Positions 1 to 64,000 of a stretch of 64,000 nt of DNA are shown in pieces. Each line of letters opens with the position of its first letter. Position 1 is the stretch's first letter. The notes beneath the pieces are model-generated. The model ran no database searches. It worked only from the letters and a program-made list of their open reading frames with translations, and had not been told where the DNA came from. The stretch comes from an uncultured Rhodocyclaceae bacterium (GTDB lineage Bacteria; Pseudomonadota; Gammaproteobacteria; Burkholderiales; Rhodocyclaceae). The DNA lies in NCBI GenBank assembly GCA_907163225.1, contig OU015322.1, forward strand, positions 930,001 to 994,000, written 5' to 3'. Both the position numbers and the translations under genes were made by a program.

Positions 1-1
1 G

Positions 2-652
2 GGTATCAAAAAGGCAGCCAGCATTCTGGTTCAAACCGAACATCAAAAAAAGCTGCTCAAGACCAACTACGGCCTTGAATCCGAAGTCGCCGACATGCTG
101 GTCGATATTCCCGATCAGCCCGCCCCTCAAGCAAATCGGGAGATTGACGTACTCTGGCTCGCCAACTTGCGCTCGGTAAAACGACCCGAGTGGGTAATCG
201 ATCTGGCCAGGCGCCTTCCCTCCGTCAACTTCGTCATGGCAGGTGGCCCTTATTCCAGCCAGCCCGAAATCTTTGAAACGGTAAAAAAACAGGCGCAAGA
301 TTTACCAAACCTGCAGTTTTTGGGTGGCATCGCGCATAGAGAAACAGCCAACCTGTTCAGCCGCGCCAAACTATTTCTGAACACCTCCGAACTCGAAGGA
401 TTTCCAAACACCTACCTGCAAGCGTGGGCGAATGGAACGCCGATTGTTGCCACCTTCGATCCAGATGGTCTGATCCAAAAGAAAAGCTTTGGTAGCGCCT
501 GCGTTACGCAAGATGAAACAGTCGCCGCCCTGCAAAAACTTCTTCTCGATGCCTCAACCCGAACAGAAATAGGGATAAAAACCCACGCGTTTGTCACAGA
601 GCGATACGGGATGCCTGCCATCAAAAATTATGAACATCATCTACGGGGCTAA
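2..652 (+). CDS. Glycosyltransferase family 4, C-terminal part (5' end outside window)
   Basis: The frame is open from base 2, so the gene starts upstream of the window. An internal ATG at 95 is not taken as the start because coding similarity continues before it. About 216 residues are visible. They form the C-terminal Rossmann half of a GT4/GT-B glycosyltransferase: the strand 'DVLWLANLRSVKRPEW', then 'FVMAGGP', and the donor-binding segment 'NTSELEGFPNTYLQAWANG', the family's E-x7-E type motif. It should transfer a nucleotide-activated sugar to a lipid-linked acceptor on the cytoplasmic face of the membrane. Acceptor and donor cannot be told from sequence. It heads the polysaccharide locus and is followed by a GT2 gene after about 125 bases. 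Confidence 0.85.
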   Translation, partial: GIKKAASILVQTEHQKKLLKTNYGLESEVADMLVDIPDQPAPQANREIDVLWLANLRSVKRPEWVIDLARRLPSVNFVMAGGPYSSQPEIFETVKKQAQDLPNLQFLGGIAHRETANLFSRAKLFLNTSELEGFPNTYLQAWANGTPIVATFDPDGLIQKKSFGSACVTQDETVAALQKLLLDASTRTEIGIKTHAFVTERYGMPAIKNYEHHLRG

Positions 653-778
653 CGATAAGCAGATTGGCTGCAAAAGCGCTAATGACACCATTTCTTTCAT
701 GTCCACAACCATCGATCAATAAACTCGCTGAAATATTCAAACAACTAACTCAGCTTGCTAGTCCCCAGGAGAACCATT

Positions 779-1792
779 TTGGAACGCACCCCGACAATCA
801 GCGTCATCATGCCGGTATACAAGGTAGAGCGCTACGTGGCGCAGTCCATCCAGAGCGTTATTGACCAGTCGCTGACCGATTGGGAGTTAATTGTCATTGA
901 CGACGCCTCGCCGGATGGCAGCGCCGATGTCATAGCAAAGTTTTCTGATCAGCGCATCCGGTACATTCGTCACGAAAAAAACAAAGGGAATGCGGAAGCA
1001 CGAAACACAGGCATTCTCGCCGCACGTGGCAACTACATTGCTCTCCTTGACTCTGATGACGTTGCGTTGCCGAATCGCCTGGATGAACAACTTAAACACC
1101 TGGAGAAAAACCCTGACGTCGGCCTGGTTGGTACGTGGGCAGAATTGATTGATGAATCAGGAAAAAAAATAGGCCTGCGCGACTGTCCCTACCCCGACAG
1201 TCTTCTACGCCCAATGCTGATTTTCCGGAATATTTTCATTACCTCATCATTGATGATGCGTAGGGATGCTCTGCCTCCAGGTCTATTCAAGACCATGCTT
1301 GCAGAAGACTACGATTTTATTAGTCGCCTGGCCGACAACTGGCAAATTGCCTACATCCCGAACTACCTCATGCAATACCGAATCAATTCACAAGGATTGA
1401 TGGGGACGCGATGGCAACAAATCAAAATCGATGCTTGGCTTACCCAACAACGCCTACTCCAACAAATGGGCGTCAGTGCAAGCATTGCTGAAGCAGAGCT
1501 TCATAAAAAAATCGCTCACGCGGTGGCAGATGGCAATAGTTCATCTGAAGCCCAAGAAGCCGGTCGCTGGCTTGAGAAAATTCTGCACACGAACGAAAAA
1601 TATCGTTGGTATGACCAAGCGGTTCTCCAAAATGTCTGCGAAGAAATTTTGCTAAGCCTGTGGCGTGGCGCAGCCAAGGAAGGCATTTCGACAGTTTTCA
1701 AGGCACGTACCTCGCTGGCAGAAATAGGCAAACCGCCAAGTTTGGGACAATTGGCACGTTTAGCCGCCAGAGCCTTGCGAACAGCCCAATGA
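779..1792 (+). CDS. Glycosyltransferase family 2
   Basis: The product (337 aa) is a GT-A fold GT2 enzyme. It has the N-terminal 'TISVIMPVYKVERYVAQSI' strand, the 'DDASPDGS' turn and the 'LLDSDDVALPNRLD' DxD-type metal/nucleotide site. The start is set at TTG 779 because AGGAG at 767-771 lies seven bases upstream. An earlier in-frame TTG at 755 would add eight residues and has no comparable ribosome site. The stop overlaps the ATG of the flippase gene by four bases (ATGA), which suggests translational coupling. It likely adds one sugar of the repeat unit at the inner membrane. Donor sugar unknown. Confidence 0.88.
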   Translation: MERTPTISVIMPVYKVERYVAQSIQSVIDQSLTDWELIVIDDASPDGSADVIAKFSDQRIRYIRHEKNKGNAEARNTGILAARGNYIALLDSDDVALPNRLDEQLKHLEKNPDVGLVGTWAELIDESGKKIGLRDCPYPDSLLRPMLIFRNIFITSSLMMRRDALPPGLFKTMLAEDYDFISRLADNWQIAYIPNYLMQYRINSQGLMGTRWQQIKIDAWLTQQRLLQQMGVSASIAEAELHKKIAHAVADGNSSSEAQEAGRWLEKILHTNEKYRWYDQAVLQNVCEEILLSLWRGAAKEGISTVFKARTSLAEIGKPPSLGQLARLAARALRTAQ

Positions 1793-3042
1793 GCCTGTTG
1801 CGCTCATCCTTTCACTCGCTGATCCAAACCGCCGCACGTCTCGGTCTGGGTTTAGTCAACGTCAAGATCGCAGCGATCTACCTTGGCCCCGTCGGTGTCG
1901 GTTTATACGGACAATTCTGGAGTCTGTTCGGCGTATTCAGCGGCCCTTTGGTCGCCCCCATCGCAACTGTCCTTACACGAGAAATTGCGAGTATTGATGA
2001 CACCGAAAAGCGGCAAAGGCTGATCGGCGAAGCCCTGCGCCTGTCATTCCTGATCGGCCTTTTCATCACGGCAGTGACCATCCCTTTCGCAGGCACCATC
2101 TCGGAATGGATGTTTCATTCGCGAGAATATTCACTACAAGTGGTTTTTGCCGCGCTGGCTCTCCTCCCTGTATTTTTCAACACCACCTTCATTGCCACCG
2201 CTCGCGGCACCCGCCGCTTGAAGTCACTCACCGTCAGCGAACTGCTCATCGCGCTATCAGGAACGATCTCAGCAGTCGTAATGATTCCGCTCTGGGGCGT
2301 TCACGGTGCCTTCTGGTCGCTCGCCTCGTCCGCCGCGCTCGCCAGCATTCTGTTGCTGATTCAATACCGAAACAGCGGCTGGCTGGCCCAACTTCTGTCA
2401 TTCAAAAGCGATCCAAATTTCAAACGAAATTTTCTGCATTTTTTTGCCTCGTCGATCATCACGGCAACGACAATTGCGGTCGTCCCCATCCTGCTGCGTA
2501 ACGCCATTGCCGAACAACTTGATCTGGAGCATGTCGGCTACTGGCAAGCGGGAACTCGACTGGCCGACCTCTACTTTTCCGTCTTTTCGGCACTCTTTGC
2601 CATGCATTTCCTGCCACGCTTTGCCGAAATTCATAGCCGCACCGAAATGCGCACCGAACTTCAAAGAGGCGGCTCACGGATCATCCCGGTTGTAGCCATA
2701 GGCGCGCTAGCAATCTACTTCCTTCTCGACCTGCTCGTTCCCCTGCTTTACACCGCGCAATTTCTTCCCCTCAAACAAATCATGGCTTGGCAATTGGCCG
2801 GGGTCGTCATGCAGGCAACCGCCTGGTATATCCGCTATGTCGTCGTTGCCAAAGGTCATACCTGGTGGGTTGCCGCCACCGACATCGGCTTTTCACTCTT
2901 CTGGCTGGGACTCTCCATCATCCTCTTGCCGCAATTCGGGCTTGGTGCCGTCTCGATGGCCTACTTTTTACGCTATGTGCTCGACACACTTTACTCAATT
3001 GTGAAATGTCGTCAGGTCATCACTGGCTTGCCAAATGCCTAA
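1789..3042 (+). CDS. wzx: Wzx-type lipid-linked oligosaccharide flippase (O-antigen translocase family)
   Basis: The product (417 aa) is almost entirely hydrophobic, with about a dozen membrane-spanning stretches typical of the MOP/polysaccharide-transport superfamily. The N-terminus 'LIQTAARLGLGLVNVKIAAI' followed by 'YLGPVGVGLYGQF' resembles WzxE-type O-antigen translocases. The frame is open further upstream (to 1660), but that part reads through the GT2 gene. ATG 1789, overlapping the GT2 stop as ATGA, is the natural start. Its job would be to flip undecaprenyl-diphosphate-linked repeat units to the periplasm. That makes this a Wzx/Wzy-type locus, although no Wzy polymerase was recognised in the window. 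Confidence 0.88.
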   Translation: MSLLRSSFHSLIQTAARLGLGLVNVKIAAIYLGPVGVGLYGQFWSLFGVFSGPLVAPIATVLTREIASIDDTEKRQRLIGEALRLSFLIGLFITAVTIPFAGTISEWMFHSREYSLQVVFAALALLPVFFNTTFIATARGTRRLKSLTVSELLIALSGTISAVVMIPLWGVHGAFWSLASSAALASILLLIQYRNSGWLAQLLSFKSDPNFKRNFLHFFASSIITATTIAVVPILLRNAIAEQLDLEHVGYWQAGTRLADLYFSVFSALFAMHFLPRFAEIHSRTEMRTELQRGGSRIIPVVAIGALAIYFLLDLLVPLLYTAQFLPLKQIMAWQLAGVVMQATAWYIRYVVVAKGHTWWVAATDIGFSLFWLGLSIILLPQFGLGAVSMAYFLRYVLDTLYSIVKCRQVITGLPNA

Positions 3043-3079
3043 GAAAACCGATTTATTCAAGCCTCAACACTATCCGCAC

Positions 3080-4222
3080 ATGAAAATCCTATTTATTTCC
3101 GACCACCTCAAATTCGGCGGTGCCGAACGCCATCTGGTAGCCGTCGCCACTGGCTTGGCAAAACTCGGCAACGAGATTGCTGTCGCCTACCTGAAGCCGC
3201 ACGACGAACTTGCCGGTGAACTGGTTGACGGTGGCGTCGGGCAGATCATTTGCTGTAACTCACGGGGCGGCATCGACTTCAGCGCCATCCGCAATCTGGC
3301 CAGGCTGATCCGCGATTTTCGTCCGAATGTGCTGGTCGCCACTTCACAATATTCGTTGGCCATGACGACAGTAGCCCGCATGCTCGGCCGCACGCGCGCA
3401 CCCTTGCTTTTTGTCTGTCATAGCATGGAGGTGGTGCAACGCCACCGCAGTGACCGCCTGCGCTTTGCCATTTACCGCCACTTTTACGGCATGACCGAAT
3501 GCATCGTTTTCGTCAGCGAACTACAACGGCAATTTTTCCGACAGTTGGGCATCCAGCCGCGCACTGATGAGGTCATTCACAACGGTATCGACCTTGACCA
3601 CTTTTCGGCGACTGCGGTGGCTACTGAAGCAAAGCAGTTACGCTGCGATCTTGGCTTTACCGATACGGATCTGGTGATTGGTATGTGCGCCGGCTTCCGC
3701 GAAGAGAAGTTCCAAATCGATTTGCTGGAAGCTTTGCGTCGCCTGCGCGACAAGCAGTTGCCGGCCAAAGTGCTACTGGTCGGCGACGGCATCACGCGTC
3801 CGCAGATCGAAGCCCGGCGTGACGCGCTCGGCCTCCAGAATGCCGTCGTAATGTGTGGTTTCCAGCAGGATGTTCGGCCCTACGTTGCAGCCTGCGACAT
3901 CATGGCGCTGACTTCCCATGCCGAAACTTTCCCGATTGCCACTCTGGAATACATGGCGCTTGGCAAACCGCTGGTTGCCAGCAACGTTGGCGGCCTCAGC
4001 GAACAGGTGGCGAATGGCCACAACGGTCTGTTGTATACCGCCGGCGACATTGATGGCCTAGTCGCTCAGCTGGAATGCCTGGCCACCGCGCCAGCGCGCC
4101 AAGCCTTGGGCAGCACCGCCCGCCGGGAGGTGGAAGCACGTTTCTCGCTATCAACAATGATCGAGCGCTTCCGTTACCGCTGCACCGAGCTAGCGCTAAC
4201 GGGGGGGGGGGCAAGCATATGA
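3080..4222 (+). CDS. Glycosyltransferase family 4
   Basis: This is a full-length GT-B/GT4 enzyme. The N-terminus 'MKILFISDHLKFGGAERHLV' holds the GGAE acceptor loop. The linker 'VIHNGIDLDHF' follows, and the C-terminal domain carries 'TSHAETFPIATLEYMALGKP', the E-x7-E nucleotide-sugar motif. ATG 3080 is preferred because the family normally begins right at this strand. ATG 3035 would add 15 residues and overlap the flippase by eight bases. Neither has a clear Shine-Dalgarno. The last codons run through a homopolymer of eleven G (4201-4211), giving the tail LTGGGASI. The stop overlaps the next gene's ATG. A one-base gain in the G tract would fuse it in frame to the acyltransferase. Confidence 0.86.
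   Translation: MKILFISDHLKFGGAERHLVAVATGLAKLGNEIAVAYLKPHDELAGELVDGGVGQIICCNSRGGIDFSAIRNLARLIRDFRPNVLVATSQYSLAMTTVARMLGRTRAPLLFVCHSMEVVQRHRSDRLRFAIYRHFYGMTECIVFVSELQRQFFRQLGIQPRTDEVIHNGIDLDHFSATAVATEAKQLRCDLGFTDTDLVIGMCAGFREEKFQIDLLEALRRLRDKQLPAKVLLVGDGITRPQIEARRDALGLQNAVVMCGFQQDVRPYVAACDIMALTSHAETFPIATLEYMALGKPLVASNVGGLSEQVANGHNGLLYTAGDIDGLVAQLECLATAPARQALGSTARREVEARFSLSTMIERFRYRCTELALTGGGASI
4201..4211 (+). repeat. G11 homopolymer at the gene junction
   Basis: Eleven consecutive G lie inside the last codons of the GT4 gene, eight bases before the acyltransferase ATG. The tract may also serve as a purine-rich ribosome site. Tracts of this length are prone to slipped-strand change in many bacteria. 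They are also prone to sequencing error, so the exact count is uncertain. Confidence 0.8.
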
Positions 4223-4689
4223 TGCAGGCCGTCTGGCGCCTCTCCAATCGCCTTCATCGCTGGCGCATCCCGGTGTTGCCCAAGATTTGTTACGCCTTCA
4301 ACCGCATCGTCTTTTCGGCTGTGGTACCACCGGGTGTCCAGATGGGTGAAAGTGTGCTTCTTGGCTACAAGGGGCTGGGCATTGTGATTCACCGTAGGGC
4401 AGTTATTGGCAATCGGGTCAATATCGGCGCCCATGTCACGATTGGTGGACGAGGTAAGCACTATGAAGTACCGGTCATCGAAGATGACGTAATGATCGGC
4501 ACCGGCGCAAAAATTCTAGGGCCAGTCAGAATTGGCAAAGGGGCAAGCATCGGCGCCAATGCCGTGGTCTTGCACGATGTACCCGCTGGCGCAACTGCAG
4601 TGGGCATTCCTGCAAGAATTCTCAGTAGTTCGGACAATTACCCTGCCCATTCCCAAGCTGATTTTGTGAGTTCACCCCATGCCAATTGA
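4219..4689 (+). CDS. Hexapeptide-repeat acyltransferase (serine acetyltransferase-like)
   Basis: The product (156 aa) has a left-handed beta-helix signature of repeated [LIV]-G-x4 hexapeptides, such as 'VNIGAHVTIGG', 'VMIGTGAKILGPVRIGKGAS' and 'IGANAVVL', ending in 'VPAGATAVGIPARI'. It is close to CysE/WcaB/WcaF-type O-acetyltransferases. It lacks the long N-terminal helical domain of true CysE, so a sugar O-acetyltransferase decorating the polysaccharide is the better reading; serine acetylation is less likely. ATG 4219 overlaps the GT4 stop (ATGATGA). The frame is open upstream to 4075, which is what would allow fusion if the G11 tract changed length. The 3' end overlaps the next gene by 11 bases. 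Confidence 0.82.
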   Translation: MMQAVWRLSNRLHRWRIPVLPKICYAFNRIVFSAVVPPGVQMGESVLLGYKGLGIVIHRRAVIGNRVNIGAHVTIGGRGKHYEVPVIEDDVMIGTGAKILGPVRIGKGASIGANAVVLHDVPAGATAVGIPARILSSSDNYPAHSQADFVSSPHAN

Positions 4690-6139
4690 AGACATCATCC
4701 ACCCCTTTCTAAAACACTACACATCTGCTCCCCAGTGGGTAAAAAACACCTTGGGTGGTGCTTATGCGCGCGTTCCGACCAGCATGCGCTATGGGGCGAA
4801 ATACGATGAGTTCATGGCTGAAATCAAGCGCAGCGATGATGAGCAGTGGTTGCGCCAGCGTGCGGATGAAAAGCTGCTTTTTACCCTGCGCTGGGCCGCT
4901 GAGACGGTGCCTGCATTTGCTTCGCTGCAAAGCCGGGTCAAGCTGGATCGCTCTCCTGTCGAGTTACTGGCTGAGTTTCCGTTGTTGCCCAAAGAAGATA
5001 TCAAGGCGGATACGAACCGCTTCATTTCCAGCGCGATGCCACCCAAAACGCATTTGCTGACGCATACCGGTGGCTCTACGTCTGTACCGATGAAGCTTTA
5101 TCTTGAAAAGTACGTGTCGCGCTCAAAAGACTTTGCGTACAACGGTACTTTCGACACGATTGCAGGTATTCGCACTGGCGATACGATTCTTGCATTGCGT
5201 GGGCGCACGGTGCCGGGCGCAAACAAGCCGGGTGGGCCGATCTGGATGTTTGATCCGATCAAGAGTTATTTGCATTTGAGTTCGGACCATCTGGAGGCTG
5301 AGCATATGCCGCGCTACGTTGAGGCGGCGCGTCAATGGAAGCCTACGTTTATTCACGCTTTCCCTTCTGCTCTGGTGCCGCTTGCAAAGTGGTTGCAAGA
5401 GAACCCGGCCCCGGATGTAACGGAGCGTATTCGCTCTGTTCAGTTGTTTTCCGAGAATATTTACGACTATCAGGTTGAATTGATTCGTGAGGTTTTTGGT
5501 TGCCCGGTGTTGCTGGATTATGGTCATTCCGAGCGGGCGGTGAAGTCGATTTCGCTACCGAATGATCCGCGTTATTTCTTCTGGCCGCTTTATGGCAAGG
5601 TGGAACTGATCGATTTTGATGGCCGCCCGGTGACAGAACCCGGCGTGCTGGGTGAGATTGTTGGCACCGGTTTTGATAATCGAGTCATGCCCTTGATTCG
5701 TTACCGGACGGGTGATCTGGCGATGTGGAGCAGCAGCCCGAACCTGACTCGTCCTGGTTTTTCTGTGGTTGATCGCATTGAGGGGCGCCTGCAGGAATTT
5801 TTGGTGTGTAACGATCATCGCTTGATATCGATTTGCACCATTGGTGCGGCGCACTTTGAGGAGTTGGCGAGCGCCGACCGCATGCAGTTTGAACAGACTG
5901 CGCCAGGTCGCGCTGTTCTCAAGGTGTTGTCGGAAAACGATCTGTCATCACGCGCCAAGGAGGCGCTGGCGTCTGGTATTCGTGCCAAGACGCAAGGTGG
6001 CTTGGAGATTGAAGTGGTGCGGGTGGATGAGATTGCCCGCACGGTTTCTGGCAAGCATCGGTTGCTGGTGCAGAAGCTGGATCTCTCGCGCTACCTGGGC
6101 GCGGCTCATATCGACACAGAGGAAAGCGCACTTTCGTGA
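4679..6139 (+). CDS. CapK/phenylacetate-CoA ligase-like adenylate-forming enzyme
   Basis: The product (486 aa) matches the CapK-like branch of the phenylacetate-CoA ligase family often found in capsule loci. The nucleotide loop reads 'THTGGSTSVPMKL', a 'DYGHSERAVKS' segment follows, and 'LIRYRTGDLA' is the conserved adenylation motif. The C-terminal part 'ARTVSGKHRLLVQKL' corresponds to the hinge and terminal subdomain with a basic residue. It likely activates a carboxylic acid as an acyl-AMP for attachment to a sugar or CoA. The acid is unknown. It overlaps the acyltransferase gene by 11 bases and its stop overlaps the next GTG start, so it is part of the coupled run of genes. Confidence 0.82.
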   Translation: MPIEDIIHPFLKHYTSAPQWVKNTLGGAYARVPTSMRYGAKYDEFMAEIKRSDDEQWLRQRADEKLLFTLRWAAETVPAFASLQSRVKLDRSPVELLAEFPLLPKEDIKADTNRFISSAMPPKTHLLTHTGGSTSVPMKLYLEKYVSRSKDFAYNGTFDTIAGIRTGDTILALRGRTVPGANKPGGPIWMFDPIKSYLHLSSDHLEAEHMPRYVEAARQWKPTFIHAFPSALVPLAKWLQENPAPDVTERIRSVQLFSENIYDYQVELIREVFGCPVLLDYGHSERAVKSISLPNDPRYFFWPLYGKVELIDFDGRPVTEPGVLGEIVGTGFDNRVMPLIRYRTGDLAMWSSSPNLTRPGFSVVDRIEGRLQEFLVCNDHRLISICTIGAAHFEELASADRMQFEQTAPGRAVLKVLSENDLSSRAKEALASGIRAKTQGGLEIEVVRVDEIARTVSGKHRLLVQKLDLSRYLGAAHIDTEESALS

Positions 6140-7194
6140 AAACTGCGGTCATGATCGGCCCCTGCCCTGATGCAAAAGGGGGCATGGCATCGGTTGTTGC
6201 GGTCTACCGGAAAAACGGGCTATTTTCGAAAAGTCGTTGCCGCTATTTGACGACGGCAACAGAAGGCGGGGCTGGCCGCAAACTTTGGGTGGCGGCTTCT
6301 GCCTTGTTGCGCTTCACTTTCTTGCTGCTCATGCATCGGGTCAGTTTGCTGCATGTGCATGGGGCGTCGCATGGCAGTTTCTGGCGCAAGCGGGCGTTCA
6401 TGTCGCTGGCGTTTGCTTTCGGGGTGCCGGTGATTTTTCATCTGCATGGCGGTGAATTCCGACAGTTTGTTGATGAACGACTTGATGATGCGGGCCGCCA
6501 GAAGGTGCTGGAGACACTCAAGCGGTGCGATCTGATTTATTGCCTGAATGAAGAAATTGGCGCGTGGCTGCGTGCCAGGGTGCCAAGCGTGCCTGTACAG
6601 GTCATGCCTAACCCGATTGATCTTCCGGAGGGAGATATTTATTTGGGAAAGCGCGAGCCAAGTATTTTGTTTCTTGGCCGCCTTGAGCAGGAAAAAGGGG
6701 TATTCGATCTGCTGAATGCGTTTTCGGTAGTCGCTGGGGTTGTCCCTGATGTCAGGCTGATTTTGTGTGGGGTCGGGTCGGCTCAGGCTCAGCTTGAGAA
6801 GACCGCTCTGGAATTGGGGCTGGCATCGAGGGTTGAATTCCCCGGCTGGGTGGATGGGGAAAAGAAAGCCAGCTTGTTGCAGCGAGCCGGGGTTTTTGTA
6901 TTGCCCTCTTACGCTGAGGGTATGCCGATGTCGATATTGGAGGCGATGGCTGCCGGCACTCCGGTGGTAGCATCTCGTGTCGGCGCAGTGCCTGAGATGC
7001 TGGAAAATGGTAGCAGCGGGCTGGTGGTTGAGCCCGGCCAGGTTGATCAGCTTGCAGCGGCAATGCTTACTGCGCTGGATAGCTCAAAAAGCGCGGTATT
7101 TTGCTCTCGTGGCTTGGCTAGAGTTCGAGAGTTTTATTCCGCGAACGTGGTGCTTGAGCGCCTGCGTTGGCAATACGCAAAGTTGGCCCCGTGA
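6136..7194 (+). CDS. Glycosyltransferase family 4
   Basis: This 352-residue GT4 enzyme starts at GTG 6136, overlapping the previous stop (GTGA). The N-terminal domain has 'IGPCPDAKGGMASV', the loop for the acceptor, and 'HLHGGEF'. The C-terminal domain has 'SILFLGRLEQEKGVFDLL', the nucleotide-binding turn, and 'LPSYAEGMPMSILEAMAAG', with the E-x7-E donor motif. It is likely to add a sugar to the lipid-linked repeat unit. Its stop again overlaps the next gene's GTG, so this part of the locus appears to be translated as a chain. The donor specificity cannot be read from the sequence. Confidence 0.88.
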   Translation: MKTAVMIGPCPDAKGGMASVVAVYRKNGLFSKSRCRYLTTATEGGAGRKLWVAASALLRFTFLLLMHRVSLLHVHGASHGSFWRKRAFMSLAFAFGVPVIFHLHGGEFRQFVDERLDDAGRQKVLETLKRCDLIYCLNEEIGAWLRARVPSVPVQVMPNPIDLPEGDIYLGKREPSILFLGRLEQEKGVFDLLNAFSVVAGVVPDVRLILCGVGSAQAQLEKTALELGLASRVEFPGWVDGEKKASLLQRAGVFVLPSYAEGMPMSILEAMAAGTPVVASRVGAVPEMLENGSSGLVVEPGQVDQLAAAMLTALDSSKSAVFCSRGLARVREFYSANVVLERLRWQYAKLAP

Positions 7195-9149
7195 AAATTT
7201 GGCTGCATATATTCTTGTTGGTTTGTGGCTGGGGAAGCGCCGCGCTTGCCTTTTCGGCGAGCGATCCTCGATTTGCTGCACCCGCCATTTCTGCTGCGCT
7301 GGTGGCCTTCGACAAGGCTGCTTTGATGGGGCACCCGCGGCTTTTCCGCGGGCAGGCTGACTACGCCGGCATTGTTGCTGCAGCTTCGGCCGAGCGGGCC
7401 AATGGGGTGAAGTCCTTGTCTGGCACTTTGCATCGGACCTCGCTGACTACAACCAATACGACGTTCTCGGCGACTGCCAGGTCAGTAAAGACGCTCAGTG
7501 GCTTGAACAACTGGTTTCAGCAGGAACGCGTCTTGGAAGGGATGGCGGAGTCGGCACTAGGCTGGTATCTGATGCGCGACCCTTGGTATTTGACTGAAAT
7601 GCGGGCACGTATGGCGTCTTTTTCATCGCAAATTCTGGATACGGGTTGTGTTGCTGAGTTAACTCAGGCTAGGGCCTATGCCTATTACTTCGCGCTGACT
7701 TACGATTTTGCCTACCTGGCGCTGACGAGTGGCGAACGCGACCTTATGCGGAATGTCGTTAAAACTTGCGCGACTTCAGCATTGCCGGGAGCCTTGACGA
7801 AGGTAATAGCTAACCCGCGTGACGGCGTTGCCTTTCATTCTTTGGGCAAGTTCATTGGTGCTTTGACGATTGTTCTGCGTGAGGTGCCGGAAGCTCGCGC
7901 TTTGGTAGAGCAGGCCTTGCAGGTTTACCTCGCCAACCTTAGCCCTTGGGGTGGGGATGATGGCGGGTATGCGAATGGCAGCAGCTATGTTTTGTGGGAT
8001 GTCGGGGATTCATTGCTGTCCTGGGATTTGATCGACCGCGTGCTGGGCATTCCGATTTACCAAAAGGCTTGGGTGGCACAGCTTCCCCGCTTCGTCGTTT
8101 ACAACTTGCCACCAGGCACGCCGGCCGGGGTTTTTGGCGATGGCGCCGAGATTTCCCGGTCAGAGGAATGGGCTCGCTTTGGCAAGGCGATCATGAGTCG
8201 ATTCGAAACACCGCTCGCCCGCTGGTACGAGAAACAGTTGTTCGGCGAGGATACGGCGCGCTTGCACAGCTTGCTTAGCCCGCGCCATGTTGTTAGCAGT
8301 GCGCCCTGGCCAAGCAGCGAGGTAAATAGCGCGGTTTTTACGAATGTGGGGTGGGCTGCGCTGCATAGCTCGTTGCCTGATCGTTCGCGGGTTTCGGTGT
8401 ATTTCAAGAGCAGCCCGTATGGCTCGTTGAATCATTCGCATGCGGATCAGAACAGTTTTCTGATCTATGCCCATGGCAAGGTGCTGGCCATGGATAGCGG
8501 GTATTACGATTCCTACAATTCACCGCACTGGCGAAATTGGTACAAACAGACCAAGGCCCACAACGCCATCACCATCGATGGCGGCCGGGGGCAATCCTTG
8601 GGAGCCGATGGCCTTGGAAACACCCTGTTCTCCGGCAAGATTAGCCAGTTTGTCACAACCGCTGACTACGATGTGGTGACTGGCGATGCGACCGCTGCCT
8701 ATGCCGGGGAGTTGTCGATGGCCAAGAGGGCACTGGTTTTTCTGCGCCCGTCAGCAACTTTGGTGGTGATTGATCAGCTTCAGAGCGCCACGCCGCGACA
8801 GTGGGAGTGGAATTTACACACGACTTCGCCGCTGACGGCGAATGCCGAAGGGTACCTGCTGGATTTGGGAGATACCGAAATGTGTACCGAGGTTGTTGCA
8901 CCGGATAGCCTTGGATTGGCGGTGACTCCAGGCTATTCGCCAGCCCCTGTGCTATCGGGAGGTTACGGCCCGCATTTCTGGAATCGATTCTTTTACAAGA
9001 CGCCAAAATCTTCGGCGTACTTTGTTGCGGTCATGCGTACAGACTGTGCGCAGCCGAGAGCAGAAATTTCTTTTCAGACGGGAAAGCCTGTGGTCATAGT
9101 AGGCAACCGTCAGATATCCTTTGTCGGTACCGAACTGACAGTCCGCTAA
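7191..9149 (+). CDS. Secreted heparinase II/III-like polysaccharide lyase
   Basis: GTG 7191 overlaps the GT4 stop and gives a clear signal peptide (KIWLHIFLLVCGW then GSAALAF), so this start is preferred to an upstream in-frame ATG at 7167. The mature protein has an alpha-toroid half (about residues 60-360) and a beta-sheet half. The latter contains 'GSLNHSHADQNSFLIYAHG' and 'AHNAITIDGGRGQS', the conserved H-rich region of the heparinase II/III-like family. It should cleave uronate-containing polysaccharide by beta-elimination in the periplasm. In loci like this such lyases trim or release the cell's own polymer, as with alginate lyase in alginate loci. It fits with the UDP-sugar dehydrogenase encoded at 15508. 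Confidence 0.85.
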   Translation: MKIWLHIFLLVCGWGSAALAFSASDPRFAAPAISAALVAFDKAALMGHPRLFRGQADYAGIVAAASAERANGVKSLSGTLHRTSLTTTNTTFSATARSVKTLSGLNNWFQQERVLEGMAESALGWYLMRDPWYLTEMRARMASFSSQILDTGCVAELTQARAYAYYFALTYDFAYLALTSGERDLMRNVVKTCATSALPGALTKVIANPRDGVAFHSLGKFIGALTIVLREVPEARALVEQALQVYLANLSPWGGDDGGYANGSSYVLWDVGDSLLSWDLIDRVLGIPIYQKAWVAQLPRFVVYNLPPGTPAGVFGDGAEISRSEEWARFGKAIMSRFETPLARWYEKQLFGEDTARLHSLLSPRHVVSSAPWPSSEVNSAVFTNVGWAALHSSLPDRSRVSVYFKSSPYGSLNHSHADQNSFLIYAHGKVLAMDSGYYDSYNSPHWRNWYKQTKAHNAITIDGGRGQSLGADGLGNTLFSGKISQFVTTADYDVVTGDATAAYAGELSMAKRALVFLRPSATLVVIDQLQSATPRQWEWNLHTTSPLTANAEGYLLDLGDTEMCTEVVAPDSLGLAVTPGYSPAPVLSGGYGPHFWNRFFYKTPKSSAYFVAVMRTDCAQPRAEISFQTGKPVVIVGNRQISFVGTELTVR

Positions 9150-9178
9150 TTTATTCACTATTTTTCAAGTTAAAAACC

Positions 9179-10282
9179 ATGGCTAATCCTCTTATCTATC
9201 TCGTTGCCGGTGCCCGGCCCAATTTCATGAAGATCGCCCCCATCGTGCGTGCCTTTCAGGTCCACGGCGGCATGGCTTTCAAGATCATTCACACCGGCCA
9301 GCATTACGACCGCGAAATGAACGATGTATTTTTTGAGGAACTCGGTATTCCTGCGCCGGATGTCTTCATGGCGGCTGGTGGCGGTAGCCATGCACAGCAG
9401 ACGGCCAAGATGATGGTGGCTTTCGAGGAGCTTTTCCAGTCGCAGCGGCCGGATGCGGTGCTGGTGGTTGGCGATGTGAATTCGACGCTGGCCTGCTCAA
9501 TTGTGGCCAAGAAGCTGAACATTCCGGTTGCTCACGTTGAGGCGGGTTTGCGCAGCGGCGACATGACGATGCCGGAAGAGATCAATCGTCTGGTGACGGA
9601 CGCCATTTCGGACTGGTTCTTTGTCACGGAGCCGAGCGGTGTCGAGCATCTGCGCCGCGAGGGCAAGGCCGAGTCGGCGATCCATTATGTCGGCCATGTG
9701 ATGGTCGATAACGTGCTTTATCAGGCTGAAAAGCTGAAGGATGTCGATCCTTCAACATTTGAAATTTCGGCAAAAATTCCGGTTGACCGCAGATATGGCG
9801 TGGTGACGCTGCATCGGCCGAGCAACGTCGATAGTGCCGCGATGATGGGGAAAATAGGCGGTGCGCTGCGCGAGATTGCGGCTGAATTGCCGCTGATCTT
9901 CCCGGTGCATCCGCGAACCCGTGCCAATCTGGAGAAATTCGGCGTCGATCTCGGGCCGAACATAACGCTGGCTGGCCCGCAGGCTTATATGGCTTTCCTG
10001 AGTTTGTGGAAGGATGCGGCCGTGGTGCTGACGGACAGCGGCGGCTTGCAAGAGGAAACGACGGCGCTCGGCGTGCCGTGCATCACGATTCGTGAGAACA
10101 CGGAGCGGCCGGTGACGGTGGATGAAGGCTCGAATGTGCTGGCGGGGACAGACCCGGTGCGCATTGTAGCTGAGGCGCGCAAGGTTCTGGCTGGCCAGGG
10201 CAAGCAGGGCCGCCGGCCGCACTTGTGGGATGGCAAGGCGGCGGAGCGAATCGTTGAGATTCTGGCCAGGGAACTTGCCTGA
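9179..10282 (+). CDS. wecB: UDP-N-acetylglucosamine 2-epimerase (non-hydrolysing), copy 1
   Basis: The product (367 aa) is a full-length WecB. It starts with 'VAGARPNFMKIAPIVRAF' (the GxRP-x-F/I-K signature) and carries 'HVEAGLRSGDMTMPEEINR', 'VHPRT' and 'LTDSGGLQEE'. It converts UDP-GlcNAc to UDP-ManNAc in the cytoplasm. The stop overlaps the ATG of the WecG/TagA gene (TGATG), so precursor supply and a ManNAc-type transferase are coupled. A second copy lies at 12707. Bases 9224-10002 are identical to 12746-13524, while the 3' part differs by synonymous changes. See the duplication entries. Confidence 0.95.
   Translation: MANPLIYLVAGARPNFMKIAPIVRAFQVHGGMAFKIIHTGQHYDREMNDVFFEELGIPAPDVFMAAGGGSHAQQTAKMMVAFEELFQSQRPDAVLVVGDVNSTLACSIVAKKLNIPVAHVEAGLRSGDMTMPEEINRLVTDAISDWFFVTEPSGVEHLRREGKAESAIHYVGHVMVDNVLYQAEKLKDVDPSTFEISAKIPVDRRYGVVTLHRPSNVDSAAMMGKIGGALREIAAELPLIFPVHPRTRANLEKFGVDLGPNITLAGPQAYMAFLSLWKDAAVVLTDSGGLQEETTALGVPCITIRENTERPVTVDEGSNVLAGTDPVRIVAEARKVLAGQGKQGRRPHLWDGKAAERIVEILARELA
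9224..10002 (+). repeat. Direct repeat A of the wecB duplication (779 identical bases)
   Basis: This block is identical to 12746-13524 by base-by-base reading, at an offset of 3522. Flanking bases on both sides differ (for example 9220, 9223 and 10003), which bounds the identical tract inside the gene. Confidence 0.93.
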
Positions 10283-11031
10283 TGAACAAACGCATTGAAA
10301 TGATGGGTTGCAAGATCGACAACCTGACAATGGAAGAAACCCTGCAGACGATTGAGGGTTTCATCCATAGCGGCAAGCCGCATCAGCATGTGGTGGTGAA
10401 TGTGGACAAGTTGGTGAAGGCCAGCCGTGACCCGGAGCTTTGCCAGATCATCAACGATTGCGCGCTGATCAACGCGGACGGTATGCCGGTGGTGTGGGCT
10501 TCGCGCCTGCTGGGCAAGGGGCTAAAGGAGCGCGTTGCTGGCGTCGATTTATTCGAGTCGTTGATGCAGCGCTCGGCCCAGAAGGGTTGGCGGGTTTTTC
10601 TACTCGGCGCTCGCGAGGAAGTGGTTTCTGGCGTCAGTACGATTTACCAGAAGAAATATCCGGGCCTGACCATTGCTGGTTACCGAAATGGCTACTGGAA
10701 GCCGGAAGAGGAAGCTGGGGTGGTCGAACAGGTGAAGGCTGCGCAGGCTGACTTGCTGTTCGTCGCCATCAGTTCGCCAAAGAAGGAACAGTTTCTCGGC
10801 AAGTATCAGGCGGAGATGAAGGTTCCCTTCGCCATGGGCGTTGGCGGAACCTTCGACGTTGCCGTCGGCAAGGTTAAACGGGCACCGGTCTGGATGCAGA
10901 ACAGCGGCCTGGAGTGGTTTTACCGATTTTTGCAGGAACCGCGCCGGATGTTCAGGCGGTATTTCATTGATGACATGGCTTTCTTCGGCTTGATGGCGAA
11001 GGAGTTGCTGGTTTCTGGAAAAAATAGATAA
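10282..11031 (+). CDS. WecG/TagA/CpsF family glycosyltransferase
   Basis: The product (249 aa) has the WecG/TagA/CpsF (GT26) landmarks: 'NADGMPVVWASRLLG', 'ERVAGVDLF', 'VFLLGAREEV', the PKKE motif in 'AISSPKKEQF', and a C-terminal 'NSGLEWFYRFLQEPRRMF'. Family members transfer ManNAc or ManNAcA from the UDP form to undecaprenyl-PP-GlcNAc. Coupling to wecB (TGATG overlap) fits use of UDP-ManNAc, and the dehydrogenase at 15508 could oxidise the donor first. Directly after the stop, in the same frame, lies a second degenerate copy of the C-terminal region (11032-11187). Confidence 0.92.
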   Translation: MNKRIEMMGCKIDNLTMEETLQTIEGFIHSGKPHQHVVVNVDKLVKASRDPELCQIINDCALINADGMPVVWASRLLGKGLKERVAGVDLFESLMQRSAQKGWRVFLLGAREEVVSGVSTIYQKKYPGLTIAGYRNGYWKPEEEAGVVEQVKAAQADLLFVAISSPKKEQFLGKYQAEMKVPFAMGVGGTFDVAVGKVKRAPVWMQNSGLEWFYRFLQEPRRMFRRYFIDDMAFFGLMAKELLVSGKNR

Positions 11032-11187
11032 CTCGCCCATGCGCACCCTTTAATGCGCAACAACGGGCTGGAATGCTTGCATCGACTGGCCTCAGAACCG
11101 CGCCGGCTGTGGAAGCGCTATCTGGTGACGAATACGCTGTTTGTTGTCGGCGCTATCAGGCAATTGGCGTTTGGCCAGACTCGATAG
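11032..11187 (+). pseudogene. Remnant of a second WecG/TagA 3' end
   Basis: Continuing in the same frame after the TAA of the upstream gene, the sequence translates as a further stretch ending at TAG 11185-11187. From ATG 11053 it reads MRNNGLECLHRLASEPRRLW and so on. This matches the terminal region of the intact protein (NSGLEWFYRFLQEPRRMFRR) but is diverged and only 44 codons long. It looks like the leftover 3' end of a neighbouring wecG-type gene after deletion or unequal exchange. A functional small protein is unlikely. Confidence 0.75.
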
Positions 11188-11226
11188 GCCTGTTATTGGC
11201 TCAGTGACTGGTTCGGGGCGAATGTT

Positions 11227-11249
11227 GCGGTCAACCGGAAATTTGTTCG
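11227..11249 (+). repeat. Dispersed GGTCAACCGG element (partial)
   Basis: This copy reads GCGGTCAACCGGAAATTTG then TTCG, matching the left half of the element. It is intergenic, between the WecG remnant and the terminator at 11290. The right half (GGCCAAAAA) is degenerate. Confidence 0.6.
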
Positions 11250-11289
11250 AAATCTGAGTTATTTCAGCAAGCACGTACCTATCATTTTC

Positions 11290-11326
11290 AGTGCGGAGAA
11301 TAGCCCGGTCATTCTCCGCACTTTTT
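11290..11326 (+). terminator. Rho-independent terminator after the wecB-wecG unit
   Basis: A perfect 12-bp stem (AGTGCGGAGAAT at 11290-11301 with ATTCTCCGCACT at 11311-11322) encloses a 9-base loop and is followed by a T run. It closes the upstream polysaccharide operon before the fic gene. Confidence 0.85.
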
Positions 11327-11373
11327 GCGGCAAATAATTTACATTGATGACGAGTAAACTCCATAATCTACGC

Positions 11374-12489
11374 ATGAATAGCGGTGATAACACATACATC
11401 TGGCAGGCCAGCGATTGGCCGGACTGGCGCTACGACCTGGCCGCCCTGGCGGAGCCACTGGCTAAGGTCAGTCATGCCCAAGGTCTGTTGCTTGGCCGCT
11501 TGGCCGACGTTGGCATGTCCTTGCGCGATCAGGCAAGTCTGGCCGCGTTGACGGAGGATGTCATCAGGACGAGCGAAATCGAAGGCGAGCGACTCGATGC
11601 CGAGTCGGTTCGTTCTTCCATTGCCCGTCGTCTGGGTGTGGATATCGGTGCGTTGGCGCCGATGGATCGCCATGTGGAAGGCGTGGTCGAGCTGGTGCTG
11701 GATGCGAGAGGACGTTGTGAGGTCGCGCTGACAATAGACAGGTTGTTCGCCTGGCATGCCGCCTTGTTCCCCACTGGCTACAGTGGCCCGTCTCAAATCC
11801 ACATCGGCGCGTTTCGGGAGGACGCTAGTGGCCCTATGCAAGTGGTGTCCGGCCCGATTGGACGCCAACGGGTTCATTTCGAGGCGCCGCCGGCAGATCA
11901 ATTGGCGCTAGAGATGGCGCGTTTTACCGAGTGGGCCAATAGCAGCACAAAAGATCATCCCATCCTGAAAGCTGGTCTTGGCCACTTGTGGTTTGTGACG
12001 CTGCATCCGTTCGACGATGGCAATGGCCGTATTGCCCGTGCGATCGGTGATTTACTGCTGGCGCGAGCCGATGGTAGTCCGCAACGTTTTTACAGTTTGT
12101 CGGCGCAGATCCAGCGCGAGCGCCGTGACTACTACGACATCCTGGAGGGCACGCAAAAAGGTTCGCTGGATGTGACGCCCTGGCTCAAGTGGTTTCTGGA
12201 AAATCTGGCTATGGCGGTCAATGCCGCACAGTTCACGGTGGATGCTGTTCTGGTCAAGACTCGCTTCTGGCAACGCTGGGCCACTGCCCCCTTGAACGAT
12301 CGCCAGATAAAGCTGCTCAATCGGCTGCTGGATGGCTTTGAGGGCAAGCTCAACAGTAGCAAGTGGGCGGCTATTGCCAAGTGTTCCCCTGACACCGCAC
12401 TGCGTGACATCAACGACTTGCTGGCCCGCGGGATTCTGCGCAAGTCAGGGGCGGGTGGTCGGAGTACCAGCTACGAGTTGAAAGCGTGA
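11374..12489 (+). CDS. Fic family protein (DUF4172-Fic)
   Basis: The product (371 aa) has an N-terminal DUF4172-like region beginning 'YIWQASDWPDWRYD' and the Fic core motif HPFDDGNGR at about residues 211-219. The catalytic His and the phosphate-binding loop are intact, so AMP transfer (or another nucleotide) onto target hydroxyls is likely. A TSEIEG sequence at about 66-71 fits the (S/T)xxxE(G/N) inhibitory helix, which places it with class II autoinhibited Fic proteins that need no separate antitoxin. ATG 11374 gives the usual short N-terminus; ATG 11347 is an alternative. It sits between the two wecB copies, behind a strong terminator, and looks like an inserted gene with no role in glycan synthesis. 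Confidence 0.88.
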   Translation: MNSGDNTYIWQASDWPDWRYDLAALAEPLAKVSHAQGLLLGRLADVGMSLRDQASLAALTEDVIRTSEIEGERLDAESVRSSIARRLGVDIGALAPMDRHVEGVVELVLDARGRCEVALTIDRLFAWHAALFPTGYSGPSQIHIGAFREDASGPMQVVSGPIGRQRVHFEAPPADQLALEMARFTEWANSSTKDHPILKAGLGHLWFVTLHPFDDGNGRIARAIGDLLLARADGSPQRFYSLSAQIQRERRDYYDILEGTQKGSLDVTPWLKWFLENLAMAVNAAQFTVDAVLVKTRFWQRWATAPLNDRQIKLLNRLLDGFEGKLNSSKWAAIAKCSPDTALRDINDLLARGILRKSGAGGRSTSYELKA

Positions 12490-12706
12490 GCGAGATGCGA
12501 ACCGAGCGCGATGGTGTTGGCGATTGGCTCAATACGGCGTGAAAAATTGCCTTATGAATATTCATTTTTGATGGAATAGTCCTGACTTTGGTCACTGCTG
12601 GTGCCGATTTTATCGCCTTGCCTCTAGCTTCCGCGCTCCCTGAACTGGACACCAAGTGCTTGCTAAACATATTGTTAACGTCTTACTCCATGGATTTCAA
12701 ATTTCT

Positions 12707-13807
12707 ATGAAAACAATCTATCTCGTTGCCGGTGCCCGGCCGAACTTCATGAAGATCGCCCCCATCGTGCGTGCCTTTCAGGTCCACGGCGGCATGGCTT
12801 TCAAGATCATTCACACCGGCCAGCATTACGACCGCGAAATGAACGATGTATTTTTTGAGGAACTCGGTATTCCTGCGCCGGATGTCTTCATGGCGGCTGG
12901 TGGCGGTAGCCATGCACAGCAGACGGCCAAGATGATGGTGGCTTTCGAGGAGCTTTTCCAGTCGCAGCGGCCGGATGCGGTGCTGGTGGTTGGCGATGTG
13001 AATTCGACGCTGGCCTGCTCAATTGTGGCCAAGAAGCTGAACATTCCGGTTGCTCACGTTGAGGCGGGTTTGCGCAGCGGCGACATGACGATGCCGGAAG
13101 AGATCAATCGTCTGGTGACGGACGCCATTTCGGACTGGTTCTTTGTCACGGAGCCGAGCGGTGTCGAGCATCTGCGCCGCGAGGGCAAGGCCGAGTCGGC
13201 GATCCATTATGTCGGCCATGTGATGGTCGATAACGTGCTTTATCAGGCTGAAAAGCTGAAGGATGTCGATCCTTCAACATTTGAAATTTCGGCAAAAATT
13301 CCGGTTGACCGCAGATATGGCGTGGTGACGCTGCATCGGCCGAGCAACGTCGATAGTGCCGCGATGATGGGGAAAATAGGCGGTGCGCTGCGCGAGATTG
13401 CGGCTGAATTGCCGCTGATCTTCCCGGTGCATCCGCGAACCCGTGCCAATCTGGAGAAATTCGGCGTCGATCTCGGGCCGAACATAACGCTGGCTGGCCC
13501 GCAGGCTTATATGGCTTTCCTGAGCTTGTGGAAAGATGCGGCTGTCGTGCTGACGGACAGCGGCGGCTTGCAGGAAGAAACGACGGCGCTTGGCGTGCCG
13601 TGCATCACGATCCGAGAGAACACGGAGCGCCCGGTGACGGTGGATGAAGGTTCCAACGTGCTGGCCGGGACTGACCCGGTGCGCATCGTGGCTGAGGCGC
13701 GCAAGGTTCTGGCTGGCCAGGGCAAGCAGGGCCGCCGGCCGCACTTGTGGGATGGCAAGGCGGCTGAACGGATTGTCGAGATTCTGGCTGCCGAGTTGGG
13801 CGCCTAA
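12707..13807 (+). CDS. wecB: UDP-N-acetylglucosamine 2-epimerase (non-hydrolysing), copy 2
   Basis: The 366-residue protein is nearly identical to the copy at 9179. It differs only at the N-terminus (MKTIYLV against MANPLIYLV) and the last residues (AAELGA against ARELA). All catalytic segments are kept, so both copies should be active. Bases 12746-13524 are identical to copy 1. After 13525 the two genes differ at many third positions without changing the protein. ATG 12707 is chosen because the homology starts there; the frame runs open to 12656. It is followed by manC after 79 bases, so it may serve the second half of the locus. Confidence 0.94.
   Translation: MKTIYLVAGARPNFMKIAPIVRAFQVHGGMAFKIIHTGQHYDREMNDVFFEELGIPAPDVFMAAGGGSHAQQTAKMMVAFEELFQSQRPDAVLVVGDVNSTLACSIVAKKLNIPVAHVEAGLRSGDMTMPEEINRLVTDAISDWFFVTEPSGVEHLRREGKAESAIHYVGHVMVDNVLYQAEKLKDVDPSTFEISAKIPVDRRYGVVTLHRPSNVDSAAMMGKIGGALREIAAELPLIFPVHPRTRANLEKFGVDLGPNITLAGPQAYMAFLSLWKDAAVVLTDSGGLQEETTALGVPCITIRENTERPVTVDEGSNVLAGTDPVRIVAEARKVLAGQGKQGRRPHLWDGKAAERIVEILAAELGA
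12746..13524 (+). repeat. Direct repeat B of the wecB duplication
   Basis: This block is identical to 9224-10002. The two direct repeats flank about 2.7 kb holding the wecG gene, its remnant, the terminator and fic. Recombination between them could delete that segment. Confidence 0.93.
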
Positions 13808-13886
13808 TTTCTGCAACCTGAGTATGCAATGCTGCACCTTTTGCCAAAAACTCATTTACTCCTAACACTTTGTTGATCTCAATTTT

Positions 13887-15326
13887 ATGACTACTCCCAT
13901 CCTCCCCGTCATTCTCTCCGGTGGCTCTGGTTCCCGACTTTGGCCGCTTTCCCGCGAGCAGTATCCGAAGCAGTTGCTACCGCTGGTTGGCGGCGAATCG
14001 ATGTTGCAGCTGACGGTTTGCCGGCTGGATGGCTTGCCCGGCATTCAGGCGCCGCTGCTGGTCTGCAACGAGAATCATCGTTTTGCCGTGGCGGAGCAGC
14101 TTCGTCAGGAGGGGCGTGAAGGAACCATCGTACTTGAGCCGGCCGGGCGCAATACGGCGCCGGCCTTGACGCTGGCGGCCTTGCTGGCGCGGCGCGATGG
14201 CGCCGACCCAGTAATGGTGGTCATGCCGGCCGATCACGTGATAATGAATGAAGCGCTGTTCCGCACTGCCGTGAGCAGCGCGGTGGAACTGGCCGCATCG
14301 GGCAAGGCGGTAACGTTTGGCATCACGCCCGATGCGCCGGAGACTGGCTACGGCTACATTCAGGTTGGCGAGGCGGTTGCGGCCCGGAGCGCGGCTTTCA
14401 TGCTGGCGCGCTTTGTCGAGAAGCCGGATCGGGCAACGGCGGAGACCTATCTGGATTCGGGCAATTATTTGTGGAACAGCGGCATTTTTGTGCTCAAGGC
14501 CTCAACGTGGCTGGATACGCTGGCCCATTGCCGGGCGGATATTCTGGAAGCCTGCCGGGCGGCGGTTGCCGAGGTGAAGACCGATGGTGATTTCGTCCGT
14601 GCACTGAAGGCCGCGTTCGAAGCCTGCCCTTCCGATTCGATCGACTATGCAGTCATGGAGCGTCTGAACCAGGGCATCACCGGCTTGCCGCAGGGCGTAG
14701 TGATTCCGCTCGATGCCGGTTGGTCGGACGTAGGTTCGTGGGATTCGCTGTGGGCGGTGCTGGACAAGGATGCTGGCGGCAACACGACGCGTGGCGACGT
14801 TATTCTGGAAGGCTGTGCGAATACGTTGGCTTTTTCCCAAAACCGCCTCGTCGCCTGCATCGGCGTCAATGACCTGATCGTGGTGGAAACCGACGATGCG
14901 ATTCTCATCGCCCAGCACGATGCGGCGCAGGATGTGAAGAAGATTGTCGATCGGCTCAAGGGTAGTCGCCCAGCCTTGACGCAGTTGCATCGCAAGGTGC
15001 ATCGGCCGTGGGGCTGGTTCGACGGCATCGATGCCGGCCAGCGCTTTCAGGTCAAGCGCATCGTCGTCAATCCGGGCGCCCAGCTTTCCTTGCAGATGCA
15101 CCACCATCGCGCCGAGCACTGGATTGTGGTGTCGGGCACAGCCAAAGTAACGCGTGGCGAGGAATATTTCCTTATTTCAGAAAACGAATCGACATATATT
15201 CCGCTGGGTGTCACACACCGGCTGGAGAATCCGGGCAAGTTGCCGCTGGAGATGATCGAAGTGCAGTCCGGCAGCTATTTGGGCGAGGATGACATCGTTC
15301 GTTTTGAGGACACCTACGGACGGTAG
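13887..15326 (+). CDS. manC: Mannose-1-phosphate guanylyltransferase / mannose-6-phosphate isomerase
   Basis: The product (479 aa) is the bifunctional type II PMI-GMP enzyme. The N-terminal nucleotidyltransferase has 'ILSGGSGSRLWPLSREQYPK' (GGxGxRLWPLSR signature), 'EPAGRNTAPAL' and 'FVEKPDRATAETYL'. The C-terminal cupin has 'HRPWGWFDGID' and the metal site 'QLSLQMHHHRAEHWIVVSG'. It makes GDP-mannose from fructose-6-phosphate-derived mannose phosphates (with a phosphomannomutase encoded elsewhere). It shows that the polymer, or another glycan of the cell, contains mannose or a GDP-mannose-derived sugar. Length and domain order are as in AlgA/CpsB. Confidence 0.95.
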   Translation: MTTPILPVILSGGSGSRLWPLSREQYPKQLLPLVGGESMLQLTVCRLDGLPGIQAPLLVCNENHRFAVAEQLRQEGREGTIVLEPAGRNTAPALTLAALLARRDGADPVMVVMPADHVIMNEALFRTAVSSAVELAASGKAVTFGITPDAPETGYGYIQVGEAVAARSAAFMLARFVEKPDRATAETYLDSGNYLWNSGIFVLKASTWLDTLAHCRADILEACRAAVAEVKTDGDFVRALKAAFEACPSDSIDYAVMERLNQGITGLPQGVVIPLDAGWSDVGSWDSLWAVLDKDAGGNTTRGDVILEGCANTLAFSQNRLVACIGVNDLIVVETDDAILIAQHDAAQDVKKIVDRLKGSRPALTQLHRKVHRPWGWFDGIDAGQRFQVKRIVVNPGAQLSLQMHHHRAEHWIVVSGTAKVTRGEEYFLISENESTYIPLGVTHRLENPGKLPLEMIEVQSGSYLGEDDIVRFEDTYGR

Positions 15327-15436
15327 TTGGGGAGAGGGAGCGAAACCTGAGCAAGAGCGAATGGTTTTCGCTAACTGAATTTTGGTTCGGCGAGTGCTCG
15401 CAGGCTGAGCGAAAATCAGTCGTAACGATTATTCGA

Positions 15437-15442
15437 TATAAT
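15437..15442 (+). promoter_or_regulatory. Possible -10 element upstream of the UDP-sugar dehydrogenase gene
   Basis: A perfect TATAAT lies about 65 bases before the start codon in the 181-base gap after manC. No good -35 hexamer is seen at the right distance, so this is tentative. Confidence 0.3.
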
Positions 15443-15507
15443 TATCGCCAGAATGCTGCAGCGCAATAGTCGCGTGCCGGCAATGGCCATCAAATTTTGG
15501 AGAAATC

Positions 15508-16788
15508 ATGTCAGTTGTTGCAGTTATCGGTCTCGGTTATGTGGGCCTGCCCCTGGTGGTGGAATTTGGCAAAACGGGCCGTACCATCGGCTTTGACATC
15601 AGCACGAGCAAGGTCGAGCAGTGTATCGCCGGTACCGATCCTTCGCGCGAGCTGGAAGATGAAGTGATGGCGCAGGCCATTCACGCCGAATACACGGCTG
15701 ACCCCAAAATGCTGGCGGAAGCTGACATCATCGTCGTTGCCGTGCCGACCCCGGTCGATGAAGCGCACATTCCCGATTTCCGCCCGCTGATCGGCGCCAG
15801 CACCTCGGTTGGCCGCAACCTGAAGCCGGGTGCCATCGTCGTTTATGAATCGACGGTTTATCCCGGTGCCACAGAGGAAATCTGCATTCCGGTGCTGGAG
15901 CGCGAATCCGGCCTGAAGTGGAAGAAGGACTTTTTTGTTGGTTATTCCCCGGAGCGCATCAACCCGGGCGACAAGGAACACACCCTGACGACCATCCTCA
16001 AAGTGGTTTCCGGCGACACACCGGAAACATTGGAAAAGGTTGCCGAACTGTACGAGCGCATCGTCAAGCCGGGCGTGCATCGCTGCCGCAGCATCAAGGC
16101 CGCCGAAGCCGCCAAGGTCATCGAAAATACCCAGCGCGACCTGAACATCGCCCTGATGAACGAGCTGGCCATCATTTTTGACCGCATGAATATCGACACC
16201 ACCGAGGTGCTGGAAGCTGCAGGCACGAAGTGGAACTTCCTGAAGTTCAAGCCGGGCCTGGTCGGCGGCCATTGCATCGGCGTTGACCCTTACTACCTGA
16301 CGCACAAGGCGGAAATGATCGGCTATCACCCGCAGGTGATCCTGGCCGGCCGCCGCATCAACGACGGCATGGCGAAGTTTGTCGCTGAGCAGACGGTCAA
16401 GCAGATGATCGCCGGCGGCAGCTACATCAAGGGCGCCCGCGTCAATGTGCTGGGCCTGACCTTCAAGGAAGACTGCGCCGATCTGCGCAACTCCAAGGTG
16501 GCTGACATTATTTCCGAACTGAAAAGCTACGGCATCGAGGTTTTTGTGCACGATCCGTCGGCAGACCCGGAGGAAGCCATGCACGAATACGGCGTGCGCC
16601 TGTTTGCCTGGGATGACATGCCGCGCGCCGATGCCATCGTCGCTGCCGTCGCACACAAGGAATACCTGGCCCTGAGCGCGGACGATCTGTCACGTCGACT
16701 GGTCAAGGACGGCTGTTTCATCGATGTCAAATCCACGTTTGACAAGGCGTCGCTCAGCGCTGCTGGCGTTCGTGTCTGGAGACTGTGA
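15508..16788 (+). CDS. tviB: UDP-N-acetylhexosamine 6-dehydrogenase (TviB/WbpO-like)
   Basis: The product (426 aa) is a nucleotide-sugar dehydrogenase. The N-terminal NAD-binding fold is 'VVAVIGLGYVGLPLVVEFG', the middle helix carries 'VIENTQRDLNIALMNELA', and the catalytic cysteine sits in 'GGHCIGVDPYYL'. The C-terminal UDP-binding domain has 'VLGLTFKEDCADLRNSK'. It resembles TviB/WbpO enzymes that oxidise UDP-GlcNAc or UDP-GalNAc twice at C6 to the uronic acid. A WecC-like role on UDP-ManNAc is also possible given the wecB genes. GGAGA lies just before ATG 15508. It supplies an acidic sugar, in line with the lyase encoded at 7191. Confidence 0.93.
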   Translation: MSVVAVIGLGYVGLPLVVEFGKTGRTIGFDISTSKVEQCIAGTDPSRELEDEVMAQAIHAEYTADPKMLAEADIIVVAVPTPVDEAHIPDFRPLIGASTSVGRNLKPGAIVVYESTVYPGATEEICIPVLERESGLKWKKDFFVGYSPERINPGDKEHTLTTILKVVSGDTPETLEKVAELYERIVKPGVHRCRSIKAAEAAKVIENTQRDLNIALMNELAIIFDRMNIDTTEVLEAAGTKWNFLKFKPGLVGGHCIGVDPYYLTHKAEMIGYHPQVILAGRRINDGMAKFVAEQTVKQMIAGGSYIKGARVNVLGLTFKEDCADLRNSKVADIISELKSYGIEVFVHDPSADPEEAMHEYGVRLFAWDDMPRADAIVAAVAHKEYLALSADDLSRRLVKDGCFIDVKSTFDKASLSAAGVRVWRL

Positions 16789-16891
16789 CCGATTTAACTG
16801 GCGTTTAACAATTGCTTAATGAAACTGGAATAAACTCTCTGCATGATTGTTTTGATCGGTAGCTAGCCCCTCCTGACAACGGGTTTCAAAC

Positions 16892-16937
16892 ATTCGCGGC
16901 ATATTTTCCCCGAGGAAAAATGCCGCGAATATTTTTG
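16892..16937 (+). terminator. Hairpin terminator after the dehydrogenase gene
   Basis: The arms ATTCGCGGCAT (from 16892) and ATGCCGCGAAT (to 16930) form an 11-bp stem. The pairing continues inward through TTTTCC/GGAAAA around a short loop. The hairpin is followed by ATTTTTGG. It lies in the 226-base gap between the dehydrogenase and wcaJ genes. Confidence 0.8.
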
Positions 16938-17014
16938 GTTTTGGGAGAAATTTTGGCTGGTGTGGCCATGTTGACCGCCGGTCCCTGTCCAGTTGCATTT
17001 TGCAGAATCGAACC

Positions 17015-18478
17015 ATGAACACCATTGCCTCCTCAACCGATTGCCCCCAGCCGCCGGCTGCGGCTGCTCCACCGCATCTGGGCAGCACCTCGCGTTTTGG
17101 CCGGGTTGCCAGTCTGCATGTTGGGCGTGACAACCTGATCAACGTCATCGAGGTCGTACTTGACCCACTGGTGCTAACGCTGTCGGTCTGGGTCATCGGC
17201 TTCATGGAAGAAGGCGAACTCACCCTTCCTTACCTGATTCTCTCGTTGATGGCCTTTTCGCTGACCTTTCCGGCGCGGCCCCGCCTTGAGGAGTCCTTTT
17301 CTCGCAGTGTGATCAGCATCATTTCGAGCTGGCTGCTGCTGGCTTCTCTGATTTTCTTGTTTGGTTACGCAACCAAGGGCTTGAGCCTGTATTCAGGCCA
17401 CGCCATTGTGACCTGGCTATGGGCTGCCCCGGTCGGCCTGATTGTGGCAAACGGTTTGTTCCGCCTTGCCGCGCCAATTTTGCTACAGGCCCAGGGCGCC
17501 AAGCGCGCCGTGATTATCGGCATGAACGAGCAAGGTGCTCAACTGGCGAGCCGTCTGGCCGATAGTCCCTACAGTGACCTGAAGATGCACGGCTTCTTCG
17601 ACGACCGGAACATTGAGCGCCTGCATGCCATCGGTCACGATGGCCCTCTGCTTGGCCGAATTATTGAAGTGGCGGACTACGCGAAGCGGGAACAGATCAA
17701 CCTGATCTATATTTCACTGCCGATGGCAACGCAGCCGCGCATCCTGCGCTTGCTGGACGAATTGCGCGACACAACTGCATCGATCTATTTCGTGCCGGAT
17801 CTGTTTGTCACCGACATTATCCAGAGCCGCATGGAAACGGTTTGCGACATGCCGGTGGTTTCTGTCTGCGAAACACCGTTTACCGGAACCAATGGCCTGG
17901 TCAAACGACTGTCGGATATCGTGCTCTCGCTGCTGATTTTGCTGCTCATTTCGCCCATTCTGCTGGGTATCGCCTGCGGCGTGAAGCTGACCTCTCCGGG
18001 GCCGATCATATTCCGGCAGCGCCGCTACGGGCTGGATGGTCAGGAAATCGTTGTTTATAAATTCCGCTCGATGACAGTTTGCGAAGATGGTTCAAAGATC
18101 ACTCAGGCAAGCAAGGGCGACATGCGGATCACCCGCCTCGGTCGCATTTTGCGCAAGACTTCGCTTGATGAATTGCCACAATTCGTCAATGTGCTGCAAG
18201 GCCGCATGAGCATCGTCGGCCCCCGCCCGCATGCGGTCGCGCACAACGAACAGTATCGCAAGCTGATCAACGGCTACATGGTGCGCCACAAGGTCAAGCC
18301 GGGCATCACCGGCTGGGCTCAGGTTAACGGCCTGCGCGGCGAAACCGAGACACTTGACAAGATGAAGGCGCGCGTCGATTGCGACCTCGATTATCTGCGT
18401 CACTGGTCACTGGGGCTGGATCTGTACATCATTTTCAAGACAGTGGCTGTGGTCTTCAAAGATCAGTATGCCTATTAG
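17015..18478 (+). CDS. wcaJ: Undecaprenyl-phosphate glycosyl-1-phosphate transferase (WcaJ-like)
   Basis: The product (487 aa) is a polyisoprenyl-phosphate hexose-1-phosphate transferase. Four hydrophobic N-terminal segments (about residues 45-155) come first. A Rossmann-like middle domain begins 'AKRAVIIGMNEQGAQLA'. A re-entrant helix and cytoplasmic catalytic domain follow, starting 'KRLSDIVLSLLILLLIS', with 'FRQRRYGLDGQEIVVYKFRS' and 'KPGITGWAQVNGLRGE'. It starts the repeat unit by moving a sugar-1-phosphate, typically glucose or galactose, onto undecaprenyl phosphate. ATG 17015 is preferred to TTG 17000. It overlaps the VanZ-like gene by 11 bases. Confidence 0.92.
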   Translation: MNTIASSTDCPQPPAAAAPPHLGSTSRFGRVASLHVGRDNLINVIEVVLDPLVLTLSVWVIGFMEEGELTLPYLILSLMAFSLTFPARPRLEESFSRSVISIISSWLLLASLIFLFGYATKGLSLYSGHAIVTWLWAAPVGLIVANGLFRLAAPILLQAQGAKRAVIIGMNEQGAQLASRLADSPYSDLKMHGFFDDRNIERLHAIGHDGPLLGRIIEVADYAKREQINLIYISLPMATQPRILRLLDELRDTTASIYFVPDLFVTDIIQSRMETVCDMPVVSVCETPFTGTNGLVKRLSDIVLSLLILLLISPILLGIACGVKLTSPGPIIFRQRRYGLDGQEIVVYKFRSMTVCEDGSKITQASKGDMRITRLGRILRKTSLDELPQFVNVLQGRMSIVGPRPHAVAHNEQYRKLINGYMVRHKVKPGITGWAQVNGLRGETETLDKMKARVDCDLDYLRHWSLGLDLYIIFKTVAVVFKDQYAY

Positions 18479-18854
18479 ATTGAGCCAGGGCGGCACTCTT
18501 GGCCGCTTGGGGCTGTTTGTCGTTCTCGCCATATTCATTCTGCTTTTCGGCTTCGGCAGCACGTCGGCATCTGGCGGCCTGGTTTCAGCGCCTTGGGACA
18601 AAATCGTTCACTTCTGCGTTTTTGCCACACTGGTCGTTGGCTTGCGTGTCACGATGCCCGGGCTTTCAGCTTTGACCATCGGCGCCCTGGCGCTCTGCAT
18701 CGGTTTGGCCGACGAGTTGCATCAGTATTTGGTTCCTGACAGACAACCCGAGCTTGATGACTGGCTGGCCGATCTGGCAGGAACGCTCTGCGGGCTGCTG
18801 GTCTGGCGCAAACTGGCACGTCTTCCCTTTTTCGGTGAGCAATGCCGACCATGA
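18468..18854 (+). CDS. VanZ-like membrane protein
   Basis: The product (128 aa) has about four hydrophobic segments and the VanZ-like pattern 'WDKIVHFCVFATLVVGL' (DKxxHfxxf), later 'GLADELHQYLVPDRQPELDD' (DExxQxxxPxRxxxxxD) and 'DWLADLAGTLCGLL'. Small VanZ-family proteins are common at the ends of polysaccharide loci, where their role is not settled. It overlaps the wcaJ gene by 11 bases and the transglycosylase gene by 13, so the three are one transcription unit. Confidence 0.85.
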   Translation: MPIRLSQGGTLGRLGLFVVLAIFILLFGFGSTSASGGLVSAPWDKIVHFCVFATLVVGLRVTMPGLSALTIGALALCIGLADELHQYLVPDRQPELDDWLADLAGTLCGLLVWRKLARLPFFGEQCRP

Positions 18855-19519
18855 AGGCAAGGCTGGCCATCGTGGTGGGCATGTTGGCCACTGCCAACAG
18901 TGCCTTGGCGCTAGACTCGTCGGCCTATCGCCTGCAACTGGGCGGAGGCGGCAACTATCGTTTGCAAACAGAATCGACGGCAATCGGCGTTCGCCCTGGC
19001 CGGCTGTTCAACAAGCCCTCGCCGACCCTGGCTGCAAAGCCCTACGCTGACGAGATCGCCTCGGCAGCACATGAGGCTGGCGTAGACCCTGCCCTGGTGC
19101 ACGCGGTGATTCAGGTCGAATCGGCATATCGAGCCGATGCCGTCTCGGCAAAAGGCGCGCTGGGGCTGATGCAAGTGATGCCGGATACAGCACGCCGCTT
19201 CGGAGTTCAGGATGCAAGCGAACCCAAGGCGAACCTGAAGGCAGGTACGCGTTATCTTCGCGTATTGCTCGACCAGTTCGATCAGCGTATCGAACTGGCC
19301 CTGGCAGCCTACAATGCCGGCGAGGGTGCTGTCTTGCGCTACGCCGGCAACATTCCGCCCTATCCTGAGACCCAGCGCTACGTTCCAGCGGTCATGGGCA
19401 AATTCAATGAGTGGCGGACCATACCCGCCCCGAAGAAAGCCGACTACCTGGCCGGAACACGGTTACAGAAGGCTGAGGCGAGGAACGAAGCCTTGCCGAA
19501 TCGCCCGCAAAAACTGTAA
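18842..19519 (+). CDS. Periplasmic lytic transglycosylase (SLT family)
   Basis: The product (225 aa) has an N-terminal signal peptide ('KARLAIVVGMLATANSALAL') and a Slt70/goose-lysozyme-like catalytic domain. The general acid Glu sits in 'VIQVESAYRADAVSAKGALG', followed by 'LMQVMPDTARRFGV' and 'ALAAYNAGEGAV'. It cuts peptidoglycan to 1,6-anhydro-muropeptides. In this position it may open the wall for polysaccharide export machinery. ATG 18842 is taken as the start; ATG 18851 is a close alternative. The last gene of the + strand run, it converges on nsrR with 22 bases between the stops. Confidence 0.88.
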   Translation: MPTMKARLAIVVGMLATANSALALDSSAYRLQLGGGGNYRLQTESTAIGVRPGRLFNKPSPTLAAKPYADEIASAAHEAGVDPALVHAVIQVESAYRADAVSAKGALGLMQVMPDTARRFGVQDASEPKANLKAGTRYLRVLLDQFDQRIELALAAYNAGEGAVLRYAGNIPPYPETQRYVPAVMGKFNEWRTIPAPKKADYLAGTRLQKAEARNEALPNRPQKL

Positions 19520-19541
19520 ACCGCCGAGGCTTGGCGCAGAA

Positions 19542-19991
19542 TTACAGTGTTTTTCCAGGTTGACCGCAGCCCGCCATCGGCATCAGCCCGCCAGGGGTGC
19601 GCAGCAGGTCGGCCAGCGTGTAGCCATCAAGGACGAGGAACATCGCCTTCAGCGCCTGGTTAAGAATTGCAGGCAAGCAACAGACGCCCTGAATCCGGCA
19701 AGTGGAATCCTCGGCAAAGCATTCGGCCAGCGCGAAGTCGCTTTCGGCATGCCGGATCACTTCACCGACGACAATATCCTGCGCCTCGCGGGCAAGCCTC
19801 AGGCCGCCCCCCTTGCCGCGCACGGTCTCGATGTAGCCGCTGCGCCCGAGTTGATGCACCACTTTCATCAAATGGCTTTTTGAAATTTCGTGGGCGGCAG
19901 CGATCTCGGCGATCGTTGCCAGCCGGCCTTTTTGCACGCCGAGGTACATCAGTACGCGCAAGTTGTAGTCGGAAAAGGCGCTCAGTCGCAT
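19542..19991 (-). CDS. nsrR: Rrf2-family nitric-oxide-sensing repressor NsrR
   Basis: The product (149 aa) has the Rrf2 winged helix: 'MRLSAFSDYNLRVLMYLG' at the N-terminus and a recognition region in 'EISKSHLMKVVHQLGRSGYI'. The wing 'VRGKGGGLRLA' follows, then three cysteines spaced C-x6-C-x5-C ('ECFAEDSTCRIQGVC') that bind the Fe-S cluster in NsrR. NO destroys the cluster and relieves repression. An NsrR-like palindrome lies 11 bases before its start codon, so it probably represses itself, and perhaps the divergent ccoG. IscR is less likely because its cysteine spacing differs. Confidence 0.9.
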   Translation of the reverse strand: MRLSAFSDYNLRVLMYLGVQKGRLATIAEIAAAHEISKSHLMKVVHQLGRSGYIETVRGKGGGLRLAREAQDIVVGEVIRHAESDFALAECFAEDSTCRIQGVCCLPAILNQALKAMFLVLDGYTLADLLRTPGGLMPMAGCGQPGKTL

Positions 19992-20001
19992 GGCGGCTCA
20001 A

Positions 20002-20024
20002 TAGATATATTTAAAATATTGCTT
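20002..20024. promoter_or_regulatory. Probable NsrR operator
   Basis: TAGATATATTTAAAATATT then GCTT is an imperfect 11-1-11 palindrome centred on ATATTT-A-AAATAT. By eye it agrees with the E. coli NsrR consensus at about 16 of 23 positions. It lies in the divergent nsrR-ccoG gap. Confidence 0.6.
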
Positions 20025-20120
20025 ATAGCGGTACGGGTTGATAGCATCAAGTTTTATCTGATCTCTATCTTATGCCAATCTGCGGCGCAATCTGCCCGGC
20101 AAGGCATACACGGAAGACTC

Positions 20121-21524
20121 ATGGCCAAGCAGCCCGCGAAGAAAGTATTTGAAATCAAACAGGTCGTCGATCCTGACGCCAAGGTCTATCCGCGTTCGAT
20201 CAGCGGCCCTTACACCCGATGGCGCTGGATTTTCGTGTGGCTGACCCAGATCATTTTCTATGGCCTGTGCTGGGTACCCTGGCATGGCCGGCAGGCGATC
20301 CTGTTCGATATCGACACCCGCAAGTTCTATTTCTTCGACCTGGTGCTCTGGCCGCAGGACACGATTTATCTCGTGCTGCTCATGATCCTCGGCGCTTTCA
20401 CCCTCTTCCTGTTTACCGCCGTCGCTGGGCGATTGTGGTGCGGCTACACCTGCCCGCAAACGGTTTATACGGAAATATTCCTGTGGTTCGAGAAGATGAT
20501 CGAGGGCGAGCGGCCACAGCGCATCAAGCTCGATGCCGCCCCGTGGTCGCCTCGCAAGCTGGCGATCAAGAGCGCCAAGCACGCAACTTGGATCGTCTTT
20601 TCAATGTGGACCGGGATTACCTTCGTCGGCTATTTCATGCCGATTCGCGACCTGCTGAGTGATCTGATCACCTTATCGCCGGGTGCGTGGTCGTCGTTCT
20701 GGGTAATCTTCTACGCCTTCGCCACCTATGGCAACGCCGGCTTCCTGCGCGACCAGATGTGCCGGCAGATCTGCCCCTACGCCCGCTTCCAGTTCGTGAT
20801 GTTCGACCCCGACACGCTGATCATTGCCTACGACACAGCGCGTGGCGACTCCCGCGGCCCGCGCGCCAAGGGTGCCGATCCGAAGGCCTTGGGACTCGGT
20901 GATTGCGTCGATTGCGGCATCTGCGTCCAGGTCTGCCCGACCGGCATCGACATCCGCAATGGCTTGCAGAATGAATGTATCGGCTGTGCCGCCTGCATCG
21001 ACGCCTGTGATCAGGTCATGGACAAGATGGATTACCCGCGCGGCCTGATCCGCTATTCGACCGAAAACGCGGTGTCCATGCGCTTTACGACACTGGAGAT
21101 CATCAAACGGGCAGCCCGCCCGCGCGTCATTATCTACACGGCCATCCTGTTGGCGCTGACCGCCGCCACCGCCTGGTCGCTGGCCACGCGCGTACCGCTC
21201 AAAGTCAATATCCTGAAAGATCACAACGTGCTGTCGCGGGAAGGCGATGATGGCTCCATCGAGAACACTTATCGCCTGCAGATCATGAACACCGGCGTCC
21301 AAACGCGGAAGTTCCGGATCAGCATCGGCGGCCTCGAAGGCGCCCGCCTGAATGGCGACAGCGAAATCACCGTCCCCGGCGGCGAGATCGGCAGCCAGAC
21401 CGCCATTGTCAGCGCCGAGCCGGGCGCCACCCGATCCGGCGCGACGGCCATCACTTTCAGCGTGACCGACGTTGCTGACGAAAAAATCACCGTCACCGAG
21501 AGCTCAAAGTTCTGGATGCCGTGA
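20121..21524 (+). CDS. ccoG: Cytochrome c oxidase accessory protein CcoG (FixG/RdxA)
   Basis: The product (467 aa) is a membrane iron-sulfur protein. Transmembrane segments lie in the N-terminal half, including 'RLWCGYTCPQTVY' with its conserved cysteines. Two ferredoxin-type 4Fe-4S clusters come next ('DCVDCGICVQVCPTGIDIR' and 'ECIGCAACIDACDQV'). A further membrane segment and a C-terminal FixG immunoglobulin-like domain end the protein. CcoG is known to help copper reduction for assembly of cbb3-type cytochrome oxidase. ATG 20121 is the start; the frame is open much further up, but that part covers nsrR. No other cco gene is in the window. The nearby NsrR site suggests control by NO. Confidence 0.93.
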   Translation: MAKQPAKKVFEIKQVVDPDAKVYPRSISGPYTRWRWIFVWLTQIIFYGLCWVPWHGRQAILFDIDTRKFYFFDLVLWPQDTIYLVLLMILGAFTLFLFTAVAGRLWCGYTCPQTVYTEIFLWFEKMIEGERPQRIKLDAAPWSPRKLAIKSAKHATWIVFSMWTGITFVGYFMPIRDLLSDLITLSPGAWSSFWVIFYAFATYGNAGFLRDQMCRQICPYARFQFVMFDPDTLIIAYDTARGDSRGPRAKGADPKALGLGDCVDCGICVQVCPTGIDIRNGLQNECIGCAACIDACDQVMDKMDYPRGLIRYSTENAVSMRFTTLEIIKRAARPRVIIYTAILLALTAATAWSLATRVPLKVNILKDHNVLSREGDDGSIENTYRLQIMNTGVQTRKFRISIGGLEGARLNGDSEITVPGGEIGSQTAIVSAEPGATRSGATAITFSVTDVADEKITVTESSKFWMP

Positions 21525-21565
21525 AACCCTGATTCCATTGACCCTGGCGGCTAACACAGACGCCA

Positions 21566-21594
21566 CGGTCAACCGGAAAAATCGGCCAAAAATG
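21566..21594 (+). repeat. Dispersed GGTCAACCGG element
   Basis: A full copy: CGGTCAACCGGAAAAATC then GGCCAAAAATG. It is intergenic, between convergent ccoG and ndh, and its last bases form the start of the terminator stem. Confidence 0.8.
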
Positions 21595-21625
21595 CCCCGT
21601 GCCAAGTCGGCCGGGGCAATTTTTT
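21588..21625. terminator. Bidirectional terminator between ccoG and ndh
   Basis: The stem GCCCCG/CGGGGC is flanked by an A run on the left and AATTTTTT on the right. It can therefore work for both convergent genes. Confidence 0.75.
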
Positions 21626-21640
21626 GGCACCAGGGCAAGC

Positions 21641-23023
21641 TCAGTGCAGCTTGACGTGCGGCTCGGTACGACGCGTAATCAGGCGGGCCAGCGTATCCAG
21701 TGCGACTTTCATGAAGCCGTGCAAAGCCAGTTGATGCAGTTGATAGAGGGAAACGTACATCACGCGGGCGAAATAACCTTCCAGCCACAGATTGCCGCCG
21801 ACCAGCCCGCCCATCAGGTTACCTACGGTGGAGTACTTGCCGAGCGACACCAGCGATCCGAAATCGCGATAGCGCCAAGGCTTCAGCGGCTTGCCAGCCA
21901 GCCGCGCCTTGATCTGGCGAACCATGTGCGACGCCTGCTGATGCGCCGCCTGGGCGCGGGGCGGTACATTGACGCCCTCCTTGCCCAACCACGGGCAGGC
22001 GGCACAATCGCCCAACGAAAAGATGTGTTCGTCACGCGTCGTCTGCAACGTCGGCTCAACCACCAACTGGTTGATGCGATTCGACTCCAGCCCGCCAAAA
22101 TCCTTGAGCATTTCCGGCGCCTTGACCCCCGCAGCCCAGACCACCAGTTCGGCCGGAATGATTTCGCCGCTGGCGAGCCGCACACCATCAGGCAACACTT
22201 CGGCCACCGAGGCGCCGGTTCTCACCTCAACGCCAATCTCGCCAAGCAGGCGACGTGCTGCCACTGAAACCCGCTCCGGCACGGCAGGCAGGACGCGCGG
22301 CGCGGCTTCGATGAGGATAATTCGGATGTCCTCGCTCGGGTCGATGCGGTCGAGACCGTAGGAAACCAGCGTGCGCGTGGTTTTGTGCAGCTCGGCCGCC
22401 AGCTCGACACCGGTGGCACCGGCACCGATGATCGCGACAGTCAATTGCCCCGGCCGCTGCGGCTCACTCTGGGCGTGGGCACGAATGCAGGCATTGACCA
22501 GCCGGCGATGAAAGCGCGCAGCCTGGGCCGGTGTTTCGAGCGCAATCGCGTTTTCCTTGACGCCCGGCGTGCCGAAATCATTGGTCAGGCTGCCGATGCA
22601 GATGACCAGCGTGTCATAACGAAAAACGCGCGGGGCAATCACCTGCTCGCCATGCTCGTCGATGTAGGGCGCTGTCGTCACCAGACGCTTGTCACGATCA
22701 ATGCCGACCACCTCACCGTAACGGTAACGGTAGCCGTGCCAGTAGGACTGGGCCAGGTGATTCAGTTCATAGGCGCCGAGATCCATGCTGCCTGCAGCAA
22801 TTTCATGAAGATGCGGCTTCCAGAAATGGGTCTGCGATTTTTCAATCAGCGTCACCGCGGCCTTGTGCTGCTTGCCGAACCTGTCGCCGAGCGCGGTAAC
22901 CAGTTCAAGACCGCCGGCACCGCCGCCGATAACGACGACCTGGTGCAACTCAGCCTCGGGGCCGAGCACATTGAAAGGCTCGCCGGTGCTGTCCCTGCCG
23001 GTGGCGGGTTGTGCTGACTCCAT
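21641..23023 (-). CDS. ndh: Type II NADH dehydrogenase
   Basis: The product (460 aa) has two Rossmann folds: FAD binding at 'QVVVIGGGAGGLELV' and NADH binding at 'VAIIGAGATGVELAAEL'. 'FSLGDCAACPW' is the C-terminal FAD motif. A hydrophobic and amphipathic C-terminus should attach it to the inner membrane. It oxidises NADH and reduces quinone without pumping protons. ATG 23023 is chosen because GGAGA lies six bases before it. An upstream in-frame TTG at 23062 would add 13 residues. It is divergent from the kinase fusion gene at 23258 and convergent with ccoG. Confidence 0.93.
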   Translation of the reverse strand: MESAQPATGRDSTGEPFNVLGPEAELHQVVVIGGGAGGLELVTALGDRFGKQHKAAVTLIEKSQTHFWKPHLHEIAAGSMDLGAYELNHLAQSYWHGYRYRYGEVVGIDRDKRLVTTAPYIDEHGEQVIAPRVFRYDTLVICIGSLTNDFGTPGVKENAIALETPAQAARFHRRLVNACIRAHAQSEPQRPGQLTVAIIGAGATGVELAAELHKTTRTLVSYGLDRIDPSEDIRIILIEAAPRVLPAVPERVSVAARRLLGEIGVEVRTGASVAEVLPDGVRLASGEIIPAELVVWAAGVKAPEMLKDFGGLESNRINQLVVEPTLQTTRDEHIFSLGDCAACPWLGKEGVNVPPRAQAAHQQASHMVRQIKARLAGKPLKPWRYRDFGSLVSLGKYSTVGNLMGGLVGGNLWLEGYFARVMYVSLYQLHQLALHGFMKVALDTLARLITRRTEPHVKLH

Positions 23024-23257
23024 CTCGTTCTCCGTCGTTGGCAGTGTGGGGGTCGCTGACAATATCGCTCCTCCGAAAATTCAACCTCCCTGAAATCGCT
23101 GGAATTTCCTCATGAAAATCGCCGCAATAACCCCTTGAAATTCGCCGATTATTTCTCCGCAAAAGTAAAACCTGCGGCCATCCACGCTTTGCTGCGGCGC
23201 AACAAAATGGTAGTCTTTAGCACATAAAATAATGCCTTCAAGGCAAGGGAAAACAGC

Positions 23258-25576
23258 ATGAGTGAAATCGATCTGAAACGCTTCTTCCTTGAGCAGGTAC
23301 GCCTGTTCGAGAACTTTCCGGCCGACAAGGTCGAGGAAATCGTCATCAAGTCCCGCCTGGCGACTTATGAAGGCAACGAAGCCATCCTCGAAACCGGCGA
23401 CGAAGGCCGTTTCATCGGCGTCATGATCAGCGGCCACGCCGAGATATCGATGACTGACAACACCGGCTCCCGCGTCGTCATTACCCAACTCGGCGTTGGC
23501 GACGTGTTCGGTGTGATGTCGCTGCTCACCGGAGACCGCATCGTCGCCGACGTCATCGCCGGCAACCGCTGTTTCGTGCTGATGATTCCGCAGGACGTCT
23601 TCAACACGCACATCCTGACCAACCCGAAGGCCGTCGGCTACCTTTCCCGCCTGCTCGCCGATCGCACCCGCGCCATGTCGGTCGATCTGGTCACTGCCCA
23701 GGCCAATGCCGTCGCCCATTCGAGCGACCCCTACGCGCTGTCTCTGACCACCAACGAACCGGGCAAGGTCGTTGTCCTCAACGTCGGCATCACCCAGATT
23801 CATTTCGGCATCTACGACACCGAGGAAAGCGGCGCTGACATCCACGGCATCATCGACCACGCCGACCAGCTGGTCACGCTGATTACTGTCACGGTCGGGT
23901 CGCAGCAAAAAACCATAGAGCACTCGCCGTTCAAACTCTCTGACCTGTTCACCGTGATGCAGGAAGTCACCACCCTGCTCGGCAAGTCCTTCACCTTCCA
24001 TCCGGAAGACGTTACCGCCGTCGGCCATCGTGTCGTGCATGGCGGCAACAAGTTCTCCAGCTCGGTCGTCATCACACCGTCGGTGATCGCCGACATTGAG
24101 GAACTCTCGGTCTTCGCGCCGCTGCACAACCCGGTCAACGTCGCCGGCATCCGCGTTGCCATGAAGATGTTCCCTAACGTGCCGCAGGTTGCCGTTTTCG
24201 ACACCGCCTTCCACCAGACGCTGGCGCCCTACGCCTACCTCTACGGCCTGCCCTACGATCTTTACAAGCAGCACGGTATCCGCCGCTACGGCTTCCACGG
24301 CACCTCACACCGCTACGTTTCGCTGAAGTCAGCCGAAGTCCTGAAGCGCCCGCTCGGCGAGCTGGAAATCGTTTCCTGCCACCTCGGCATCGGCGCCTCG
24401 CTGTGCGCCATCGACCACGGCCGCTCGATCGACACGACGATGGGCATGACACCGAGCGACGGCCTGATCATGCCCAGCCGTTCTGGTAGCGTTGATCCTG
24501 CGGTGATGATCCACCTGATGGAAAAGCATCACATGTCGCCGGAACAGCTATCGACGCTGATCAACACTGAAAGCGGACTCAAGGGCATTTCAGGCATTTC
24601 CAGCGACATCCACGATATCGAGGAAGCCGCCGCCGATGGCCACCACCGCGCCCTGCTCGCCCACAAGGCCTACTGCTACCAGGTTCGCAAGAACATCGGC
24701 GCCTACGTCGCGGCGATGGGCGGCATCGATGTTCTCGCCTTCACCGGCGATGTCGGCGAAACCAGTGCTGCCGTGCGCAGCCTGGCCTGCCAGGGCCTCG
24801 GCTACATGGGCATCAAGCTGGACGAGGAAAAGAACCGCAACCTCACCCAGGTCAACTCCCACGCCATCATCTCCACCGACGATTCGCCGGTCACCATTTT
24901 GGTCGTCGCCAATGACGACGAGCGCTTGGTGGCCTGGGAAACGCTGCGTTCCATCGAGCGCAACCAGTTGCTGTTGGCCGCCAAGGCCGAAGATGCGCCG
25001 ATCCCGGTCGAAATCTCCGCCCACCACGTCCATCTGTCGCAGGCCGATGTCGAAAAACTGTTTGGCCCCGGCCACCAGCTGACGCCGGAACACGAACTGT
25101 CACAGCCCGGCCAGTTCGCCTGCGCCGAAAAAGTCCATCTGGTCGGCCCCAAAGGCCGCATCGCCAACGTCCGCGTGCTCGGCCCGACCCGCAAGGAAAC
25201 CCAGGTCGAAATCGCCATGACCGAACAGTTCAAGGTCGGCATCCAGCCACCAATCCGCGAATCCGGCGACCTCGCCGGCACGCCCGGCATGACGCTGGAA
25301 GGCCCGTACGGCACGTCGGTCATCGAACGCGGCGTGATCTGCGCCCAGCGCCACATCCACATGACGCCGGAAGACGCCATGCGCTTCCATGTCCGCGACA
25401 AATACGTAGTCCGCGTCCGCATCGAAGGCGAGCGCCAGCTCGTCTTCGGCGACGTCGTCGTCCGCGTCAATCCAGGCTATCGCCTGGCCATGCACATCGA
25501 CACCGACGAAGGCAACGCCGGCAACATCCAGACCGGCATGCTAGGCTACATCGAGGAAATCCAGAACCGGCATTGA
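23258..25576 (+). CDS. Fusion of cNMP-binding domain, acetate kinase-like domain and PduL phosphotransacylase
   Basis: Three domains are read in one frame of 772 aa. Residues 10-130 are a cyclic-nucleotide-binding fold ('LETGDEGRFIGVMISGHAE', 'GVGDVFGVMSLLTGDRIVADV'). Residues 170-565 are an acetate/propionate kinase (R258 in 'GHRVVHGG', H290, 'VFDTAFHQ', 'RRYGFHGTSHRY', R408, E501). Residues 583-760 are a complete PduL ('HHVHLS', 'AQRHIHMTPEDA', 'MHIDTDEGNA'). PduL swaps CoA for phosphate and the kinase makes ATP from the acyl phosphate. The kinase has unusual changes: NVGITQIH for NxGSSSxK, HLGIG for HLGNG, FTGDVGET for FTGGIGEN. Kinase activity is therefore uncertain. Transcription is single-gene, and AAGGG precedes ATG 23258. 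Confidence 0.9.
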   Translation: MSEIDLKRFFLEQVRLFENFPADKVEEIVIKSRLATYEGNEAILETGDEGRFIGVMISGHAEISMTDNTGSRVVITQLGVGDVFGVMSLLTGDRIVADVIAGNRCFVLMIPQDVFNTHILTNPKAVGYLSRLLADRTRAMSVDLVTAQANAVAHSSDPYALSLTTNEPGKVVVLNVGITQIHFGIYDTEESGADIHGIIDHADQLVTLITVTVGSQQKTIEHSPFKLSDLFTVMQEVTTLLGKSFTFHPEDVTAVGHRVVHGGNKFSSSVVITPSVIADIEELSVFAPLHNPVNVAGIRVAMKMFPNVPQVAVFDTAFHQTLAPYAYLYGLPYDLYKQHGIRRYGFHGTSHRYVSLKSAEVLKRPLGELEIVSCHLGIGASLCAIDHGRSIDTTMGMTPSDGLIMPSRSGSVDPAVMIHLMEKHHMSPEQLSTLINTESGLKGISGISSDIHDIEEAAADGHHRALLAHKAYCYQVRKNIGAYVAAMGGIDVLAFTGDVGETSAAVRSLACQGLGYMGIKLDEEKNRNLTQVNSHAIISTDDSPVTILVVANDDERLVAWETLRSIERNQLLLAAKAEDAPIPVEISAHHVHLSQADVEKLFGPGHQLTPEHELSQPGQFACAEKVHLVGPKGRIANVRVLGPTRKETQVEIAMTEQFKVGIQPPIRESGDLAGTPGMTLEGPYGTSVIERGVICAQRHIHMTPEDAMRFHVRDKYVVRVRIEGERQLVFGDVVVRVNPGYRLAMHIDTDEGNAGNIQTGMLGYIEEIQNRH

Positions 25577-25604
25577 TCGCTATGGCGGGACTTGAAGCAT
25601 CGGG

Positions 25605-25641
25605 AAGGGATGGCCGGCATTGCCCGCCATCCCTTGTTTTA
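25605..25641 (+). terminator. Terminator after the kinase-PduL fusion gene
   Basis: The stem AAGGGATGGC (25605-25614) pairs with GCCATCCCTT (25626-25635). It is followed by GTTTTA, between this gene and the convergent ovoA. Confidence 0.8.
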
Positions 25642-25663
25642 TGGAGCTAGGCGAACAGCTGAA

Positions 25664-27766
25664 TCAGATCCGTTCCCAGATCGTCACTTCCGACAACGTG
25701 TGTTGGAATTTCCGCTTCGTTTCGCGGATGACGAAAGGCTCCGATTCAGGGCCGCGAAGCAGGCGGAAGTGCTTGCCGAGCATGGCTTGCAGGCCGTCAA
25801 AGGTAGTGAAGTTTTCACCGTCTTTCTTGAAGCCGCCGATCCACTCTTCGCGCTTGGTGTGTTCCGGTAGCCAGGTGTAGGGCGAGGTGAGCATGAGCAG
25901 GCCACCCGGATTGATCCGTTCGTGGATGCTTTCGAGGAAGAGCGCGGGGCTGTAGAGGCGGTCGATCAGGTTGGCGGCGAGCACCAGGTCGTACCCGGAA
26001 TAAACCGGCTTGAGATTGCAGGCGTCGGCCTGGAAGAATTCGACTTTGCTGGCGACCTCGCTGAGGCCGAGTTCTGCCAGCGAGCAGGCCTTGTAGCTGA
26101 CCAGTTCGCCCTCTTCGGTCAGCGTGTAGCGCAGGGTGCCCTGCTCGGCCAACTGCGTACCGACGCCGATGAAGCGGGCGGAGAAGTCTAGGCCGGTGAC
26201 TTGGTCGAAATGGCGGGCCAATTCGAAGCTGGCGCGGCCGGTGGCGCAGCCGAGATCGAGCGCCTTGCGGGCGGGCTTGTCGGCCATGGCTTCGATGGCC
26301 AGTTGGGCCAGGGTGCGCGGGAAGTTGGGCACACCGTAGTATTCGGCGCCGTAGTGGAATTCGATGTATTCGGAAATCAGGCGGTCGGTTTCGTAGTGCG
26401 AGGCGGGCTGGGTGGCTGGCGCATCGGCGACGACGTAGCGAAAACCGGCGTGCTGGAAGAAATGGCGGCGGAAGGCGTAGCGCGAGATGGGCGCTGCTTC
26501 GTTGCCGCAGGAAATCCATGAGCCGCCCTTGATGAGATTGTGGCGCTCGTCGAAGGTCGGTGTCGTGAAGTCATCGTAAATCGGATGCACTTCGAAGCCG
26601 GCGAACGGATAGATCGGCGTTTCCAGCCATTGCCAGACGTTGCCGACGACATCGAACAGCGGGCCGTGGGCAAACTGATCGACCGGACAACTGGAGGCGT
26701 AATGCCGGAGTTCGATATTGGCAGCATCGCCAGGCAGTTCACCGACGCCGGCGAACTGGCGCAGCGCCTGCCATTCGTCCTCGGTCGGCAGGCGCACGGG
26801 CTGGCCGCTGGCTTGCGCTTTCCAGTTACAAAAGGCCTTGGCTTCGTGGTAGTTGGTTTCCACCGGCCAGTTCCAGGGCATGGCGATTTCTTCCAGCATC
26901 AGGCGCAGGCGCCATTGTGGGCCGTCCTTTACCCAGAAAGTCGGGTGCTCGGCCTTGGCGAACTTTTTCCACGCAGCGCCTTCCTCTTGCCACAAGGAAT
27001 CGTCGGCATAGCCGCCGGCTTCGACGAAGGCGAGGAATTCCTGATTCGAGACGAGATAACGGCCGGCCTTGAAGGCTGCGGTCGACGCCTCGTGGCGGCC
27101 AAATTCGTTGTCCCAGCCATAAATTTTCGGGTCGCTGCGCTCGCGGCCAAGCAGAAAACTGGCGGCGGGAATATCGACCAGCGTGTTCGCCGGGGCGGCG
27201 GCGCTTTCGGTGCAAGGTGCCCAGCCCGGGTGCTTCTGCACGTATTTCAGTTGATGCTGGCGGATCAGCACCGACGAGGTTTCTAGATGGATGCGCTCGT
27301 GCTCGATGCCCATCACGATGATCCAGAACGGGTCTTCCCAGCCGATGGGCAAGCTTAGCGTTTTTGAGCGAATTATCCGGTCGACCGTGGCACGCACGCT
27401 TTGGCGGTAGGCGCGCACTTCGGCGACGCTCGGCCAGTTGTAGCGGACATCGCTGAGGTCGTCCCAGCTCATTTCATCAACGCCGATGGCGAACATCGAC
27501 TCGAAACCGGGGTTGATGCGCGACTCGACCAGCCCGGCCAGCACCAATTTGTTGATGAAGAAGGTGGCGGTGTGGCCAAAGTAGAAAATCAGCGGGTGAC
27601 GCAGCGCAATCGACTTGACGTAGTACGCCTCATCGCAGCTCAGCGTTTCGAAAAGCTGTTCGTAGCGATCAAAAGTGGCGTGGAAGTAGTCAAGAATCTG
27701 CTGGCGCTTCTGCTCGACGTCGGCGCCGCCAAGCAAGGGCGTGCCGGGGAGGAAGGATGGTTTCAT
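25664..27766 (-). CDS. ovoA: 5-histidylcysteine sulfoxide synthase / methyltransferase OvoA
   Basis: The product (700 aa) has the OvoA order. An N-terminal DinB-like iron domain (about 20-170) has the ligand region 'EHERIHLE' at 155-162. A formylglycine-generating-enzyme-like sulfoxide synthase domain (about 190-445) contains 'VRLPTEDEWQALRQF' and 'FDVVGNVWQWLETPI'. A C-terminal SAM methyltransferase (about 495-700) has 'ALDLGCATGRASFELA'. OvoA joins cysteine to histidine with oxygen and methylates the thiol-histidine, giving ovothiol A. ATG 27766 is used because homology begins at MKPSFLPG; the open frame extends to 28159 without meaningful sequence. EgtB is excluded by the attached methyltransferase and the domain order. 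A 10-bp inverted repeat lies 34 bases upstream. Confidence 0.9.
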   Translation of the reverse strand: MKPSFLPGTPLLGGADVEQKRQQILDYFHATFDRYEQLFETLSCDEAYYVKSIALRHPLIFYFGHTATFFINKLVLAGLVESRINPGFESMFAIGVDEMSWDDLSDVRYNWPSVAEVRAYRQSVRATVDRIIRSKTLSLPIGWEDPFWIIVMGIEHERIHLETSSVLIRQHQLKYVQKHPGWAPCTESAAAPANTLVDIPAASFLLGRERSDPKIYGWDNEFGRHEASTAAFKAGRYLVSNQEFLAFVEAGGYADDSLWQEEGAAWKKFAKAEHPTFWVKDGPQWRLRLMLEEIAMPWNWPVETNYHEAKAFCNWKAQASGQPVRLPTEDEWQALRQFAGVGELPGDAANIELRHYASSCPVDQFAHGPLFDVVGNVWQWLETPIYPFAGFEVHPIYDDFTTPTFDERHNLIKGGSWISCGNEAAPISRYAFRRHFFQHAGFRYVVADAPATQPASHYETDRLISEYIEFHYGAEYYGVPNFPRTLAQLAIEAMADKPARKALDLGCATGRASFELARHFDQVTGLDFSARFIGVGTQLAEQGTLRYTLTEEGELVSYKACSLAELGLSEVASKVEFFQADACNLKPVYSGYDLVLAANLIDRLYSPALFLESIHERINPGGLLMLTSPYTWLPEHTKREEWIGGFKKDGENFTTFDGLQAMLGKHFRLLRGPESEPFVIRETKRKFQHTLSEVTIWERI

Positions 27767-27799
27767 ACGGTCACCGCGACAAAAGTTTTCTGCGTTGAA

Positions 27800-27843
27800 T
27801 GATGACCCAGTTCTGTTACCGCAACGAGGCGGATGGGTCATCA
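27800..27843. promoter_or_regulatory. Perfect inverted repeat upstream of ovoA
   Basis: TGATGACCCA (27800-27809) and TGGGTCATCA (27834-27843) are exact inverted copies, with 24 bases between. They sit 34 bases upstream of the ovoA start, in the divergent gap. They could be a paired operator or an mRNA leader hairpin. No T run follows. Confidence 0.5.
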
Positions 27844-27964
27844 GTTGAATCCCACAGTTTAATAGCGAATTCGCGGGATTTATTGCATGGAAAACCCGCA
27901 GACTTGATCCGCCCGAAAAGTGCGCGCAAACTGGCCTCTGGCCCGCAACCGCAAAGGAAGCATC

Positions 27965-28216
27965 ATGAACGAAGCCCAACTCAAGGCCGCAATCACCTCG
28001 CCACTGCCGTTTTTTGGCGCTACCCGACAAGGTGACGTACTGGCACGTTATGTTCCCTACGGCCCGGTATTTCGCTGGAGCTGGAACCAGATGATCCCGA
28101 TGCCGGTTCAGGGCAGCGATCTGGTGTGGCTGCTGCATGCGGCCGACGAAGAAGGCCACTCGATTTCCGAAACCGAGAAAGCCCCGCCAGCCAAGGGGAA
28201 ACCGGCGAAGCCCTAG
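27965..28216 (+). CDS. Small hypothetical protein
   Basis: The frame encodes 83 residues. ATG 27965 has AAAGGA a few bases upstream, so translation is plausible. The middle 'VLARYVPYGPVFRWSWNQMI' is aromatic and looks like a folded core. The tail 'ETEKAPPAKGKPAKP' is Lys/Pro/Ala rich and probably disordered. No signal peptide or membrane helix is visible and I do not recognise a family. It is divergent from ovoA, and its end overlaps the convergent esterase gene by four bases. Confidence 0.65.
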   Translation: MNEAQLKAAITSPLPFFGATRQGDVLARYVPYGPVFRWSWNQMIPMPVQGSDLVWLLHAADEEGHSISETEKAPPAKGKPAKP

Positions 28217-28893
28217 CCGCCGATTGCCCGCATGCGCTCAACCAGCCAGCGGCCAATGGCTTGCACTTCTTCCAGACAGACCGAATGCGGCATCGGGTAA
28301 TCGTTCCATTCGATGGCGTAACCGCGCTCGGCCAGAAGATTGCGCGCCGCCATCCCGAGTTGGGGTGACACCACGTCGTCAAACGTGCCGTGCGCTGCAA
28401 AGATCGGCGTGGCGCGGTTGGGGGCGGCAGACTTTTCGGTCAGCAGGCCCGGCGAGGGAATGTAGGTGGAGAGCGCGATGACGCCGGCCAGTGTTTCCGG
28501 GTGCGTCAGCGCCGTGGTGTAGGCGACCGCCCCGCCCTGCGAGAAGCCGGCGAGAAAGATACGGTCAACCGGAATTTCGCGGCTTTTTTCAAGTTCGATC
28601 AGCCCGCGAATCGTCTCGCGCGAGGCGACGATGCCCGACTCGTCGATGCGGCGACTGTTCGGCTCCAGCGAAATGATGTCGTACCACGCGCGCATGACGT
28701 AACCGCCGTTGCAAGTCACCGGCATGTGGGGCGCGTGGGGGAAGATGAAGCGGACGCCCGGTGCTTTGGGCAGCCCGAGTTCAGGCACGACGGGCACGAA
28801 ATCGGAACCGTCGGCGCCCAGGCCGTGCAGCCAGATCACCGCAAATTTCGGGTCAGCCGAGGTTTCGACTTCAAGGGGCAGTTGGTCTTCCAA
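28213..28893 (-). CDS. Carboxylesterase/phospholipase of the alpha/beta hydrolase 2 family
   Basis: The 226-residue protein is a small cytoplasmic alpha/beta hydrolase. The oxyanion strand is 'AVIWLHGLGADGSDF', the nucleophile elbow GFSQGG has Ser118, the acid is in 'HGTFDDVV' (Asp173) and the base is His203 in 'YPMPHSVCLEE'. This is the pattern of Pseudomonas carboxylesterase II and acyl-protein thioesterases. Short acyl esters are the expected substrates. No signal peptide is present. It is followed on the same strand, upstream in position, by the cyanophycinase-like gene 64 bases away; whether they share a promoter is unclear. Confidence 0.88.
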   Translation of the reverse strand: MEDQLPLEVETSADPKFAVIWLHGLGADGSDFVPVVPELGLPKAPGVRFIFPHAPHMPVTCNGGYVMRAWYDIISLEPNSRRIDESGIVASRETIRGLIELEKSREIPVDRIFLAGFSQGGAVAYTTALTHPETLAGVIALSTYIPSPGLLTEKSAAPNRATPIFAAHGTFDDVVSPQLGMAARNLLAERGYAIEWNDYPMPHSVCLEEVQAIGRWLVERMRAIGG

Positions 28894-28957
28894 GACATTC
28901 TCCGGGTATTCAGTTGGCCGGCCAGTATGCGGAATTCCGGCTCAACTGACTACCGAC

Positions 28958-30136
28958 TCAGTAAAGACTGCCATTCAAGGCGTTAGAGGTCATGACTCCG
29001 CCGCTGACATCAATCTGGTAAATGACCGGATCACCGTTGACAGTGTGCTTTTGAACCTCGACGCGGGTGAACGTCAATGGCGTGCCCGGCTCGACAATCA
29101 AGTTGCTCGATGCGGAGGGCTTGAGAACGTAGGCCGCTCCGACAACTTTCGGGTTGGCAACGACCTTGAGGTGCGGCGGCGTGGCGCAGGATTGATCCTC
29201 GCATTCCATCAGCAAGGCAGTTTGCTCGTCGACGCCGATGGCTTGCGCGCTCTCCCGGTCAGCCAGGTTGTGGACGATGCTGCGGGCCAGGAAGCTGGTC
29301 AAACGCCCCATGCGTCCGCGCGTATCAAAATGGGAATCGGTGACGGTCGAGAGCAGTGGCGGGAACGGTGTTTTGGTCGTCCAGAAATCGTTGACCAGAT
29401 CCCGCGCTGCCAACGGGTCGTCCTGCCAGTACTTGTCGGGGTCAGCCAAGGCCTCGCTTGAGCCGATCGTGGCCGGAATGGCAACGTAATTGATCTCACT
29501 GAGGATCATCATCCCGGCACTCGTGCCGCCAATCGGGATGCCAAAAGTCTTCACCTGATCCGAGATCAGTGTCTCGAGCGGCGTGCCTTTCCAGTAGGTG
29601 TAGTAATCGCCCTGATCCCCACCGGTGAGAAAGATCGCCCCGGCATTCTTGATGTACTCGGCGAAGATCGCGAGGTTCTCGGGATCCATGGCGGTTTCCC
29701 GGTTTGGCACCACCAGCGTGATGACCGAGGCCACCGGGCCAGTTTTGGCGATAAGGGCGTCATAGCGCGGACTGCCCCCGGCGCGGATCACGAGGACATT
29801 ACCCGGGGTGCCGGTGCTGCCATCGGCACATTGGGCCATTTTGGCGATCATCCAGCTGAACGCCTCCTTGACGTCGGTGCCGCCCCCCATCAACACCGCC
29901 GTTCGCGACAACAGGGGATTCGTTCGCGGCAAGGCACCCGGGTTCGTCTCGCAGGGGAGAGTGCCGACTGGTTTGCCATTCTGATTGACGCTGACCTTGG
30001 TCTTGCTCGCCGCCTCAGCCTGCCCGGCGCCCAAGGCGAGAACGGTGCTGATGATCGTGGATGCCAACAACCCGCGCCCCGCTCTGCCAATGCGGCGTGG
30101 GCGCATGAAGCCAGGCTTTTGAGCAATCAGTTTCAT
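28958..30136 (-). CDS. Exported cyanophycinase-like peptidase (S51 family)
   Basis: The product (392 aa) begins with a basic stretch and a hydrophobic core, with a cleavage site after about 'GAGQAEA' (residue 42), so it should be exported. The mature part is an S51 peptidase: 'VLMGGGTDV', 'IFLTGGDQGDYYTYW', the nucleophile Ser206 in 'GIPIGGTSAGMM', and 'TDSHFDTRGRMGRLTSFLAR' with the catalytic His. Family members cut cyanophycin (multi-L-arginyl-poly-aspartate) to beta-Asp-Arg dipeptides. An exported form would allow use of cyanophycin released by other cells. Other isoaspartyl substrates are possible. No cyanophycin synthetase gene is in the window. Confidence 0.87.
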   Translation of the reverse strand: MKLIAQKPGFMRPRRIGRAGRGLLASTIISTVLALGAGQAEAASKTKVSVNQNGKPVGTLPCETNPGALPRTNPLLSRTAVLMGGGTDVKEAFSWMIAKMAQCADGSTGTPGNVLVIRAGGSPRYDALIAKTGPVASVITLVVPNRETAMDPENLAIFAEYIKNAGAIFLTGGDQGDYYTYWKGTPLETLISDQVKTFGIPIGGTSAGMMILSEINYVAIPATIGSSEALADPDKYWQDDPLAARDLVNDFWTTKTPFPPLLSTVTDSHFDTRGRMGRLTSFLARSIVHNLADRESAQAIGVDEQTALLMECEDQSCATPPHLKVVANPKVVGAAYVLKPSASSNLIVEPGTPLTFTRVEVQKHTVNGDPVIYQIDVSGGVMTSNALNGSLY

Positions 30137-30511
30137 GGTTATCTCCTTGTTTTCAAATTGGAACAGCCATCTTTGGGCAACCGACAGTCAAGGCCGCTGC
30201 ACGGCAAAGAAAGAGCAATTCCCAGCCTAGCCCCCTTCGCCTTTGCGACCAAACAAAATTTCGGAATTTGCCTAAATTTCCGGTCGACCGCAACAATGTC
30301 ACCCCCCTGACGTACACTCCGCCCTCTCCATTCAAGCCGAATTCCCGCTGCAAAACGAACACGTCATTCCGGGCAAGGACGCCTCGCTCGTACGCGCCAT
30401 TTCAACGATGCGGGCCAAGTTGCCGGTCGGTGGTTTCGACATCGAGGCATGCGCCTGGACGACTTTGTAACCCCCCAGACTTGGCCGCCAACGGCCTACC
30501 CCGGAGCACCC
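30137..30511. other. Intergenic region upstream of the cyanophycinase and glutaredoxin genes
   Basis: The 375 bases separate two divergent genes and should contain both promoters. They hold a copy of the dispersed element on the minus strand (30263-30291). A stretch of about 50 codons ending at TAA near 30470 reads as plausible protein but has no start codon and no match I recognise. No clear promoter hexamers or terminator were found. Confidence 0.5.
30263..30291 (-). repeat. Dispersed GGTCAACCGG element (GGTCGACCGG variant)
   Basis: On the minus strand it reads GCGGTCGACCGGAAATTTAG then GCAAATTCC. The left half is intact and the right half is diverged. Confidence 0.6.
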
Positions 30512-30910
30512 ATGAAAATCATCATCCGCACGTTCTTCAAAATCCTGCGCGTCATTCTCGGCCCCGTCATGCTGCTGGGCGAATTCCTGCGCCGCCCGAA
30601 AGGCCTGATTCGCCCACCGGCGTTACAAGCCGACGTCGACCGCCAAACCGCCAGCCTGACGCTGTATCAATACAAGACCTGCCCGTTCTGCATCAAGGTT
30701 CGCCAGGAAATGCGCCGCCTGTCGCTGACCGTAGACAAGCTCGATGCCCAGCACGAAGGCAAAAACCGGGACGATCTGGTGCGTGGTGGCGGCAAAGCCA
30801 AGGTGCCCTGTCTGAAAATCACCAATCAGGCCGGCCAGGCCGAGTGGATGTACGAGTCTGGCGAGACCATCAACTATCTGCGCGGACGCTTTGGGCAGAC
30901 AACTGCCTAG
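30512..30910 (+). CDS. Membrane-anchored glutaredoxin-like protein
   Basis: The product (132 aa) has one N-terminal hydrophobic segment ('IIIRTFFKILRVILGPVMLL'). A thioredoxin-fold glutaredoxin domain follows, with the redox pair CPFC in 'LYQYKTCPFCIKVRQEM', the cis-Pro in 'KAKVPCLKI' and the glutathione-site 'ESGETINYL'. The domain probably faces the cytoplasm, given the positively charged stretch after the helix, and would reduce mixed disulfides with glutathione. ATG 30512 is chosen for its GGAG upstream and the membrane segment; an upstream frame extension to 30449 lacks support. It is convergent with the histidine kinase gene. Confidence 0.85.
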   Translation: MKIIIRTFFKILRVILGPVMLLGEFLRRPKGLIRPPALQADVDRQTASLTLYQYKTCPFCIKVRQEMRRLSLTVDKLDAQHEGKNRDDLVRGGGKAKVPCLKITNQAGQAEWMYESGETINYLRGRFGQTTA

Positions 30911-30950
30911 GTTTTACCTGCAGTCAAGACAGTCGTCAGAAAATCGTGGC

Positions 30951-33818
30951 TCAATGAGCCACATTGAGCAGCCATTTCAGCAGCGTCCCGTACAAATGCG
31001 CGGGATCAACCGGCTTGGCGATGAAGTCGTTCATGCCGACCTCGAAGCAACGCGCCTTGTCCTCGGAAAAGGCGTTTGCCGTCATGGCCAGAATCGGGAT
31101 GGAGCCGCCGTTCGGCAGCGCCCGAATTAGCCGCGTGGCGGTCAGGCCATCCATCCGGGGCATTTGCATGTCCATCAGGATCAGGTCGTAGTCCTTGCTG
31201 CCGAGCATCTCCAGCGCAACCAGGCCGTCTTCGGCCACATCGGCAATCTGCCCGACATCTTCCAGCATGGCCAGGGCGATTTCCTGATTGATCGGCTCGT
31301 CTTCAACAAGCAGGATGCGGCAGCCCGGGTAGTCGGCGCGCAAAATATCGCCTGCACAGGCAAAGCTCAGCAATTCGCTGGACTGATCGGCCACCTCGCC
31401 CAGCTTCAGGCGCACGGTCAGCCAGAATGTGCTCCCCTTGCCGGATTGGCTGGTGGCGCCAGCGTCACCGCCCATCAAATGCGCGAGTTTGCGGGTAATG
31501 GCCAGGCCCAGACCAGTACCGCCGTACTTTCGCGTGATGGAGTTGTCGGCCTGCTCGAAAGCACCAAACAGCCTCGGCAACTCGTCTTCGGCAATGCCGA
31601 TTCCGGTATCTTCCACCTCAAAACGCAAAAGAACGCCATCGACATTCTGTCCGAGCAATTTTGCCCGCAAGGTGACGCGCCCGGACTGCGTAAATTTGAT
31701 CGCGTTGCCGCCGTAATTGAGCAAGGCTTGCTGCAGGCGCGTGGCGTCACCCAGGACAGGCGGCAATTGCGGGTCGCACTCGACGACCAGTTCGATATTT
31801 TTTGCCAGCGCACGGTCATGAAGCATCGTGGCGACATTGCCGACGATGAGGTCGATCCGTATCGGCGCTTCATCAAAGGTAAATTTCCCGGCTTCGATCT
31901 TCGACAGATCGAGGATGGCATTGATAATTTCCAGCAAATGTTCGCTGGCCATCTCCAGACGATCGAGTCGTTCCATTTGCTCGCTGGCCAATCCATGACG
32001 ACGAATCAGGTGCGCCATGCCGGTAATGGCATTGAGCGGCGTGCGAATTTCATGCGACATGTTGGCGAGAAAATCACCTTTCGCGATGTTGGCAGCCTCA
32101 GCCGATTCCTTGGCGACGGCCAACTCAGCGGTTCGCTCGACAACCAATTGCTCAAGGCGATGGCGATGATTCTGGAGTTCCTCCCGGTCAAGTTCCCGCT
32201 CGGTAATATCGCGGCTGATACCAAAAATTCCGACGACGTTCCGGTTCTCATCAAACAACGGCCATTTGCTGGTTTCAACGTAACCAGTCTTGCCGTTCTT
32301 GTCGAAATACGGGTCAACCTTTTCGAGGAGCGGGCGACCCTCAGAAAAGACGGCGTACTCCTCTTCCTCGTAGATACGCGCGGTCTCGGGCGGGAAGACA
32401 TCCCGATCGTGCTTGCCGATCAGGTCGCGCCAACTGGCATGGCCGGTAATATCGGCCAGCGTCTGACTGCAAAAGCGGAAGCGGCTGTCTGCATCCTTGA
32501 AATAAACAAAATCGGTCGTCTGATTGAGAAAGCCTTCGAAATCACGGTTGAATTCGGCCAGCTTCTGCTCGGCCAGCTTGCGCTCGGTCACATCCACGTC
32601 CATGCAAACCAATATCTTTTGCGCGGAATCCGTCCCCGGGATCAAAAAAGCCGTTGATTCCACCCAGCGCAGTTCGTCGGATCGGGTTCGCGTTGCGTAC
32701 TCGGTTGGCCCATCTGGTTTCCCGGTGGCAAGCACTTCGTCAAATACGCTGCTGCACCGAGCCGCATCGTCCCTGGTAAAAATCAGCCGATCCAGCGTCT
32801 TGCCCATCGCCTCATCTGCCGACCAACCGTAAAGTTGCTCCGAGGCAGTGTTCCAGTAGATCACTTTCCCCAGATTGTCGTACCACTGGACAGCCACATT
32901 CGGCGTGTTTTCGAGGGTAGCTGAAAGCTGGCGACGAGAAGATTCGACACGCTCCCCGGCCTGTGCCGCCAGACCCAGCGCCCGCCCCAGTGCAAGAAAG
33001 GCACCCAGGACAAGCAGGGCAATCAGGGCAAAAACAAGGCGTAGCGTCCATAGATTGTCCGGCACAGCCGACCAGCCGCCACGCGAAACCGCGGCGATCT
33101 GCCATGAACCCTGCGGCAAATGGATATCAGCCAGCACCGGGGTGCTGGCGAACAATTCGGAACGGCCAAAAAAGACCTCGCCGGCCGGGCCTTTGGCATC
33201 CTTGCCGCGAATGGCAATTTCGATGGGAAGCTTCTCGTCAAGCAAGCCGCTTCTGGCAAAAAGTTTGTCGACATCGATGACCGCGCTGATCACGCCCCAG
33301 AAGTATTCCTGGCCATCCTTGCCCGGCAAATAGACCGGCAGTCGAGCCACCACGCCGGTGCCGCCCTGAAGCAAATTTATCGGGCCGGCAACGACGATTC
33401 GGCGAGTCACCCGGGCCGCCTCGACCGCTGCGAACTGCCCGGGCAAATCACGGTAATCCACGCCAATCGCCTTTTCATTGCCTGACTTCGGATAGATCAT
33501 CCGGATCACCATATCCGGTGCAAGCGCAATGTTGCGAAGCTGGGTGGGCCCGGAGAACAGCGAACTGGCAGCTTTCTCGAAACGAGACTGTTCGAGATCC
33601 GGCGACAGCGCAATAACGCCGACCAAGCCTCTGACCAGTTGAATGTCGCTGGTCAGACTGACCTCCAGCGCATCCCGAACCACTGTCAGGTTATGGAGAA
33701 CCTGGGCCCGCTCAGCAGAAACGTAGCGTTCCCGATTGATTTTCTCGGCAAAAACAAACGCCAGCGCCATCCCGCATATCAGCAAGGCGATGATGGCAGA
33801 GAAGACTCTGCGACTCAT
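30951..33818 (-). CDS. Hybrid sensor histidine kinase (periplasmic sensor-PAS-PAS-HisKA-HATPase-REC)
   Basis: The product (955 aa) has an N-terminal membrane helix ('[19 protein letters not shown]'), a periplasmic region of about 240 residues with a CHASE-like feel, and a second helix near 270-290. Two PAS domains follow (about 300-415 and 425-545). The HisKA dimerisation helix carries the phospho-His in '[16 protein letters not shown]', and the ATPase has the G boxes '[15 protein letters not shown]' and '[10 protein letters not shown]'. The C-terminal receiver has its Asp in '[14 protein letters not shown]'. Such hybrid kinases pass phosphate to a separate phosphotransfer protein. No partner regulator is adjacent, so its output is unknown. 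Confidence 0.92.
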
Positions 33819-34057
33819 CGCGACGACTCAAGGCTTGAAAACAGGGCAAATCGACCGAATCTGGCCATGGAACAGACCACCTGTAGCGGAGATGAAAAAA
33901 ATACGAAAATCGCCTGCTGATTATTGCACTCCGCGAAAGTAGACGGAAGCGGAATGTCACTCAGTAAAGGGGCAAATGAACGACAAATTCGGTCGTCTGG
34001 CCTTTGGTTCAGCCTGCAGTTGCCTATCCTGAGGGAGAGTGGCACAAGCCCGGCTGA

Positions 34058-34087
34058 GGCTAAGCTCAGCGCCACCTGAGCTTAGCC
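34058..34087. other. Perfect 12-bp hairpin
   Basis: GGCTAAGCTCAG and CTGAGCTTAGCC pair exactly around a 6-base loop (CGCCAC). There is no T run on either side, so a simple terminator is unlikely. It lies 17 bases before a dispersed-element copy. Confidence 0.6.
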
Positions 34088-34104
34088 ATCGGCAAGCACT
34101 TCCA

Positions 34105-34133
34105 CGGTCAACCGGATAAATCGACCAAATTCG
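34105..34133 (+). repeat. Dispersed GGTCAACCGG element
   Basis: CGGTCAACCGGATAAATC then GACCAAATTCG: left half intact, right half with two or three changes. Confidence 0.65.
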
Positions 34134-34322
34134 ACAACGCTCGTTGGCGATGCCGCGGGATCTCCACGCGCGCTCCAAAATCTCCCCCTGAGTCCAGCAA
34201 CTGACAAAAAACAAACAGCGTTTGAACTTCTCGGAAAGAACAATGTCCTGTCATAAAGGCCACGTAATCTGGCCGAAGATGAGCAAGCTGAGATTCGTAG
34301 ACGTTGATCGGGGGAAAGACCT

Positions 34323-36941
34323 ATGAAACGCACTCTGTTAGCTGCTATCACGGCACTGGTCACCCTTGCCGCAGGCATCGGTTTAGTCCAGATCCAACAT
34401 CCTGGCGTCGGCGATGCCCATGCCCAGAACGCCCCGGCCGTTGCCGCAGCGCCGCCGGGCAAGATGCTTCCCGAAACCGCCAGCATCGACCAGGACGCGC
34501 CCTACCACGAGGCCTGCGCCCGCGAAGGGCTCAACGAGTCCGAATGCGTCGGCCGCCTGATCTGGTTCAAGGCCACCGCCGGCAACGAGCGTTTCCACAC
34601 CTACACCTTCCAGCAGCGCATCGGCGTGCTCGTCGACTGGTTCCGCGTCCTGCGCGCCGACCAGCGTGACGACCGCTTCTGGGCCTGGGGCATCATCAAC
34701 GATCCGGCCTGCTGCAAGCCGGGCGACCCGAACTGCCCGGCCAAGTCAGCCGATGAAACCTACGGCATGGACTGGTGCCCCGGCGATGACGTGCTGCTCA
34801 AGTACGTCGGCAAGCCCGGCTATGTCGATCCGGCCTGTGGCCTGAAAGACGCCGGGCTTGACCCGGACGACCCGCACAGCCAGGGCGGCAAAACCGACCA
34901 GCGCCACTCCGCCTGCGACCTCAAATTCGGCACCTCGACCGGCGCCCTCGGCATCCGCAAATTTCCCAACCCGCGTTTCGACGCTGCCAAGTGGCAGGCA
35001 CTCAACGGCGGCAACGCAAACTGGGCTGGCTTCAACGCCACCAAGGCCACCACCACCGGCATCGAGTCCGACACCCGGATCAGCAAGCTGGCCGATGCCT
35101 CGGTCGAGCCACCCTTCCTGATCGGCACCTCCTGCGGCTCATGCCACATCGCTTTCGACCCGCTCAACCCGCCGGCCGACCCGGCGCATCCGAAATGGGA
35201 AAACATCAAGGGCCTGATCGGCAACCAATACACCCGGATGTCCGAACTGCTCGGCTCGGGCATGCCGAAGAGCGCGCTGGAATACCAGATGTTCGCCCAC
35301 GCCCGCCCCGGCGTGACCGACACCTCGGCCATTTCGCACGACCAGATCAACAATCCGGGCACCATCAACGCCTTGGTCAACGTCGCTCAGCGCCCCGTAT
35401 TCAAGGGTGAAGTCATCAACAAATGGCGCAAGGCCGCCACCTGCGGCGCCGAGAAGGATGAAGACAAATGCTGGTGCGAACCCGGCCGCAACGGCAAGTG
35501 CTGGCAGAAGAGCACGCGGGATGACGACACTACGACCGTCTTCCTCGGTGGCCAGAAGGTCGTGTTGCCCGGCGTCCATCACATCCTGAAAGGCGGTGAA
35601 GATTCGACCGGCGCCCACGAAGCCATCCAGCGCGTCTATTTCAATATCGGCTCGTGTTCCGAGCAGTGCTGGGTCAATAACTTCACCGACATGCGCCAGC
35701 TCGACCCGACCCAGCGCGGCTTTGGCCAGACGTCGTTCAACGTCGGCCAGTGTCGGCGCGATTGTCCGAATTTCCGCGCGGTCGAAGACCGGCTGCAAAA
35801 CGTCCTCGACTTCTTCGCCTCGGCCGAATCGGACGAAACCAATCTGCAGGCCGCGCGCGCCAACCAGCGCAAGACCAAGAACCCGTCGGCGAACTACCTG
35901 CCGGCCGACCTCGTCGCCGACCTCGACAAGGAGTTCGGCAAAGGCGCCGTGGGGCGGGGCCAGACGGTCTTTGCCGACAACTGCGCGCGCTGCCATTCGA
36001 GCATCCCGGAAAGCGCCGGTGGCGCCTTCAAGAACCGCGATTTTGCGGCCCCCAATGAAGCGCATCCACGCAAGGTGCGCGCCGATTTCCTCAGCAACGA
36101 CGAATCGACGCCCGTCACAGAAGTCGGCACCTTCCGCTGCCGCTCGCTGCATTCCAACCACAAGCCCGGTCACCTTTACATGGAGTACGCCTCCAGCACG
36201 CTGTACAAGCGCCCGGCGGTGGCCGACATTCCGGAACGTAACGAGCTGAAGGACGGCGGCCGCGGCTACATGCGCAACATCTCGCTGGTCAATGTCTGGG
36301 CGACCGCGCCGTTCATGCACAACAACGCCGTCGGCCCGGAAATCTGCGGCAAGCCGGCCAACAAGGACAACGACTTCCACCGCGCCCGCTACGTCGGCGC
36401 CGACGGCAAGCTGCTGCCCGAGCAGCCCGATTGCGTGCGCTACGACCCGACGGTGGATGGCCGCTTCGATCTCTACAAGCGCTCGATGCATGAACTCCTG
36501 CACCCAAAGGAACGCGGCGCCAAAAGGACGCTGACCAACGCCGATCTGCTGCTTGATGTCGGCATCCGCAAGCTAGATGGCAAGACCGAAAAGCCGCTCG
36601 GCGGATTTGGTCAGGTCAAGATTCCGATGGGCGCCAGCGCCGGTTTCCTCAATGGCCTGCAGTACAAGCAACTGGTCGGCGACCTCTTCCTCGCCAAACG
36701 CCACCCCGAGCAGCTCGAAAAAGCGGGGCGCAAGGCACTGCAACCCACCTTGTTGGCAATTGCCGACGAGGTTCTGAAAGACCCGTCCCGCTTCGTCGAA
36801 ATCCTGACCGAGAAGCGTGACTTCCTCAGCGCCAACTACGAGACCTGCACCCAGGAGATCGAAAACGAGGGTCACCGCTTTGGCGAAGACCTTTCCGAAG
36901 CCGACAAGAAGGCGCTGACCGCCTTCCTCGCCACCCTCTAA
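34323..36941 (+). CDS. Large exported di-haem c-type cytochrome (RoxA/CcpA-like)
   Basis: The product (872 aa) begins with a signal peptide ('KRTLLAAITALVTLAAGIGL') and has two covalent haem sites, CGSCH at 271-275 and CARCH at 554-558. Extra cysteine pairs ('KCWC', 'CSEQC', 'CRRDC') in the middle could form disulfides. Near the C-terminus 'VWATAPFMHNNAVGP' matches the 'APYLHNG' segment shared by RoxA rubber oxygenases and di-haem peroxidases. Its length exceeds RoxA (about 680) and CcpA (about 350). Likely a periplasmic or secreted oxidase/oxygenase. It leads a set of five tightly spaced genes, with 18 bases to the next. The exact substrate cannot be told. Confidence 0.82.
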   Translation: MKRTLLAAITALVTLAAGIGLVQIQHPGVGDAHAQNAPAVAAAPPGKMLPETASIDQDAPYHEACAREGLNESECVGRLIWFKATAGNERFHTYTFQQRIGVLVDWFRVLRADQRDDRFWAWGIINDPACCKPGDPNCPAKSADETYGMDWCPGDDVLLKYVGKPGYVDPACGLKDAGLDPDDPHSQGGKTDQRHSACDLKFGTSTGALGIRKFPNPRFDAAKWQALNGGNANWAGFNATKATTTGIESDTRISKLADASVEPPFLIGTSCGSCHIAFDPLNPPADPAHPKWENIKGLIGNQYTRMSELLGSGMPKSALEYQMFAHARPGVTDTSAISHDQINNPGTINALVNVAQRPVFKGEVINKWRKAATCGAEKDEDKCWCEPGRNGKCWQKSTRDDDTTTVFLGGQKVVLPGVHHILKGGEDSTGAHEAIQRVYFNIGSCSEQCWVNNFTDMRQLDPTQRGFGQTSFNVGQCRRDCPNFRAVEDRLQNVLDFFASAESDETNLQAARANQRKTKNPSANYLPADLVADLDKEFGKGAVGRGQTVFADNCARCHSSIPESAGGAFKNRDFAAPNEAHPRKVRADFLSNDESTPVTEVGTFRCRSLHSNHKPGHLYMEYASSTLYKRPAVADIPERNELKDGGRGYMRNISLVNVWATAPFMHNNAVGPEICGKPANKDNDFHRARYVGADGKLLPEQPDCVRYDPTVDGRFDLYKRSMHELLHPKERGAKRTLTNADLLLDVGIRKLDGKTEKPLGGFGQVKIPMGASAGFLNGLQYKQLVGDLFLAKRHPEQLEKAGRKALQPTLLAIADEVLKDPSRFVEILTEKRDFLSANYETCTQEIENEGHRFGEDLSEADKKALTAFLATL

Positions 36942-36959
36942 GGCACGGGAGATCAGATC

Positions 36960-37853
36960 ATGGGAAAGCACAACTTCACCCCGCGCAGCGGCCTGATTGC
37001 CCTGGCCGCGCTGGCCACCCTGACACTGGCGGCCTGCACCAAACACGAGCCGCCGACCATCGGTTTCGCGCCCTACGACAAGGACTACTCGACCAAGATG
37101 GGCCTGGCCCAGGTCGAGTACAAGTACCCGATTGCGCCGGCCGAACTGGCTAAAATCACGCCGGACTACCTGGCAAAACTCGATCAGGAGCAGCTCGACC
37201 AGATTTACGCCCGCCTGTCTGCCGGCCCGATTCCAGACGGGGCTTTCGACGGCCGCATCCTGCTGCCACGCGGCGAGAGCGGGAAATTCCGGCTCTCCGA
37301 AATCGTCGGCGGCTTTACCGGCTTTGGCCTGCATCTCAAAGGCTTGCTCATCGAGGATGTCGGCGAGGCGCTGTGGCGCGGCAAGGTGTTTTTCCGCGAC
37401 GAACGGGTGCTGCGCAACCGCATCGAAGACCTCTCCATCCTGAAAAAGATGGGCCTGGTCGAGGGTGAGCCGAAGAAGATGAGCTACGGCGGCAAGGAGA
37501 CCTGGCTGCTCTTCCCGGCCAAGCTCTACTGCGGGCAAAGCCTGCTCGACGCCCGCCGGGAGTCGGTCATCATCGACTATTTTTTCACCGATGAAATTCC
37601 CGGCTACCAAGAAAGCCCGGACTACCTGGCCGGGCGCCGCGGCCTCAAGGTGCGCGACGAAATCCGCATGATCCGCCCCGGCCTGTATCTTGGCCGCGCC
37701 TATCTCGACAAGGCTTTCGCGCTCAACTTCACGCTCTACGACAAGGCGACCGACGACAAGATGCGCGACGAATTCGCCAAGACCGGCACCGTGCAGCAGG
37801 ACTGCTGGACTGGCACCCAGGCCCGCGCCGTCACCGTCTCGGCCAAACCCTGA
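36960..37853 (+). CDS. Lipoprotein of unknown function in the cytochrome cluster
   Basis: The product (297 aa) has a lipoprotein signal: a hydrophobic core ('LIALAALATLTLAAC') ending in the lipobox LAAC, then a polar start. After that it reads as a soluble periplasmic domain with many charged and aromatic residues, including 'VEYKYPIAPAELAKI' and 'VRDEIRMIRPGLYLGRAYLD'. No haem motif is present. The only other cysteines are near 'KLYCGQSLLD' and 'VQQDCWTG'. I do not recognise a family. Its place between two di-haem cytochrome genes (gaps of 18 and 29 bases) suggests a structural or substrate-handling partner of the cytochromes. Confidence 0.8.
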   Translation: MGKHNFTPRSGLIALAALATLTLAACTKHEPPTIGFAPYDKDYSTKMGLAQVEYKYPIAPAELAKITPDYLAKLDQEQLDQIYARLSAGPIPDGAFDGRILLPRGESGKFRLSEIVGGFTGFGLHLKGLLIEDVGEALWRGKVFFRDERVLRNRIEDLSILKKMGLVEGEPKKMSYGGKETWLLFPAKLYCGQSLLDARRESVIIDYFFTDEIPGYQESPDYLAGRRGLKVRDEIRMIRPGLYLGRAYLDKAFALNFTLYDKATDDKMRDEFAKTGTVQQDCWTGTQARAVTVSAKP

Positions 37854-37882
37854 GATATGTGGCCGGGTCATGGACATCGCTC

Positions 37883-40063
37883 ATGACATGGCGCCAATCG
37901 ACACTCGCCGGCCTGCTTGCCCTGGCCTGCGGGTCGGGAGCCAGCATGCATGCAGCGGCTGAAACCCGCTCGCTAGCGCCAAGCTGGGTCGTCACACCGA
38001 GCGCTGCCGGCGACAACCTGCCGCCGAGTGGGCGTTCGCTGTTCGACCAGCTTTTCGCCGTATCGCGCCACGGGCAGAGCGTTATCGAGATTCCCTTTCC
38101 ATTCGCCGCTCTGCTGACTCGACTCGACAGCGAACTGGCCCGTGACCCGGCCAGCCCGTTGCCACCGGCCAAGCGTGTCCTGATCCCGCTCGGCCGTTCG
38201 CTGCAACGCACGGCTGCGGCGCCGGACTATTTCGCCTTCCCGCGCGTCGTTGTTGCGGTCGACCGGGAAAATGGCCCAAATTCGAAGTTTTTCCTGAAGG
38301 ATCGCCTGTACATCGGCTACCAGGAAAAATCAGCGGTGCTGGAAGTCATCAGCTACAACGAAAGTGCCGGGCGTTTCGAATTCCAGCTGGTCAAGGACTA
38401 CCGCGCCGGCGGTAAGCCGCAGGTCTTTTACGCCAATCGCAACCTGTGCTTTGCCTGCCACCAGAACGGCTCGCCGATTTTTTCCCGCGCCCTGTGGGAC
38501 GAGACCAATGCCAATCCACAGATCGCCGGCCAGTTGTCGGCGAGTGGCCAGCATTTTTATGGCATTCCGCCGCAGCGTGGGGTCGACGTTCCCTACGCCA
38601 TCGACAACGCGACCGAACGCGCCAACGGCTTCGCCCTGACCCAGCGCCTGTGGCGCGAAGGTTGCGGCGAGGCAGACCTGCCGGCCCGCCGTTGCCGCGC
38701 CGGCCTGTTCGTCGCGGCGCTGCGCCATGCGCTGTCCGGTGGTCAGCGCTGGGCGCCGGATGAAAATTTCCGCCAGACGGTCGCCGAGCCGCTACAGCGC
38801 GAAGCCCGCCGGCGCTGGCCCGATGGCCTGGCGGTCGGCAATCCCGACCTGCCCAACCGCAACCCGCTGGCCGGCATGAGCGCCTGGCCGGAATCTCCTG
38901 CCGCCCGGATCGCCATTTCCCACATCGCGGCGCGTTTCGACCCGCTGCTGCCGCGGCCATCGCGCGAAACCTGGCAGGCCGAATCAGCGTCCGCCATGAG
39001 CACCGCGATCAGCGGCCTGGCTGAGTTCATTTCCGGCGCCGACCGACTCGCGCTTGAAACTGCGCTCGCTCGACAAACAAAGGTAGCCACGTCAGAGCAA
39101 ACCGCCGCCTGCCGCATTGAGCCCACCGCCTCGCGCTGGTCGGTGCGCTGTGCTCCGGTGGCGGGCCAGTCCGGCCCGACCTTAAATGCCACCCTGTCGC
39201 TCAAGGCCGGACACCCGATCAGCGGCCAGCTCAACCGCCTGAACTTGCCGGGCGGCACCACCCTGAGCAACGTCGAACTGAGCGATCCATCAGGAAACTC
39301 CAGCTTCGCCCTGCGCCTGAATGGACGATTGGTGCGCTCGGCCGAGGGCAGTGCGCTGGATCGCCTCAGTCTCCGCGTCCACACCGCCACCCCGGATGCC
39401 GGCGAGGTCGCGCTGGCGCTCCGTGATGATTTCGCCGCTGTCGAACAGGCCGTTTCGGCACTACTCGAATCGCCGCACAGCGAAAAACTGTTCGGCGCAA
39501 CCGCCATCCCCCGCGCCGACCTTTTCGCTGCCCTGCTCACGCGCCTCGGCAGCACGCCCCCGCAGCCGTGCTGCAAGGCGGCCGACGCCCTGCCGCCGCC
39601 CCGCCTGGAAGTACCGGCCGACGCCCTGCCGCCGCCCCGCCTGGAAGTACCGGCCGCCGCTCCCGGTGAACAGGCCAATACGCCGACCGATGCGGGCCTA
39701 CAAGGTTTTTACCCCTTCTGCGCCACCTGCCACCAGTCGGCCGAGACCTTTCCGCCCAATTTCCTGAGCGGTAGTGGCGCGCAGCTTGCCGCCCGCCTGC
39801 GCCAGTGCGCGCCGCGTCTCTACGTCCGGCTGGCGATGGCTGATCTGCCGCCCGATCACCGTGACAAGACGCCAATGCCGCCGGAAAGCATGCTGCCGGC
39901 CTTCGCCACCGACGTCGCCGGCTGGAAAAACAGCCCGGCCCGCAAAGCCCTACTCGCCCAGGTCGGCGACTGGCTGCGCGCCGAAACCGGCCGGCCGCCC
40001 AATCTGAATGAATTGCTGGCCAACGGCTATGAAGCCCTGCGCCCCTGCCTGCCAACGCCGTAA
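37883..40063 (+). CDS. Exported di-haem protein of unknown function
   Basis: ATG 37883 gives a signal peptide ('QSTLAGLLALACGSGASMHA'); GTG 37859 is an alternative eight codons earlier. The 726-residue protein has CFACH at about 189-193, following 'VFYANRNL', and CATCH at about 613-617. The intervening 420 residues carry no haem motif. A proline-rich spacer near 565-590 holds a tandem 12-residue repeat (ADALPPPRLEVP twice), encoded by 36-bp direct repeats. The C-terminal 'DKTPMPPES' after the second haem resembles class I cytochrome c folds with a Met ligand. It belongs to the same run of genes as the RoxA-like proteins. Role unknown. Confidence 0.8.
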   Translation: MTWRQSTLAGLLALACGSGASMHAAAETRSLAPSWVVTPSAAGDNLPPSGRSLFDQLFAVSRHGQSVIEIPFPFAALLTRLDSELARDPASPLPPAKRVLIPLGRSLQRTAAAPDYFAFPRVVVAVDRENGPNSKFFLKDRLYIGYQEKSAVLEVISYNESAGRFEFQLVKDYRAGGKPQVFYANRNLCFACHQNGSPIFSRALWDETNANPQIAGQLSASGQHFYGIPPQRGVDVPYAIDNATERANGFALTQRLWREGCGEADLPARRCRAGLFVAALRHALSGGQRWAPDENFRQTVAEPLQREARRRWPDGLAVGNPDLPNRNPLAGMSAWPESPAARIAISHIAARFDPLLPRPSRETWQAESASAMSTAISGLAEFISGADRLALETALARQTKVATSEQTAACRIEPTASRWSVRCAPVAGQSGPTLNATLSLKAGHPISGQLNRLNLPGGTTLSNVELSDPSGNSSFALRLNGRLVRSAEGSALDRLSLRVHTATPDAGEVALALRDDFAAVEQAVSALLESPHSEKLFGATAIPRADLFAALLTRLGSTPPQPCCKAADALPPPRLEVPADALPPPRLEVPAAAPGEQANTPTDAGLQGFYPFCATCHQSAETFPPNFLSGSGAQLAARLRQCAPRLYVRLAMADLPPDHRDKTPMPPESMLPAFATDVAGWKNSPARKALLAQVGDWLRAETGRPPNLNELLANGYEALRPCLPTP
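38255..38284 (+). repeat. Dispersed GGTCAACCGG element inside a coding region
   Basis: GCGGTCGACCGGGAAAAT then GGCCCAAATTCG lies in frame in the di-haem gene and encodes AVDRENGPNS. It shows that the element can be tolerated in coding sequence. Confidence 0.6.
39581..39652 (+). repeat. Tandem 36-bp repeat, two copies
   Basis: Units 39581-39616 and 39617-39652 are identical and in frame, each encoding ADALPPPRLEVP in the linker before the second haem domain. This looks like a recent tandem duplication that lengthens the hinge. Confidence 0.9.
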
Positions 40064-40089
40064 CGCCCATAAAACCAAAGGGGAGCCTC

Positions 40090-41607
40090 ATGAACGAAGA
40101 ACTCAAGCCGACCGCCAGCCCCTGGAAGCGCCGCTTCCTGATCCTCTTCGTGCTCACCATCGTCATCCCCGGCTTCATCGGCCTGCTGCTCCTCAAGCGC
40201 TTCGGCGACGATACGCCGGTCGATTACGCCAGCCCGACCGAGCATTTCAAATACGGCTCGACCGGCGGCGAGCACGAGATGGGTTTCCCGTACTGGATCT
40301 GGAAAGCGCTGCCCGAAGTCTGCCCGCAATACCTGCCAGGCAAGGGCTACCAGTCTCTGGGCTTCGTCTATGAGAAAAAACCGGACGGCAGCGACCGTGA
40401 CCTGCCTGTCGGCACTTCGCAACGCCGCTATCAGGGTGTCGACCGCGTTTTCGTCAATTGCGCCGCCTGCCATGTCAGCACCGTGCGCACCGCCGCCAAC
40501 AAGCAGCCGACCATCGTCCTTGGCATGCCGGCCGCCACTTTCAACATGAAAGGTTTCGAGGAATTTTTCTTCCGCTGCGCCGCCGACCCGAAGTTTTCCA
40601 AGGAATTCATCCTGCCCGAAATCGAGAAACAGGGCGCCAACCTCGACCTGCTCGACCGCTATCTCGTTTACCCAGTCGCCATCGCCATCATGCGCGACCG
40701 GGTGCTCGCCCTGGCCGGGCGTTTCGACTGGGTTTTCAAGCAGCACGAATGGGGGCCGGGCCGGGTCGACACCTTCAATTCAGCCAAGGTCATTTTCAAT
40801 TTCCCGATGGGCCACCTTGACCCGAAGGAGTTCAACGCCCCGGCCGACTTCCCCTCAATCTGGCGCCAGCGCCAGCGCAAGGAACCGAAGGAAATGCAAC
40901 TGCACTGGGACGGCAACAACACGACGGTCGAGGAGCGCAACAAGAGCGCCGCCTTCGGCACCGGCACGACGCCGCCGACCATCGACATCGCCCGCATCAA
41001 ACGCGTCGAAGCGTGGATCATGGACGCCGAGCCACCTCGTTTTTCGGACTTTTTCCCGGTTGACCGCAAACTTGCCGCTCAGGGTGCCCCGGTCTACCAG
41101 GAATACTGTTCTTCATGCCACGGGGCCTCGGGCAGCGATTTCAGCGGCGAGTATGTCGGCACCGTCGAACCGCTGGCCAAAATCGGCACCGACCGCCGCC
41201 GCCTGGATTCCTACACCTACACGCTGGCAGTAAACCAGGCCACGCTGTACGCCAGCTACCCGTGGCGCTTCACGCATTTCCAGAAAACCCACGGCTACGC
41301 CAACATGCCGCTCGACGGCCTCTGGCTGCGCGCGCCCTACCTGCACAACGGCACGGTGCCCAGCCTGCGCGACCTGCTCGAACCAGCCGCCAAACGCCCG
41401 AAAACTTTCTACCGCGGCAACGACGTCTATGACCCGGTGAAAGTCGGCTTCGTCTCGAACGTCGCCGAAGCCAGCGGCAAGAAATTCTTCCGCCTGGACA
41501 CCGCCCTGCCCGGTAACGGCAACGGCGGCCACGAGGGCAAGGCCTACGGTACCGAACTGAGCGCCGGCGAAAAAGCCGCGCTCGTCGAGTTCCTGAAGAC
41601 ATTCTGA
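40090..41607 (+). CDS. Membrane-anchored di-haem c-type cytochrome, paralogue 1
   Basis: The product (505 aa) has one N-terminal helix ('FLILFVLTIVIPGFIGLLLL') that probably stays as an anchor, with the rest in the periplasm. Haem sites are CAACH at 124-128 and CSSCH at 340-344. The later segment 'LWLRAPYLHNGTVPSLRDLL' is typical of the RoxA/di-haem peroxidase family, and the end reads 'GTELSAGEKAALVEFLKTF'. It is closely related to the next gene product, with haems at almost the same positions, so the pair arose by tandem duplication. Spacing is 26 bases after the previous gene and 13 before the next. Confidence 0.85.
   Translation: MNEELKPTASPWKRRFLILFVLTIVIPGFIGLLLLKRFGDDTPVDYASPTEHFKYGSTGGEHEMGFPYWIWKALPEVCPQYLPGKGYQSLGFVYEKKPDGSDRDLPVGTSQRRYQGVDRVFVNCAACHVSTVRTAANKQPTIVLGMPAATFNMKGFEEFFFRCAADPKFSKEFILPEIEKQGANLDLLDRYLVYPVAIAIMRDRVLALAGRFDWVFKQHEWGPGRVDTFNSAKVIFNFPMGHLDPKEFNAPADFPSIWRQRQRKEPKEMQLHWDGNNTTVEERNKSAAFGTGTTPPTIDIARIKRVEAWIMDAEPPRFSDFFPVDRKLAAQGAPVYQEYCSSCHGASGSDFSGEYVGTVEPLAKIGTDRRRLDSYTYTLAVNQATLYASYPWRFTHFQKTHGYANMPLDGLWLRAPYLHNGTVPSLRDLLEPAAKRPKTFYRGNDVYDPVKVGFVSNVAEASGKKFFRLDTALPGNGNGGHEGKAYGTELSAGEKAALVEFLKTF
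41041..41067 (-). repeat. Dispersed GGTCAACCGG element inside a coding region
   Basis: On the minus strand it reads GCGGTCAACCGGGAAAAA then GTCCGAAAA. On the coding strand it encodes FSDFFPVDR within paralogue 1; the other paralogue lacks it. Confidence 0.55.
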
Positions 41608-41620
41608 GAGGCACGACATC

Positions 41621-43099
41621 ATGACCTGCTCCAGCTCCTGCAAAACCTGGCTGAAATACGCCGCACTCGGCCTCGCCACCCTCGCCATCATCGGCGCCAT
41701 GATCGGCTACGACCGCGGCTTTCGCCAGCATCCACAGCCCGACTGGGTGACCGCAACGCCGGAAATGCGCTTCAAGTACGGCTCGATCGGTGCCGAAAAC
41801 GACGCCGGCGTGCCTTACTGGATTTTCTACGTGCTGCCCCGCATCTTCCCGGAAAAGCTGACTCAGGACGGCCTGGTCATGCCCGGCGGATATGCCTCCC
41901 TCGGTGTGCCCTGGGAACAAGGGCAAGAGCTACCGGTCGGCTTCACCAAGAAAAAAATCGGCTTCGCCCGTGTCGCCAACAACTGCGCCGTCTGCCACAC
42001 CAGCAGTTACCGCGAGAAAATCGATTCCAACCCCGTCTTCGTGGTCGGCGGCCCGGCCCACACCACCAACGTCGAAGGCTTCTTCCGCTACCTGATCGAC
42101 TGCGCCAAGGACCCGCGTTTCAACGCCGACATCCTGATGGCCGAAATCGACCGGGTGGCCGACCTCGATTTCATCGACCGTCTGCTCTACCGCTTCCTGA
42201 TCATCCCGATCACCAAGAAACGCCTGCTCGAACGCGAAGCCCAGTTCGCCTGGGTGTACCGCAAGGACTTCCCGGACTGGGGCCGCGGCCGCGATGACGC
42301 GATGAACCTGACGAAATATTTCATGATCAAGGCGCCGATGGACGACACCTTCGGCCCGACCGACATGCCTTCAGTGTGGAATCTCAAGAAATACGTCTGG
42401 GAAAAAGGCCACCGGATGAACTACGCCGGCGACAGCAATGACCCGTACTCGGTGATCATGGATTCCGCCCTCGGCGTGCTCGGTGCGCCCCCGGCCAACA
42501 AGGCGGATTTCCTCGGGCAGGTTAAGTGGCTGAAGGACTACCTCTCTGAGTTGCCGCCACCGAAATATCCGTTCACCATCAACACCGCCAAGGCCGCCGC
42601 CGGCAAGCCGCTGTTCGACGCCAACTGCGCCGCTTGCCACGCCAGCGACAAGACCGGCACACCCTTGCCGCTAGCCGCCGTCGGCACCGACCGTGGCCGG
42701 CTCGATTCCTGGAACAAGGGCGCGGCGATCAAGGCAAACCAGGTCGTCAAGGACATGGGCCTGGATCGCAAAGGACTAGTCGAAGAAGACCTGATCGGCT
42801 ACGTCGCTCCCTTCCTCGACGGCATCTGGCTCAAAGCCCCCTACCTGCACAACGGCTCGGTACCCACCCTGCGCGACCTGCTCGAACCAGCCGCCAACCG
42901 ACCCAAGCTTTTCTGGCGCGGCTACGACGTCTATGACCAGACAAAGGCCGGCTTCGTCAGCGACACGCCGGAAGCCAAACGCGTCGGCACCAAGCTCGAT
43001 ACTGCCAGCAAGGGCGGCAGCAATCAGGGGCATGAATTCGGGACACGCCTGTCAGCTGGTGAAAAGGATGCGCTGGTCGAGTATTTGAAGACATTGTGA
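41621..43099 (+). CDS. Membrane-anchored di-haem c-type cytochrome, paralogue 2
   Basis: The product (492 aa) mirrors its neighbour: N-terminal helix ('YAALGLATLAIIGAMIGY'), CAVCH at 122-126, CAACH at 336-340, 'IWLKAPYLHNGSVPTLRDLL' and the terminal 'GTRLSAGEKDALVEYLKTL'. The region before the first haem, 'MRFKYGSIGAENDAGVPYWIF', also aligns with 'EHFKYGSTGGEHEMGFPYWIW' of paralogue 1. Two related anchored cytochromes could pass electrons to or from the large soluble di-haem proteins encoded upstream. The cluster ends here; the next gene begins 80 bases on and is much more A+T-rich. Confidence 0.85.
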   Translation: MTCSSSCKTWLKYAALGLATLAIIGAMIGYDRGFRQHPQPDWVTATPEMRFKYGSIGAENDAGVPYWIFYVLPRIFPEKLTQDGLVMPGGYASLGVPWEQGQELPVGFTKKKIGFARVANNCAVCHTSSYREKIDSNPVFVVGGPAHTTNVEGFFRYLIDCAKDPRFNADILMAEIDRVADLDFIDRLLYRFLIIPITKKRLLEREAQFAWVYRKDFPDWGRGRDDAMNLTKYFMIKAPMDDTFGPTDMPSVWNLKKYVWEKGHRMNYAGDSNDPYSVIMDSALGVLGAPPANKADFLGQVKWLKDYLSELPPPKYPFTINTAKAAAGKPLFDANCAACHASDKTGTPLPLAAVGTDRGRLDSWNKGAAIKANQVVKDMGLDRKGLVEEDLIGYVAPFLDGIWLKAPYLHNGSVPTLRDLLEPAANRPKLFWRGYDVYDQTKAGFVSDTPEAKRVGTKLDTASKGGSNQGHEFGTRLSAGEKDALVEYLKTL

Positions 43100-43179
43100 G
43101 AAGACATGACCGACATTTTCAGCAGCTTATGACTTGACGCATACTTCAAGAAGTTGAACATCCACTCAGGAGCAAAGTG

Positions 43180-44772
43180 ATGTCAGCAAATAAAAGCCAC
43201 ACTCTGAGAGGTATTCGCCCGTTACTCTTGGCAACAGCAACATGCGCTTTGTTGCTCCATATCATCGTGCAGTTGCTCACTGTGCGCACCGGCTATGGTG
43301 TGGAAGATTATCTTGGCTGGGTCAATTCGGATGCCGTGGAAGCCATGCATCACGAATGGCGCCACTACGGGGTGAGCTTCTTGGCAGTGACCTACGCGGT
43401 ATTCGACACCGTTGCATTTATGCCGCTGTATGGGGCATTGCTCTTCGCCTTGGCCGACAAATTCCTGCTTGCAGTCGCCAAGGATCGATCACCTGAGAAT
43501 GCGACTGAAATCAAAGTATCCCTTCCCCGGAAATATTGGCTGTCCTCTGTATTTTACGGATTGCTCATTTTCTTGTTGGCCGTCGACCTGGTCGAAAATT
43601 TTTCGGGTTTAGTACGCACCTCGGCACTGGTTGGATGGGGTAGTTGGCTGGGGGTTTTACTGTCGGGATGCGGCCTGCTTGGAGTACTGCTAGCGGTTAG
43701 AAAATACTGTTATGAGTGGTGGAATGAGTTTGTCACGTTTACCAAGGATCTTGATCGTAAACAGATTTACTGGGTGCTCTTGGCGACCGCTGGCTTTTCA
43801 GCCATTGGTCTATGTACGCAAAAGCAACTTTGGTCAACGCCACTCGTATGGGCACACCATATCAAGTTCTCTTTGATTGTCGGGGACGGCTTTCATTTCG
43901 GTATTGCCACCATCTATTTGGTCTTGCTCACCGGATTAATCTTGGCGTGGTTCTTTGGCTTTTGCTTTGATGCCCAAAAAGCTCAATCGGAACAAGACAA
44001 TCAAAATGACACAGAAAAGCCTGTGACTAAGGCCTACGAAGCACGCTCCAAGTTCCGGCACGCTTTTGGCGACATGCTTGTCCGCAGCCGCTACGTATTT
44101 TTTGCATTGATCGTGTTCACAGGGCTGGCACTGGTAATGAATCAGGGGCGCGATGTACTGTATTCGGTGGCCGACCAGCCGTCCGCATGGCGAAGCTTGG
44201 CTGTTTTTGGAATTTCATCCATTGCAATGTGGAGCTTCGGATTTGCGTGCTGGTTGTGGACACGAAGCGTCTGTTTAATGCAGTCACCGGCAACTCCAAG
44301 CATAGAGAAGTGCCATCCCGTAACGCTGGAAGACCGCCTAGCCAAAGATTGGGCAAGATTGCTGGGACTAATGCCGGCACTCCTGTTTGTACTCCTTTGC
44401 GCCGCGACGATGCGAGATGCCCTTTGGGCGGAAAAGACAGGAGCGGTCTGGTTTATTGGGTCATTTACAGTAGCTGCGTTGGTCGGCGGATTTTCATTTA
44501 TCTGGTTACATATCCGTGATGAAGAGCCTCATTTTTTTAACTACATGACGTTTGACGCATGGCATGAAGCCGCACAAAAAAATGGTAGCCCTGCAGGCCA
44601 AGGAGTAAAAAAAATATTTCAAACTGCTATTGCAGCCAGATACAAGCTATTCGGGGTGATAACCCCATTCTGGTTACCATTCTATGCGATTACGGCAATG
44701 TTTCTCTGCCGCCTATTACCTAGCAGTGATATATGGCCGCCAATGGCCATTGCTATTTTCTGTTTTCATTGA
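43180..44772 (+). CDS. Polytopic membrane protein of unknown function
   Basis: The product (530 aa) has about ten hydrophobic segments, for example 'LLLATATCALLLHIIVQLL', 'VFYGLLIFLLAVDLV' and 'IATIYLVLLTGLILAWFFGF', and a charged cytoplasmic loop near residues 265-290. No transporter or enzyme motif was recognised. AGGAG lies seven bases before ATG 43180, so this start is preferred to GTG 43177. Its base composition is more A+T-rich than the genes to the left. The last 40 bases overlap the patatin gene, which suggests the two proteins are made together and may form a complex in the membrane. Confidence 0.82.
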   Translation: MSANKSHTLRGIRPLLLATATCALLLHIIVQLLTVRTGYGVEDYLGWVNSDAVEAMHHEWRHYGVSFLAVTYAVFDTVAFMPLYGALLFALADKFLLAVAKDRSPENATEIKVSLPRKYWLSSVFYGLLIFLLAVDLVENFSGLVRTSALVGWGSWLGVLLSGCGLLGVLLAVRKYCYEWWNEFVTFTKDLDRKQIYWVLLATAGFSAIGLCTQKQLWSTPLVWAHHIKFSLIVGDGFHFGIATIYLVLLTGLILAWFFGFCFDAQKAQSEQDNQNDTEKPVTKAYEARSKFRHAFGDMLVRSRYVFFALIVFTGLALVMNQGRDVLYSVADQPSAWRSLAVFGISSIAMWSFGFACWLWTRSVCLMQSPATPSIEKCHPVTLEDRLAKDWARLLGLMPALLFVLLCAATMRDALWAEKTGAVWFIGSFTVAALVGGFSFIWLHIRDEEPHFFNYMTFDAWHEAAQKNGSPAGQGVKKIFQTAIAARYKLFGVITPFWLPFYAITAMFLCRLLPSSDIWPPMAIAIFCFH

Positions 44773-46622
44773 CGTTTTGGCTGTCAATTTTTGGCTGGAT
44801 TTCACTCAATGAGGAACGTATTGCGATCCCTTGGGTAGGCCTGTTGATTCTGGTTGTTGGCTTGCTTGGATACCTGGGATTTACACAGAATCACCTTGTT
44901 GGAGAAATAACAACAAACAGCAATACTTCCCGAGAAATATTTGCAATACTAATCTCTATCCCGTTGCTAATTTTGTTTTCAATTTTCGTTGCATTTAATA
45001 GCGGCAACAATACCGAAACCTCCCCCGAAAATTGCAAATATCGGGCAATCCGCAAATTTTTTTCATCGAAAGAGGAGGAATCAGGGCTCTCTTTTTTCCG
45101 CGGAGGCATATTTGTTGTTTGCACAATAGCAGCGTGTATTGGGATAGTTTTATTGGCAAACAAGATAATCGGCGACAGGTCCAAGATCCAACAAGGTATC
45201 GATACTGCAATACAAGAACAGAGGGGATTGGGAAATGCCCTTTATAAATGGCTCAATTATCTCGAACACAACAAAGAAAAATTGATAGACCCTGCAACAG
45301 GCAGACTTTCTGTATATTTTGTTAACGCAGAAGGCGGAGGAATTCGAGCCGCATATTGGGCGGCATTAGTCCTCCAAGATCATCAAAATAACAATAAAAC
45401 TTTTCTCGAACGCACATTTTCCTATTCAGGGGTTTCTGGTGGCTCTGTTGGCATGGCGGTGAACCGTGCTTGCCGGTTCAAAGAAGACCCTACAGCATGC
45501 GTTGAAAAACTCGGTTCTGCTGATCTCCTGTCGCCATTGGTTGCTGCTTGGATGTTCGAAGACGTAGTAGCCCAACTTATTCCTTCTCAATGGTGCACGA
45601 CGCCAGGCTGTGGTTTTATGTCTCGCGGCGTTTCGTTCGAACAAGCGATACTGCGCGCAGTCCCTGAACTTTCCAATAACCTTGTGGGAAGCCAAACAAC
45701 AGAAAAAGCGATAACCCATGAACCCTATTTATTCCTCAACAGCACTTGGGTTGAAAGCGGCGAAAGATCAATTGCGAGTGACATAACAATCTCTCCTGAC
45801 CACTTCCCAAATTCACGAAATCAATTTGAGGATCTTGGGAAAAATCTCACCTTGGCAACGGCAGCCCATAATTCTGCTCGTTTCCCTTTCGTAAATGCAA
45901 TTGGTACTGTCAAAGACAAAGACAAAGACAAAGACAAAGACAAAGACAAAGACAAAGACAAAAAAACTATCGGCCATTTGGCTGATGGAGGGTATTTTGA
46001 TAATAGCGGTGGCCATACCACTAGCGATTTACTTAAGGCGCTTGGGATGTGTCTCGCAACAGAAAGCACAATGCCTGATTGTAACAAGACAGAATTTAAG
46101 TCGAAAAAAATATGGTTGCGCGAACATCTGCTGCCACAAGTGATCATGATCCGAAATGGGGTAGCACCGTCCTCTGCCAATAAAGCCCCAGTTCGCAACT
46201 CTCAACCTAGCTGTCACGATGTAGTCTTTTCATATTCAAAACCAGACTATCAACCCAAAGCGCTAGGCATTCCAGGCGAGATGAAGCTATATGTCGATTT
46301 TCTTGGCCCCTTGGTGACAGCGATCAATACAACCGGAATAGGCGCCAATGGCAAACTGGCCGAGGCTAACCTTGAGTTTGAAGTAAGAGCGTTATGGAAA
46401 AGTTGGCGGCCCGAAACTAATGAAACTACGCCTCCAGTACAAAACTTCGATCAAATTGAAGACAAACGTCAGCTTTATCCCTTGGGTTGGCACTTGTCCA
46501 AGGGTGCTATGAAAGGCATGAAGGAACAGCTAGGCCACTTAATACAACAGCAACACAACAACTGCCCCAGCGATAAGGAAGGCGCTACTAAAAACGCGAA
46601 GTACAGCACTAGTAAAATCTGA
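44733..46622 (+). CDS. Membrane-anchored patatin-like phospholipase
   Basis: The product (629 aa) has four N-terminal helices (about 9-22, 34-50, 70-88, 124-142) and then a patatin-type hydrolase: oxyanion loop GGGIR at 201-205, nucleophile elbow GVSGGS with Ser235, and DGG with Asp418 of the Ser-Asp dyad. All three are intact, so lipid acyl hydrolysis is likely. Just before the DGG is a (Lys-Asp) run at about 394-410, encoded by an 8-copy hexanucleotide repeat. ATG 44733 lies inside the previous gene. The family includes bacterial toxins and immune effectors such as CapV, but no cGAS-like gene is nearby. Confidence 0.87.
   Translation: MAANGHCYFLFSLTFWLSIFGWISLNEERIAIPWVGLLILVVGLLGYLGFTQNHLVGEITTNSNTSREIFAILISIPLLILFSIFVAFNSGNNTETSPENCKYRAIRKFFSSKEEESGLSFFRGGIFVVCTIAACIGIVLLANKIIGDRSKIQQGIDTAIQEQRGLGNALYKWLNYLEHNKEKLIDPATGRLSVYFVNAEGGGIRAAYWAALVLQDHQNNNKTFLERTFSYSGVSGGSVGMAVNRACRFKEDPTACVEKLGSADLLSPLVAAWMFEDVVAQLIPSQWCTTPGCGFMSRGVSFEQAILRAVPELSNNLVGSQTTEKAITHEPYLFLNSTWVESGERSIASDITISPDHFPNSRNQFEDLGKNLTLATAAHNSARFPFVNAIGTVKDKDKDKDKDKDKDKDKKTIGHLADGGYFDNSGGHTTSDLLKALGMCLATESTMPDCNKTEFKSKKIWLREHLLPQVIMIRNGVAPSSANKAPVRNSQPSCHDVVFSYSKPDYQPKALGIPGEMKLYVDFLGPLVTAINTTGIGANGKLAEANLEFEVRALWKSWRPETNETTPPVQNFDQIEDKRQLYPLGWHLSKGAMKGMKEQLGHLIQQQHNNCPSDKEGATKNAKYSTSKI
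45911..45962 (+). repeat. Hexanucleotide microsatellite (CAAAGA) of about 8 copies in the patatin gene
   Basis: Eight uninterrupted CAAAGA units run from 45911 to 45958. They encode alternating Lys-Asp just before the catalytic DGG. Copy changes keep the frame and only alter the length of a charged linker. Confidence 0.92.
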
Positions 46623-46672
46623 ATCAGGGCAACTTAACGGTATGTTTTTGAACATATTTTAAGGGGATTAAA

Positions 46673-48418
46673 ATGACAATTTGCCATCCGATGACATTTC
46701 CTCCTGCTCGCAGATATATCGGTAGTAAAAAACGAACTTGGTGTATATCTGTTGCATGCTCCTCCTCAGCTTTGATGTTTATCTTGGCAATTGCCGGGTG
46801 TGCTAACGCACCACCGCCGGATATAAAACGGCTTCGATATGCCGAAGAAGTAGTTGGCACGAATCGAGAAGAACTTCAATGGAATTTTCATTCAATCCTT
46901 GAGTACACGAGCAGCGACAACGATTTTGCACCTCCGAATATAGGTTCGGGCACAAACAATGGCAAAACCGATTTCTGCACCATTGCAAAATATATACAAA
47001 ATGCGGTCACCGATGAAAAACCGGTAGAAATCCGAGGATTGGGGCTTCAGTTTCCAGGCTATCTCATCGGCATCGAAAAGGCACAACGCGAAATTTTGGG
47101 CCTCTCCGAAGGAGCATTTTCTGAATGCAACGACACTGTAGCGAACACTATCTTCAGGCAGTCCTTTTTGAATCCATTCCTTCTGGAAACCCAAACCGAA
47201 GAGAGTGTCTGTTTCATGAAACGCAGGTTGGATGATGGCTTACGCACTTTTTTATCTCACATCGTTGCATTTCGGAGTAATACTCGCGGAGCTCTCCCAA
47301 GAGTAACAGGATCGTTGCTCTACAACGTCTATACCCAAAGCGATTTGCTTTGTAATGTGCAAGAGGCGAAAACCAGCGGTCGTCCAGTTACCTACGAAAA
47401 AGGAATATTCCGCAACGGCCATGAAGGAGGGCTTCAAACGCTCAAGGCATCACTTAAAAACGATTTGGAAAATGGAAAGAATTTGGGGACGCCGTATTCC
47501 CACATCTTTGTATATGTTATGGGATGGAACACCGCACAAGCGGAATCTATCGAGAATTTCAATAATCTCTTCGGCTACATGCTCGATGCCGCTGAGAAGG
47601 ACAATAGTTTCAAGCCCCTTATTTTGGGCATTTCCTGGCCTTCCGCTTGGTCATTTGGCACAAGCCCTTGGGATGACTTCATACGCGGAGTCAGTCTCTG
47701 GAACAAAAAAAATGACGCCGACGAACTCGGCGCCACTTGGAGCAACTACCTTCTAAACGACGTCATTGCAAACATAAAACTTGAATACCCATCGCTTCGG
47801 GTCGTTCTTATCGGACATAGTTTTGGAGCGCGTGTCGCGACCAGGACGCTCTACAGCTGTAACCTGTTGCCTCAGCCAAAATCTTGCAGCAACACGATAG
47901 ATCTTGTTATCGGACTGCAGTCTGCTTTCGGCCGCAGCCGCTTCGGCAATGGTGTCGCACCAACATGGCAGGAATCGTTTCCCTTCCTTCCGTTACATCA
48001 TGAAGGCATGCCTTTTACTGACTTTTCCGGTATTGGCCAGTTTTCCGCCCAACAGGCCTATCTATGGTCCCGCTACGATAGCGCGACCTCGCTAACCGCC
48101 ATGATGGGCGGAGCCAATGCGATTGAACATACGTTGGACAGAAGCGATGTCTTCACACATTTACCGGACAATAAATACGTTCCAGGGGAAATCCCTCACT
48201 CAGATGACCTGATTAAGTCTGTCCAAAACTTCAATCCAGAAACTTCCAAAAAAACGGCTCTTCTTATGGACGGTTCAGGAATCGTTCGGCATGACACGCC
48301 ATATCACGGAGGGGGCTCCCATAGCGATATATATACTCGCGAAATCGGGAGACTCACTTGGGAGCTTGTCAAAAAATTTGCGCCAGCACGGCTACCCAAG
48401 GAAGGTGGTGCCAAGTAA
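46673..48418 (+). CDS. Lipoprotein alpha/beta hydrolase
   Basis: The product (581 aa) has a long basic N-region followed by a hydrophobic core and the lipobox 'LAIAGC' (Cys43), so it should be a lipoprotein. The hydrolase nucleophile elbow is GHSFG, Ser383, after 'LRVVLI'. A possible base His is in 'YHGGGSHSDIYTR' near the C-terminus. The region before ('FVYVMGWNTAQAESIENF', 'LILGISWPSAWSF') fits DUF900-like or esterase/lipase folds with a GWN loop near the oxyanion hole. It follows the patatin gene by 50 bases with similar base composition. Substrate unknown; an ester or lipid is likely. Confidence 0.82.
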   Translation: MTICHPMTFPPARRYIGSKKRTWCISVACSSSALMFILAIAGCANAPPPDIKRLRYAEEVVGTNREELQWNFHSILEYTSSDNDFAPPNIGSGTNNGKTDFCTIAKYIQNAVTDEKPVEIRGLGLQFPGYLIGIEKAQREILGLSEGAFSECNDTVANTIFRQSFLNPFLLETQTEESVCFMKRRLDDGLRTFLSHIVAFRSNTRGALPRVTGSLLYNVYTQSDLLCNVQEAKTSGRPVTYEKGIFRNGHEGGLQTLKASLKNDLENGKNLGTPYSHIFVYVMGWNTAQAESIENFNNLFGYMLDAAEKDNSFKPLILGISWPSAWSFGTSPWDDFIRGVSLWNKKNDADELGATWSNYLLNDVIANIKLEYPSLRVVLIGHSFGARVATRTLYSCNLLPQPKSCSNTIDLVIGLQSAFGRSRFGNGVAPTWQESFPFLPLHHEGMPFTDFSGIGQFSAQQAYLWSRYDSATSLTAMMGGANAIEHTLDRSDVFTHLPDNKYVPGEIPHSDDLIKSVQNFNPETSKKTALLMDGSGIVRHDTPYHGGGSHSDIYTREIGRLTWELVKKFAPARLPKEGGAK

Positions 48419-48570
48419 AAGCAAGGCCAAGGTAGCTAACATTTGTCACGAAAGAAAATAGGACCTAAAGCCCGCATCCCTAGCTCGCCTCTAGCCTTCA
48501 GACACCCAGCCAACGAGACAATTTCAACACCGCAACCGCTCAACAAAAACTCACAAATGAGGTAATCATT

Positions 48571-49632
48571 GTGCTCCACCAGAGACAGCTGCTGTCAGTA
48601 AAAATCAGTATAGGTGTACTTTTAGCGGTTTTGGCCGGCCTGAGCGGATGCTCGATAGTCAACCCACATGGCACTATGGGAGAGAAAGGGCAAGTGTGGT
48701 GCAATGAACGATACAGAGACCGCGTATTTTGGGATGAGGCAACCAAGAAAGCCTCGCTCACAGGATACATGTACGGACTAGCGGCAGCCTTAGTTTTACA
48801 GTCCGATGACCCCAGCGACAAGGAGGCCCAAGCACACTATTTCCGTCAGCCAGACCGCCTCGAAGTATTGGATCGGCCACCTAGATCAGAGTCTGGGTTC
48901 GAAGTCACCACATTCAGACTAAGACCACTAGTTGACGAGAAACAGGAAGAAATTGTCATCGCTTTCGCCGGATCAAATGACAGGAGTGATTGGTTGAGCA
49001 CGAATCTCAATCCATTTGGTCGGGAACAGTACGATGAAGCAGTTGCCTATACCAAAAAAATCTTAGCAAATCCAAACGTACAAGGTAAAAAGCTTGTGCT
49101 CACAGGTATTTCCCTCGGAGGTGGACTCGTTGTTCACGTGATAAAGAACGCCGAGCTGGAACCTTTTATCGACCAAGCATGGGCTTTAAATCCGAGCCCC
49201 AAAATTTTTTCCCCCAAACCCGCTAGCGACAGGATGAAAAGCAAGACCTGGCTAGGGTATACAGAGGGAGAAGTTCTCTCTCAGTTCAGATCTGACGGGC
49301 TACGGCAGCTTATTCCAGGAGCCGGCGACATTGAGGTTGCCAATGGCCAAAAAGCAGTGTTCAAACTTATCGAAGCAAACCAGATCTACGCACACTTCCG
49401 TTGGGGAATCGCCAGGCAAATGCTATGGATTGCGGATTTTGAACTAACGAGAAAAAAGAAAAATGCTTGGACAGAGCCCTTTGCAATTTTGCAGGACAGC
49501 GCATTTCGTTCATGCCTTGGCGAGCGCCCGAAGTACAAAATTGATCCCGAACTACAACCGACAGGGCCGCGCCCCGACTATTCAGGATCGAAGTCCGCAT
49601 CCCAGCGTGCTCCGTTCGCCAACGCCAATTGA
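48571..49632 (+). CDS. Lipoprotein with lipase class 3-like hydrolase domain
   Basis: The product (353 aa) starts at GTG 48571, with GAGG eight bases upstream. Its signal 'GVLLAVLAGLSGC' ends in a lipobox with Cys27. The domain has 'IVIAFAGSNDRSDWLSTNL' (the FxGT-like oxyanion strand of class 3 lipases) and the nucleophile elbow GISLGG, Ser181. The C-terminal 40 residues are polar and proline-rich. With the patatin and the GHSFG lipoprotein it makes three different serine lipid/ester hydrolases in a row, all placed at the membrane or beyond. A 152-base gap separates it from the previous gene. Confidence 0.82.
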   Translation: MLHQRQLLSVKISIGVLLAVLAGLSGCSIVNPHGTMGEKGQVWCNERYRDRVFWDEATKKASLTGYMYGLAAALVLQSDDPSDKEAQAHYFRQPDRLEVLDRPPRSESGFEVTTFRLRPLVDEKQEEIVIAFAGSNDRSDWLSTNLNPFGREQYDEAVAYTKKILANPNVQGKKLVLTGISLGGGLVVHVIKNAELEPFIDQAWALNPSPKIFSPKPASDRMKSKTWLGYTEGEVLSQFRSDGLRQLIPGAGDIEVANGQKAVFKLIEANQIYAHFRWGIARQMLWIADFELTRKKKNAWTEPFAILQDSAFRSCLGERPKYKIDPELQPTGPRPDYSGSKSASQRAPFANAN

Positions 49633-49769
49633 ACGTAATATTTATCTACGGATTATTAATTGAGGTTAGCCGGCTTGCTGGTGTCGATAGTTCCCCTGCT
49701 TACCCGCCGATTGAGCGGGGCTGGCGGATTAGCGGGTTTGCTGGTTTTTCGGCCTCATAAGGGGAGGCA

Positions 49770-50660
49770 ATGACCGACATATTCCTGAGTTACAACGAGA
49801 AGGATCGAGAGCAGGCGCGGCGCGTTGCCTTGATGCTGGAATCGGTCGGCTGGACGGTGTGGTGGGATCGGCGTATTCCTGCTGGCGAAACCTGGCGCAG
49901 CGTGCTGGAAGATGCGCTTGAAAACATGCGCTGCATGATTGTGCTTTGGTCGTCGCATTCCATCGAAAGCGAGTGGGTTTACGAGGAAGCGACCGAGGGG
50001 CGGCGACTGGGCAAGCTCATCCCCATCATGATCGAAGCTGTCCGCCCTCCCGCTGGCTTCCGCGAGATTCAGGCGGCTGACCTGACCAACTGGGATGGCT
50101 CGCGCGAGTTTGAAGGAATGCGCATGTTGCTGGCCGATCTTGAAAATTTCCTGGGAAAGCCGGCGGCGAAGGCGCTTGAGGCCAAGCCAGTCGAGGAAAC
50201 GAGGAAAACAAAGGAAGAAGCAGCCCCCGCTTGGTGGCAAGGCCGGGCGTTCGCATCGCTGGCAGTGGCGGGTGTCGTTCTACTGGCGGGCGGCGCAGCC
50301 TATCTTGGCTTGTCGCCAAAGCCGCCGGCCGTTGTTGCGCCAGAAGTAAAGAAGGCCGTACCGCCTGTACTGCAGGAAGCCACCCGGAAACCTCCGCCTG
50401 CCGAATACCCGCCTCCCGCCACGTCGCCAGTGGCCGAAGCGCAGCCGCCCAAACCTGCACCCAAACCCGCCCCCCCGGTTGCCACCGAACCGGCGCCAGC
50501 CATCAAGCGCCCGGCAACGGCGGTGAAGCCCGTTAGCCAGCCGGCTGAAAGACCTTCACCGACCAGCGCGCGCTGCGCCGATCTTCTCGCCCGAACCCAG
50601 TTGGGCGAGTCGCTTTCCGAGAAAACCCAGTCGTACTACGACAAGGAATGCCGACAATGA
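49770..50660 (+). CDS. TIR-domain protein with one membrane segment
   Basis: The product (296 aa) has an N-terminal TIR domain (about 1-130): 'DIFLSYNEKDREQARRVALM', 'WWDRRIPAGETW', 'MIVLWSSHSIESEWVYEEA', where Glu73 lines up with the NADase glutamate of SARM1-type TIRs. A membrane helix ('FASLAVAGVVLLAGGAAYLG') follows near 161-180, and then a Pro/Ala/Lys-rich tail of about 100 residues that would lie in the periplasm. NAD-cleaving activity is possible but not proven by sequence; scaffold TIRs exist. Its stop overlaps the OmpA-like gene (ATGA), so the two are translationally coupled. Base composition is G+C-rich, unlike the lipase genes before it. Confidence 0.88.
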   Translation: MTDIFLSYNEKDREQARRVALMLESVGWTVWWDRRIPAGETWRSVLEDALENMRCMIVLWSSHSIESEWVYEEATEGRRLGKLIPIMIEAVRPPAGFREIQAADLTNWDGSREFEGMRMLLADLENFLGKPAAKALEAKPVEETRKTKEEAAPAWWQGRAFASLAVAGVVLLAGGAAYLGLSPKPPAVVAPEVKKAVPPVLQEATRKPPPAEYPPPATSPVAEAQPPKPAPKPAPPVATEPAPAIKRPATAVKPVSQPAERPSPTSARCADLLARTQLGESLSEKTQSYYDKECRQ

Positions 50661-51922
50661 CCGCCATTTTCCGCAAGGCAGGAACAACGAAACTCTGGAT
50701 GGCACTGCTTTCAGTGTCGCTGCTGGCTACGGGTTGCGAAAGCCTCACCGGCGCTTCGTCAGCCCCGACCGCGCCAGCAGCAGGCGTCGCCCAAGCCGCA
50801 TCGCCGCCCGCCCCTCCACCCGTCCAGCCCTACGACAAGGCGGTCTTGAGCGCGGCAACGGCGCTCTTCAACAATGCCAAACTGCCCGCCGAGGGAAGCC
50901 CGCGTCAGGAGAAGTACACCGTCGTCATCGATCCGCTGATCGACGGCATGACCGGGGAACAATCGGTCACCACGCGCTCGATGGGGCAGCGACTGACGAC
51001 GATGATGCGCGAGCAGTATCCGCAGTTCGACGTCAAAGCGTTTTCGGCGGCCAACGTGGCCAAGAGCCCGCTCGTGCTGATTGGCACTTTCACAGGGGTC
51101 AACGCCGAGCGCAAGACCAGCGGCCCGCGCGAGTCCTACCGTATCTGCCTGGCGCTAGCCGATTTGCGCAGCGGCAAGCTGGTCAGCAAGGGCCTGGCCT
51201 TCGCCTTGCCTGCCGGCGTCGATCCGACACCGCTGGCTTTCTTCCGCGATGCACCGGCGTGGTCGTCCGATCCGGCCACCGAGGGCTATATCAAGACCTG
51301 CCAGGGCACCAAGGCCGGCGATCCGATCAATCCGCTTTATCTTGATCGCATCATCGCTGCCTCGCTGGTCGCTGAGGCCATCGACGCCTACGATGCCGGC
51401 CGCTATCAGGATTCGCTTGAGCTTTACCAGAACGCCCGGGCGATGCCGGCCGGAAATCAGTTCCGTGTCTTGAATGGCATCTACCTGGCCAACTGGAAGC
51501 TCGGCCATCAGCAACAGGCGGAAGCCGCCTTCAGCAAAATCGTCGATTTCGGCCTTGAACAAAAGCGGCTGGCGGTCAAATTCCTGTTCCGGCCCGGATC
51601 GACCGCCTTCGTTCAGGATACGAAACTGAGCGGCCCCTATCCACTCTGGCTGAAAACCATCGCGCGCCAAACATCGGGCGTCGGCAGTTGCCTGGAAGTC
51701 ACCGGCCATACCAGCCCGACCGGCCCCGAGCCATTGAACGAACGTCTGTCGCTGTTGCGCGCGGAATATGTGAAAACGAAGCTGGCGGGCGCCTCTCCAG
51801 TACTCGCCAAGCGGATGATCGCCAATGGCGTCGGGTCGCGACAAACCATGGTCGGTACCGGCCGTGACGATGCCAGCGATGCGCTTGATCGCCGGGTCGA
51901 ATTCAAGGTCATCGGCTGCTGA
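50657..51922 (+). CDS. OmpA-family lipoprotein partner of the TIR protein
   Basis: ATG 50657 has AAGGA nine bases upstream and overlaps the TIR stop. The product (421 aa) has a lipobox 'LLATGC', a middle domain with 'YTVVIDPLIDGMTGEQSV' (a pattern seen in FlgO/CsgG-like lipoproteins), a TPR-like stretch ('YDAGRYQDSLELYQNARAMP') and a C-terminal OmpA domain. That domain carries 'VTGHTSPTGPEPLNERLSLL' and 'DALDRRVEF', the peptidoglycan-binding pattern. It would sit in the outer membrane bound to the wall and could meet the periplasmic Pro-rich tail of the TIR protein. An envelope-sensing pair is my inference. Confidence 0.86.
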   Translation: MTAIFRKAGTTKLWMALLSVSLLATGCESLTGASSAPTAPAAGVAQAASPPAPPPVQPYDKAVLSAATALFNNAKLPAEGSPRQEKYTVVIDPLIDGMTGEQSVTTRSMGQRLTTMMREQYPQFDVKAFSAANVAKSPLVLIGTFTGVNAERKTSGPRESYRICLALADLRSGKLVSKGLAFALPAGVDPTPLAFFRDAPAWSSDPATEGYIKTCQGTKAGDPINPLYLDRIIAASLVAEAIDAYDAGRYQDSLELYQNARAMPAGNQFRVLNGIYLANWKLGHQQQAEAAFSKIVDFGLEQKRLAVKFLFRPGSTAFVQDTKLSGPYPLWLKTIARQTSGVGSCLEVTGHTSPTGPEPLNERLSLLRAEYVKTKLAGASPVLAKRMIANGVGSRQTMVGTGRDDASDALDRRVEFKVIGC

Positions 51923-52055
51923 TGTGTTTCTGAATCCTATTGCTGACGCGGAGGCGTCACCCGAACATTTCGCCGTTTATTGACTCTAACTGCCATAGCT
52001 TGGTGAATTCGGCCCGCGAGCCAAAGGCACATCTGCGGAGCAAAAGGATGGCGAA

Positions 52056-53444
52056 ATGAAGCGGCTTGAGAAGGATTCGTTCGGCAGCATCGAAGTGGCG
52101 GCTGTTCGCCTGTGGGGCGCGCAGACCCAGCGCTCGCTGGAGCACTTTGCGATCTCCAGCGAACGCATGCCGGATGAGCTGATCCACGCCCTGTCCATGA
52201 TCAAGGCGGCTTGCGCCAAAGTCAATCAGGCGTTGGCCCTGCTGCCCTCCGACGTCGCAGGGGCAATCATCCGCGCCGCCGAAGAAATTTGCGACGGCCA
52301 GCTCGCCGACGAATTCCCGCTCGCGGTCTGGCAGACCGGCTCCGGAACGCAAACCAACATGAACTTGAACGAGGTGCTGGCTAACCGCGCCTCAGAGCTG
52401 CTCGGCGGCCAACGCGGCAACGCCCGCCTCGTTCATCCCAACGACCAGGTCAATCTCGGTCAGTCTTCCAACGATATCTTTCCGACGGCCATGCACGTCG
52501 CTGCGGTCATCGGCATCGAGCGCAAGCTCCTGCCGGCAATTCGGCTACTGACCGCCACGCTGGAAGAGAAATCGACCGAGTTTGCCGACATCATCAAGAT
52601 CGGCCGCACGCATTTGCAGGATGCGACGCCGCTGTCGCTCGGTCAGGAATTCTCCGGCTATGTCACCCAGTTGCAGCACGCCGAAGCGCTGGTCGCTGCC
52701 AGCCTGTCATCGCTCTTTCCGCTGGCCGTCGGCGGCACTGCGGTAGGAACCGGGCTGAACACGCATCCGGAATTCGGCCAGCGTGTGGCGGCGGAGTTGG
52801 CCGCGCGCAGCGGCCTTCCGTTCACCAGTGCTGCCAACAAATTCGCCGCGCTGGCCGCGCATGATGGTCTGGTTGCCGCGCACGGTGCGCTGAAAACCCT
52901 GGCCGTGGCACTGATGAAAATCGCCAACGACATCCGCTGGCTGGCCTCCGGCCCGCGCTCGGGGCTGGGAGAAATCGGCATTCCGGAAAACGAGCCGGGC
53001 AGTTCGATCATGCCCGGCAAGGTCAACCCGACCCAATGCGAAGCGCTGACCATGCTCTGTTGCCAGGTGATGGGCAACGACGTGACGATCGGCATTGCCG
53101 GTGCCGCCGGAAATTTTGAACTCAATGTGTTCAAACCGGTAATCGCCCACAACTTCCTGCAAAGCGTGCGCCTGCTGACTGACGGGATGTTGAGTTTCGA
53201 CCGCCACTGCGTACAAGGCATCAGCGCCCGGCACGAACGCATCGGCGAATTGATGGAACGCTCGCTGATGCTGGTCACCGCGCTGACGCCGCACATCGGC
53301 TACGACAAGGCCGCCGAGATCGCCAAGCTGGCGAACAAGGAAGGGACGACCTTGAAGCAGGCCGCCATCGCCTTGGCCCATGTTTCGGCGGAAGACTACG
53401 ATCGATGGGTGGTTCCGGCCGATATGATTCATCCGGCCGGCTGA
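52056..53444 (+). CDS. fumC: Fumarate hydratase, class II
   Basis: The product (462 aa) is a full-length FumC. It has '[20 protein letters not shown]', '[20 protein letters not shown]', '[17 protein letters not shown]' and the superfamily signature '[17 protein letters not shown]'. It interconverts fumarate and malate in the citric acid cycle without an iron-sulfur cluster, so it works under oxidative stress. Aspartase is excluded by the 'PKVNPTQCE' context and length. AAGGA lies eight bases before ATG 52056. It stands alone between the TIR/OmpA pair and cysD. Confidence 0.94.
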
Positions 53445-53501
53445 TCGGAAATCAGCCTGCTTTCAGGCCTTCTGCGACCATAGAAGCAACGGCTGGCCCC
53501 A

Positions 53502-53530
53502 GGGTCAACCGGAAAAAGTGGCCCAAATTG
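53502..53530 (+). repeat. Dispersed GGTCAACCGG element
   Basis: GGGTCAACCGGAAAAAGT then GGCCCAAATTG. It is intergenic, 58 bases after fumC. Confidence 0.75.
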
Positions 53531-53700
53531 AACCCCCCGGCGTGGCCACTCAACACCTGCAGGGAGAGGGCTGGTATCAACGCGTTTCAGATGACGCTTT
53601 ATAACCATGTGAAATAACAAGATGCGCACTTGTTCTTAAAAGAATATTAAGCGCTTTGTTACAATGGCGCCCATTCGACAATCCCCGTGGATTACCCAGC

Positions 53701-54630
53701 ATGACCCAACGCAACACACTTTCTCATCTCGACTGGCTCGAAGCCGAAGCCATCCACATCATGCGCGAAGTGGCCGGCCAGTGTTCCAACCCGGTGCTGC
53801 TCTTTTCCGGCGGCAAGGACTCGATCTGCATGCTGCGCCTGGCCGAAAAGGCCTTCCGCCCGGGCAAGTTCCCCTTCCCGCTGATGCACATCGACACCGG
53901 CCACAATTACAAGGAAGTCGTCGCCTTCCGCGACAAGCGCGCCGCCGAACTCGGCGAGCGGCTGATCGTCCGTTCCGTCGAAGACTCCATGGCCCGCGGC
54001 ACCGTCGTGCTGAAGCACGAAGGCGAATCGCGCAACAAGCACCAGTCGGTGACGTTGCTTGAAGCCATCGAGGAATTCGGTTTCGACGCCTGCATCGGCG
54101 GCGCCCGTCGCGACGAGGAAAAGGCCCGCGCCAAGGAACGCATCTTCAGCTTCCGCGACGAATTCGGCCAATGGGACCCGAAGAACCAGCGCCCGGAACT
54201 GTGGAGCCTGTACAACGCCCGCAGCCACAAGGGCGAGAACATCCGCGCCTTCCCGATCTCAAACTGGACGGAAATGGACGTCTGGCAATACATCGAGCGC
54301 GAAGGCCTCGAACTGCCGTCGATCTACTTCGCCCACACCCGCCCGGTCGCCATGCGCCAGGGCGCCATCGTGCCGGTCAACGTGCCGCTGGTCGGCGGCG
54401 GCGTCGCCAACCCGTCGCGGGCCGGTGAAGAAATCATCGACCTGCAGGTGCGTTTCCGCACCGTCGGCGACATTTCCTGCACGGCGCCGGTCGAATCGGA
54501 CGCCGACGACGTCAGCAAGATCGTTTTCGAAACCGCCACCACCACCATCACCGAGCGCGGCGCTACCCGTCTGGACGACCAGACCAGCGACGCCTCCATG
54601 GAACAACGCAAGAAAGAGGGTTACTTCTAA
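53701..54630 (+). CDS. cysD: Sulfate adenylyltransferase subunit 2
   Basis: The product (309 aa) is CysD of the PAPS-reductase fold. The PP-loop is 'LLFSGGKDSICMLRLA', followed by 'HIDTGHNYKEVVAFRD', 'GGARRDEEKARAKERIFS' and 'FPISNWTEMDVWQYI'. With CysN it makes adenosine phosphosulfate from sulfate and ATP, at the cost of GTP. ATG 53701 is the start; the open frame to 53656 adds an unconserved stretch. The stop overlaps the cysN ATG (TAATG), so the subunits are made in step. A TACAAT at 53660-53665 may be a -10 element. Confidence 0.95.
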   Translation: MTQRNTLSHLDWLEAEAIHIMREVAGQCSNPVLLFSGGKDSICMLRLAEKAFRPGKFPFPLMHIDTGHNYKEVVAFRDKRAAELGERLIVRSVEDSMARGTVVLKHEGESRNKHQSVTLLEAIEEFGFDACIGGARRDEEKARAKERIFSFRDEFGQWDPKNQRPELWSLYNARSHKGENIRAFPISNWTEMDVWQYIEREGLELPSIYFAHTRPVAMRQGAIVPVNVPLVGGGVANPSRAGEEIIDLQVRFRTVGDISCTAPVESDADDVSKIVFETATTTITERGATRLDDQTSDASMEQRKKEGYF

Positions 54631-55901
54631 TGAGCGCCCATCAAGTTGAAGACCACGGCCTGCTGCGCTTTTTGACCTGCGGTAGCGTCGATGACGGCAA
54701 GAGCACGCTGATCGGCCGCCTGCTGTTCGACACCAAGACCATCCTCGCCGACACCCTGTCGGCCATCGCCAAGACCTCGGAAAAGCGCGGCATGGGCGCG
54801 GTTGACCTGTCGCTGCTCACCGACGGCCTGCAAGCCGAGCGCGAACAGGGCATCACCATCGACGTCGCCTACCGCTACTTCTCCACCGGCACGCGCAAAT
54901 ACATCATCGCCGATGCGCCGGGCCACGAGCAGTACACCCGCAACATGGTCACCGCCGCGTCCACCGCCAACCTCGCCATCATCCTCATCGATGCGCGCAA
55001 GGGCGTCCTGACCCAGACCCGCCGCCACTCGAAATTGGCCTCGCTGGTCGGTATCCCGCACCTGATCGTCGCCATCAACAAGATGGACCTCGCCGATTAC
55101 TCGCAGGAAACCTACGAGCGCATCAAGGGCGAATACCTAGAATTTGCTGCCAAGGTCGGCATCGAAGACATCCGCTTCATTCCGCTCTCGGCGTTGAACG
55201 GCGACATGATCGTCGACCGCGGCGACAATCTGAACTGGTACGAAGGCCCGACCCTGCTCGAAATGCTCGAAACTGCCCCGGCTGCGCACACCGAGCACAC
55301 CGAGAAATTCCGTTTCCCGGTGCAATACGTCTGCCGCCCGCAGGATTCGGCCAACCCGGAGCTGCACGACTACCGCGGCTTCATGGGCCGCGTCGAAGCC
55401 GGTTCGATCAAGGTCGGCGATGCTGTCACCGTTCTGCCTTCCGGTCGCGAGTCGACCGTGAAAGCCGTGCAAATCGGCGGCGTCGATATCGGCGAAGCCT
55501 TCTGCGAACAATCGATCACCCTGCTGCTCGCCGACGAAATCGACACCTCGCGCGGCGACATGATCGTCAAGTCGAATGAAGTGCCAGCTGCCGTCAAGCA
55601 GATCGAAGCCACCGTCTGCTGGATGGCCGAAGCCCCGATGGACCGCGCCCGCACCTACCTGATCCGCCACACGACGCGCGACTCGAAGGCCAAGCTGGCC
55701 GCCATCGACCACCGACTGGATGTGAATACGCTGGAAAAAGTCCCGGCCGAGAAGCTGGCGATGAACGACATCGCGCAAGTCACCTTCAAGCTGGCCCAGC
55801 CGCTATTCGCAGACCCCTACCTGGAAAACCGCGGCACCGGCGCTTTCATCATCATCGACGAGAGCAACAACAACACGGTCGGTGCCGGGATGATTTTGTA
55901 A
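54630..55901 (+). CDS. cysN: Sulfate adenylyltransferase subunit 1 (GTPase)
   Basis: The product (423 aa) is an EF-Tu-like GTPase: G1 'CGSVDDGKSTLIGRLL', G2 around 'EREQGITIDVAYRY', G3 'DAPGHEQYTRN', G4 'AINKMDLADYS', followed by two beta-barrel domains. Its GTP hydrolysis drives APS formation by CysD. It lacks the CysC kinase domain that is fused in some species, so APS is either reduced directly or phosphorylated by a kinase encoded elsewhere. Both uses are possible here: cysteine synthesis, or sulfation of the polysaccharide. Confidence 0.95.
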   Translation: MSAHQVEDHGLLRFLTCGSVDDGKSTLIGRLLFDTKTILADTLSAIAKTSEKRGMGAVDLSLLTDGLQAEREQGITIDVAYRYFSTGTRKYIIADAPGHEQYTRNMVTAASTANLAIILIDARKGVLTQTRRHSKLASLVGIPHLIVAINKMDLADYSQETYERIKGEYLEFAAKVGIEDIRFIPLSALNGDMIVDRGDNLNWYEGPTLLEMLETAPAAHTEHTEKFRFPVQYVCRPQDSANPELHDYRGFMGRVEAGSIKVGDAVTVLPSGRESTVKAVQIGGVDIGEAFCEQSITLLLADEIDTSRGDMIVKSNEVPAAVKQIEATVCWMAEAPMDRARTYLIRHTTRDSKAKLAAIDHRLDVNTLEKVPAEKLAMNDIAQVTFKLAQPLFADPYLENRGTGAFIIIDESNNNTVGAGMIL

Positions 55902-55913
55902 ACACGCTTGCTA

Positions 55914-55940
55914 CGGTCGACCGGAAAAATCGTCAAAAAT
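55914..55940 (+). repeat. Dispersed GGTCAACCGG element (GGTCGACCGG variant)
   Basis: CGGTCGACCGGAAAAATC then GTCAAAAAT. It lies directly before the terminator between cysN and the receptor gene. Confidence 0.7.
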
Positions 55941-55941
55941 C

Positions 55942-55968
55942 AAAACGCCTCCGCTATGGAGGCGTTTT
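55942..55968. terminator. Bidirectional terminator
   Basis: AAAACGCCTCC and GGAGGCGTTTT form a perfect 11-bp stem around GCTAT. T runs lie on both strands, between convergent cysN and the TonB receptor gene. Confidence 0.9.
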
Positions 55969-56043
55969 GATTTCAACTGAGCCTCGCCGATCCCGTCAAA
56001 TTAAACGGACAGACTTGCGCGCGCCGCGTCCTGAAAGCAGCGT

Positions 56044-58032
56044 TCAAAGATCGTAGTTGAGCTGGAGCCAATAGGTTCGACCGTCCATGCGCAGCGTGTC
56101 CTGGGACAGGCCGCTTGCAGGGCGCCAGTCAAAGGGCGAAACAGCTTCATACTCGCGGTCGAACAGATTGCGAATGCTGAATGAAGCGGAAACCCCGTGC
56201 CATTTCTGCTCACTGGAAAACGTCAGGTTGGCCAGCGCCACACCTTCCAGTAGGCGCCGCTCCATGGTCAGACGGGAACCAAGATATTGCGCCTCGACCC
56301 CTGTACGTAGGGCGTTACCCAGCATCGGAAAGCTGACATTGAGCTTGCCCAGCACATTTGGCGAATTGACTAGTTGCTCTCCATAGGCATCTGTTGAGTG
56401 CTGCCAAGTCATGCTGCCACGGGATCGAACGCCGCTTTCCCAGAGTCGTTCCAGCTCAATTTCCAGTCCGTGGGCGTGGCTTTTTCCATCAGCGACATAG
56501 TCGCCCAGTGCATCGCTATAGACCAACTGGCCGGTTCGGCGATAGCGATACAACGACCCGGTCAGACGCGTATCGCGTGAAAATTCGTGTTGCAGCACCA
56601 GTTCGGTCGCCGCCACATATTCGGGCGCGGCGGCCGCTTCGTAAGAGAAGCGTTCATAGGCGTGCGGCATGCGGAAAGCTTCGCTGTAGGACGCTTTCAG
56701 GGTGGTCTGCAGGGTCGGCTTGTAAATCACGGCCAAGCGCGGGCTCCAGTTGCCGGCAAGATCGCTGGCATCGTCGTAGCGCGCGCCCAGGTTGAGCGAC
56801 CAGCGCTCGTTGATCCGGTATTCGTCGGTCAGGTAGAAACTGGCCGTGCGCCGCGACAGCGAATCGCTGAGCACCTCGACAATGGCCTTGTCGGGAGAGA
56901 GATAGCTCCGCCGAAACTGCTGCCGATAATCGTTGCGGAACTCAAAACCAAAGACCATCGAATGGTCAACAAACCAGTTGCCAATGAACTTCTGGTCAAA
57001 CCCCCACCAGCTGCCATGAAACTGTCGACGCGAGTATTTTTGGCCATCGCTGAAATCAGTGTATTCGCGCCACGAGTCGTAGGTGTATTGACCGGTATAG
57101 AAACGTGACAGTGAATTGAGCATTGACCCAAGCGAGGTCTGATACGCGAGGTTCAGAAAAGCGTTTTCGTCCCGGATCGAAAATAGTGTGTTGAACGCAG
57201 TCGAATCGCTCGGATTGGTCGGCACCAGCTTTTTGCGGTCGACATAGCCGCCTTCAACCGTCAGGCCTCGAAAGGAAAATTTGCCGAAAAGCCGCTTGTT
57301 GGTCTCGCCGTCAAGGTTGTCCGCGATGCCGTTGTTGGTGCCGGGAGAATCGTAGGGAGCGAAGTACAGGTTTCGGCCATTGACGTCGAGCGCCGAGGCC
57401 GAAAACAGGACGTCTGCACCATTTTCAAAACGCTTGCCGTAGCTTGCCCGCTGCCGTAGCCCTCCGTAACTGGAGGCATCGACCGAGAGCTGGGCGGCAT
57501 TGAAATTGCGACCCTTTTTGGTTACTACGTTGATGATACCGAGCAAGGCATTGTTGCCGTGGGTCACCGAACCGGTGCCCGGAACGTATTCGACACGCTC
57601 GACCAGTTCGATGTCGAGCAGCCCGGATTCGTCAATATAGGCTTGGTTGAACAGGCTGTCTTGGGTTGCATAGCCATCAATCAGCAGCATGATCCGCCCG
57701 GCGTAATCCTCGGGTGCGCCGAAGCCGCGACCACCCAGGTATTGATAGCGGCGGTCATAGGTGGTGTAAAGCCCACGCATGCTGTTGATCACATCGGCCA
57801 GCGTGCGGTAGCCGTAAGCGCGGATATCTGCCGCTGTAACAATGGCTACCGCCGACGGCGAGTCGCTCACCTGCTGTGCCATTTCAGCAACGGGTACGGC
57901 TTCCCGCGTCATCAGCTGATCGAAGGGTATTTCCGTCGGATCATCGTCAACGTCAACGCCAGCGACGGCCGAGCCGCCCAGAAACAGGAGGCACAACGCA
58001 CTGCACGAGAATTTCAAGCCGCTTAAACGCAT
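56044..58032 (-). CDS. TonB-dependent outer-membrane receptor
   Basis: The product (662 aa from ATG 58032) has a signal peptide ('CSALCLLFLGGSAVAG'), a plug domain with 'SAVAIVTAADIRAYGYRTLA', 'DVINSMRGLYTTYDRRYQYL' and 'NNALLGIINVVTKKG', and a beta-barrel ending in aromatic 'TYWLQLNYDL'. The 'SIRNLFDREYEAV' pattern near the end is typical of the family. No clear TonB box was identified. The ligand could be an iron chelate, cobalamin or a sugar; no neighbouring gene settles this. The 160-base A+T-rich upstream gap should hold its promoter; no convincing Fur box was seen. Confidence 0.9.
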   Translation of the reverse strand: MRLSGLKFSCSALCLLFLGGSAVAGVDVDDDPTEIPFDQLMTREAVPVAEMAQQVSDSPSAVAIVTAADIRAYGYRTLADVINSMRGLYTTYDRRYQYLGGRGFGAPEDYAGRIMLLIDGYATQDSLFNQAYIDESGLLDIELVERVEYVPGTGSVTHGNNALLGIINVVTKKGRNFNAAQLSVDASSYGGLRQRASYGKRFENGADVLFSASALDVNGRNLYFAPYDSPGTNNGIADNLDGETNKRLFGKFSFRGLTVEGGYVDRKKLVPTNPSDSTAFNTLFSIRDENAFLNLAYQTSLGSMLNSLSRFYTGQYTYDSWREYTDFSDGQKYSRRQFHGSWWGFDQKFIGNWFVDHSMVFGFEFRNDYRQQFRRSYLSPDKAIVEVLSDSLSRRTASFYLTDEYRINERWSLNLGARYDDASDLAGNWSPRLAVIYKPTLQTTLKASYSEAFRMPHAYERFSYEAAAAPEYVAATELVLQHEFSRDTRLTGSLYRYRRTGQLVYSDALGDYVADGKSHAHGLEIELERLWESGVRSRGSMTWQHSTDAYGEQLVNSPNVLGKLNVSFPMLGNALRTGVEAQYLGSRLTMERRLLEGVALANLTFSSEQKWHGVSASFSIRNLFDREYEAVSPFDWRPASGLSQDTLRMDGRTYWLQLNYDL

Positions 58033-58244
58033 CACTAAAAGACTATCGCCATTCAAATTTTGGAATGCGCATCGCATACCATGTATCGCATTTTAAACTA
58101 TTTCGACAAAAAACGAATCATAAAGTCAAATAAACAATTTTTATTAAAACAATGCGATAAATGTGAATTTCAACACGCCGACCCGAGTAAATGAAAAGCG
58201 TCTGGTTTCGCCAGCGGGCATGGATACCATCGGGGAGGATTTTG

Positions 58245-58802
58245 GTGAATAATCAACTCATGTTGAGACTGTTCATCACCATTCTGCTGCTGCCTACCCT
58301 TCCTCTCACAGCGAGCGCGGACATTTACAAATGTCGCTTGCCAAGCGGCAAGACGGAGATTTCCAACGTCCCCTGCACGACGGGTAGTGGCACGCTGACT
58401 GTCCGTCCGGATGAGCACGTTCCTGAAGCTTCACGCCTGCAGGCTGAGCGCGATGTCGAGCGCATGCGCAGCTATGTTGAAAAACGGGAGGCGGTGCAGC
58501 GTGCTGAGGAAGCAAGCGAGCGTCAGGAACGTAATAACCAGCAACAGGCGATCAACGCCAGTCGAGCCCCGCGCAGCTATGGCAGTGCCGAAGAATGCCG
58601 ACGCGACATTGACCAGATGACGCTGGAAGCGACTCAACGCGCCCGCATGGAAGCTGAGTGCCAGGCGATAGCCAGACCGCAGACCGTTTACCTGCCAGTC
58701 GTTGTCCCGGCCTATCCACAGCGGGTGCACCGGGAACCGCCACGCCCGCCGAAGCCGCCGCCCAGCGCGCCAAGAATCTCGTCAACGCAAATAAGCAAGT
58801 AG
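58245..58802 (+). CDS. DUF4124-domain periplasmic protein
   Basis: GTG 58245 is chosen: GGGGAGGA ends five bases upstream, and it gives a signal peptide ('LMLRLFITILLLPTLPLTAS'). The mature 160 residues begin with the DUF4124 pattern 'ADIYKCRLPSGKTEISNVPC', with its paired cysteines. A charged helical region likely to be coiled coil follows ('RLQAERDVERMRSYVEKREA'), and the tail is proline-rich. The family is common in betaproteobacteria and its role is unknown. It is divergent from the TonB receptor gene. Confidence 0.82.
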   Translation: MNNQLMLRLFITILLLPTLPLTASADIYKCRLPSGKTEISNVPCTTGSGTLTVRPDEHVPEASRLQAERDVERMRSYVEKREAVQRAEEASERQERNNQQQAINASRAPRSYGSAEECRRDIDQMTLEATQRARMEAECQAIARPQTVYLPVVVPAYPQRVHREPPRPPKPPPSAPRISSTQISK

Positions 58803-58913
58803 CCAACTACTAGTGGCTTGAATTTCAAGTGAATGAAGCGATGGCCAGCACGCGCTAGAATGCCGGCTTTAGTGCGGCCAATCGGGTCGCCAACGCCCTT
58901 TCAAGGTCTCGCC

Positions 58914-59486
58914 ATGACTCAGCTTCTCATGCCCTACACCGACCCACTGGCCGGTGATAAAATTATCGCCAAGACCCAAGTCTGGCTGGAACGGGCGGTG
59001 ATCGGACTGAACCTCTGCCCGTTCGCGAAAAGTGTTTTCGTCAAAAAGCAGGTTCGTTACGCACTGACCGCAGCCAGTACGCCGGACGAATTATTGGCCG
59101 AACTTGAGCAGGAACTGACCCGGCTTTCCGCGACGGCGCCGGCCGAACTGGACACGACGCTGCTGATTCATCCGCTGGTGATGACGGATTTTCTCGACTT
59201 CCATTTTTTCCTGGCGGAAGCCGATGCACTGATCCGCAACCTTGGTTTCGAGGGTGTTTTTCAGATCGCCAGCTTGCATCCGAATTATGAGTTTGCTGGC
59301 AGCGATCCGGACGATATTGCCAATTTCACCAACCGCGCGCCCTTCCCGACGCTGCATCTGCTCCGCGAAAGCAGTATCGACCGCGCGGTGGCAGCCTTTC
59401 CCGATGCCGAGTCAATTTTCGAGCGGAATATCGAAACGATGGAGCGGCTGGGGCATGAAGGCTGGAAAAAACTCTGGTTGAGCTGA
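58914..59486 (+). CDS. DUF1415 family protein
   Basis: The product (190 aa) matches the conserved DUF1415 family: 'VWLERAVIGLNLCPFAKSVF' near the N-terminus, 'TLLIHPLVMTDFLDFHFFL', 'IASLHPNYEFAGSDPDDIAN' and 'RAPFPTLHLLRESSID'. It is a soluble cytoplasmic protein with no known function. ATG 58914 is used because the family starts here; the frame to 58833 is not conserved. It converges on the Zn-ribbon gene, with a dispersed-element copy and its inverted partner between. Confidence 0.88.
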   Translation: MTQLLMPYTDPLAGDKIIAKTQVWLERAVIGLNLCPFAKSVFVKKQVRYALTAASTPDELLAELEQELTRLSATAPAELDTTLLIHPLVMTDFLDFHFFLAEADALIRNLGFEGVFQIASLHPNYEFAGSDPDDIANFTNRAPFPTLHLLRESSIDRAVAAFPDAESIFERNIETMERLGHEGWKKLWLS

Positions 59487-59487
59487 G

Positions 59488-59550
59488 TTTTTAGCCGTTT
59501 TTCCGCTCACCGAGCCTTCTGCGGTCAACCGGAAAAAACGGCCAAAAATG
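59488..59550. repeat. Dispersed element with a partial inverted copy
   Basis: The right arm is a full element (GCGGTCAACCGGAAAAAAC then GGCCAAAAATG, 59521-59550). The left arm 59488-59505 (TTTTTAGCCGTTTTTCCG) is its near-perfect inverse. Together they form a stem of about 17 bp with a 24-base loop between two convergent genes. Confidence 0.8.
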
Positions 59551-59561
59551 AAGCGCTTGAA

Positions 59562-59876
59562 TCAGGCCGTTTCGTGCTCGGCGCCGTCCTTGTTCTGGCG
59601 TCCCAGCGTCAATTCGGTGTTTTCGCTGAGGGCGAAAAAGAAGGCCTCAACGGCGTTCGGCTCGCCCGAAGCGGCAAAGGTTGTTTGACCGCACGCGCAC
59701 TGCCCCACCCAGATCGCTTCGATTCCACGCAGGCCGCGCGTGCTGACCGGGTTGATCGTTGTTACGTCGCCGCCGCAGCCGTTGCAAACCAGCTTCTCCG
59801 GGCGAGTTGCCTCGATTTTGGCTTGCGCCTGCGCGATGCGTTGCTCAGTTGTGCCGCGTTGTTTGGCTTGTCCCAT
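59562..59876 (-). CDS. Small zinc-ribbon-like protein
   Basis: The product (104 aa) starts at ATG 59876, with GGGAG just upstream. The open frame runs on to 60083, but that part is low in similarity and arginine/proline-rich. The N-terminal helix ('MGQAKQRGTTEQRIAQAQAK') is charged. It is followed by CNGC ('LVCNGCGGDV') and later CAC ('GQCACGQTTF'), a four-cysteine site likely to hold zinc. No signal or membrane segment is visible. The function is unknown; a nucleic-acid or protein-binding role would be typical of such ribbons. Confidence 0.75.
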   Translation of the reverse strand: MGQAKQRGTTEQRIAQAQAKIEATRPEKLVCNGCGGDVTTINPVSTRGLRGIEAIWVGQCACGQTTFAASGEPNAVEAFFFALSENTELTLGRQNKDGAEHETA

Positions 59877-59946
59877 GCTTGCTCCCGATTTTTTTTCAAA
59901 GGCAGGCAGGATACAGGAGTTTGCGCAGCATTGATTTGGCGCAGAG

Positions 59947-61083
59947 TCAGTCGGCAACAAAGCAAAAGCCTCGCTTGCCGGCCGCCTTGGCACGGTACAT
60001 GGCCTGGTCGGCGCAGCGGATAATGGCCTCAGGCGTTGCCTCCAGATCAATCTGCGGAAACAGGCAAATACCGATGCTGGCACTCAGCGCCGTTCCTTCA
60101 GGTAGCCCGGTGATCGGCTCCTCAATCACCTTGATCAGCTTTTCGGCAAGATGCGCCGCACTGTCGCAGGAACCGATATCCTGAACGAGCAGGAAAAATT
60201 CATCGCCCCCCAGGCGCGAGATCGTATCGGTTTCGCGCATGGCCGCAGCCAGACGCCGGGCAATTTCACGCAAGGCCATATCACCAACATCGTGTCCGAG
60301 CTGATCGTTAACGCTCTTGAAGCCGTCGAGGTCGACAAAAAAGCCCGCGTGGCGGGCTGAGTCCCGGCGCGCCAGCGCCAGCGCCTGAGTGATTCGGTCG
60401 TTGAGCAAATCGCGATTCGGCAGCCCGGTCAAACGATCGTGCAGCGAGCGCTGAAGATGATGTTGGCGCTCTCGTTCGAGCTGGAGTTCGCGCAGAAAAA
60501 GGCGTCGGCGCTGGTACTCAGCCAGATAGCCAGCCGCGCCGCCGATCAGATTGGCCGAAATCATGAAAAAATTCTGGCTGAGCAAAATCGGCTCAGGGAA
60601 GGCCCGAACGTAGCCAAACAGCACGTTGTAGAGCACCAGCACGAGAATGTTGATGACCAGGGCCTGACTGAACCTGGCACCGAGCAGGTTGTAGGTATAG
60701 AAAAATGCCAGCATGATGCCCGGGTAGTAGTAGGCGCTACTGTCGACTGGCAGATGCCAGAGCATGGCGATCAAGCCAAGCGAGGCAGCGAGACCAACCA
60801 GCGCCAGGGGTAGCTGGTTGGCTTTCTCGAACCAGGGCAAAAACGTCAGCGCCAAAACGCTGAGGGGTATGGTCAGGGCCACCATGCGAATCATCCAAAC
60901 CAGCCCAAGCTGATGTGGCGGCACGTACAGATGATCTAGCGCACCGTAGACGAAATAGACAAAAATTCCGACCAGAATGGCGGCCCGGCCTTGCAGGCGG
61001 AGGCGCGGCAACAGATGGCGAACGAACGCACGCTCCGTTTCCAAATCATGGAAACGCAGGGTGAGCCAATGCATTCTGTTCAT
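59947..61083 (-). CDS. Membrane diguanylate cyclase (GGDEF)
   Basis: The product (378 aa from ATG 61083) has six hydrophobic segments in its first 200 residues, such as 'AAILVGIFVYFVYGALDHLY' and 'ALVINILVLVLYNVLFGYV'. A cytoplasmic GGDEF domain follows, starting 'DRLTGLPNRDLLNDRI'. The active-site motif GGDEF is intact ('SRLGGDEFFLLVQD'). An RETD sequence five residues before it matches the RxxD inhibitory site for product feedback. It should make c-di-GMP, which often raises exopolysaccharide output. It overlaps no neighbour and diverges from the DUF599 gene. Confidence 0.9.
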   Translation of the reverse strand: MNRMHWLTLRFHDLETERAFVRHLLPRLRLQGRAAILVGIFVYFVYGALDHLYVPPHQLGLVWMIRMVALTIPLSVLALTFLPWFEKANQLPLALVGLAASLGLIAMLWHLPVDSSAYYYPGIMLAFFYTYNLLGARFSQALVINILVLVLYNVLFGYVRAFPEPILLSQNFFMISANLIGGAAGYLAEYQRRRLFLRELQLERERQHHLQRSLHDRLTGLPNRDLLNDRITQALALARRDSARHAGFFVDLDGFKSVNDQLGHDVGDMALREIARRLAAAMRETDTISRLGGDEFFLLVQDIGSCDSAAHLAEKLIKVIEEPITGLPEGTALSASIGICLFPQIDLEATPEAIIRCADQAMYRAKAAGKRGFCFVAD

Positions 61084-61160
61084 CGACAACGCACCAGGAA
61101 AGCTCCTTACGTCACGGAGGCGGTCGCACAAAGCGCCGAATATGCTTTGGAGAATAAAGC

Positions 61161-61922
61161 ATGGACGCCGCATCGACAACGCAGGTTTCCCCGATGTCGC
61201 TGACGCCTGAGCTATGGCAATATGCGGGAATGCACGCATTGCCCCACCTGACCGCTATCGACTGGATTTCACTGGCCATTTTCTTTGCCTGCTGGGCTGG
61301 CTACGCGTGGTTTTCCGAGCACAGCCAAGGTGGCGCTGATGGCCTGATCGGCACCAGCCAGCAATACCGGCTGCAATGGGCCTACCACATGCTGGAGCGC
61401 GACATCCGCGTCATGGATTCAACGCTGATCGGCAACCTGATGACCAGCGTTTCCTTCTACGCCAACACGACGATCTACATCATCGCCGGCCTGCTTGCTG
61501 CCCTCGGCACCGCCGACAAACTGCTCAGCTTCACCGCCGAACTGCCCTTCGGCGGCGCCGGAAACCGCGAACTGCTGGAGATCAAGCTGATGCTGCTGCT
61601 TGCCTCCTTCGTCTTCGCCTATTTCAAATTCACCTGGTCGCTGCGCCAGTTCAACCTGCTCTCCATACTCGTCGGCGCCGCGCCGATGGGCAAGACCGGA
61701 GAACCAGGCATCGACAGCTACGCACGACGCGTAGCCGGCGCCAACAACCTGGCCGGCGACGACTTCAACCGCGGCATCCGCGCCTACTACTTCGGCCTCG
61801 CCGCCTCCGGCTGGCTGCTCAATCCATTGGCGCTCGCCGGCCTCGCCGTTCTCGTCCTGATCGTGCTCTTCCGCCGCGACTATCGCTCGCCGGCGCTGCG
61901 CATCCTGCGCGACCAGGGCTGA
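61161..61922 (+). CDS. DUF599 family membrane protein
   Basis: The product (253 aa) has about four membrane segments, including 'WISLAIFFACWAGYAWFS', 'NTTIYIIAGLLAALGTADKL', 'LMLLLASFVFAYFKFTWSL' and a C-terminal 'LALAGLAVLVLIVLF'. The sequence 'AYYFGLAASGWLLNPLAL' is typical of DUF599. GGAG lies eight bases before ATG 61161. The family function is unknown. The rarD gene follows seven bases later, so the two are probably cotranscribed. Confidence 0.87.
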   Translation: MDAASTTQVSPMSLTPELWQYAGMHALPHLTAIDWISLAIFFACWAGYAWFSEHSQGGADGLIGTSQQYRLQWAYHMLERDIRVMDSTLIGNLMTSVSFYANTTIYIIAGLLAALGTADKLLSFTAELPFGGAGNRELLEIKLMLLLASFVFAYFKFTWSLRQFNLLSILVGAAPMGKTGEPGIDSYARRVAGANNLAGDDFNRGIRAYYFGLAASGWLLNPLALAGLAVLVLIVLFRRDYRSPALRILRDQG

Positions 61923-61929
61923 TCCTTCG

Positions 61930-62922
61930 ATGCACCACAAGCCACAGCTGGCCGGTATCGGCTACGGCCTGCTCGCCTACGTCATCTGGGGCTGCTTCCC
62001 CATCTATTTCCGGCAACTGGCCGACATTTCGCCGATGGACATCCTGTCCAACCGCACCGCCTGGGCCTTCGTGTTCGTGACCGCACTGCTCACACTGCGC
62101 CGACGCTGGGACAAGGTGACCTCCATGTTCCGCAACCCTCGTCATCTGGTTCGCCTGAGCATCGCGGCGCTGCTACTCGGCAGCAACTGGCTGGGTTTCC
62201 TCTGGGCGCTCAACCAGCATCAAGTCGTCGCCGCCAGCCTCGGTTACTTCCTGACACCGCTGGTCAATGTGCTGCTTGCCCTGCTGGTACTAAAGGAAAA
62301 GCTCAACCGCAAGGAATGGCTGGCCATCGCGCTGGCCGCGGCCGCAGTTTTCAACGAACTGTTCACCCTAGGCACGCTGCCCTGGATATCCCTCTTCCTA
62401 GCCGGCACCTTCGGCCTCTATGGCCTGCTGCGCAAACAGGTGCCGGTCGATGCCATTTCCGGCCTGTGGCTGGAAACACTGGCCATGCTGCCCATCTGCC
62501 TGATCTACACCGCTTGGCAAGTGGAAAACGGACACCATGTTTTTGGCCATTTTTCCGGGTTGACCGCAGGAAATGACCTTGGCGCCATGGTACCCGCCTT
62601 GCTGATCGGCTCCGGCATCATGACCGCCGTGCCGCTGATGGCCTTCGCCGCCGCCACGCAACGCCTGGATCTGGCCACCGTCGGCATGCTGATGTACATC
62701 AACCCGACCATGCAATTCCTGACCGCCATCTTCCTCTTCGACGAACCGCTGCAACCGGCCCGATTGGTCAGCTTTGCCCTGATCTGGCTAGGCCTGCTGA
62801 TTTTCAGTTGGAGCATCTGGGAGAAGGTAAAAGGAAAGCAAAGCGTTGCTCCTTCCGCGCCCCTAGAATCAATGGCAGATCCCTCGGTCAACTCTGAAAG
62901 CACCCCGGAAACAAAAACCTGA
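61930..62922 (+). CDS. rarD: RarD-type EamA transporter
   Basis: The product (330 aa) has ten hydrophobic segments of the EamA/DMT fold. The RarD landmarks are 'GLLAYVIWGCFPIYFRQL', 'LGSNWLGFLWALNQHQVVAA' and 'SLGYFLTPLVNVLLALLVL'. 'QFLTAIFLFDEPL' lies near the end. The protein is an inner-membrane exporter or permease of unknown substrate, first named from chloramphenicol sensitivity. A dispersed-element copy lies inside the gene and encodes part of a polar loop, 'HVFGHFSGLTAGN', between membrane segments. The C-terminal 30 residues are polar and variable. Confidence 0.92.
   Translation: MHHKPQLAGIGYGLLAYVIWGCFPIYFRQLADISPMDILSNRTAWAFVFVTALLTLRRRWDKVTSMFRNPRHLVRLSIAALLLGSNWLGFLWALNQHQVVAASLGYFLTPLVNVLLALLVLKEKLNRKEWLAIALAAAAVFNELFTLGTLPWISLFLAGTFGLYGLLRKQVPVDAISGLWLETLAMLPICLIYTAWQVENGHHVFGHFSGLTAGNDLGAMVPALLIGSGIMTAVPLMAFAAATQRLDLATVGMLMYINPTMQFLTAIFLFDEPLQPARLVSFALIWLGLLIFSWSIWEKVKGKQSVAPSAPLESMADPSVNSESTPETKT
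62540..62567 (-). repeat. Dispersed GGTCAACCGG element inside rarD
   Basis: On the minus strand it reads GCGGTCAACCCGGAAAAAT then GGCCAAAAA. It is almost a full consensus copy, with one extra C, and stays in frame in rarD. Confidence 0.75.
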
Positions 62923-62965
62923 AGGCCGTCCACCAGATTCGGCCGAGGCATACGAGTGCTTGACT

Positions 62966-64000
62966 TCAGCGCGCCTGCTCGAAGAGGCTGTCCACCTCCT
63001 TGGCCAGACTGGAGTTTGCCTCGCGTTCCTTTTGAATTTTCTGGCGATCCGCCTCTCGTTGAAGCGCTAGCGTTCGACGGTCCAACCGCGTACCAAACCC
63101 GGTTTCACCGCCAAAAATCCGGTCGAGCATTCGGTCGCCGAGTTCTTTCTTGAAGTGCCCGGCTTCCCAGTAGTAAGCAAGATGGGTTTTGTCGCCGCGC
63201 ACTGGAATCGGCTCAGAGGTTTCTGCGCTGAAGCCACTGAAATCGATGAGCTCGACCTTCATCCCTGCCTTGGCGTACTTATCGACGCTGGCAATGATTT
63301 CAGCCTTCCACTGCTCGAACACGCCCAGCAAACCAGCGCGATTCAACATCAGCAGAATTTCCGCATGATAGGGGTAGATGACAAGATGGACCGTGCTGCC
63401 CGCCGACTCAGCACCTTTCAGAAACGCTTCAAGTCCGGCAAAGTCTTCTGAAACCCCGCCCGTCTCGGGATGAATGCGTGGCGCCTTGCGCACCCAGCGC
63501 TTCAGGTTTTCCTCGGCACGCTGTCGAAAAAGGACGTAGTGTCCCGAATGCTCGACTTCGGGTACATAGTTACGTAACGGGTTGAAACCACGCTCCGTCA
63601 GTGTTGCGGGATATCGCGTTCGTTGAACGGCCAGCGTGGTCAGGGAATCATGGAGGCCAGTGATCGAAAAAGCGGTCTCGGCGAGCACGCTCAAGCCGAT
63701 TTTGGGTGCCGTACTGTCGAACGACTGCGCCTGTGCAGGCGATGCGCCGAGAAAATCGAAGAATTCAACGCCCAGAACGATTTCCTTCGGCGCACAGCCA
63801 GCCTGCTGGAGCCAGCCCAATTGTCGAACCGAATTGGTGATCGACGAACCGGGAATCGCATGATTGAAAGCCGTCAGCCCTAGCCGCTGGAAGACCGGGT
63901 GCTCAGGGTTCAGTCCGATCTCGGCGCGTGAATTGCCAAAAATGCCCACCTTGGGACACAAGCGACGCGCCGCCTGCCAGCGCGCGAGTTCCCGATGATG
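62966..64000 (-). CDS. SGNH/AlgX-like hypothetical protein (5' end outside window)
   Basis: The frame is open to base 64000 on the minus strand, so the N-terminus is missing; a TTG at 63961 is internal. About 345 residues are visible. They begin with 'PKVGIFGNSRAEIGLNPEHP', which fits the GDSL/SGNH nucleophile block (GxSR instead of GDS). 'IVLGVEFFDFLG' follows, and later 'THLAYYWEAGHFKKELGDRM', resembling the D-x-x-H block of AlgX/AlgJ or DltD-like acyltransferases. The C-terminal 50 residues are charged coiled coil. A link to polysaccharide acetylation is possible but not shown by its neighbours. Confidence 0.7.
   Translation of the reverse strand, partial: HHRELARWQAARRLCPKVGIFGNSRAEIGLNPEHPVFQRLGLTAFNHAIPGSSITNSVRQLGWLQQAGCAPKEIVLGVEFFDFLGASPAQAQSFDSTAPKIGLSVLAETAFSITGLHDSLTTLAVQRTRYPATLTERGFNPLRNYVPEVEHSGHYVLFRQRAEENLKRWVRKAPRIHPETGGVSEDFAGLEAFLKGAESAGSTVHLVIYPYHAEILLMLNRAGLLGVFEQWKAEIIASVDKYAKAGMKVELIDFSGFSAETSEPIPVRGDKTHLAYYWEAGHFKKELGDRMLDRIFGGETGFGTRLDRRTLALQREADRQKIQKEREANSSLAKEVDSLFEQAR

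What the first reader, a model, noticed from the sequence alone, without database searches (positions are those of the whole stretch)
9766..62567. A dispersed ~28-base element recurs across the window, in gaps and in genes
The pattern GCGGTCAACCGGAAAAA, two or three variable bases, then GGCCAAAAATG occurs as good copies at 21566, 53502, 55914 (GGTCGACCGG variant), 59521 and 62540 (minus). Partial or diverged copies are at 11227, 30263 (minus), 34105, 38255, 41041 (minus), 9766/13288 (minus, in both wecB copies) and 19547 (minus, end of nsrR). That is about 12 sites in 64 kb, far more than chance for a core of ten fixed bases plus a conserved right half. Both orientations occur. Several copies lie between convergent genes next to terminators. 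Others are kept in frame inside genes as VDR or PVDR. It is not a classic REP palindrome. Ideas: a DNA uptake-like sequence, a binding site for a chromosome-structuring protein, or a mobile miniature repeat.
Basis: seen in the sequence. Interest (0 to 1): 0.82.

Follow-up and report, generated by a model that had tools for sequence, protein, structure and literature searches.

The report
Likely DNA-uptake tags in Dechloromonas relatives
About a thousand copies of a roughly 38-base DNA tag are scattered through this bacterium's genome, and they look like the self-recognition tags that some bacteria use to choose which DNA to take up, a kind so far described in only two other bacterial families.

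Summary
The repeat is real, longer and far more abundant than reported. A 15-base core occurs 209 times in the 3.46 Mb genome against 0 for the reversed control. A matrix finds 144 copies in 464 kb and 0 in two controls, about 1,075 per genome. It is a fixed core (CGGTCRAC) plus A/T tracts about 11 bp apart. It is abundant in 44 of 76 genomes of one genus (Azonexus/Dechloromonas), in dialects, and rare in the rest of the family. At the sites compared it arose by point mutation, not insertion. It is absent from four inserts in comEC. Best explanation: a DNA-uptake sequence, built like the Pasteurellaceae USS, in a third family. A pilus-type locus outside the window tracks it: a protein there has a long extension in 39 of 42 element-rich against 4 of 28 poor genomes, and one close relative lacking the element lacks that gene and the adjacent pilin at the locus. 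Uptake is untested; the receptor link is correlative, with little phylogenetic correction.

The parts
6195..6232 (+). element, 37.8 bits, outside the genes called
   Evidence: matrix hit and gene calls
9757..9794 (-). element inside the first wecB-like gene, 44.3 bits
11223..11260 (+). element, intergenic, 39.3 bits
13279..13316 (-). element inside the second wecB-like gene, same sequence as the copy at 9757
19534..19571 (-). degenerate element at the 3' end of an Rrf2-family gene, 22.1 bits
21561..21598 (+). element, intergenic, 39.8 bits
27355..27392 (-). element inside an OvoA-like gene, in frame; orthologous site compared across the genus and beyond
28557..28594 (+). element inside an Abhydrolase_2 gene, 26.8 bits
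30258..30295 (-). element, intergenic, 43.2 bits
34100..34137 (+). element, intergenic, 43.8 bits
38251..38288 (+). element in frame inside a gene, 46.6 bits
41034..41071 (-). element inside a RoxA-like cytochrome gene, 38.4 bits
53497..53534 (+). element, intergenic, 33.9 bits
55909..55946 (+). element, intergenic, GGTCGACC core, 45.9 bits
59517..59554 (+). best-scoring element of the window, intergenic, 49.9 bits
62534..62571 (-). element inside an EamA-family gene, 39.3 bits
62880..62917 (+). weak candidate inside the same gene, 16.6 bits

Best explanation
The element is a DNA-uptake (self-recognition) sequence. Shown: about 1,075 copies; a fixed core (CGGTCRAC) followed by A/T tracts one and two helical turns downstream; many more perfect than singly mismatched cores; origin by point mutation at the sites compared; dialects and near-absence within one genus; absence from DNA inserted in comEC. 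Inferred: in competent cells a pilus-type fibre carries a minor pilin that grips the core, the A/T tracts let the DNA bend or kink so it can be pulled through the outer membrane, and ComEC brings one strand in. Homologous recombination of preferentially imported tagged DNA then slowly enriches the tag (uptake-biased drive). Leading candidate for the recognition machinery: a locus outside the window (own genome C1, about 2.896-2.9075 Mb) with a GspE-like ATPase, a GspF-like protein, further pilus-type genes, an 879-aa protein with a GspK/PilX-like start and a long extension, and an orphan prepilin.
For: Abundance and controls. Architecture, core plus A/T tracts centred about 11 bp apart; the Pasteurellaceae USS has a GCGGT-containing core, AT segment 2, and AT segment 3 centred 12 positions further in the Hin type (PMC1626085, passages). 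Strong consensus: sites chosen by their tracts alone include 92 perfect cores and 7 with one mismatch, the anomaly PMC1626085 describes for USS and DUS. Point mutation: OvoA site; wider set. Dialects. Genus-restricted. Absent from comEC inserts: 0 in 166 kb against 34 in 160 kb of flanks. Intergenic density three times genic (0.63 against 0.20 per kb) with 80 of 147 copies still inside genes, and fewer neighbours under 1 kb than random (18.5% against 29%, P 0.0015), both in line with USS/DUS as described in PMC1626085. comEC matched in 75 of 76 genus genomes, 68 over the family's cut-off. Tracking locus: of 47 prepilin groups, one is in 5 of 5 rich and 0 of 5 poor genomes; the long extension is matched in 39 of 42 rich against 4 of 28 poor, Fisher 1.3e-11, six genomes without a match left out; G218, which lacks the element at all 19 query copies aligned to it (flank identity 0.86), keeps the neighbouring genes but lacks both the long gene and the pilin at that locus.
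Against: No uptake, binding or transformation was measured. Presence of comEC, or of a ComP_DUS-family minor pilin (70 of 76 genomes), does not separate element-rich from element-poor genomes. Overall spacing CV does not differ from random (P 0.30). The extension is net acidic in all nine proteins computed, so it may not itself touch DNA. The link between locus and element is correlative and was found after searching 47 groups: independent pairs are too few for a test (of 4 pairs on average 2.6 go the same way, 0.0 the other way, 1.4 do not differ, for the pilin form: 2.0 of 2 same way on the neighbour tree, and on the OvoA tree 1.6 same, 0.1 other, 1.4 no difference of 3), and the parsimony cost on the pilin tree (3) is close to that on a neighbour gene's tree (4). 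Counter-examples: G241, G252, G266 and G200 have the long form with 11-33 hits; G112, G242 and G254 are rich by the capped count without a listed match to the extension. G242 (10% contaminated) has 1 element in 40 kb of sampled flanks and G112 is sparse in sampled DNA (17 cores in 68 kb, against 7 reversed).
Confidence: 0.75

Rival explanations
1. The element is a binding site for an intracellular DNA-organising, segregation or global regulatory protein (nucleoid-associated protein, macrodomain or partition factor). The near-palindromic CGGTYRACCG core would bind a dimer.
For: The core is nearly palindromic (sequence); exact copies are spread along the chromosome in both orientations; point-mutation origin and absence from acquired inserts would also be expected.
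Against: The conserved flanks are one-sided, A/T tracts on one side only. Perfect cores far outnumber single mismatches, unlike ordinary protein sites (contrast drawn in PMC1626085). The element is gone in a close relative (G218: 0 of 19 aligned query copies kept), and presence tracks a pilus-type locus.
Confidence: 0.15
2. A miniature mobile repeat (MITE- or REP-like) spread by transposition.
For: High copy number and strong consensus are typical of young mobile repeats (point made in PMC1626085).
Against: In 187 aligned pairs where the relative lacks it the longest gap is 19 columns and 131 have none. Leaving out the OvoA site, 13 of 25 have none. The logo shows nothing conserved beyond about -9 and +31. 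80 of 147 copies lie inside called genes.
Confidence: 0.02
3. A by-product of composition, codon bias or protein demand.
For: 40 of 47 same-strand genic copies share one reading frame.
Against: 0 hits of at least 12 bits in Markov and reversed controls; 59 of 147 copies are intergenic and 8 more partly so; genic copies use both strands and all frames.
Confidence: 0.02
4. An oriented recombination or segregation signal (Chi-like or KOPS-like) or a transcription terminator.
For: The copy at 55909 is followed by a hairpin-like inverted repeat (sequence); one overlapping inverted pair exists at own-genome C1:820-841.
Against: Exact copies are balanced by strand (102/107) and mixed within most stretches; only 2 neighbouring pairs lie within 150 bp in 504 kb, one of them inverted; 80 of 147 copies lie inside genes.
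Confidence: 0.04

Closest known systems
Uptake signal sequence (USS) of Pasteurellaceae (Hin and Apl types)
   Same: Core with AT segments about one and two helical turns on one side; GCGGTC also occurs in the commonest Apl 10-mer (PMC1626085, passages); about a thousand copies; perfect cores outnumber mismatched; point-mutation origin; dialects and losses in a family.
   Different: Different host group (Azonexus/Dechloromonas, Betaproteobacteria); core extends to CGGTCRACCGG, tracts mainly A, and a third A patch; about 0.3 per kb against close to 1 per kb for USS; no uptake data; candidate locus not the predicted ComN/PpdA (PMC12616744, abstract), though homology to ComN was not tested beyond family scans.
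DNA uptake sequence (DUS) of Neisseriaceae with ComP
   Same: Abundant, both strands, dialects, type IV pilus context; a ComP_DUS-family (PF16732) minor pilin is present.
   Different: No GCCGTCTGAA; AT tracts present, none in DUS; the PF16732 pilin does not track the element.
REP/BIME, Correia/MITE repeats
   Same: Dispersed, hundreds of copies.
   Different: No insertion footprint at the sites compared; frequent inside genes (repeat classes recalled, not searched).

Membership tests
Uptake sequence (USS/DUS, functional class) | Short motif strongly over-represented, both strands, genes and gaps | tested here: met
Uptake sequence (USS/DUS, functional class) | Perfect copies outnumber singly mismatched ones | tested here: met
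   92 to 7 among tract-selected sites
Uptake sequence (USS/DUS, functional class) | Arises by point mutation, not insertion | tested here: met
   for the sites compared
Uptake sequence (USS/DUS, functional class) | Depleted in mobile DNA | tested here: met
   0 in 166 kb of four comEC inserts against 34 in 160 kb of flanks; prophages and plasmids not tested
Uptake sequence (USS/DUS, functional class) | Host has competence machinery | tested here: inconclusive
   comEC matched in 75 of 76 genomes (68 over cut-off; the match without cut-off also rings in 12 of 14 control genomes) and prepilins in 10 of 10 searched; comEA and dprA not tested; competence not known
Uptake sequence (USS/DUS, functional class) | Promotes preferential uptake of DNA | not testable with these tools
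   needs uptake assay
Pasteurellaceae USS | Core AAGTGCGGT or ACAAGCGGT | tested here: not met
   fixed core is CGGTCRAC; only GCGGTC is shared with the Apl 10-mer
Pasteurellaceae USS | Two AT segments at helical spacing on one side | tested here: met
Neisseriaceae DUS | GCCGTCTGAA-type 10-mer with CTG core | tested here: not met
   logo; definition from PMC1626085 and PMC3630211 (passages)
Neisseriaceae DUS | ComP-type receptor matching presence of the element | tested here: not met
   PF16732 pilin in rich and poor genomes alike
Mobile miniature repeat | Insertion footprint in orthologous empty sites | tested here: not met
   longest gap 19 columns in 187 pairs

The most novel reading that the evidence does not exclude
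A third, independently evolved DNA-uptake self-recognition system, in Azonexus/Dechloromonas betaproteobacteria, that converged on the Pasteurellaceae tag architecture. Its specificity is set not by ComP or ComN but by a dedicated pilus-type locus, through a GspK/PilX-like protein with an extension of roughly 470-620 aa plus a partner prepilin. Loss or swap of that module is followed by decay of about a thousand genomic tags, and mobile elements repeatedly insert into comEC in the same genus.
Probability: 0.4. Interest if true: 0.9.

Novelty: new variant of a known kind. Interest (0 to 1): 0.82.

Why it matters
Uptake sequences are described in only two families, Pasteurellaceae and Neisseriaceae (passages of PMC7811141 and PMC1626085), which PMC7811141 discusses as mainly mucosal. 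A third case in bacteria of water and sediment (habitat from my own knowledge) would test whether such tags need a host-DNA-rich habitat. It gives many natural gains, losses and dialects in one genus, and it points to a specific locus as the recognition machinery. The USS receptor of Haemophilus is still only predicted (PMC12616744, abstract), so a parallel system would help. Practically, it may suggest how to transform Dechloromonas and Azonexus.

Tried and rejected
Rejected: a literal fixed-spacer pattern (0 hits; wrong spacer). REP, MITE, Chi/KOPS, terminator and composition readings (see rivals). comEC presence as the explanation of presence or absence. The PF16732 ComP_DUS minor pilin as receptor: present in rich and poor genomes. 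The GspH minor pilin: present in 69 of 76. Pilin-tree correlation alone: suggestive (of 54 genomes with a sequence, 33 of 37 rich in one clade against 5 of 17 poor, Fisher 2e-5), but a neighbour gene's tree gives nearly as few changes (3 against 4 on 29 shared genomes), so I do not rest on it. Two hundred and five tract-selected sites without the core looked like a second class; 96 lie at true elements (shifted hits) and the logo of all 205 shows no other core. Spacing CV: no difference. No structure was predicted: the candidate proteins come from genome-fetch loci, which the predictor's stated rule does not list, so I did not submit them. A PDB sequence search with the long protein gave one weak match (E 0.0036, a designed beta-trefoil, residues 784-840), with the pilin none; not used.

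Limits. Some stretches of G147, G199, G204, G112 and G201 and of G177 were chosen at known core hits, so their densities are biased upward. G242 is 10% contaminated. In one search a fifth insert, 20 kb of the one in element-poor G251, also had 0 elements and is not in the total. Gene calls are from my own script, which% of bases as coding. Of 187 absent pairs, 162 are the single OvoA site; the 19 pairs with G218 are query copies from several relatives, so fewer distinct places, which I did not count; some named loci may be the same genome as a handle. In one search, 147 of the 148 prepilin hits were used (one weak G251 hit left out). Dropped rows: G237's pilin, lost by my trimming script (15 aa left), although its frame is open, and neighbour-gene rows under 300 aa; pilin rows were cut to their last 245 residues. 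In one search six genomes without a match were left out of the Fisher table: G218, and five that are 70-91% complete. The rows were typed by hand into. The listing stops near E 2e-16, so weaker C-terminal matches count as short: G254 (first 408 residues matched, 676-aa frame) and G203, whose last 105 residues do match a long form weakly. G218 also has a distant pilin (36% identity) at another locus.
Full report
What was checked. The core GGTCAACCGG with up to one mismatch occurs 19 times in the window against 4.98 expected. In the whole 3.46 Mb genome GGTCRACCGGAAAAA occurs 209 times (102 forward, 107 reverse) and its reversed control 0 times. I took 20 stretches of 20 kb plus the window (464 kb) and built a weight matrix by iteration. 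It has 144 hits of at least 12 bits, 0 in an order-3 Markov copy and 0 in the reversed sequence, which scales to about 1,075 copies, one per 3.2 kb.

Anatomy. Numbering from the first G of GGTC, the consensus is T(-6) n C Y R C | GGTC(A, less often G)AC | CGG | AAAAW w | n GGCC | AAAWTT | g AAA t. CGGTC-R-AC is almost invariant. The A/T tracts are centred about 11 bp apart, so they sit on one face of the helix. Little is conserved beyond about -9 and +31. When sites are chosen by their tracts only, 92 have a perfect CGGTCRAC, 7 have one mismatch and 1 has two; the other 209 chosen sites have three or more, against 67 sites in the reversed control, none with fewer than two. Core and tracts are therefore one unit with an unusually strong consensus.

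Where it sits. In 504 kb with script-made gene calls, 80 of 147 elements (at least 16 bits) lie inside genes, 59 between genes and 8 across borders; density is 0.63 per kb in gaps and 0.20 per kb in genes. Neighbours closer than 1 kb are rarer than random (18.5% against 29%, P 0.0015), while the spacing CV is not different (P 0.30).

How it arises. The copy in the window's OvoA-like gene (27355-27392) was compared with orthologues in 29 other genus genomes and with the named loci. Most align without gaps (118 of 162 absent pairs at this site), and the element appears by scattered substitutions, for example CGCGGTCGACCGCCTGATCCGC against CACGGTCGACCGGATAATTCGC. Across 79 query copies from seven related genomes or loci there were 339 alignments with at least 70% flank identity: 150 where the relative has the element, 187 where it lacks it, 2 between. 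The longest gap in the 187 is 19 columns. As 162 of them are the OvoA site, the other 25 matter most: 13 without any gap, flank identity 0.855, element identity 0.568. Nineteen of these are with one complete genome, G218, which keeps none of the 19 aligned copies. Insertion of a mobile repeat is excluded for these sites.

Who has it. A sequence-only model from 116 gapless sites of nine genomes was run over 76 genus genomes, scoring at most 88 candidates each: 44 genomes have 48 or more hits and 32 have 33 or fewer. In 297 family genomes scored at up to 22 candidates, 24 have a match: 12 of the genus (11 with 15-22 hits, one with 1) and 12 outside it, each with 1-3. Of 80 named OvoA loci, 9 hold the 30 hits of at least 16 bits, and all 9 are named Azonexus, Azonexaceae, Dechloromonas or, once, only Betaproteobacteria; there is 1 hit in the reversed control. 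G177's contig length (115,558) equals SSXW01000010.1 (Dechloromonas sp. Dech2017) and G227's (122,021) equals JAABQV010000010.1 (Dechloromonas sp. S06.Bin117). Dialects exist: ACGGTCAACC (G210, G244, G245), RCGGTCGACC (G177), TTTCACGGTCGACCG (G147), and genomes rich in the core with weaker or different tracts (G201, G202, G237, G204). In sampled DNA of five poor genomes the core CGGTCRAC equals its reversed control (63 to 66); in eight rich ones it is 597 to 247; G112 has 17 to 7.

Mobile DNA. comEC is split by long gaps in several genomes. Four of these inserts (G244, G230, G207, G242; 166 kb) hold 0 elements, while 160 kb of immediate flanks hold 34; without G242 it is 0 in 125.5 kb against 33 in 120 kb. 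Of ten frames from the inserts given to Pfam, G230's include a serine recombinase and G207's and G242's a TniB-like ATPase; G244's showed a DNA methylase and kinase-type proteins but no recombinase, so its mobile nature rests on the interrupted gene and its lower GC.

What recognises it. Having comEC or a ComP_DUS (PF16732) minor pilin does not separate rich from poor. I collected 147 of the 148 prepilin hits in five rich and five poor genomes and clustered them into 47 groups. Exactly one group was present in 5 of 5 rich and 0 of 5 poor; at the same locus four of the five poor genomes have a diverged form, 41-43% identical to the own pilin. That locus (own genome, outside the window) reads: GspE-like ATPase, GspF-like protein (PF00482), 502-, 200- and 123-aa proteins, an 879-aa protein with a GspK/PilX-like start (my reading of the sequence; no family matched it), the pilin, a nucleotide cyclase (PF00211), a 560-aa protein and another prepilin. 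The resemblance to MSHA-type pilus operons is recalled, not tested. The first 285 or so residues of the 879-aa protein match widely, including poor genomes and other families; the part beyond residue 600 is matched in the listing in 39 of 42 rich and 4 of 28 poor genomes (six genomes without a match left out). The four poor genomes with the long form have 11, 20, 24 and 33 hits, the other poor ones with a match, and G218, 0-23 (P 0.004). In G218 the 200-aa, 123-aa and cyclase genes remain at 72-90% identity but nothing at the locus matches the long gene or the pilin. On the OvoA tree the rich/poor label needs 8 changes for 30 genomes (shuffles 9.1 on average, 147 of 500 as low), so it is scattered rather than one clade. 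Independent pairs mostly go the same way, but there are too few for a test.

Mechanism and its status. Shown: abundance, anatomy, point-mutation origin, dialects, absence in relatives and from inserts, and correlation with a pilus-type locus. Inferred: the tag is read outside the cell during DNA uptake, the A/T tracts help the DNA kink through the outer membrane (as proposed for USS in PMC7811141, passages), and biased import plus recombination maintains the copies. Weakest step: whether the long protein, the pilin or another partner touches the DNA; the extension is net acidic in nine of nine proteins computed.

Comparison with known systems. The nearest is the Pasteurellaceae USS: GCGGT core, two AT segments at helical spacing, about a thousand copies, mutation origin, subclade types, apparent loss in H. 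ducreyi (PMC1626085, passages). It works like a USS but is not one: the core differs and the host is a betaproteobacterium. Neisseriaceae DUS lie in the same class but have no AT tracts and a different core (PMC1626085, PMC3630211, passages). I saw no report of such a sequence in this group in searches. These showed listings only (three gave 0 papers; 20 of 29, 25 of 27, 15 of 141 and 15 of 411 papers were listed in the others), in an open-access library that misses many subscription papers.

Noticed in passing
comEC of G199, G206, G207, G218, G230, G242, G244, G246, G251, G267, G268: comEC is split or broken in at least 11 of 76 genus genomes: gaps of 20-64 kb in eight, 2-5 kb in two, a frame break in G218, often at profile positions about 146-166 or 590, and by unrelated elements (serine recombinase, TniB-type). 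MGE disruption of competence genes is known (PMC11472951, passages).
   Followed up: partly
window 9194-9493 and 12716-13015: Two wecB-like genes 3.5 kb apart with a 99% identical 300-nt stretch, each carrying the same element copy.
   Followed up: no
window 41072-53496: No element of at least 16 bits over 12 kb, including the stretch where GC falls to 46% (44-48 kb); possibly acquired DNA.
   Followed up: no
window 45911-45970: Short tandem repeat of CAAAGA units inside a long open frame.
   Followed up: no
window 23258-25576: One 772-aa frame joins a cyclic-nucleotide-binding domain, acetate kinase and phosphate propanoyltransferase (PTAC), an unusual fusion to my knowledge.
   Followed up: no
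own genome C1:803-858 (L031): Two elements overlap head to head, sharing CCGGTCGACCGG and forming a perfect palindrome of about 30 bp with A/T tracts on both sides.
   Followed up: no
L101-L103, G147: Several copies of G147's dialect read TTCACGGTCGACCGTGAA, a full palindrome, unlike the one-sided tags of its relatives.
   Followed up: partly
own genome C1 2.896-2.9075 Mb (L295, L393): The candidate recognition locus includes a nucleotide cyclase gene (PF00211) next to the pilin; cAMP control of competence is known in other bacteria (recalled).
   Followed up: no
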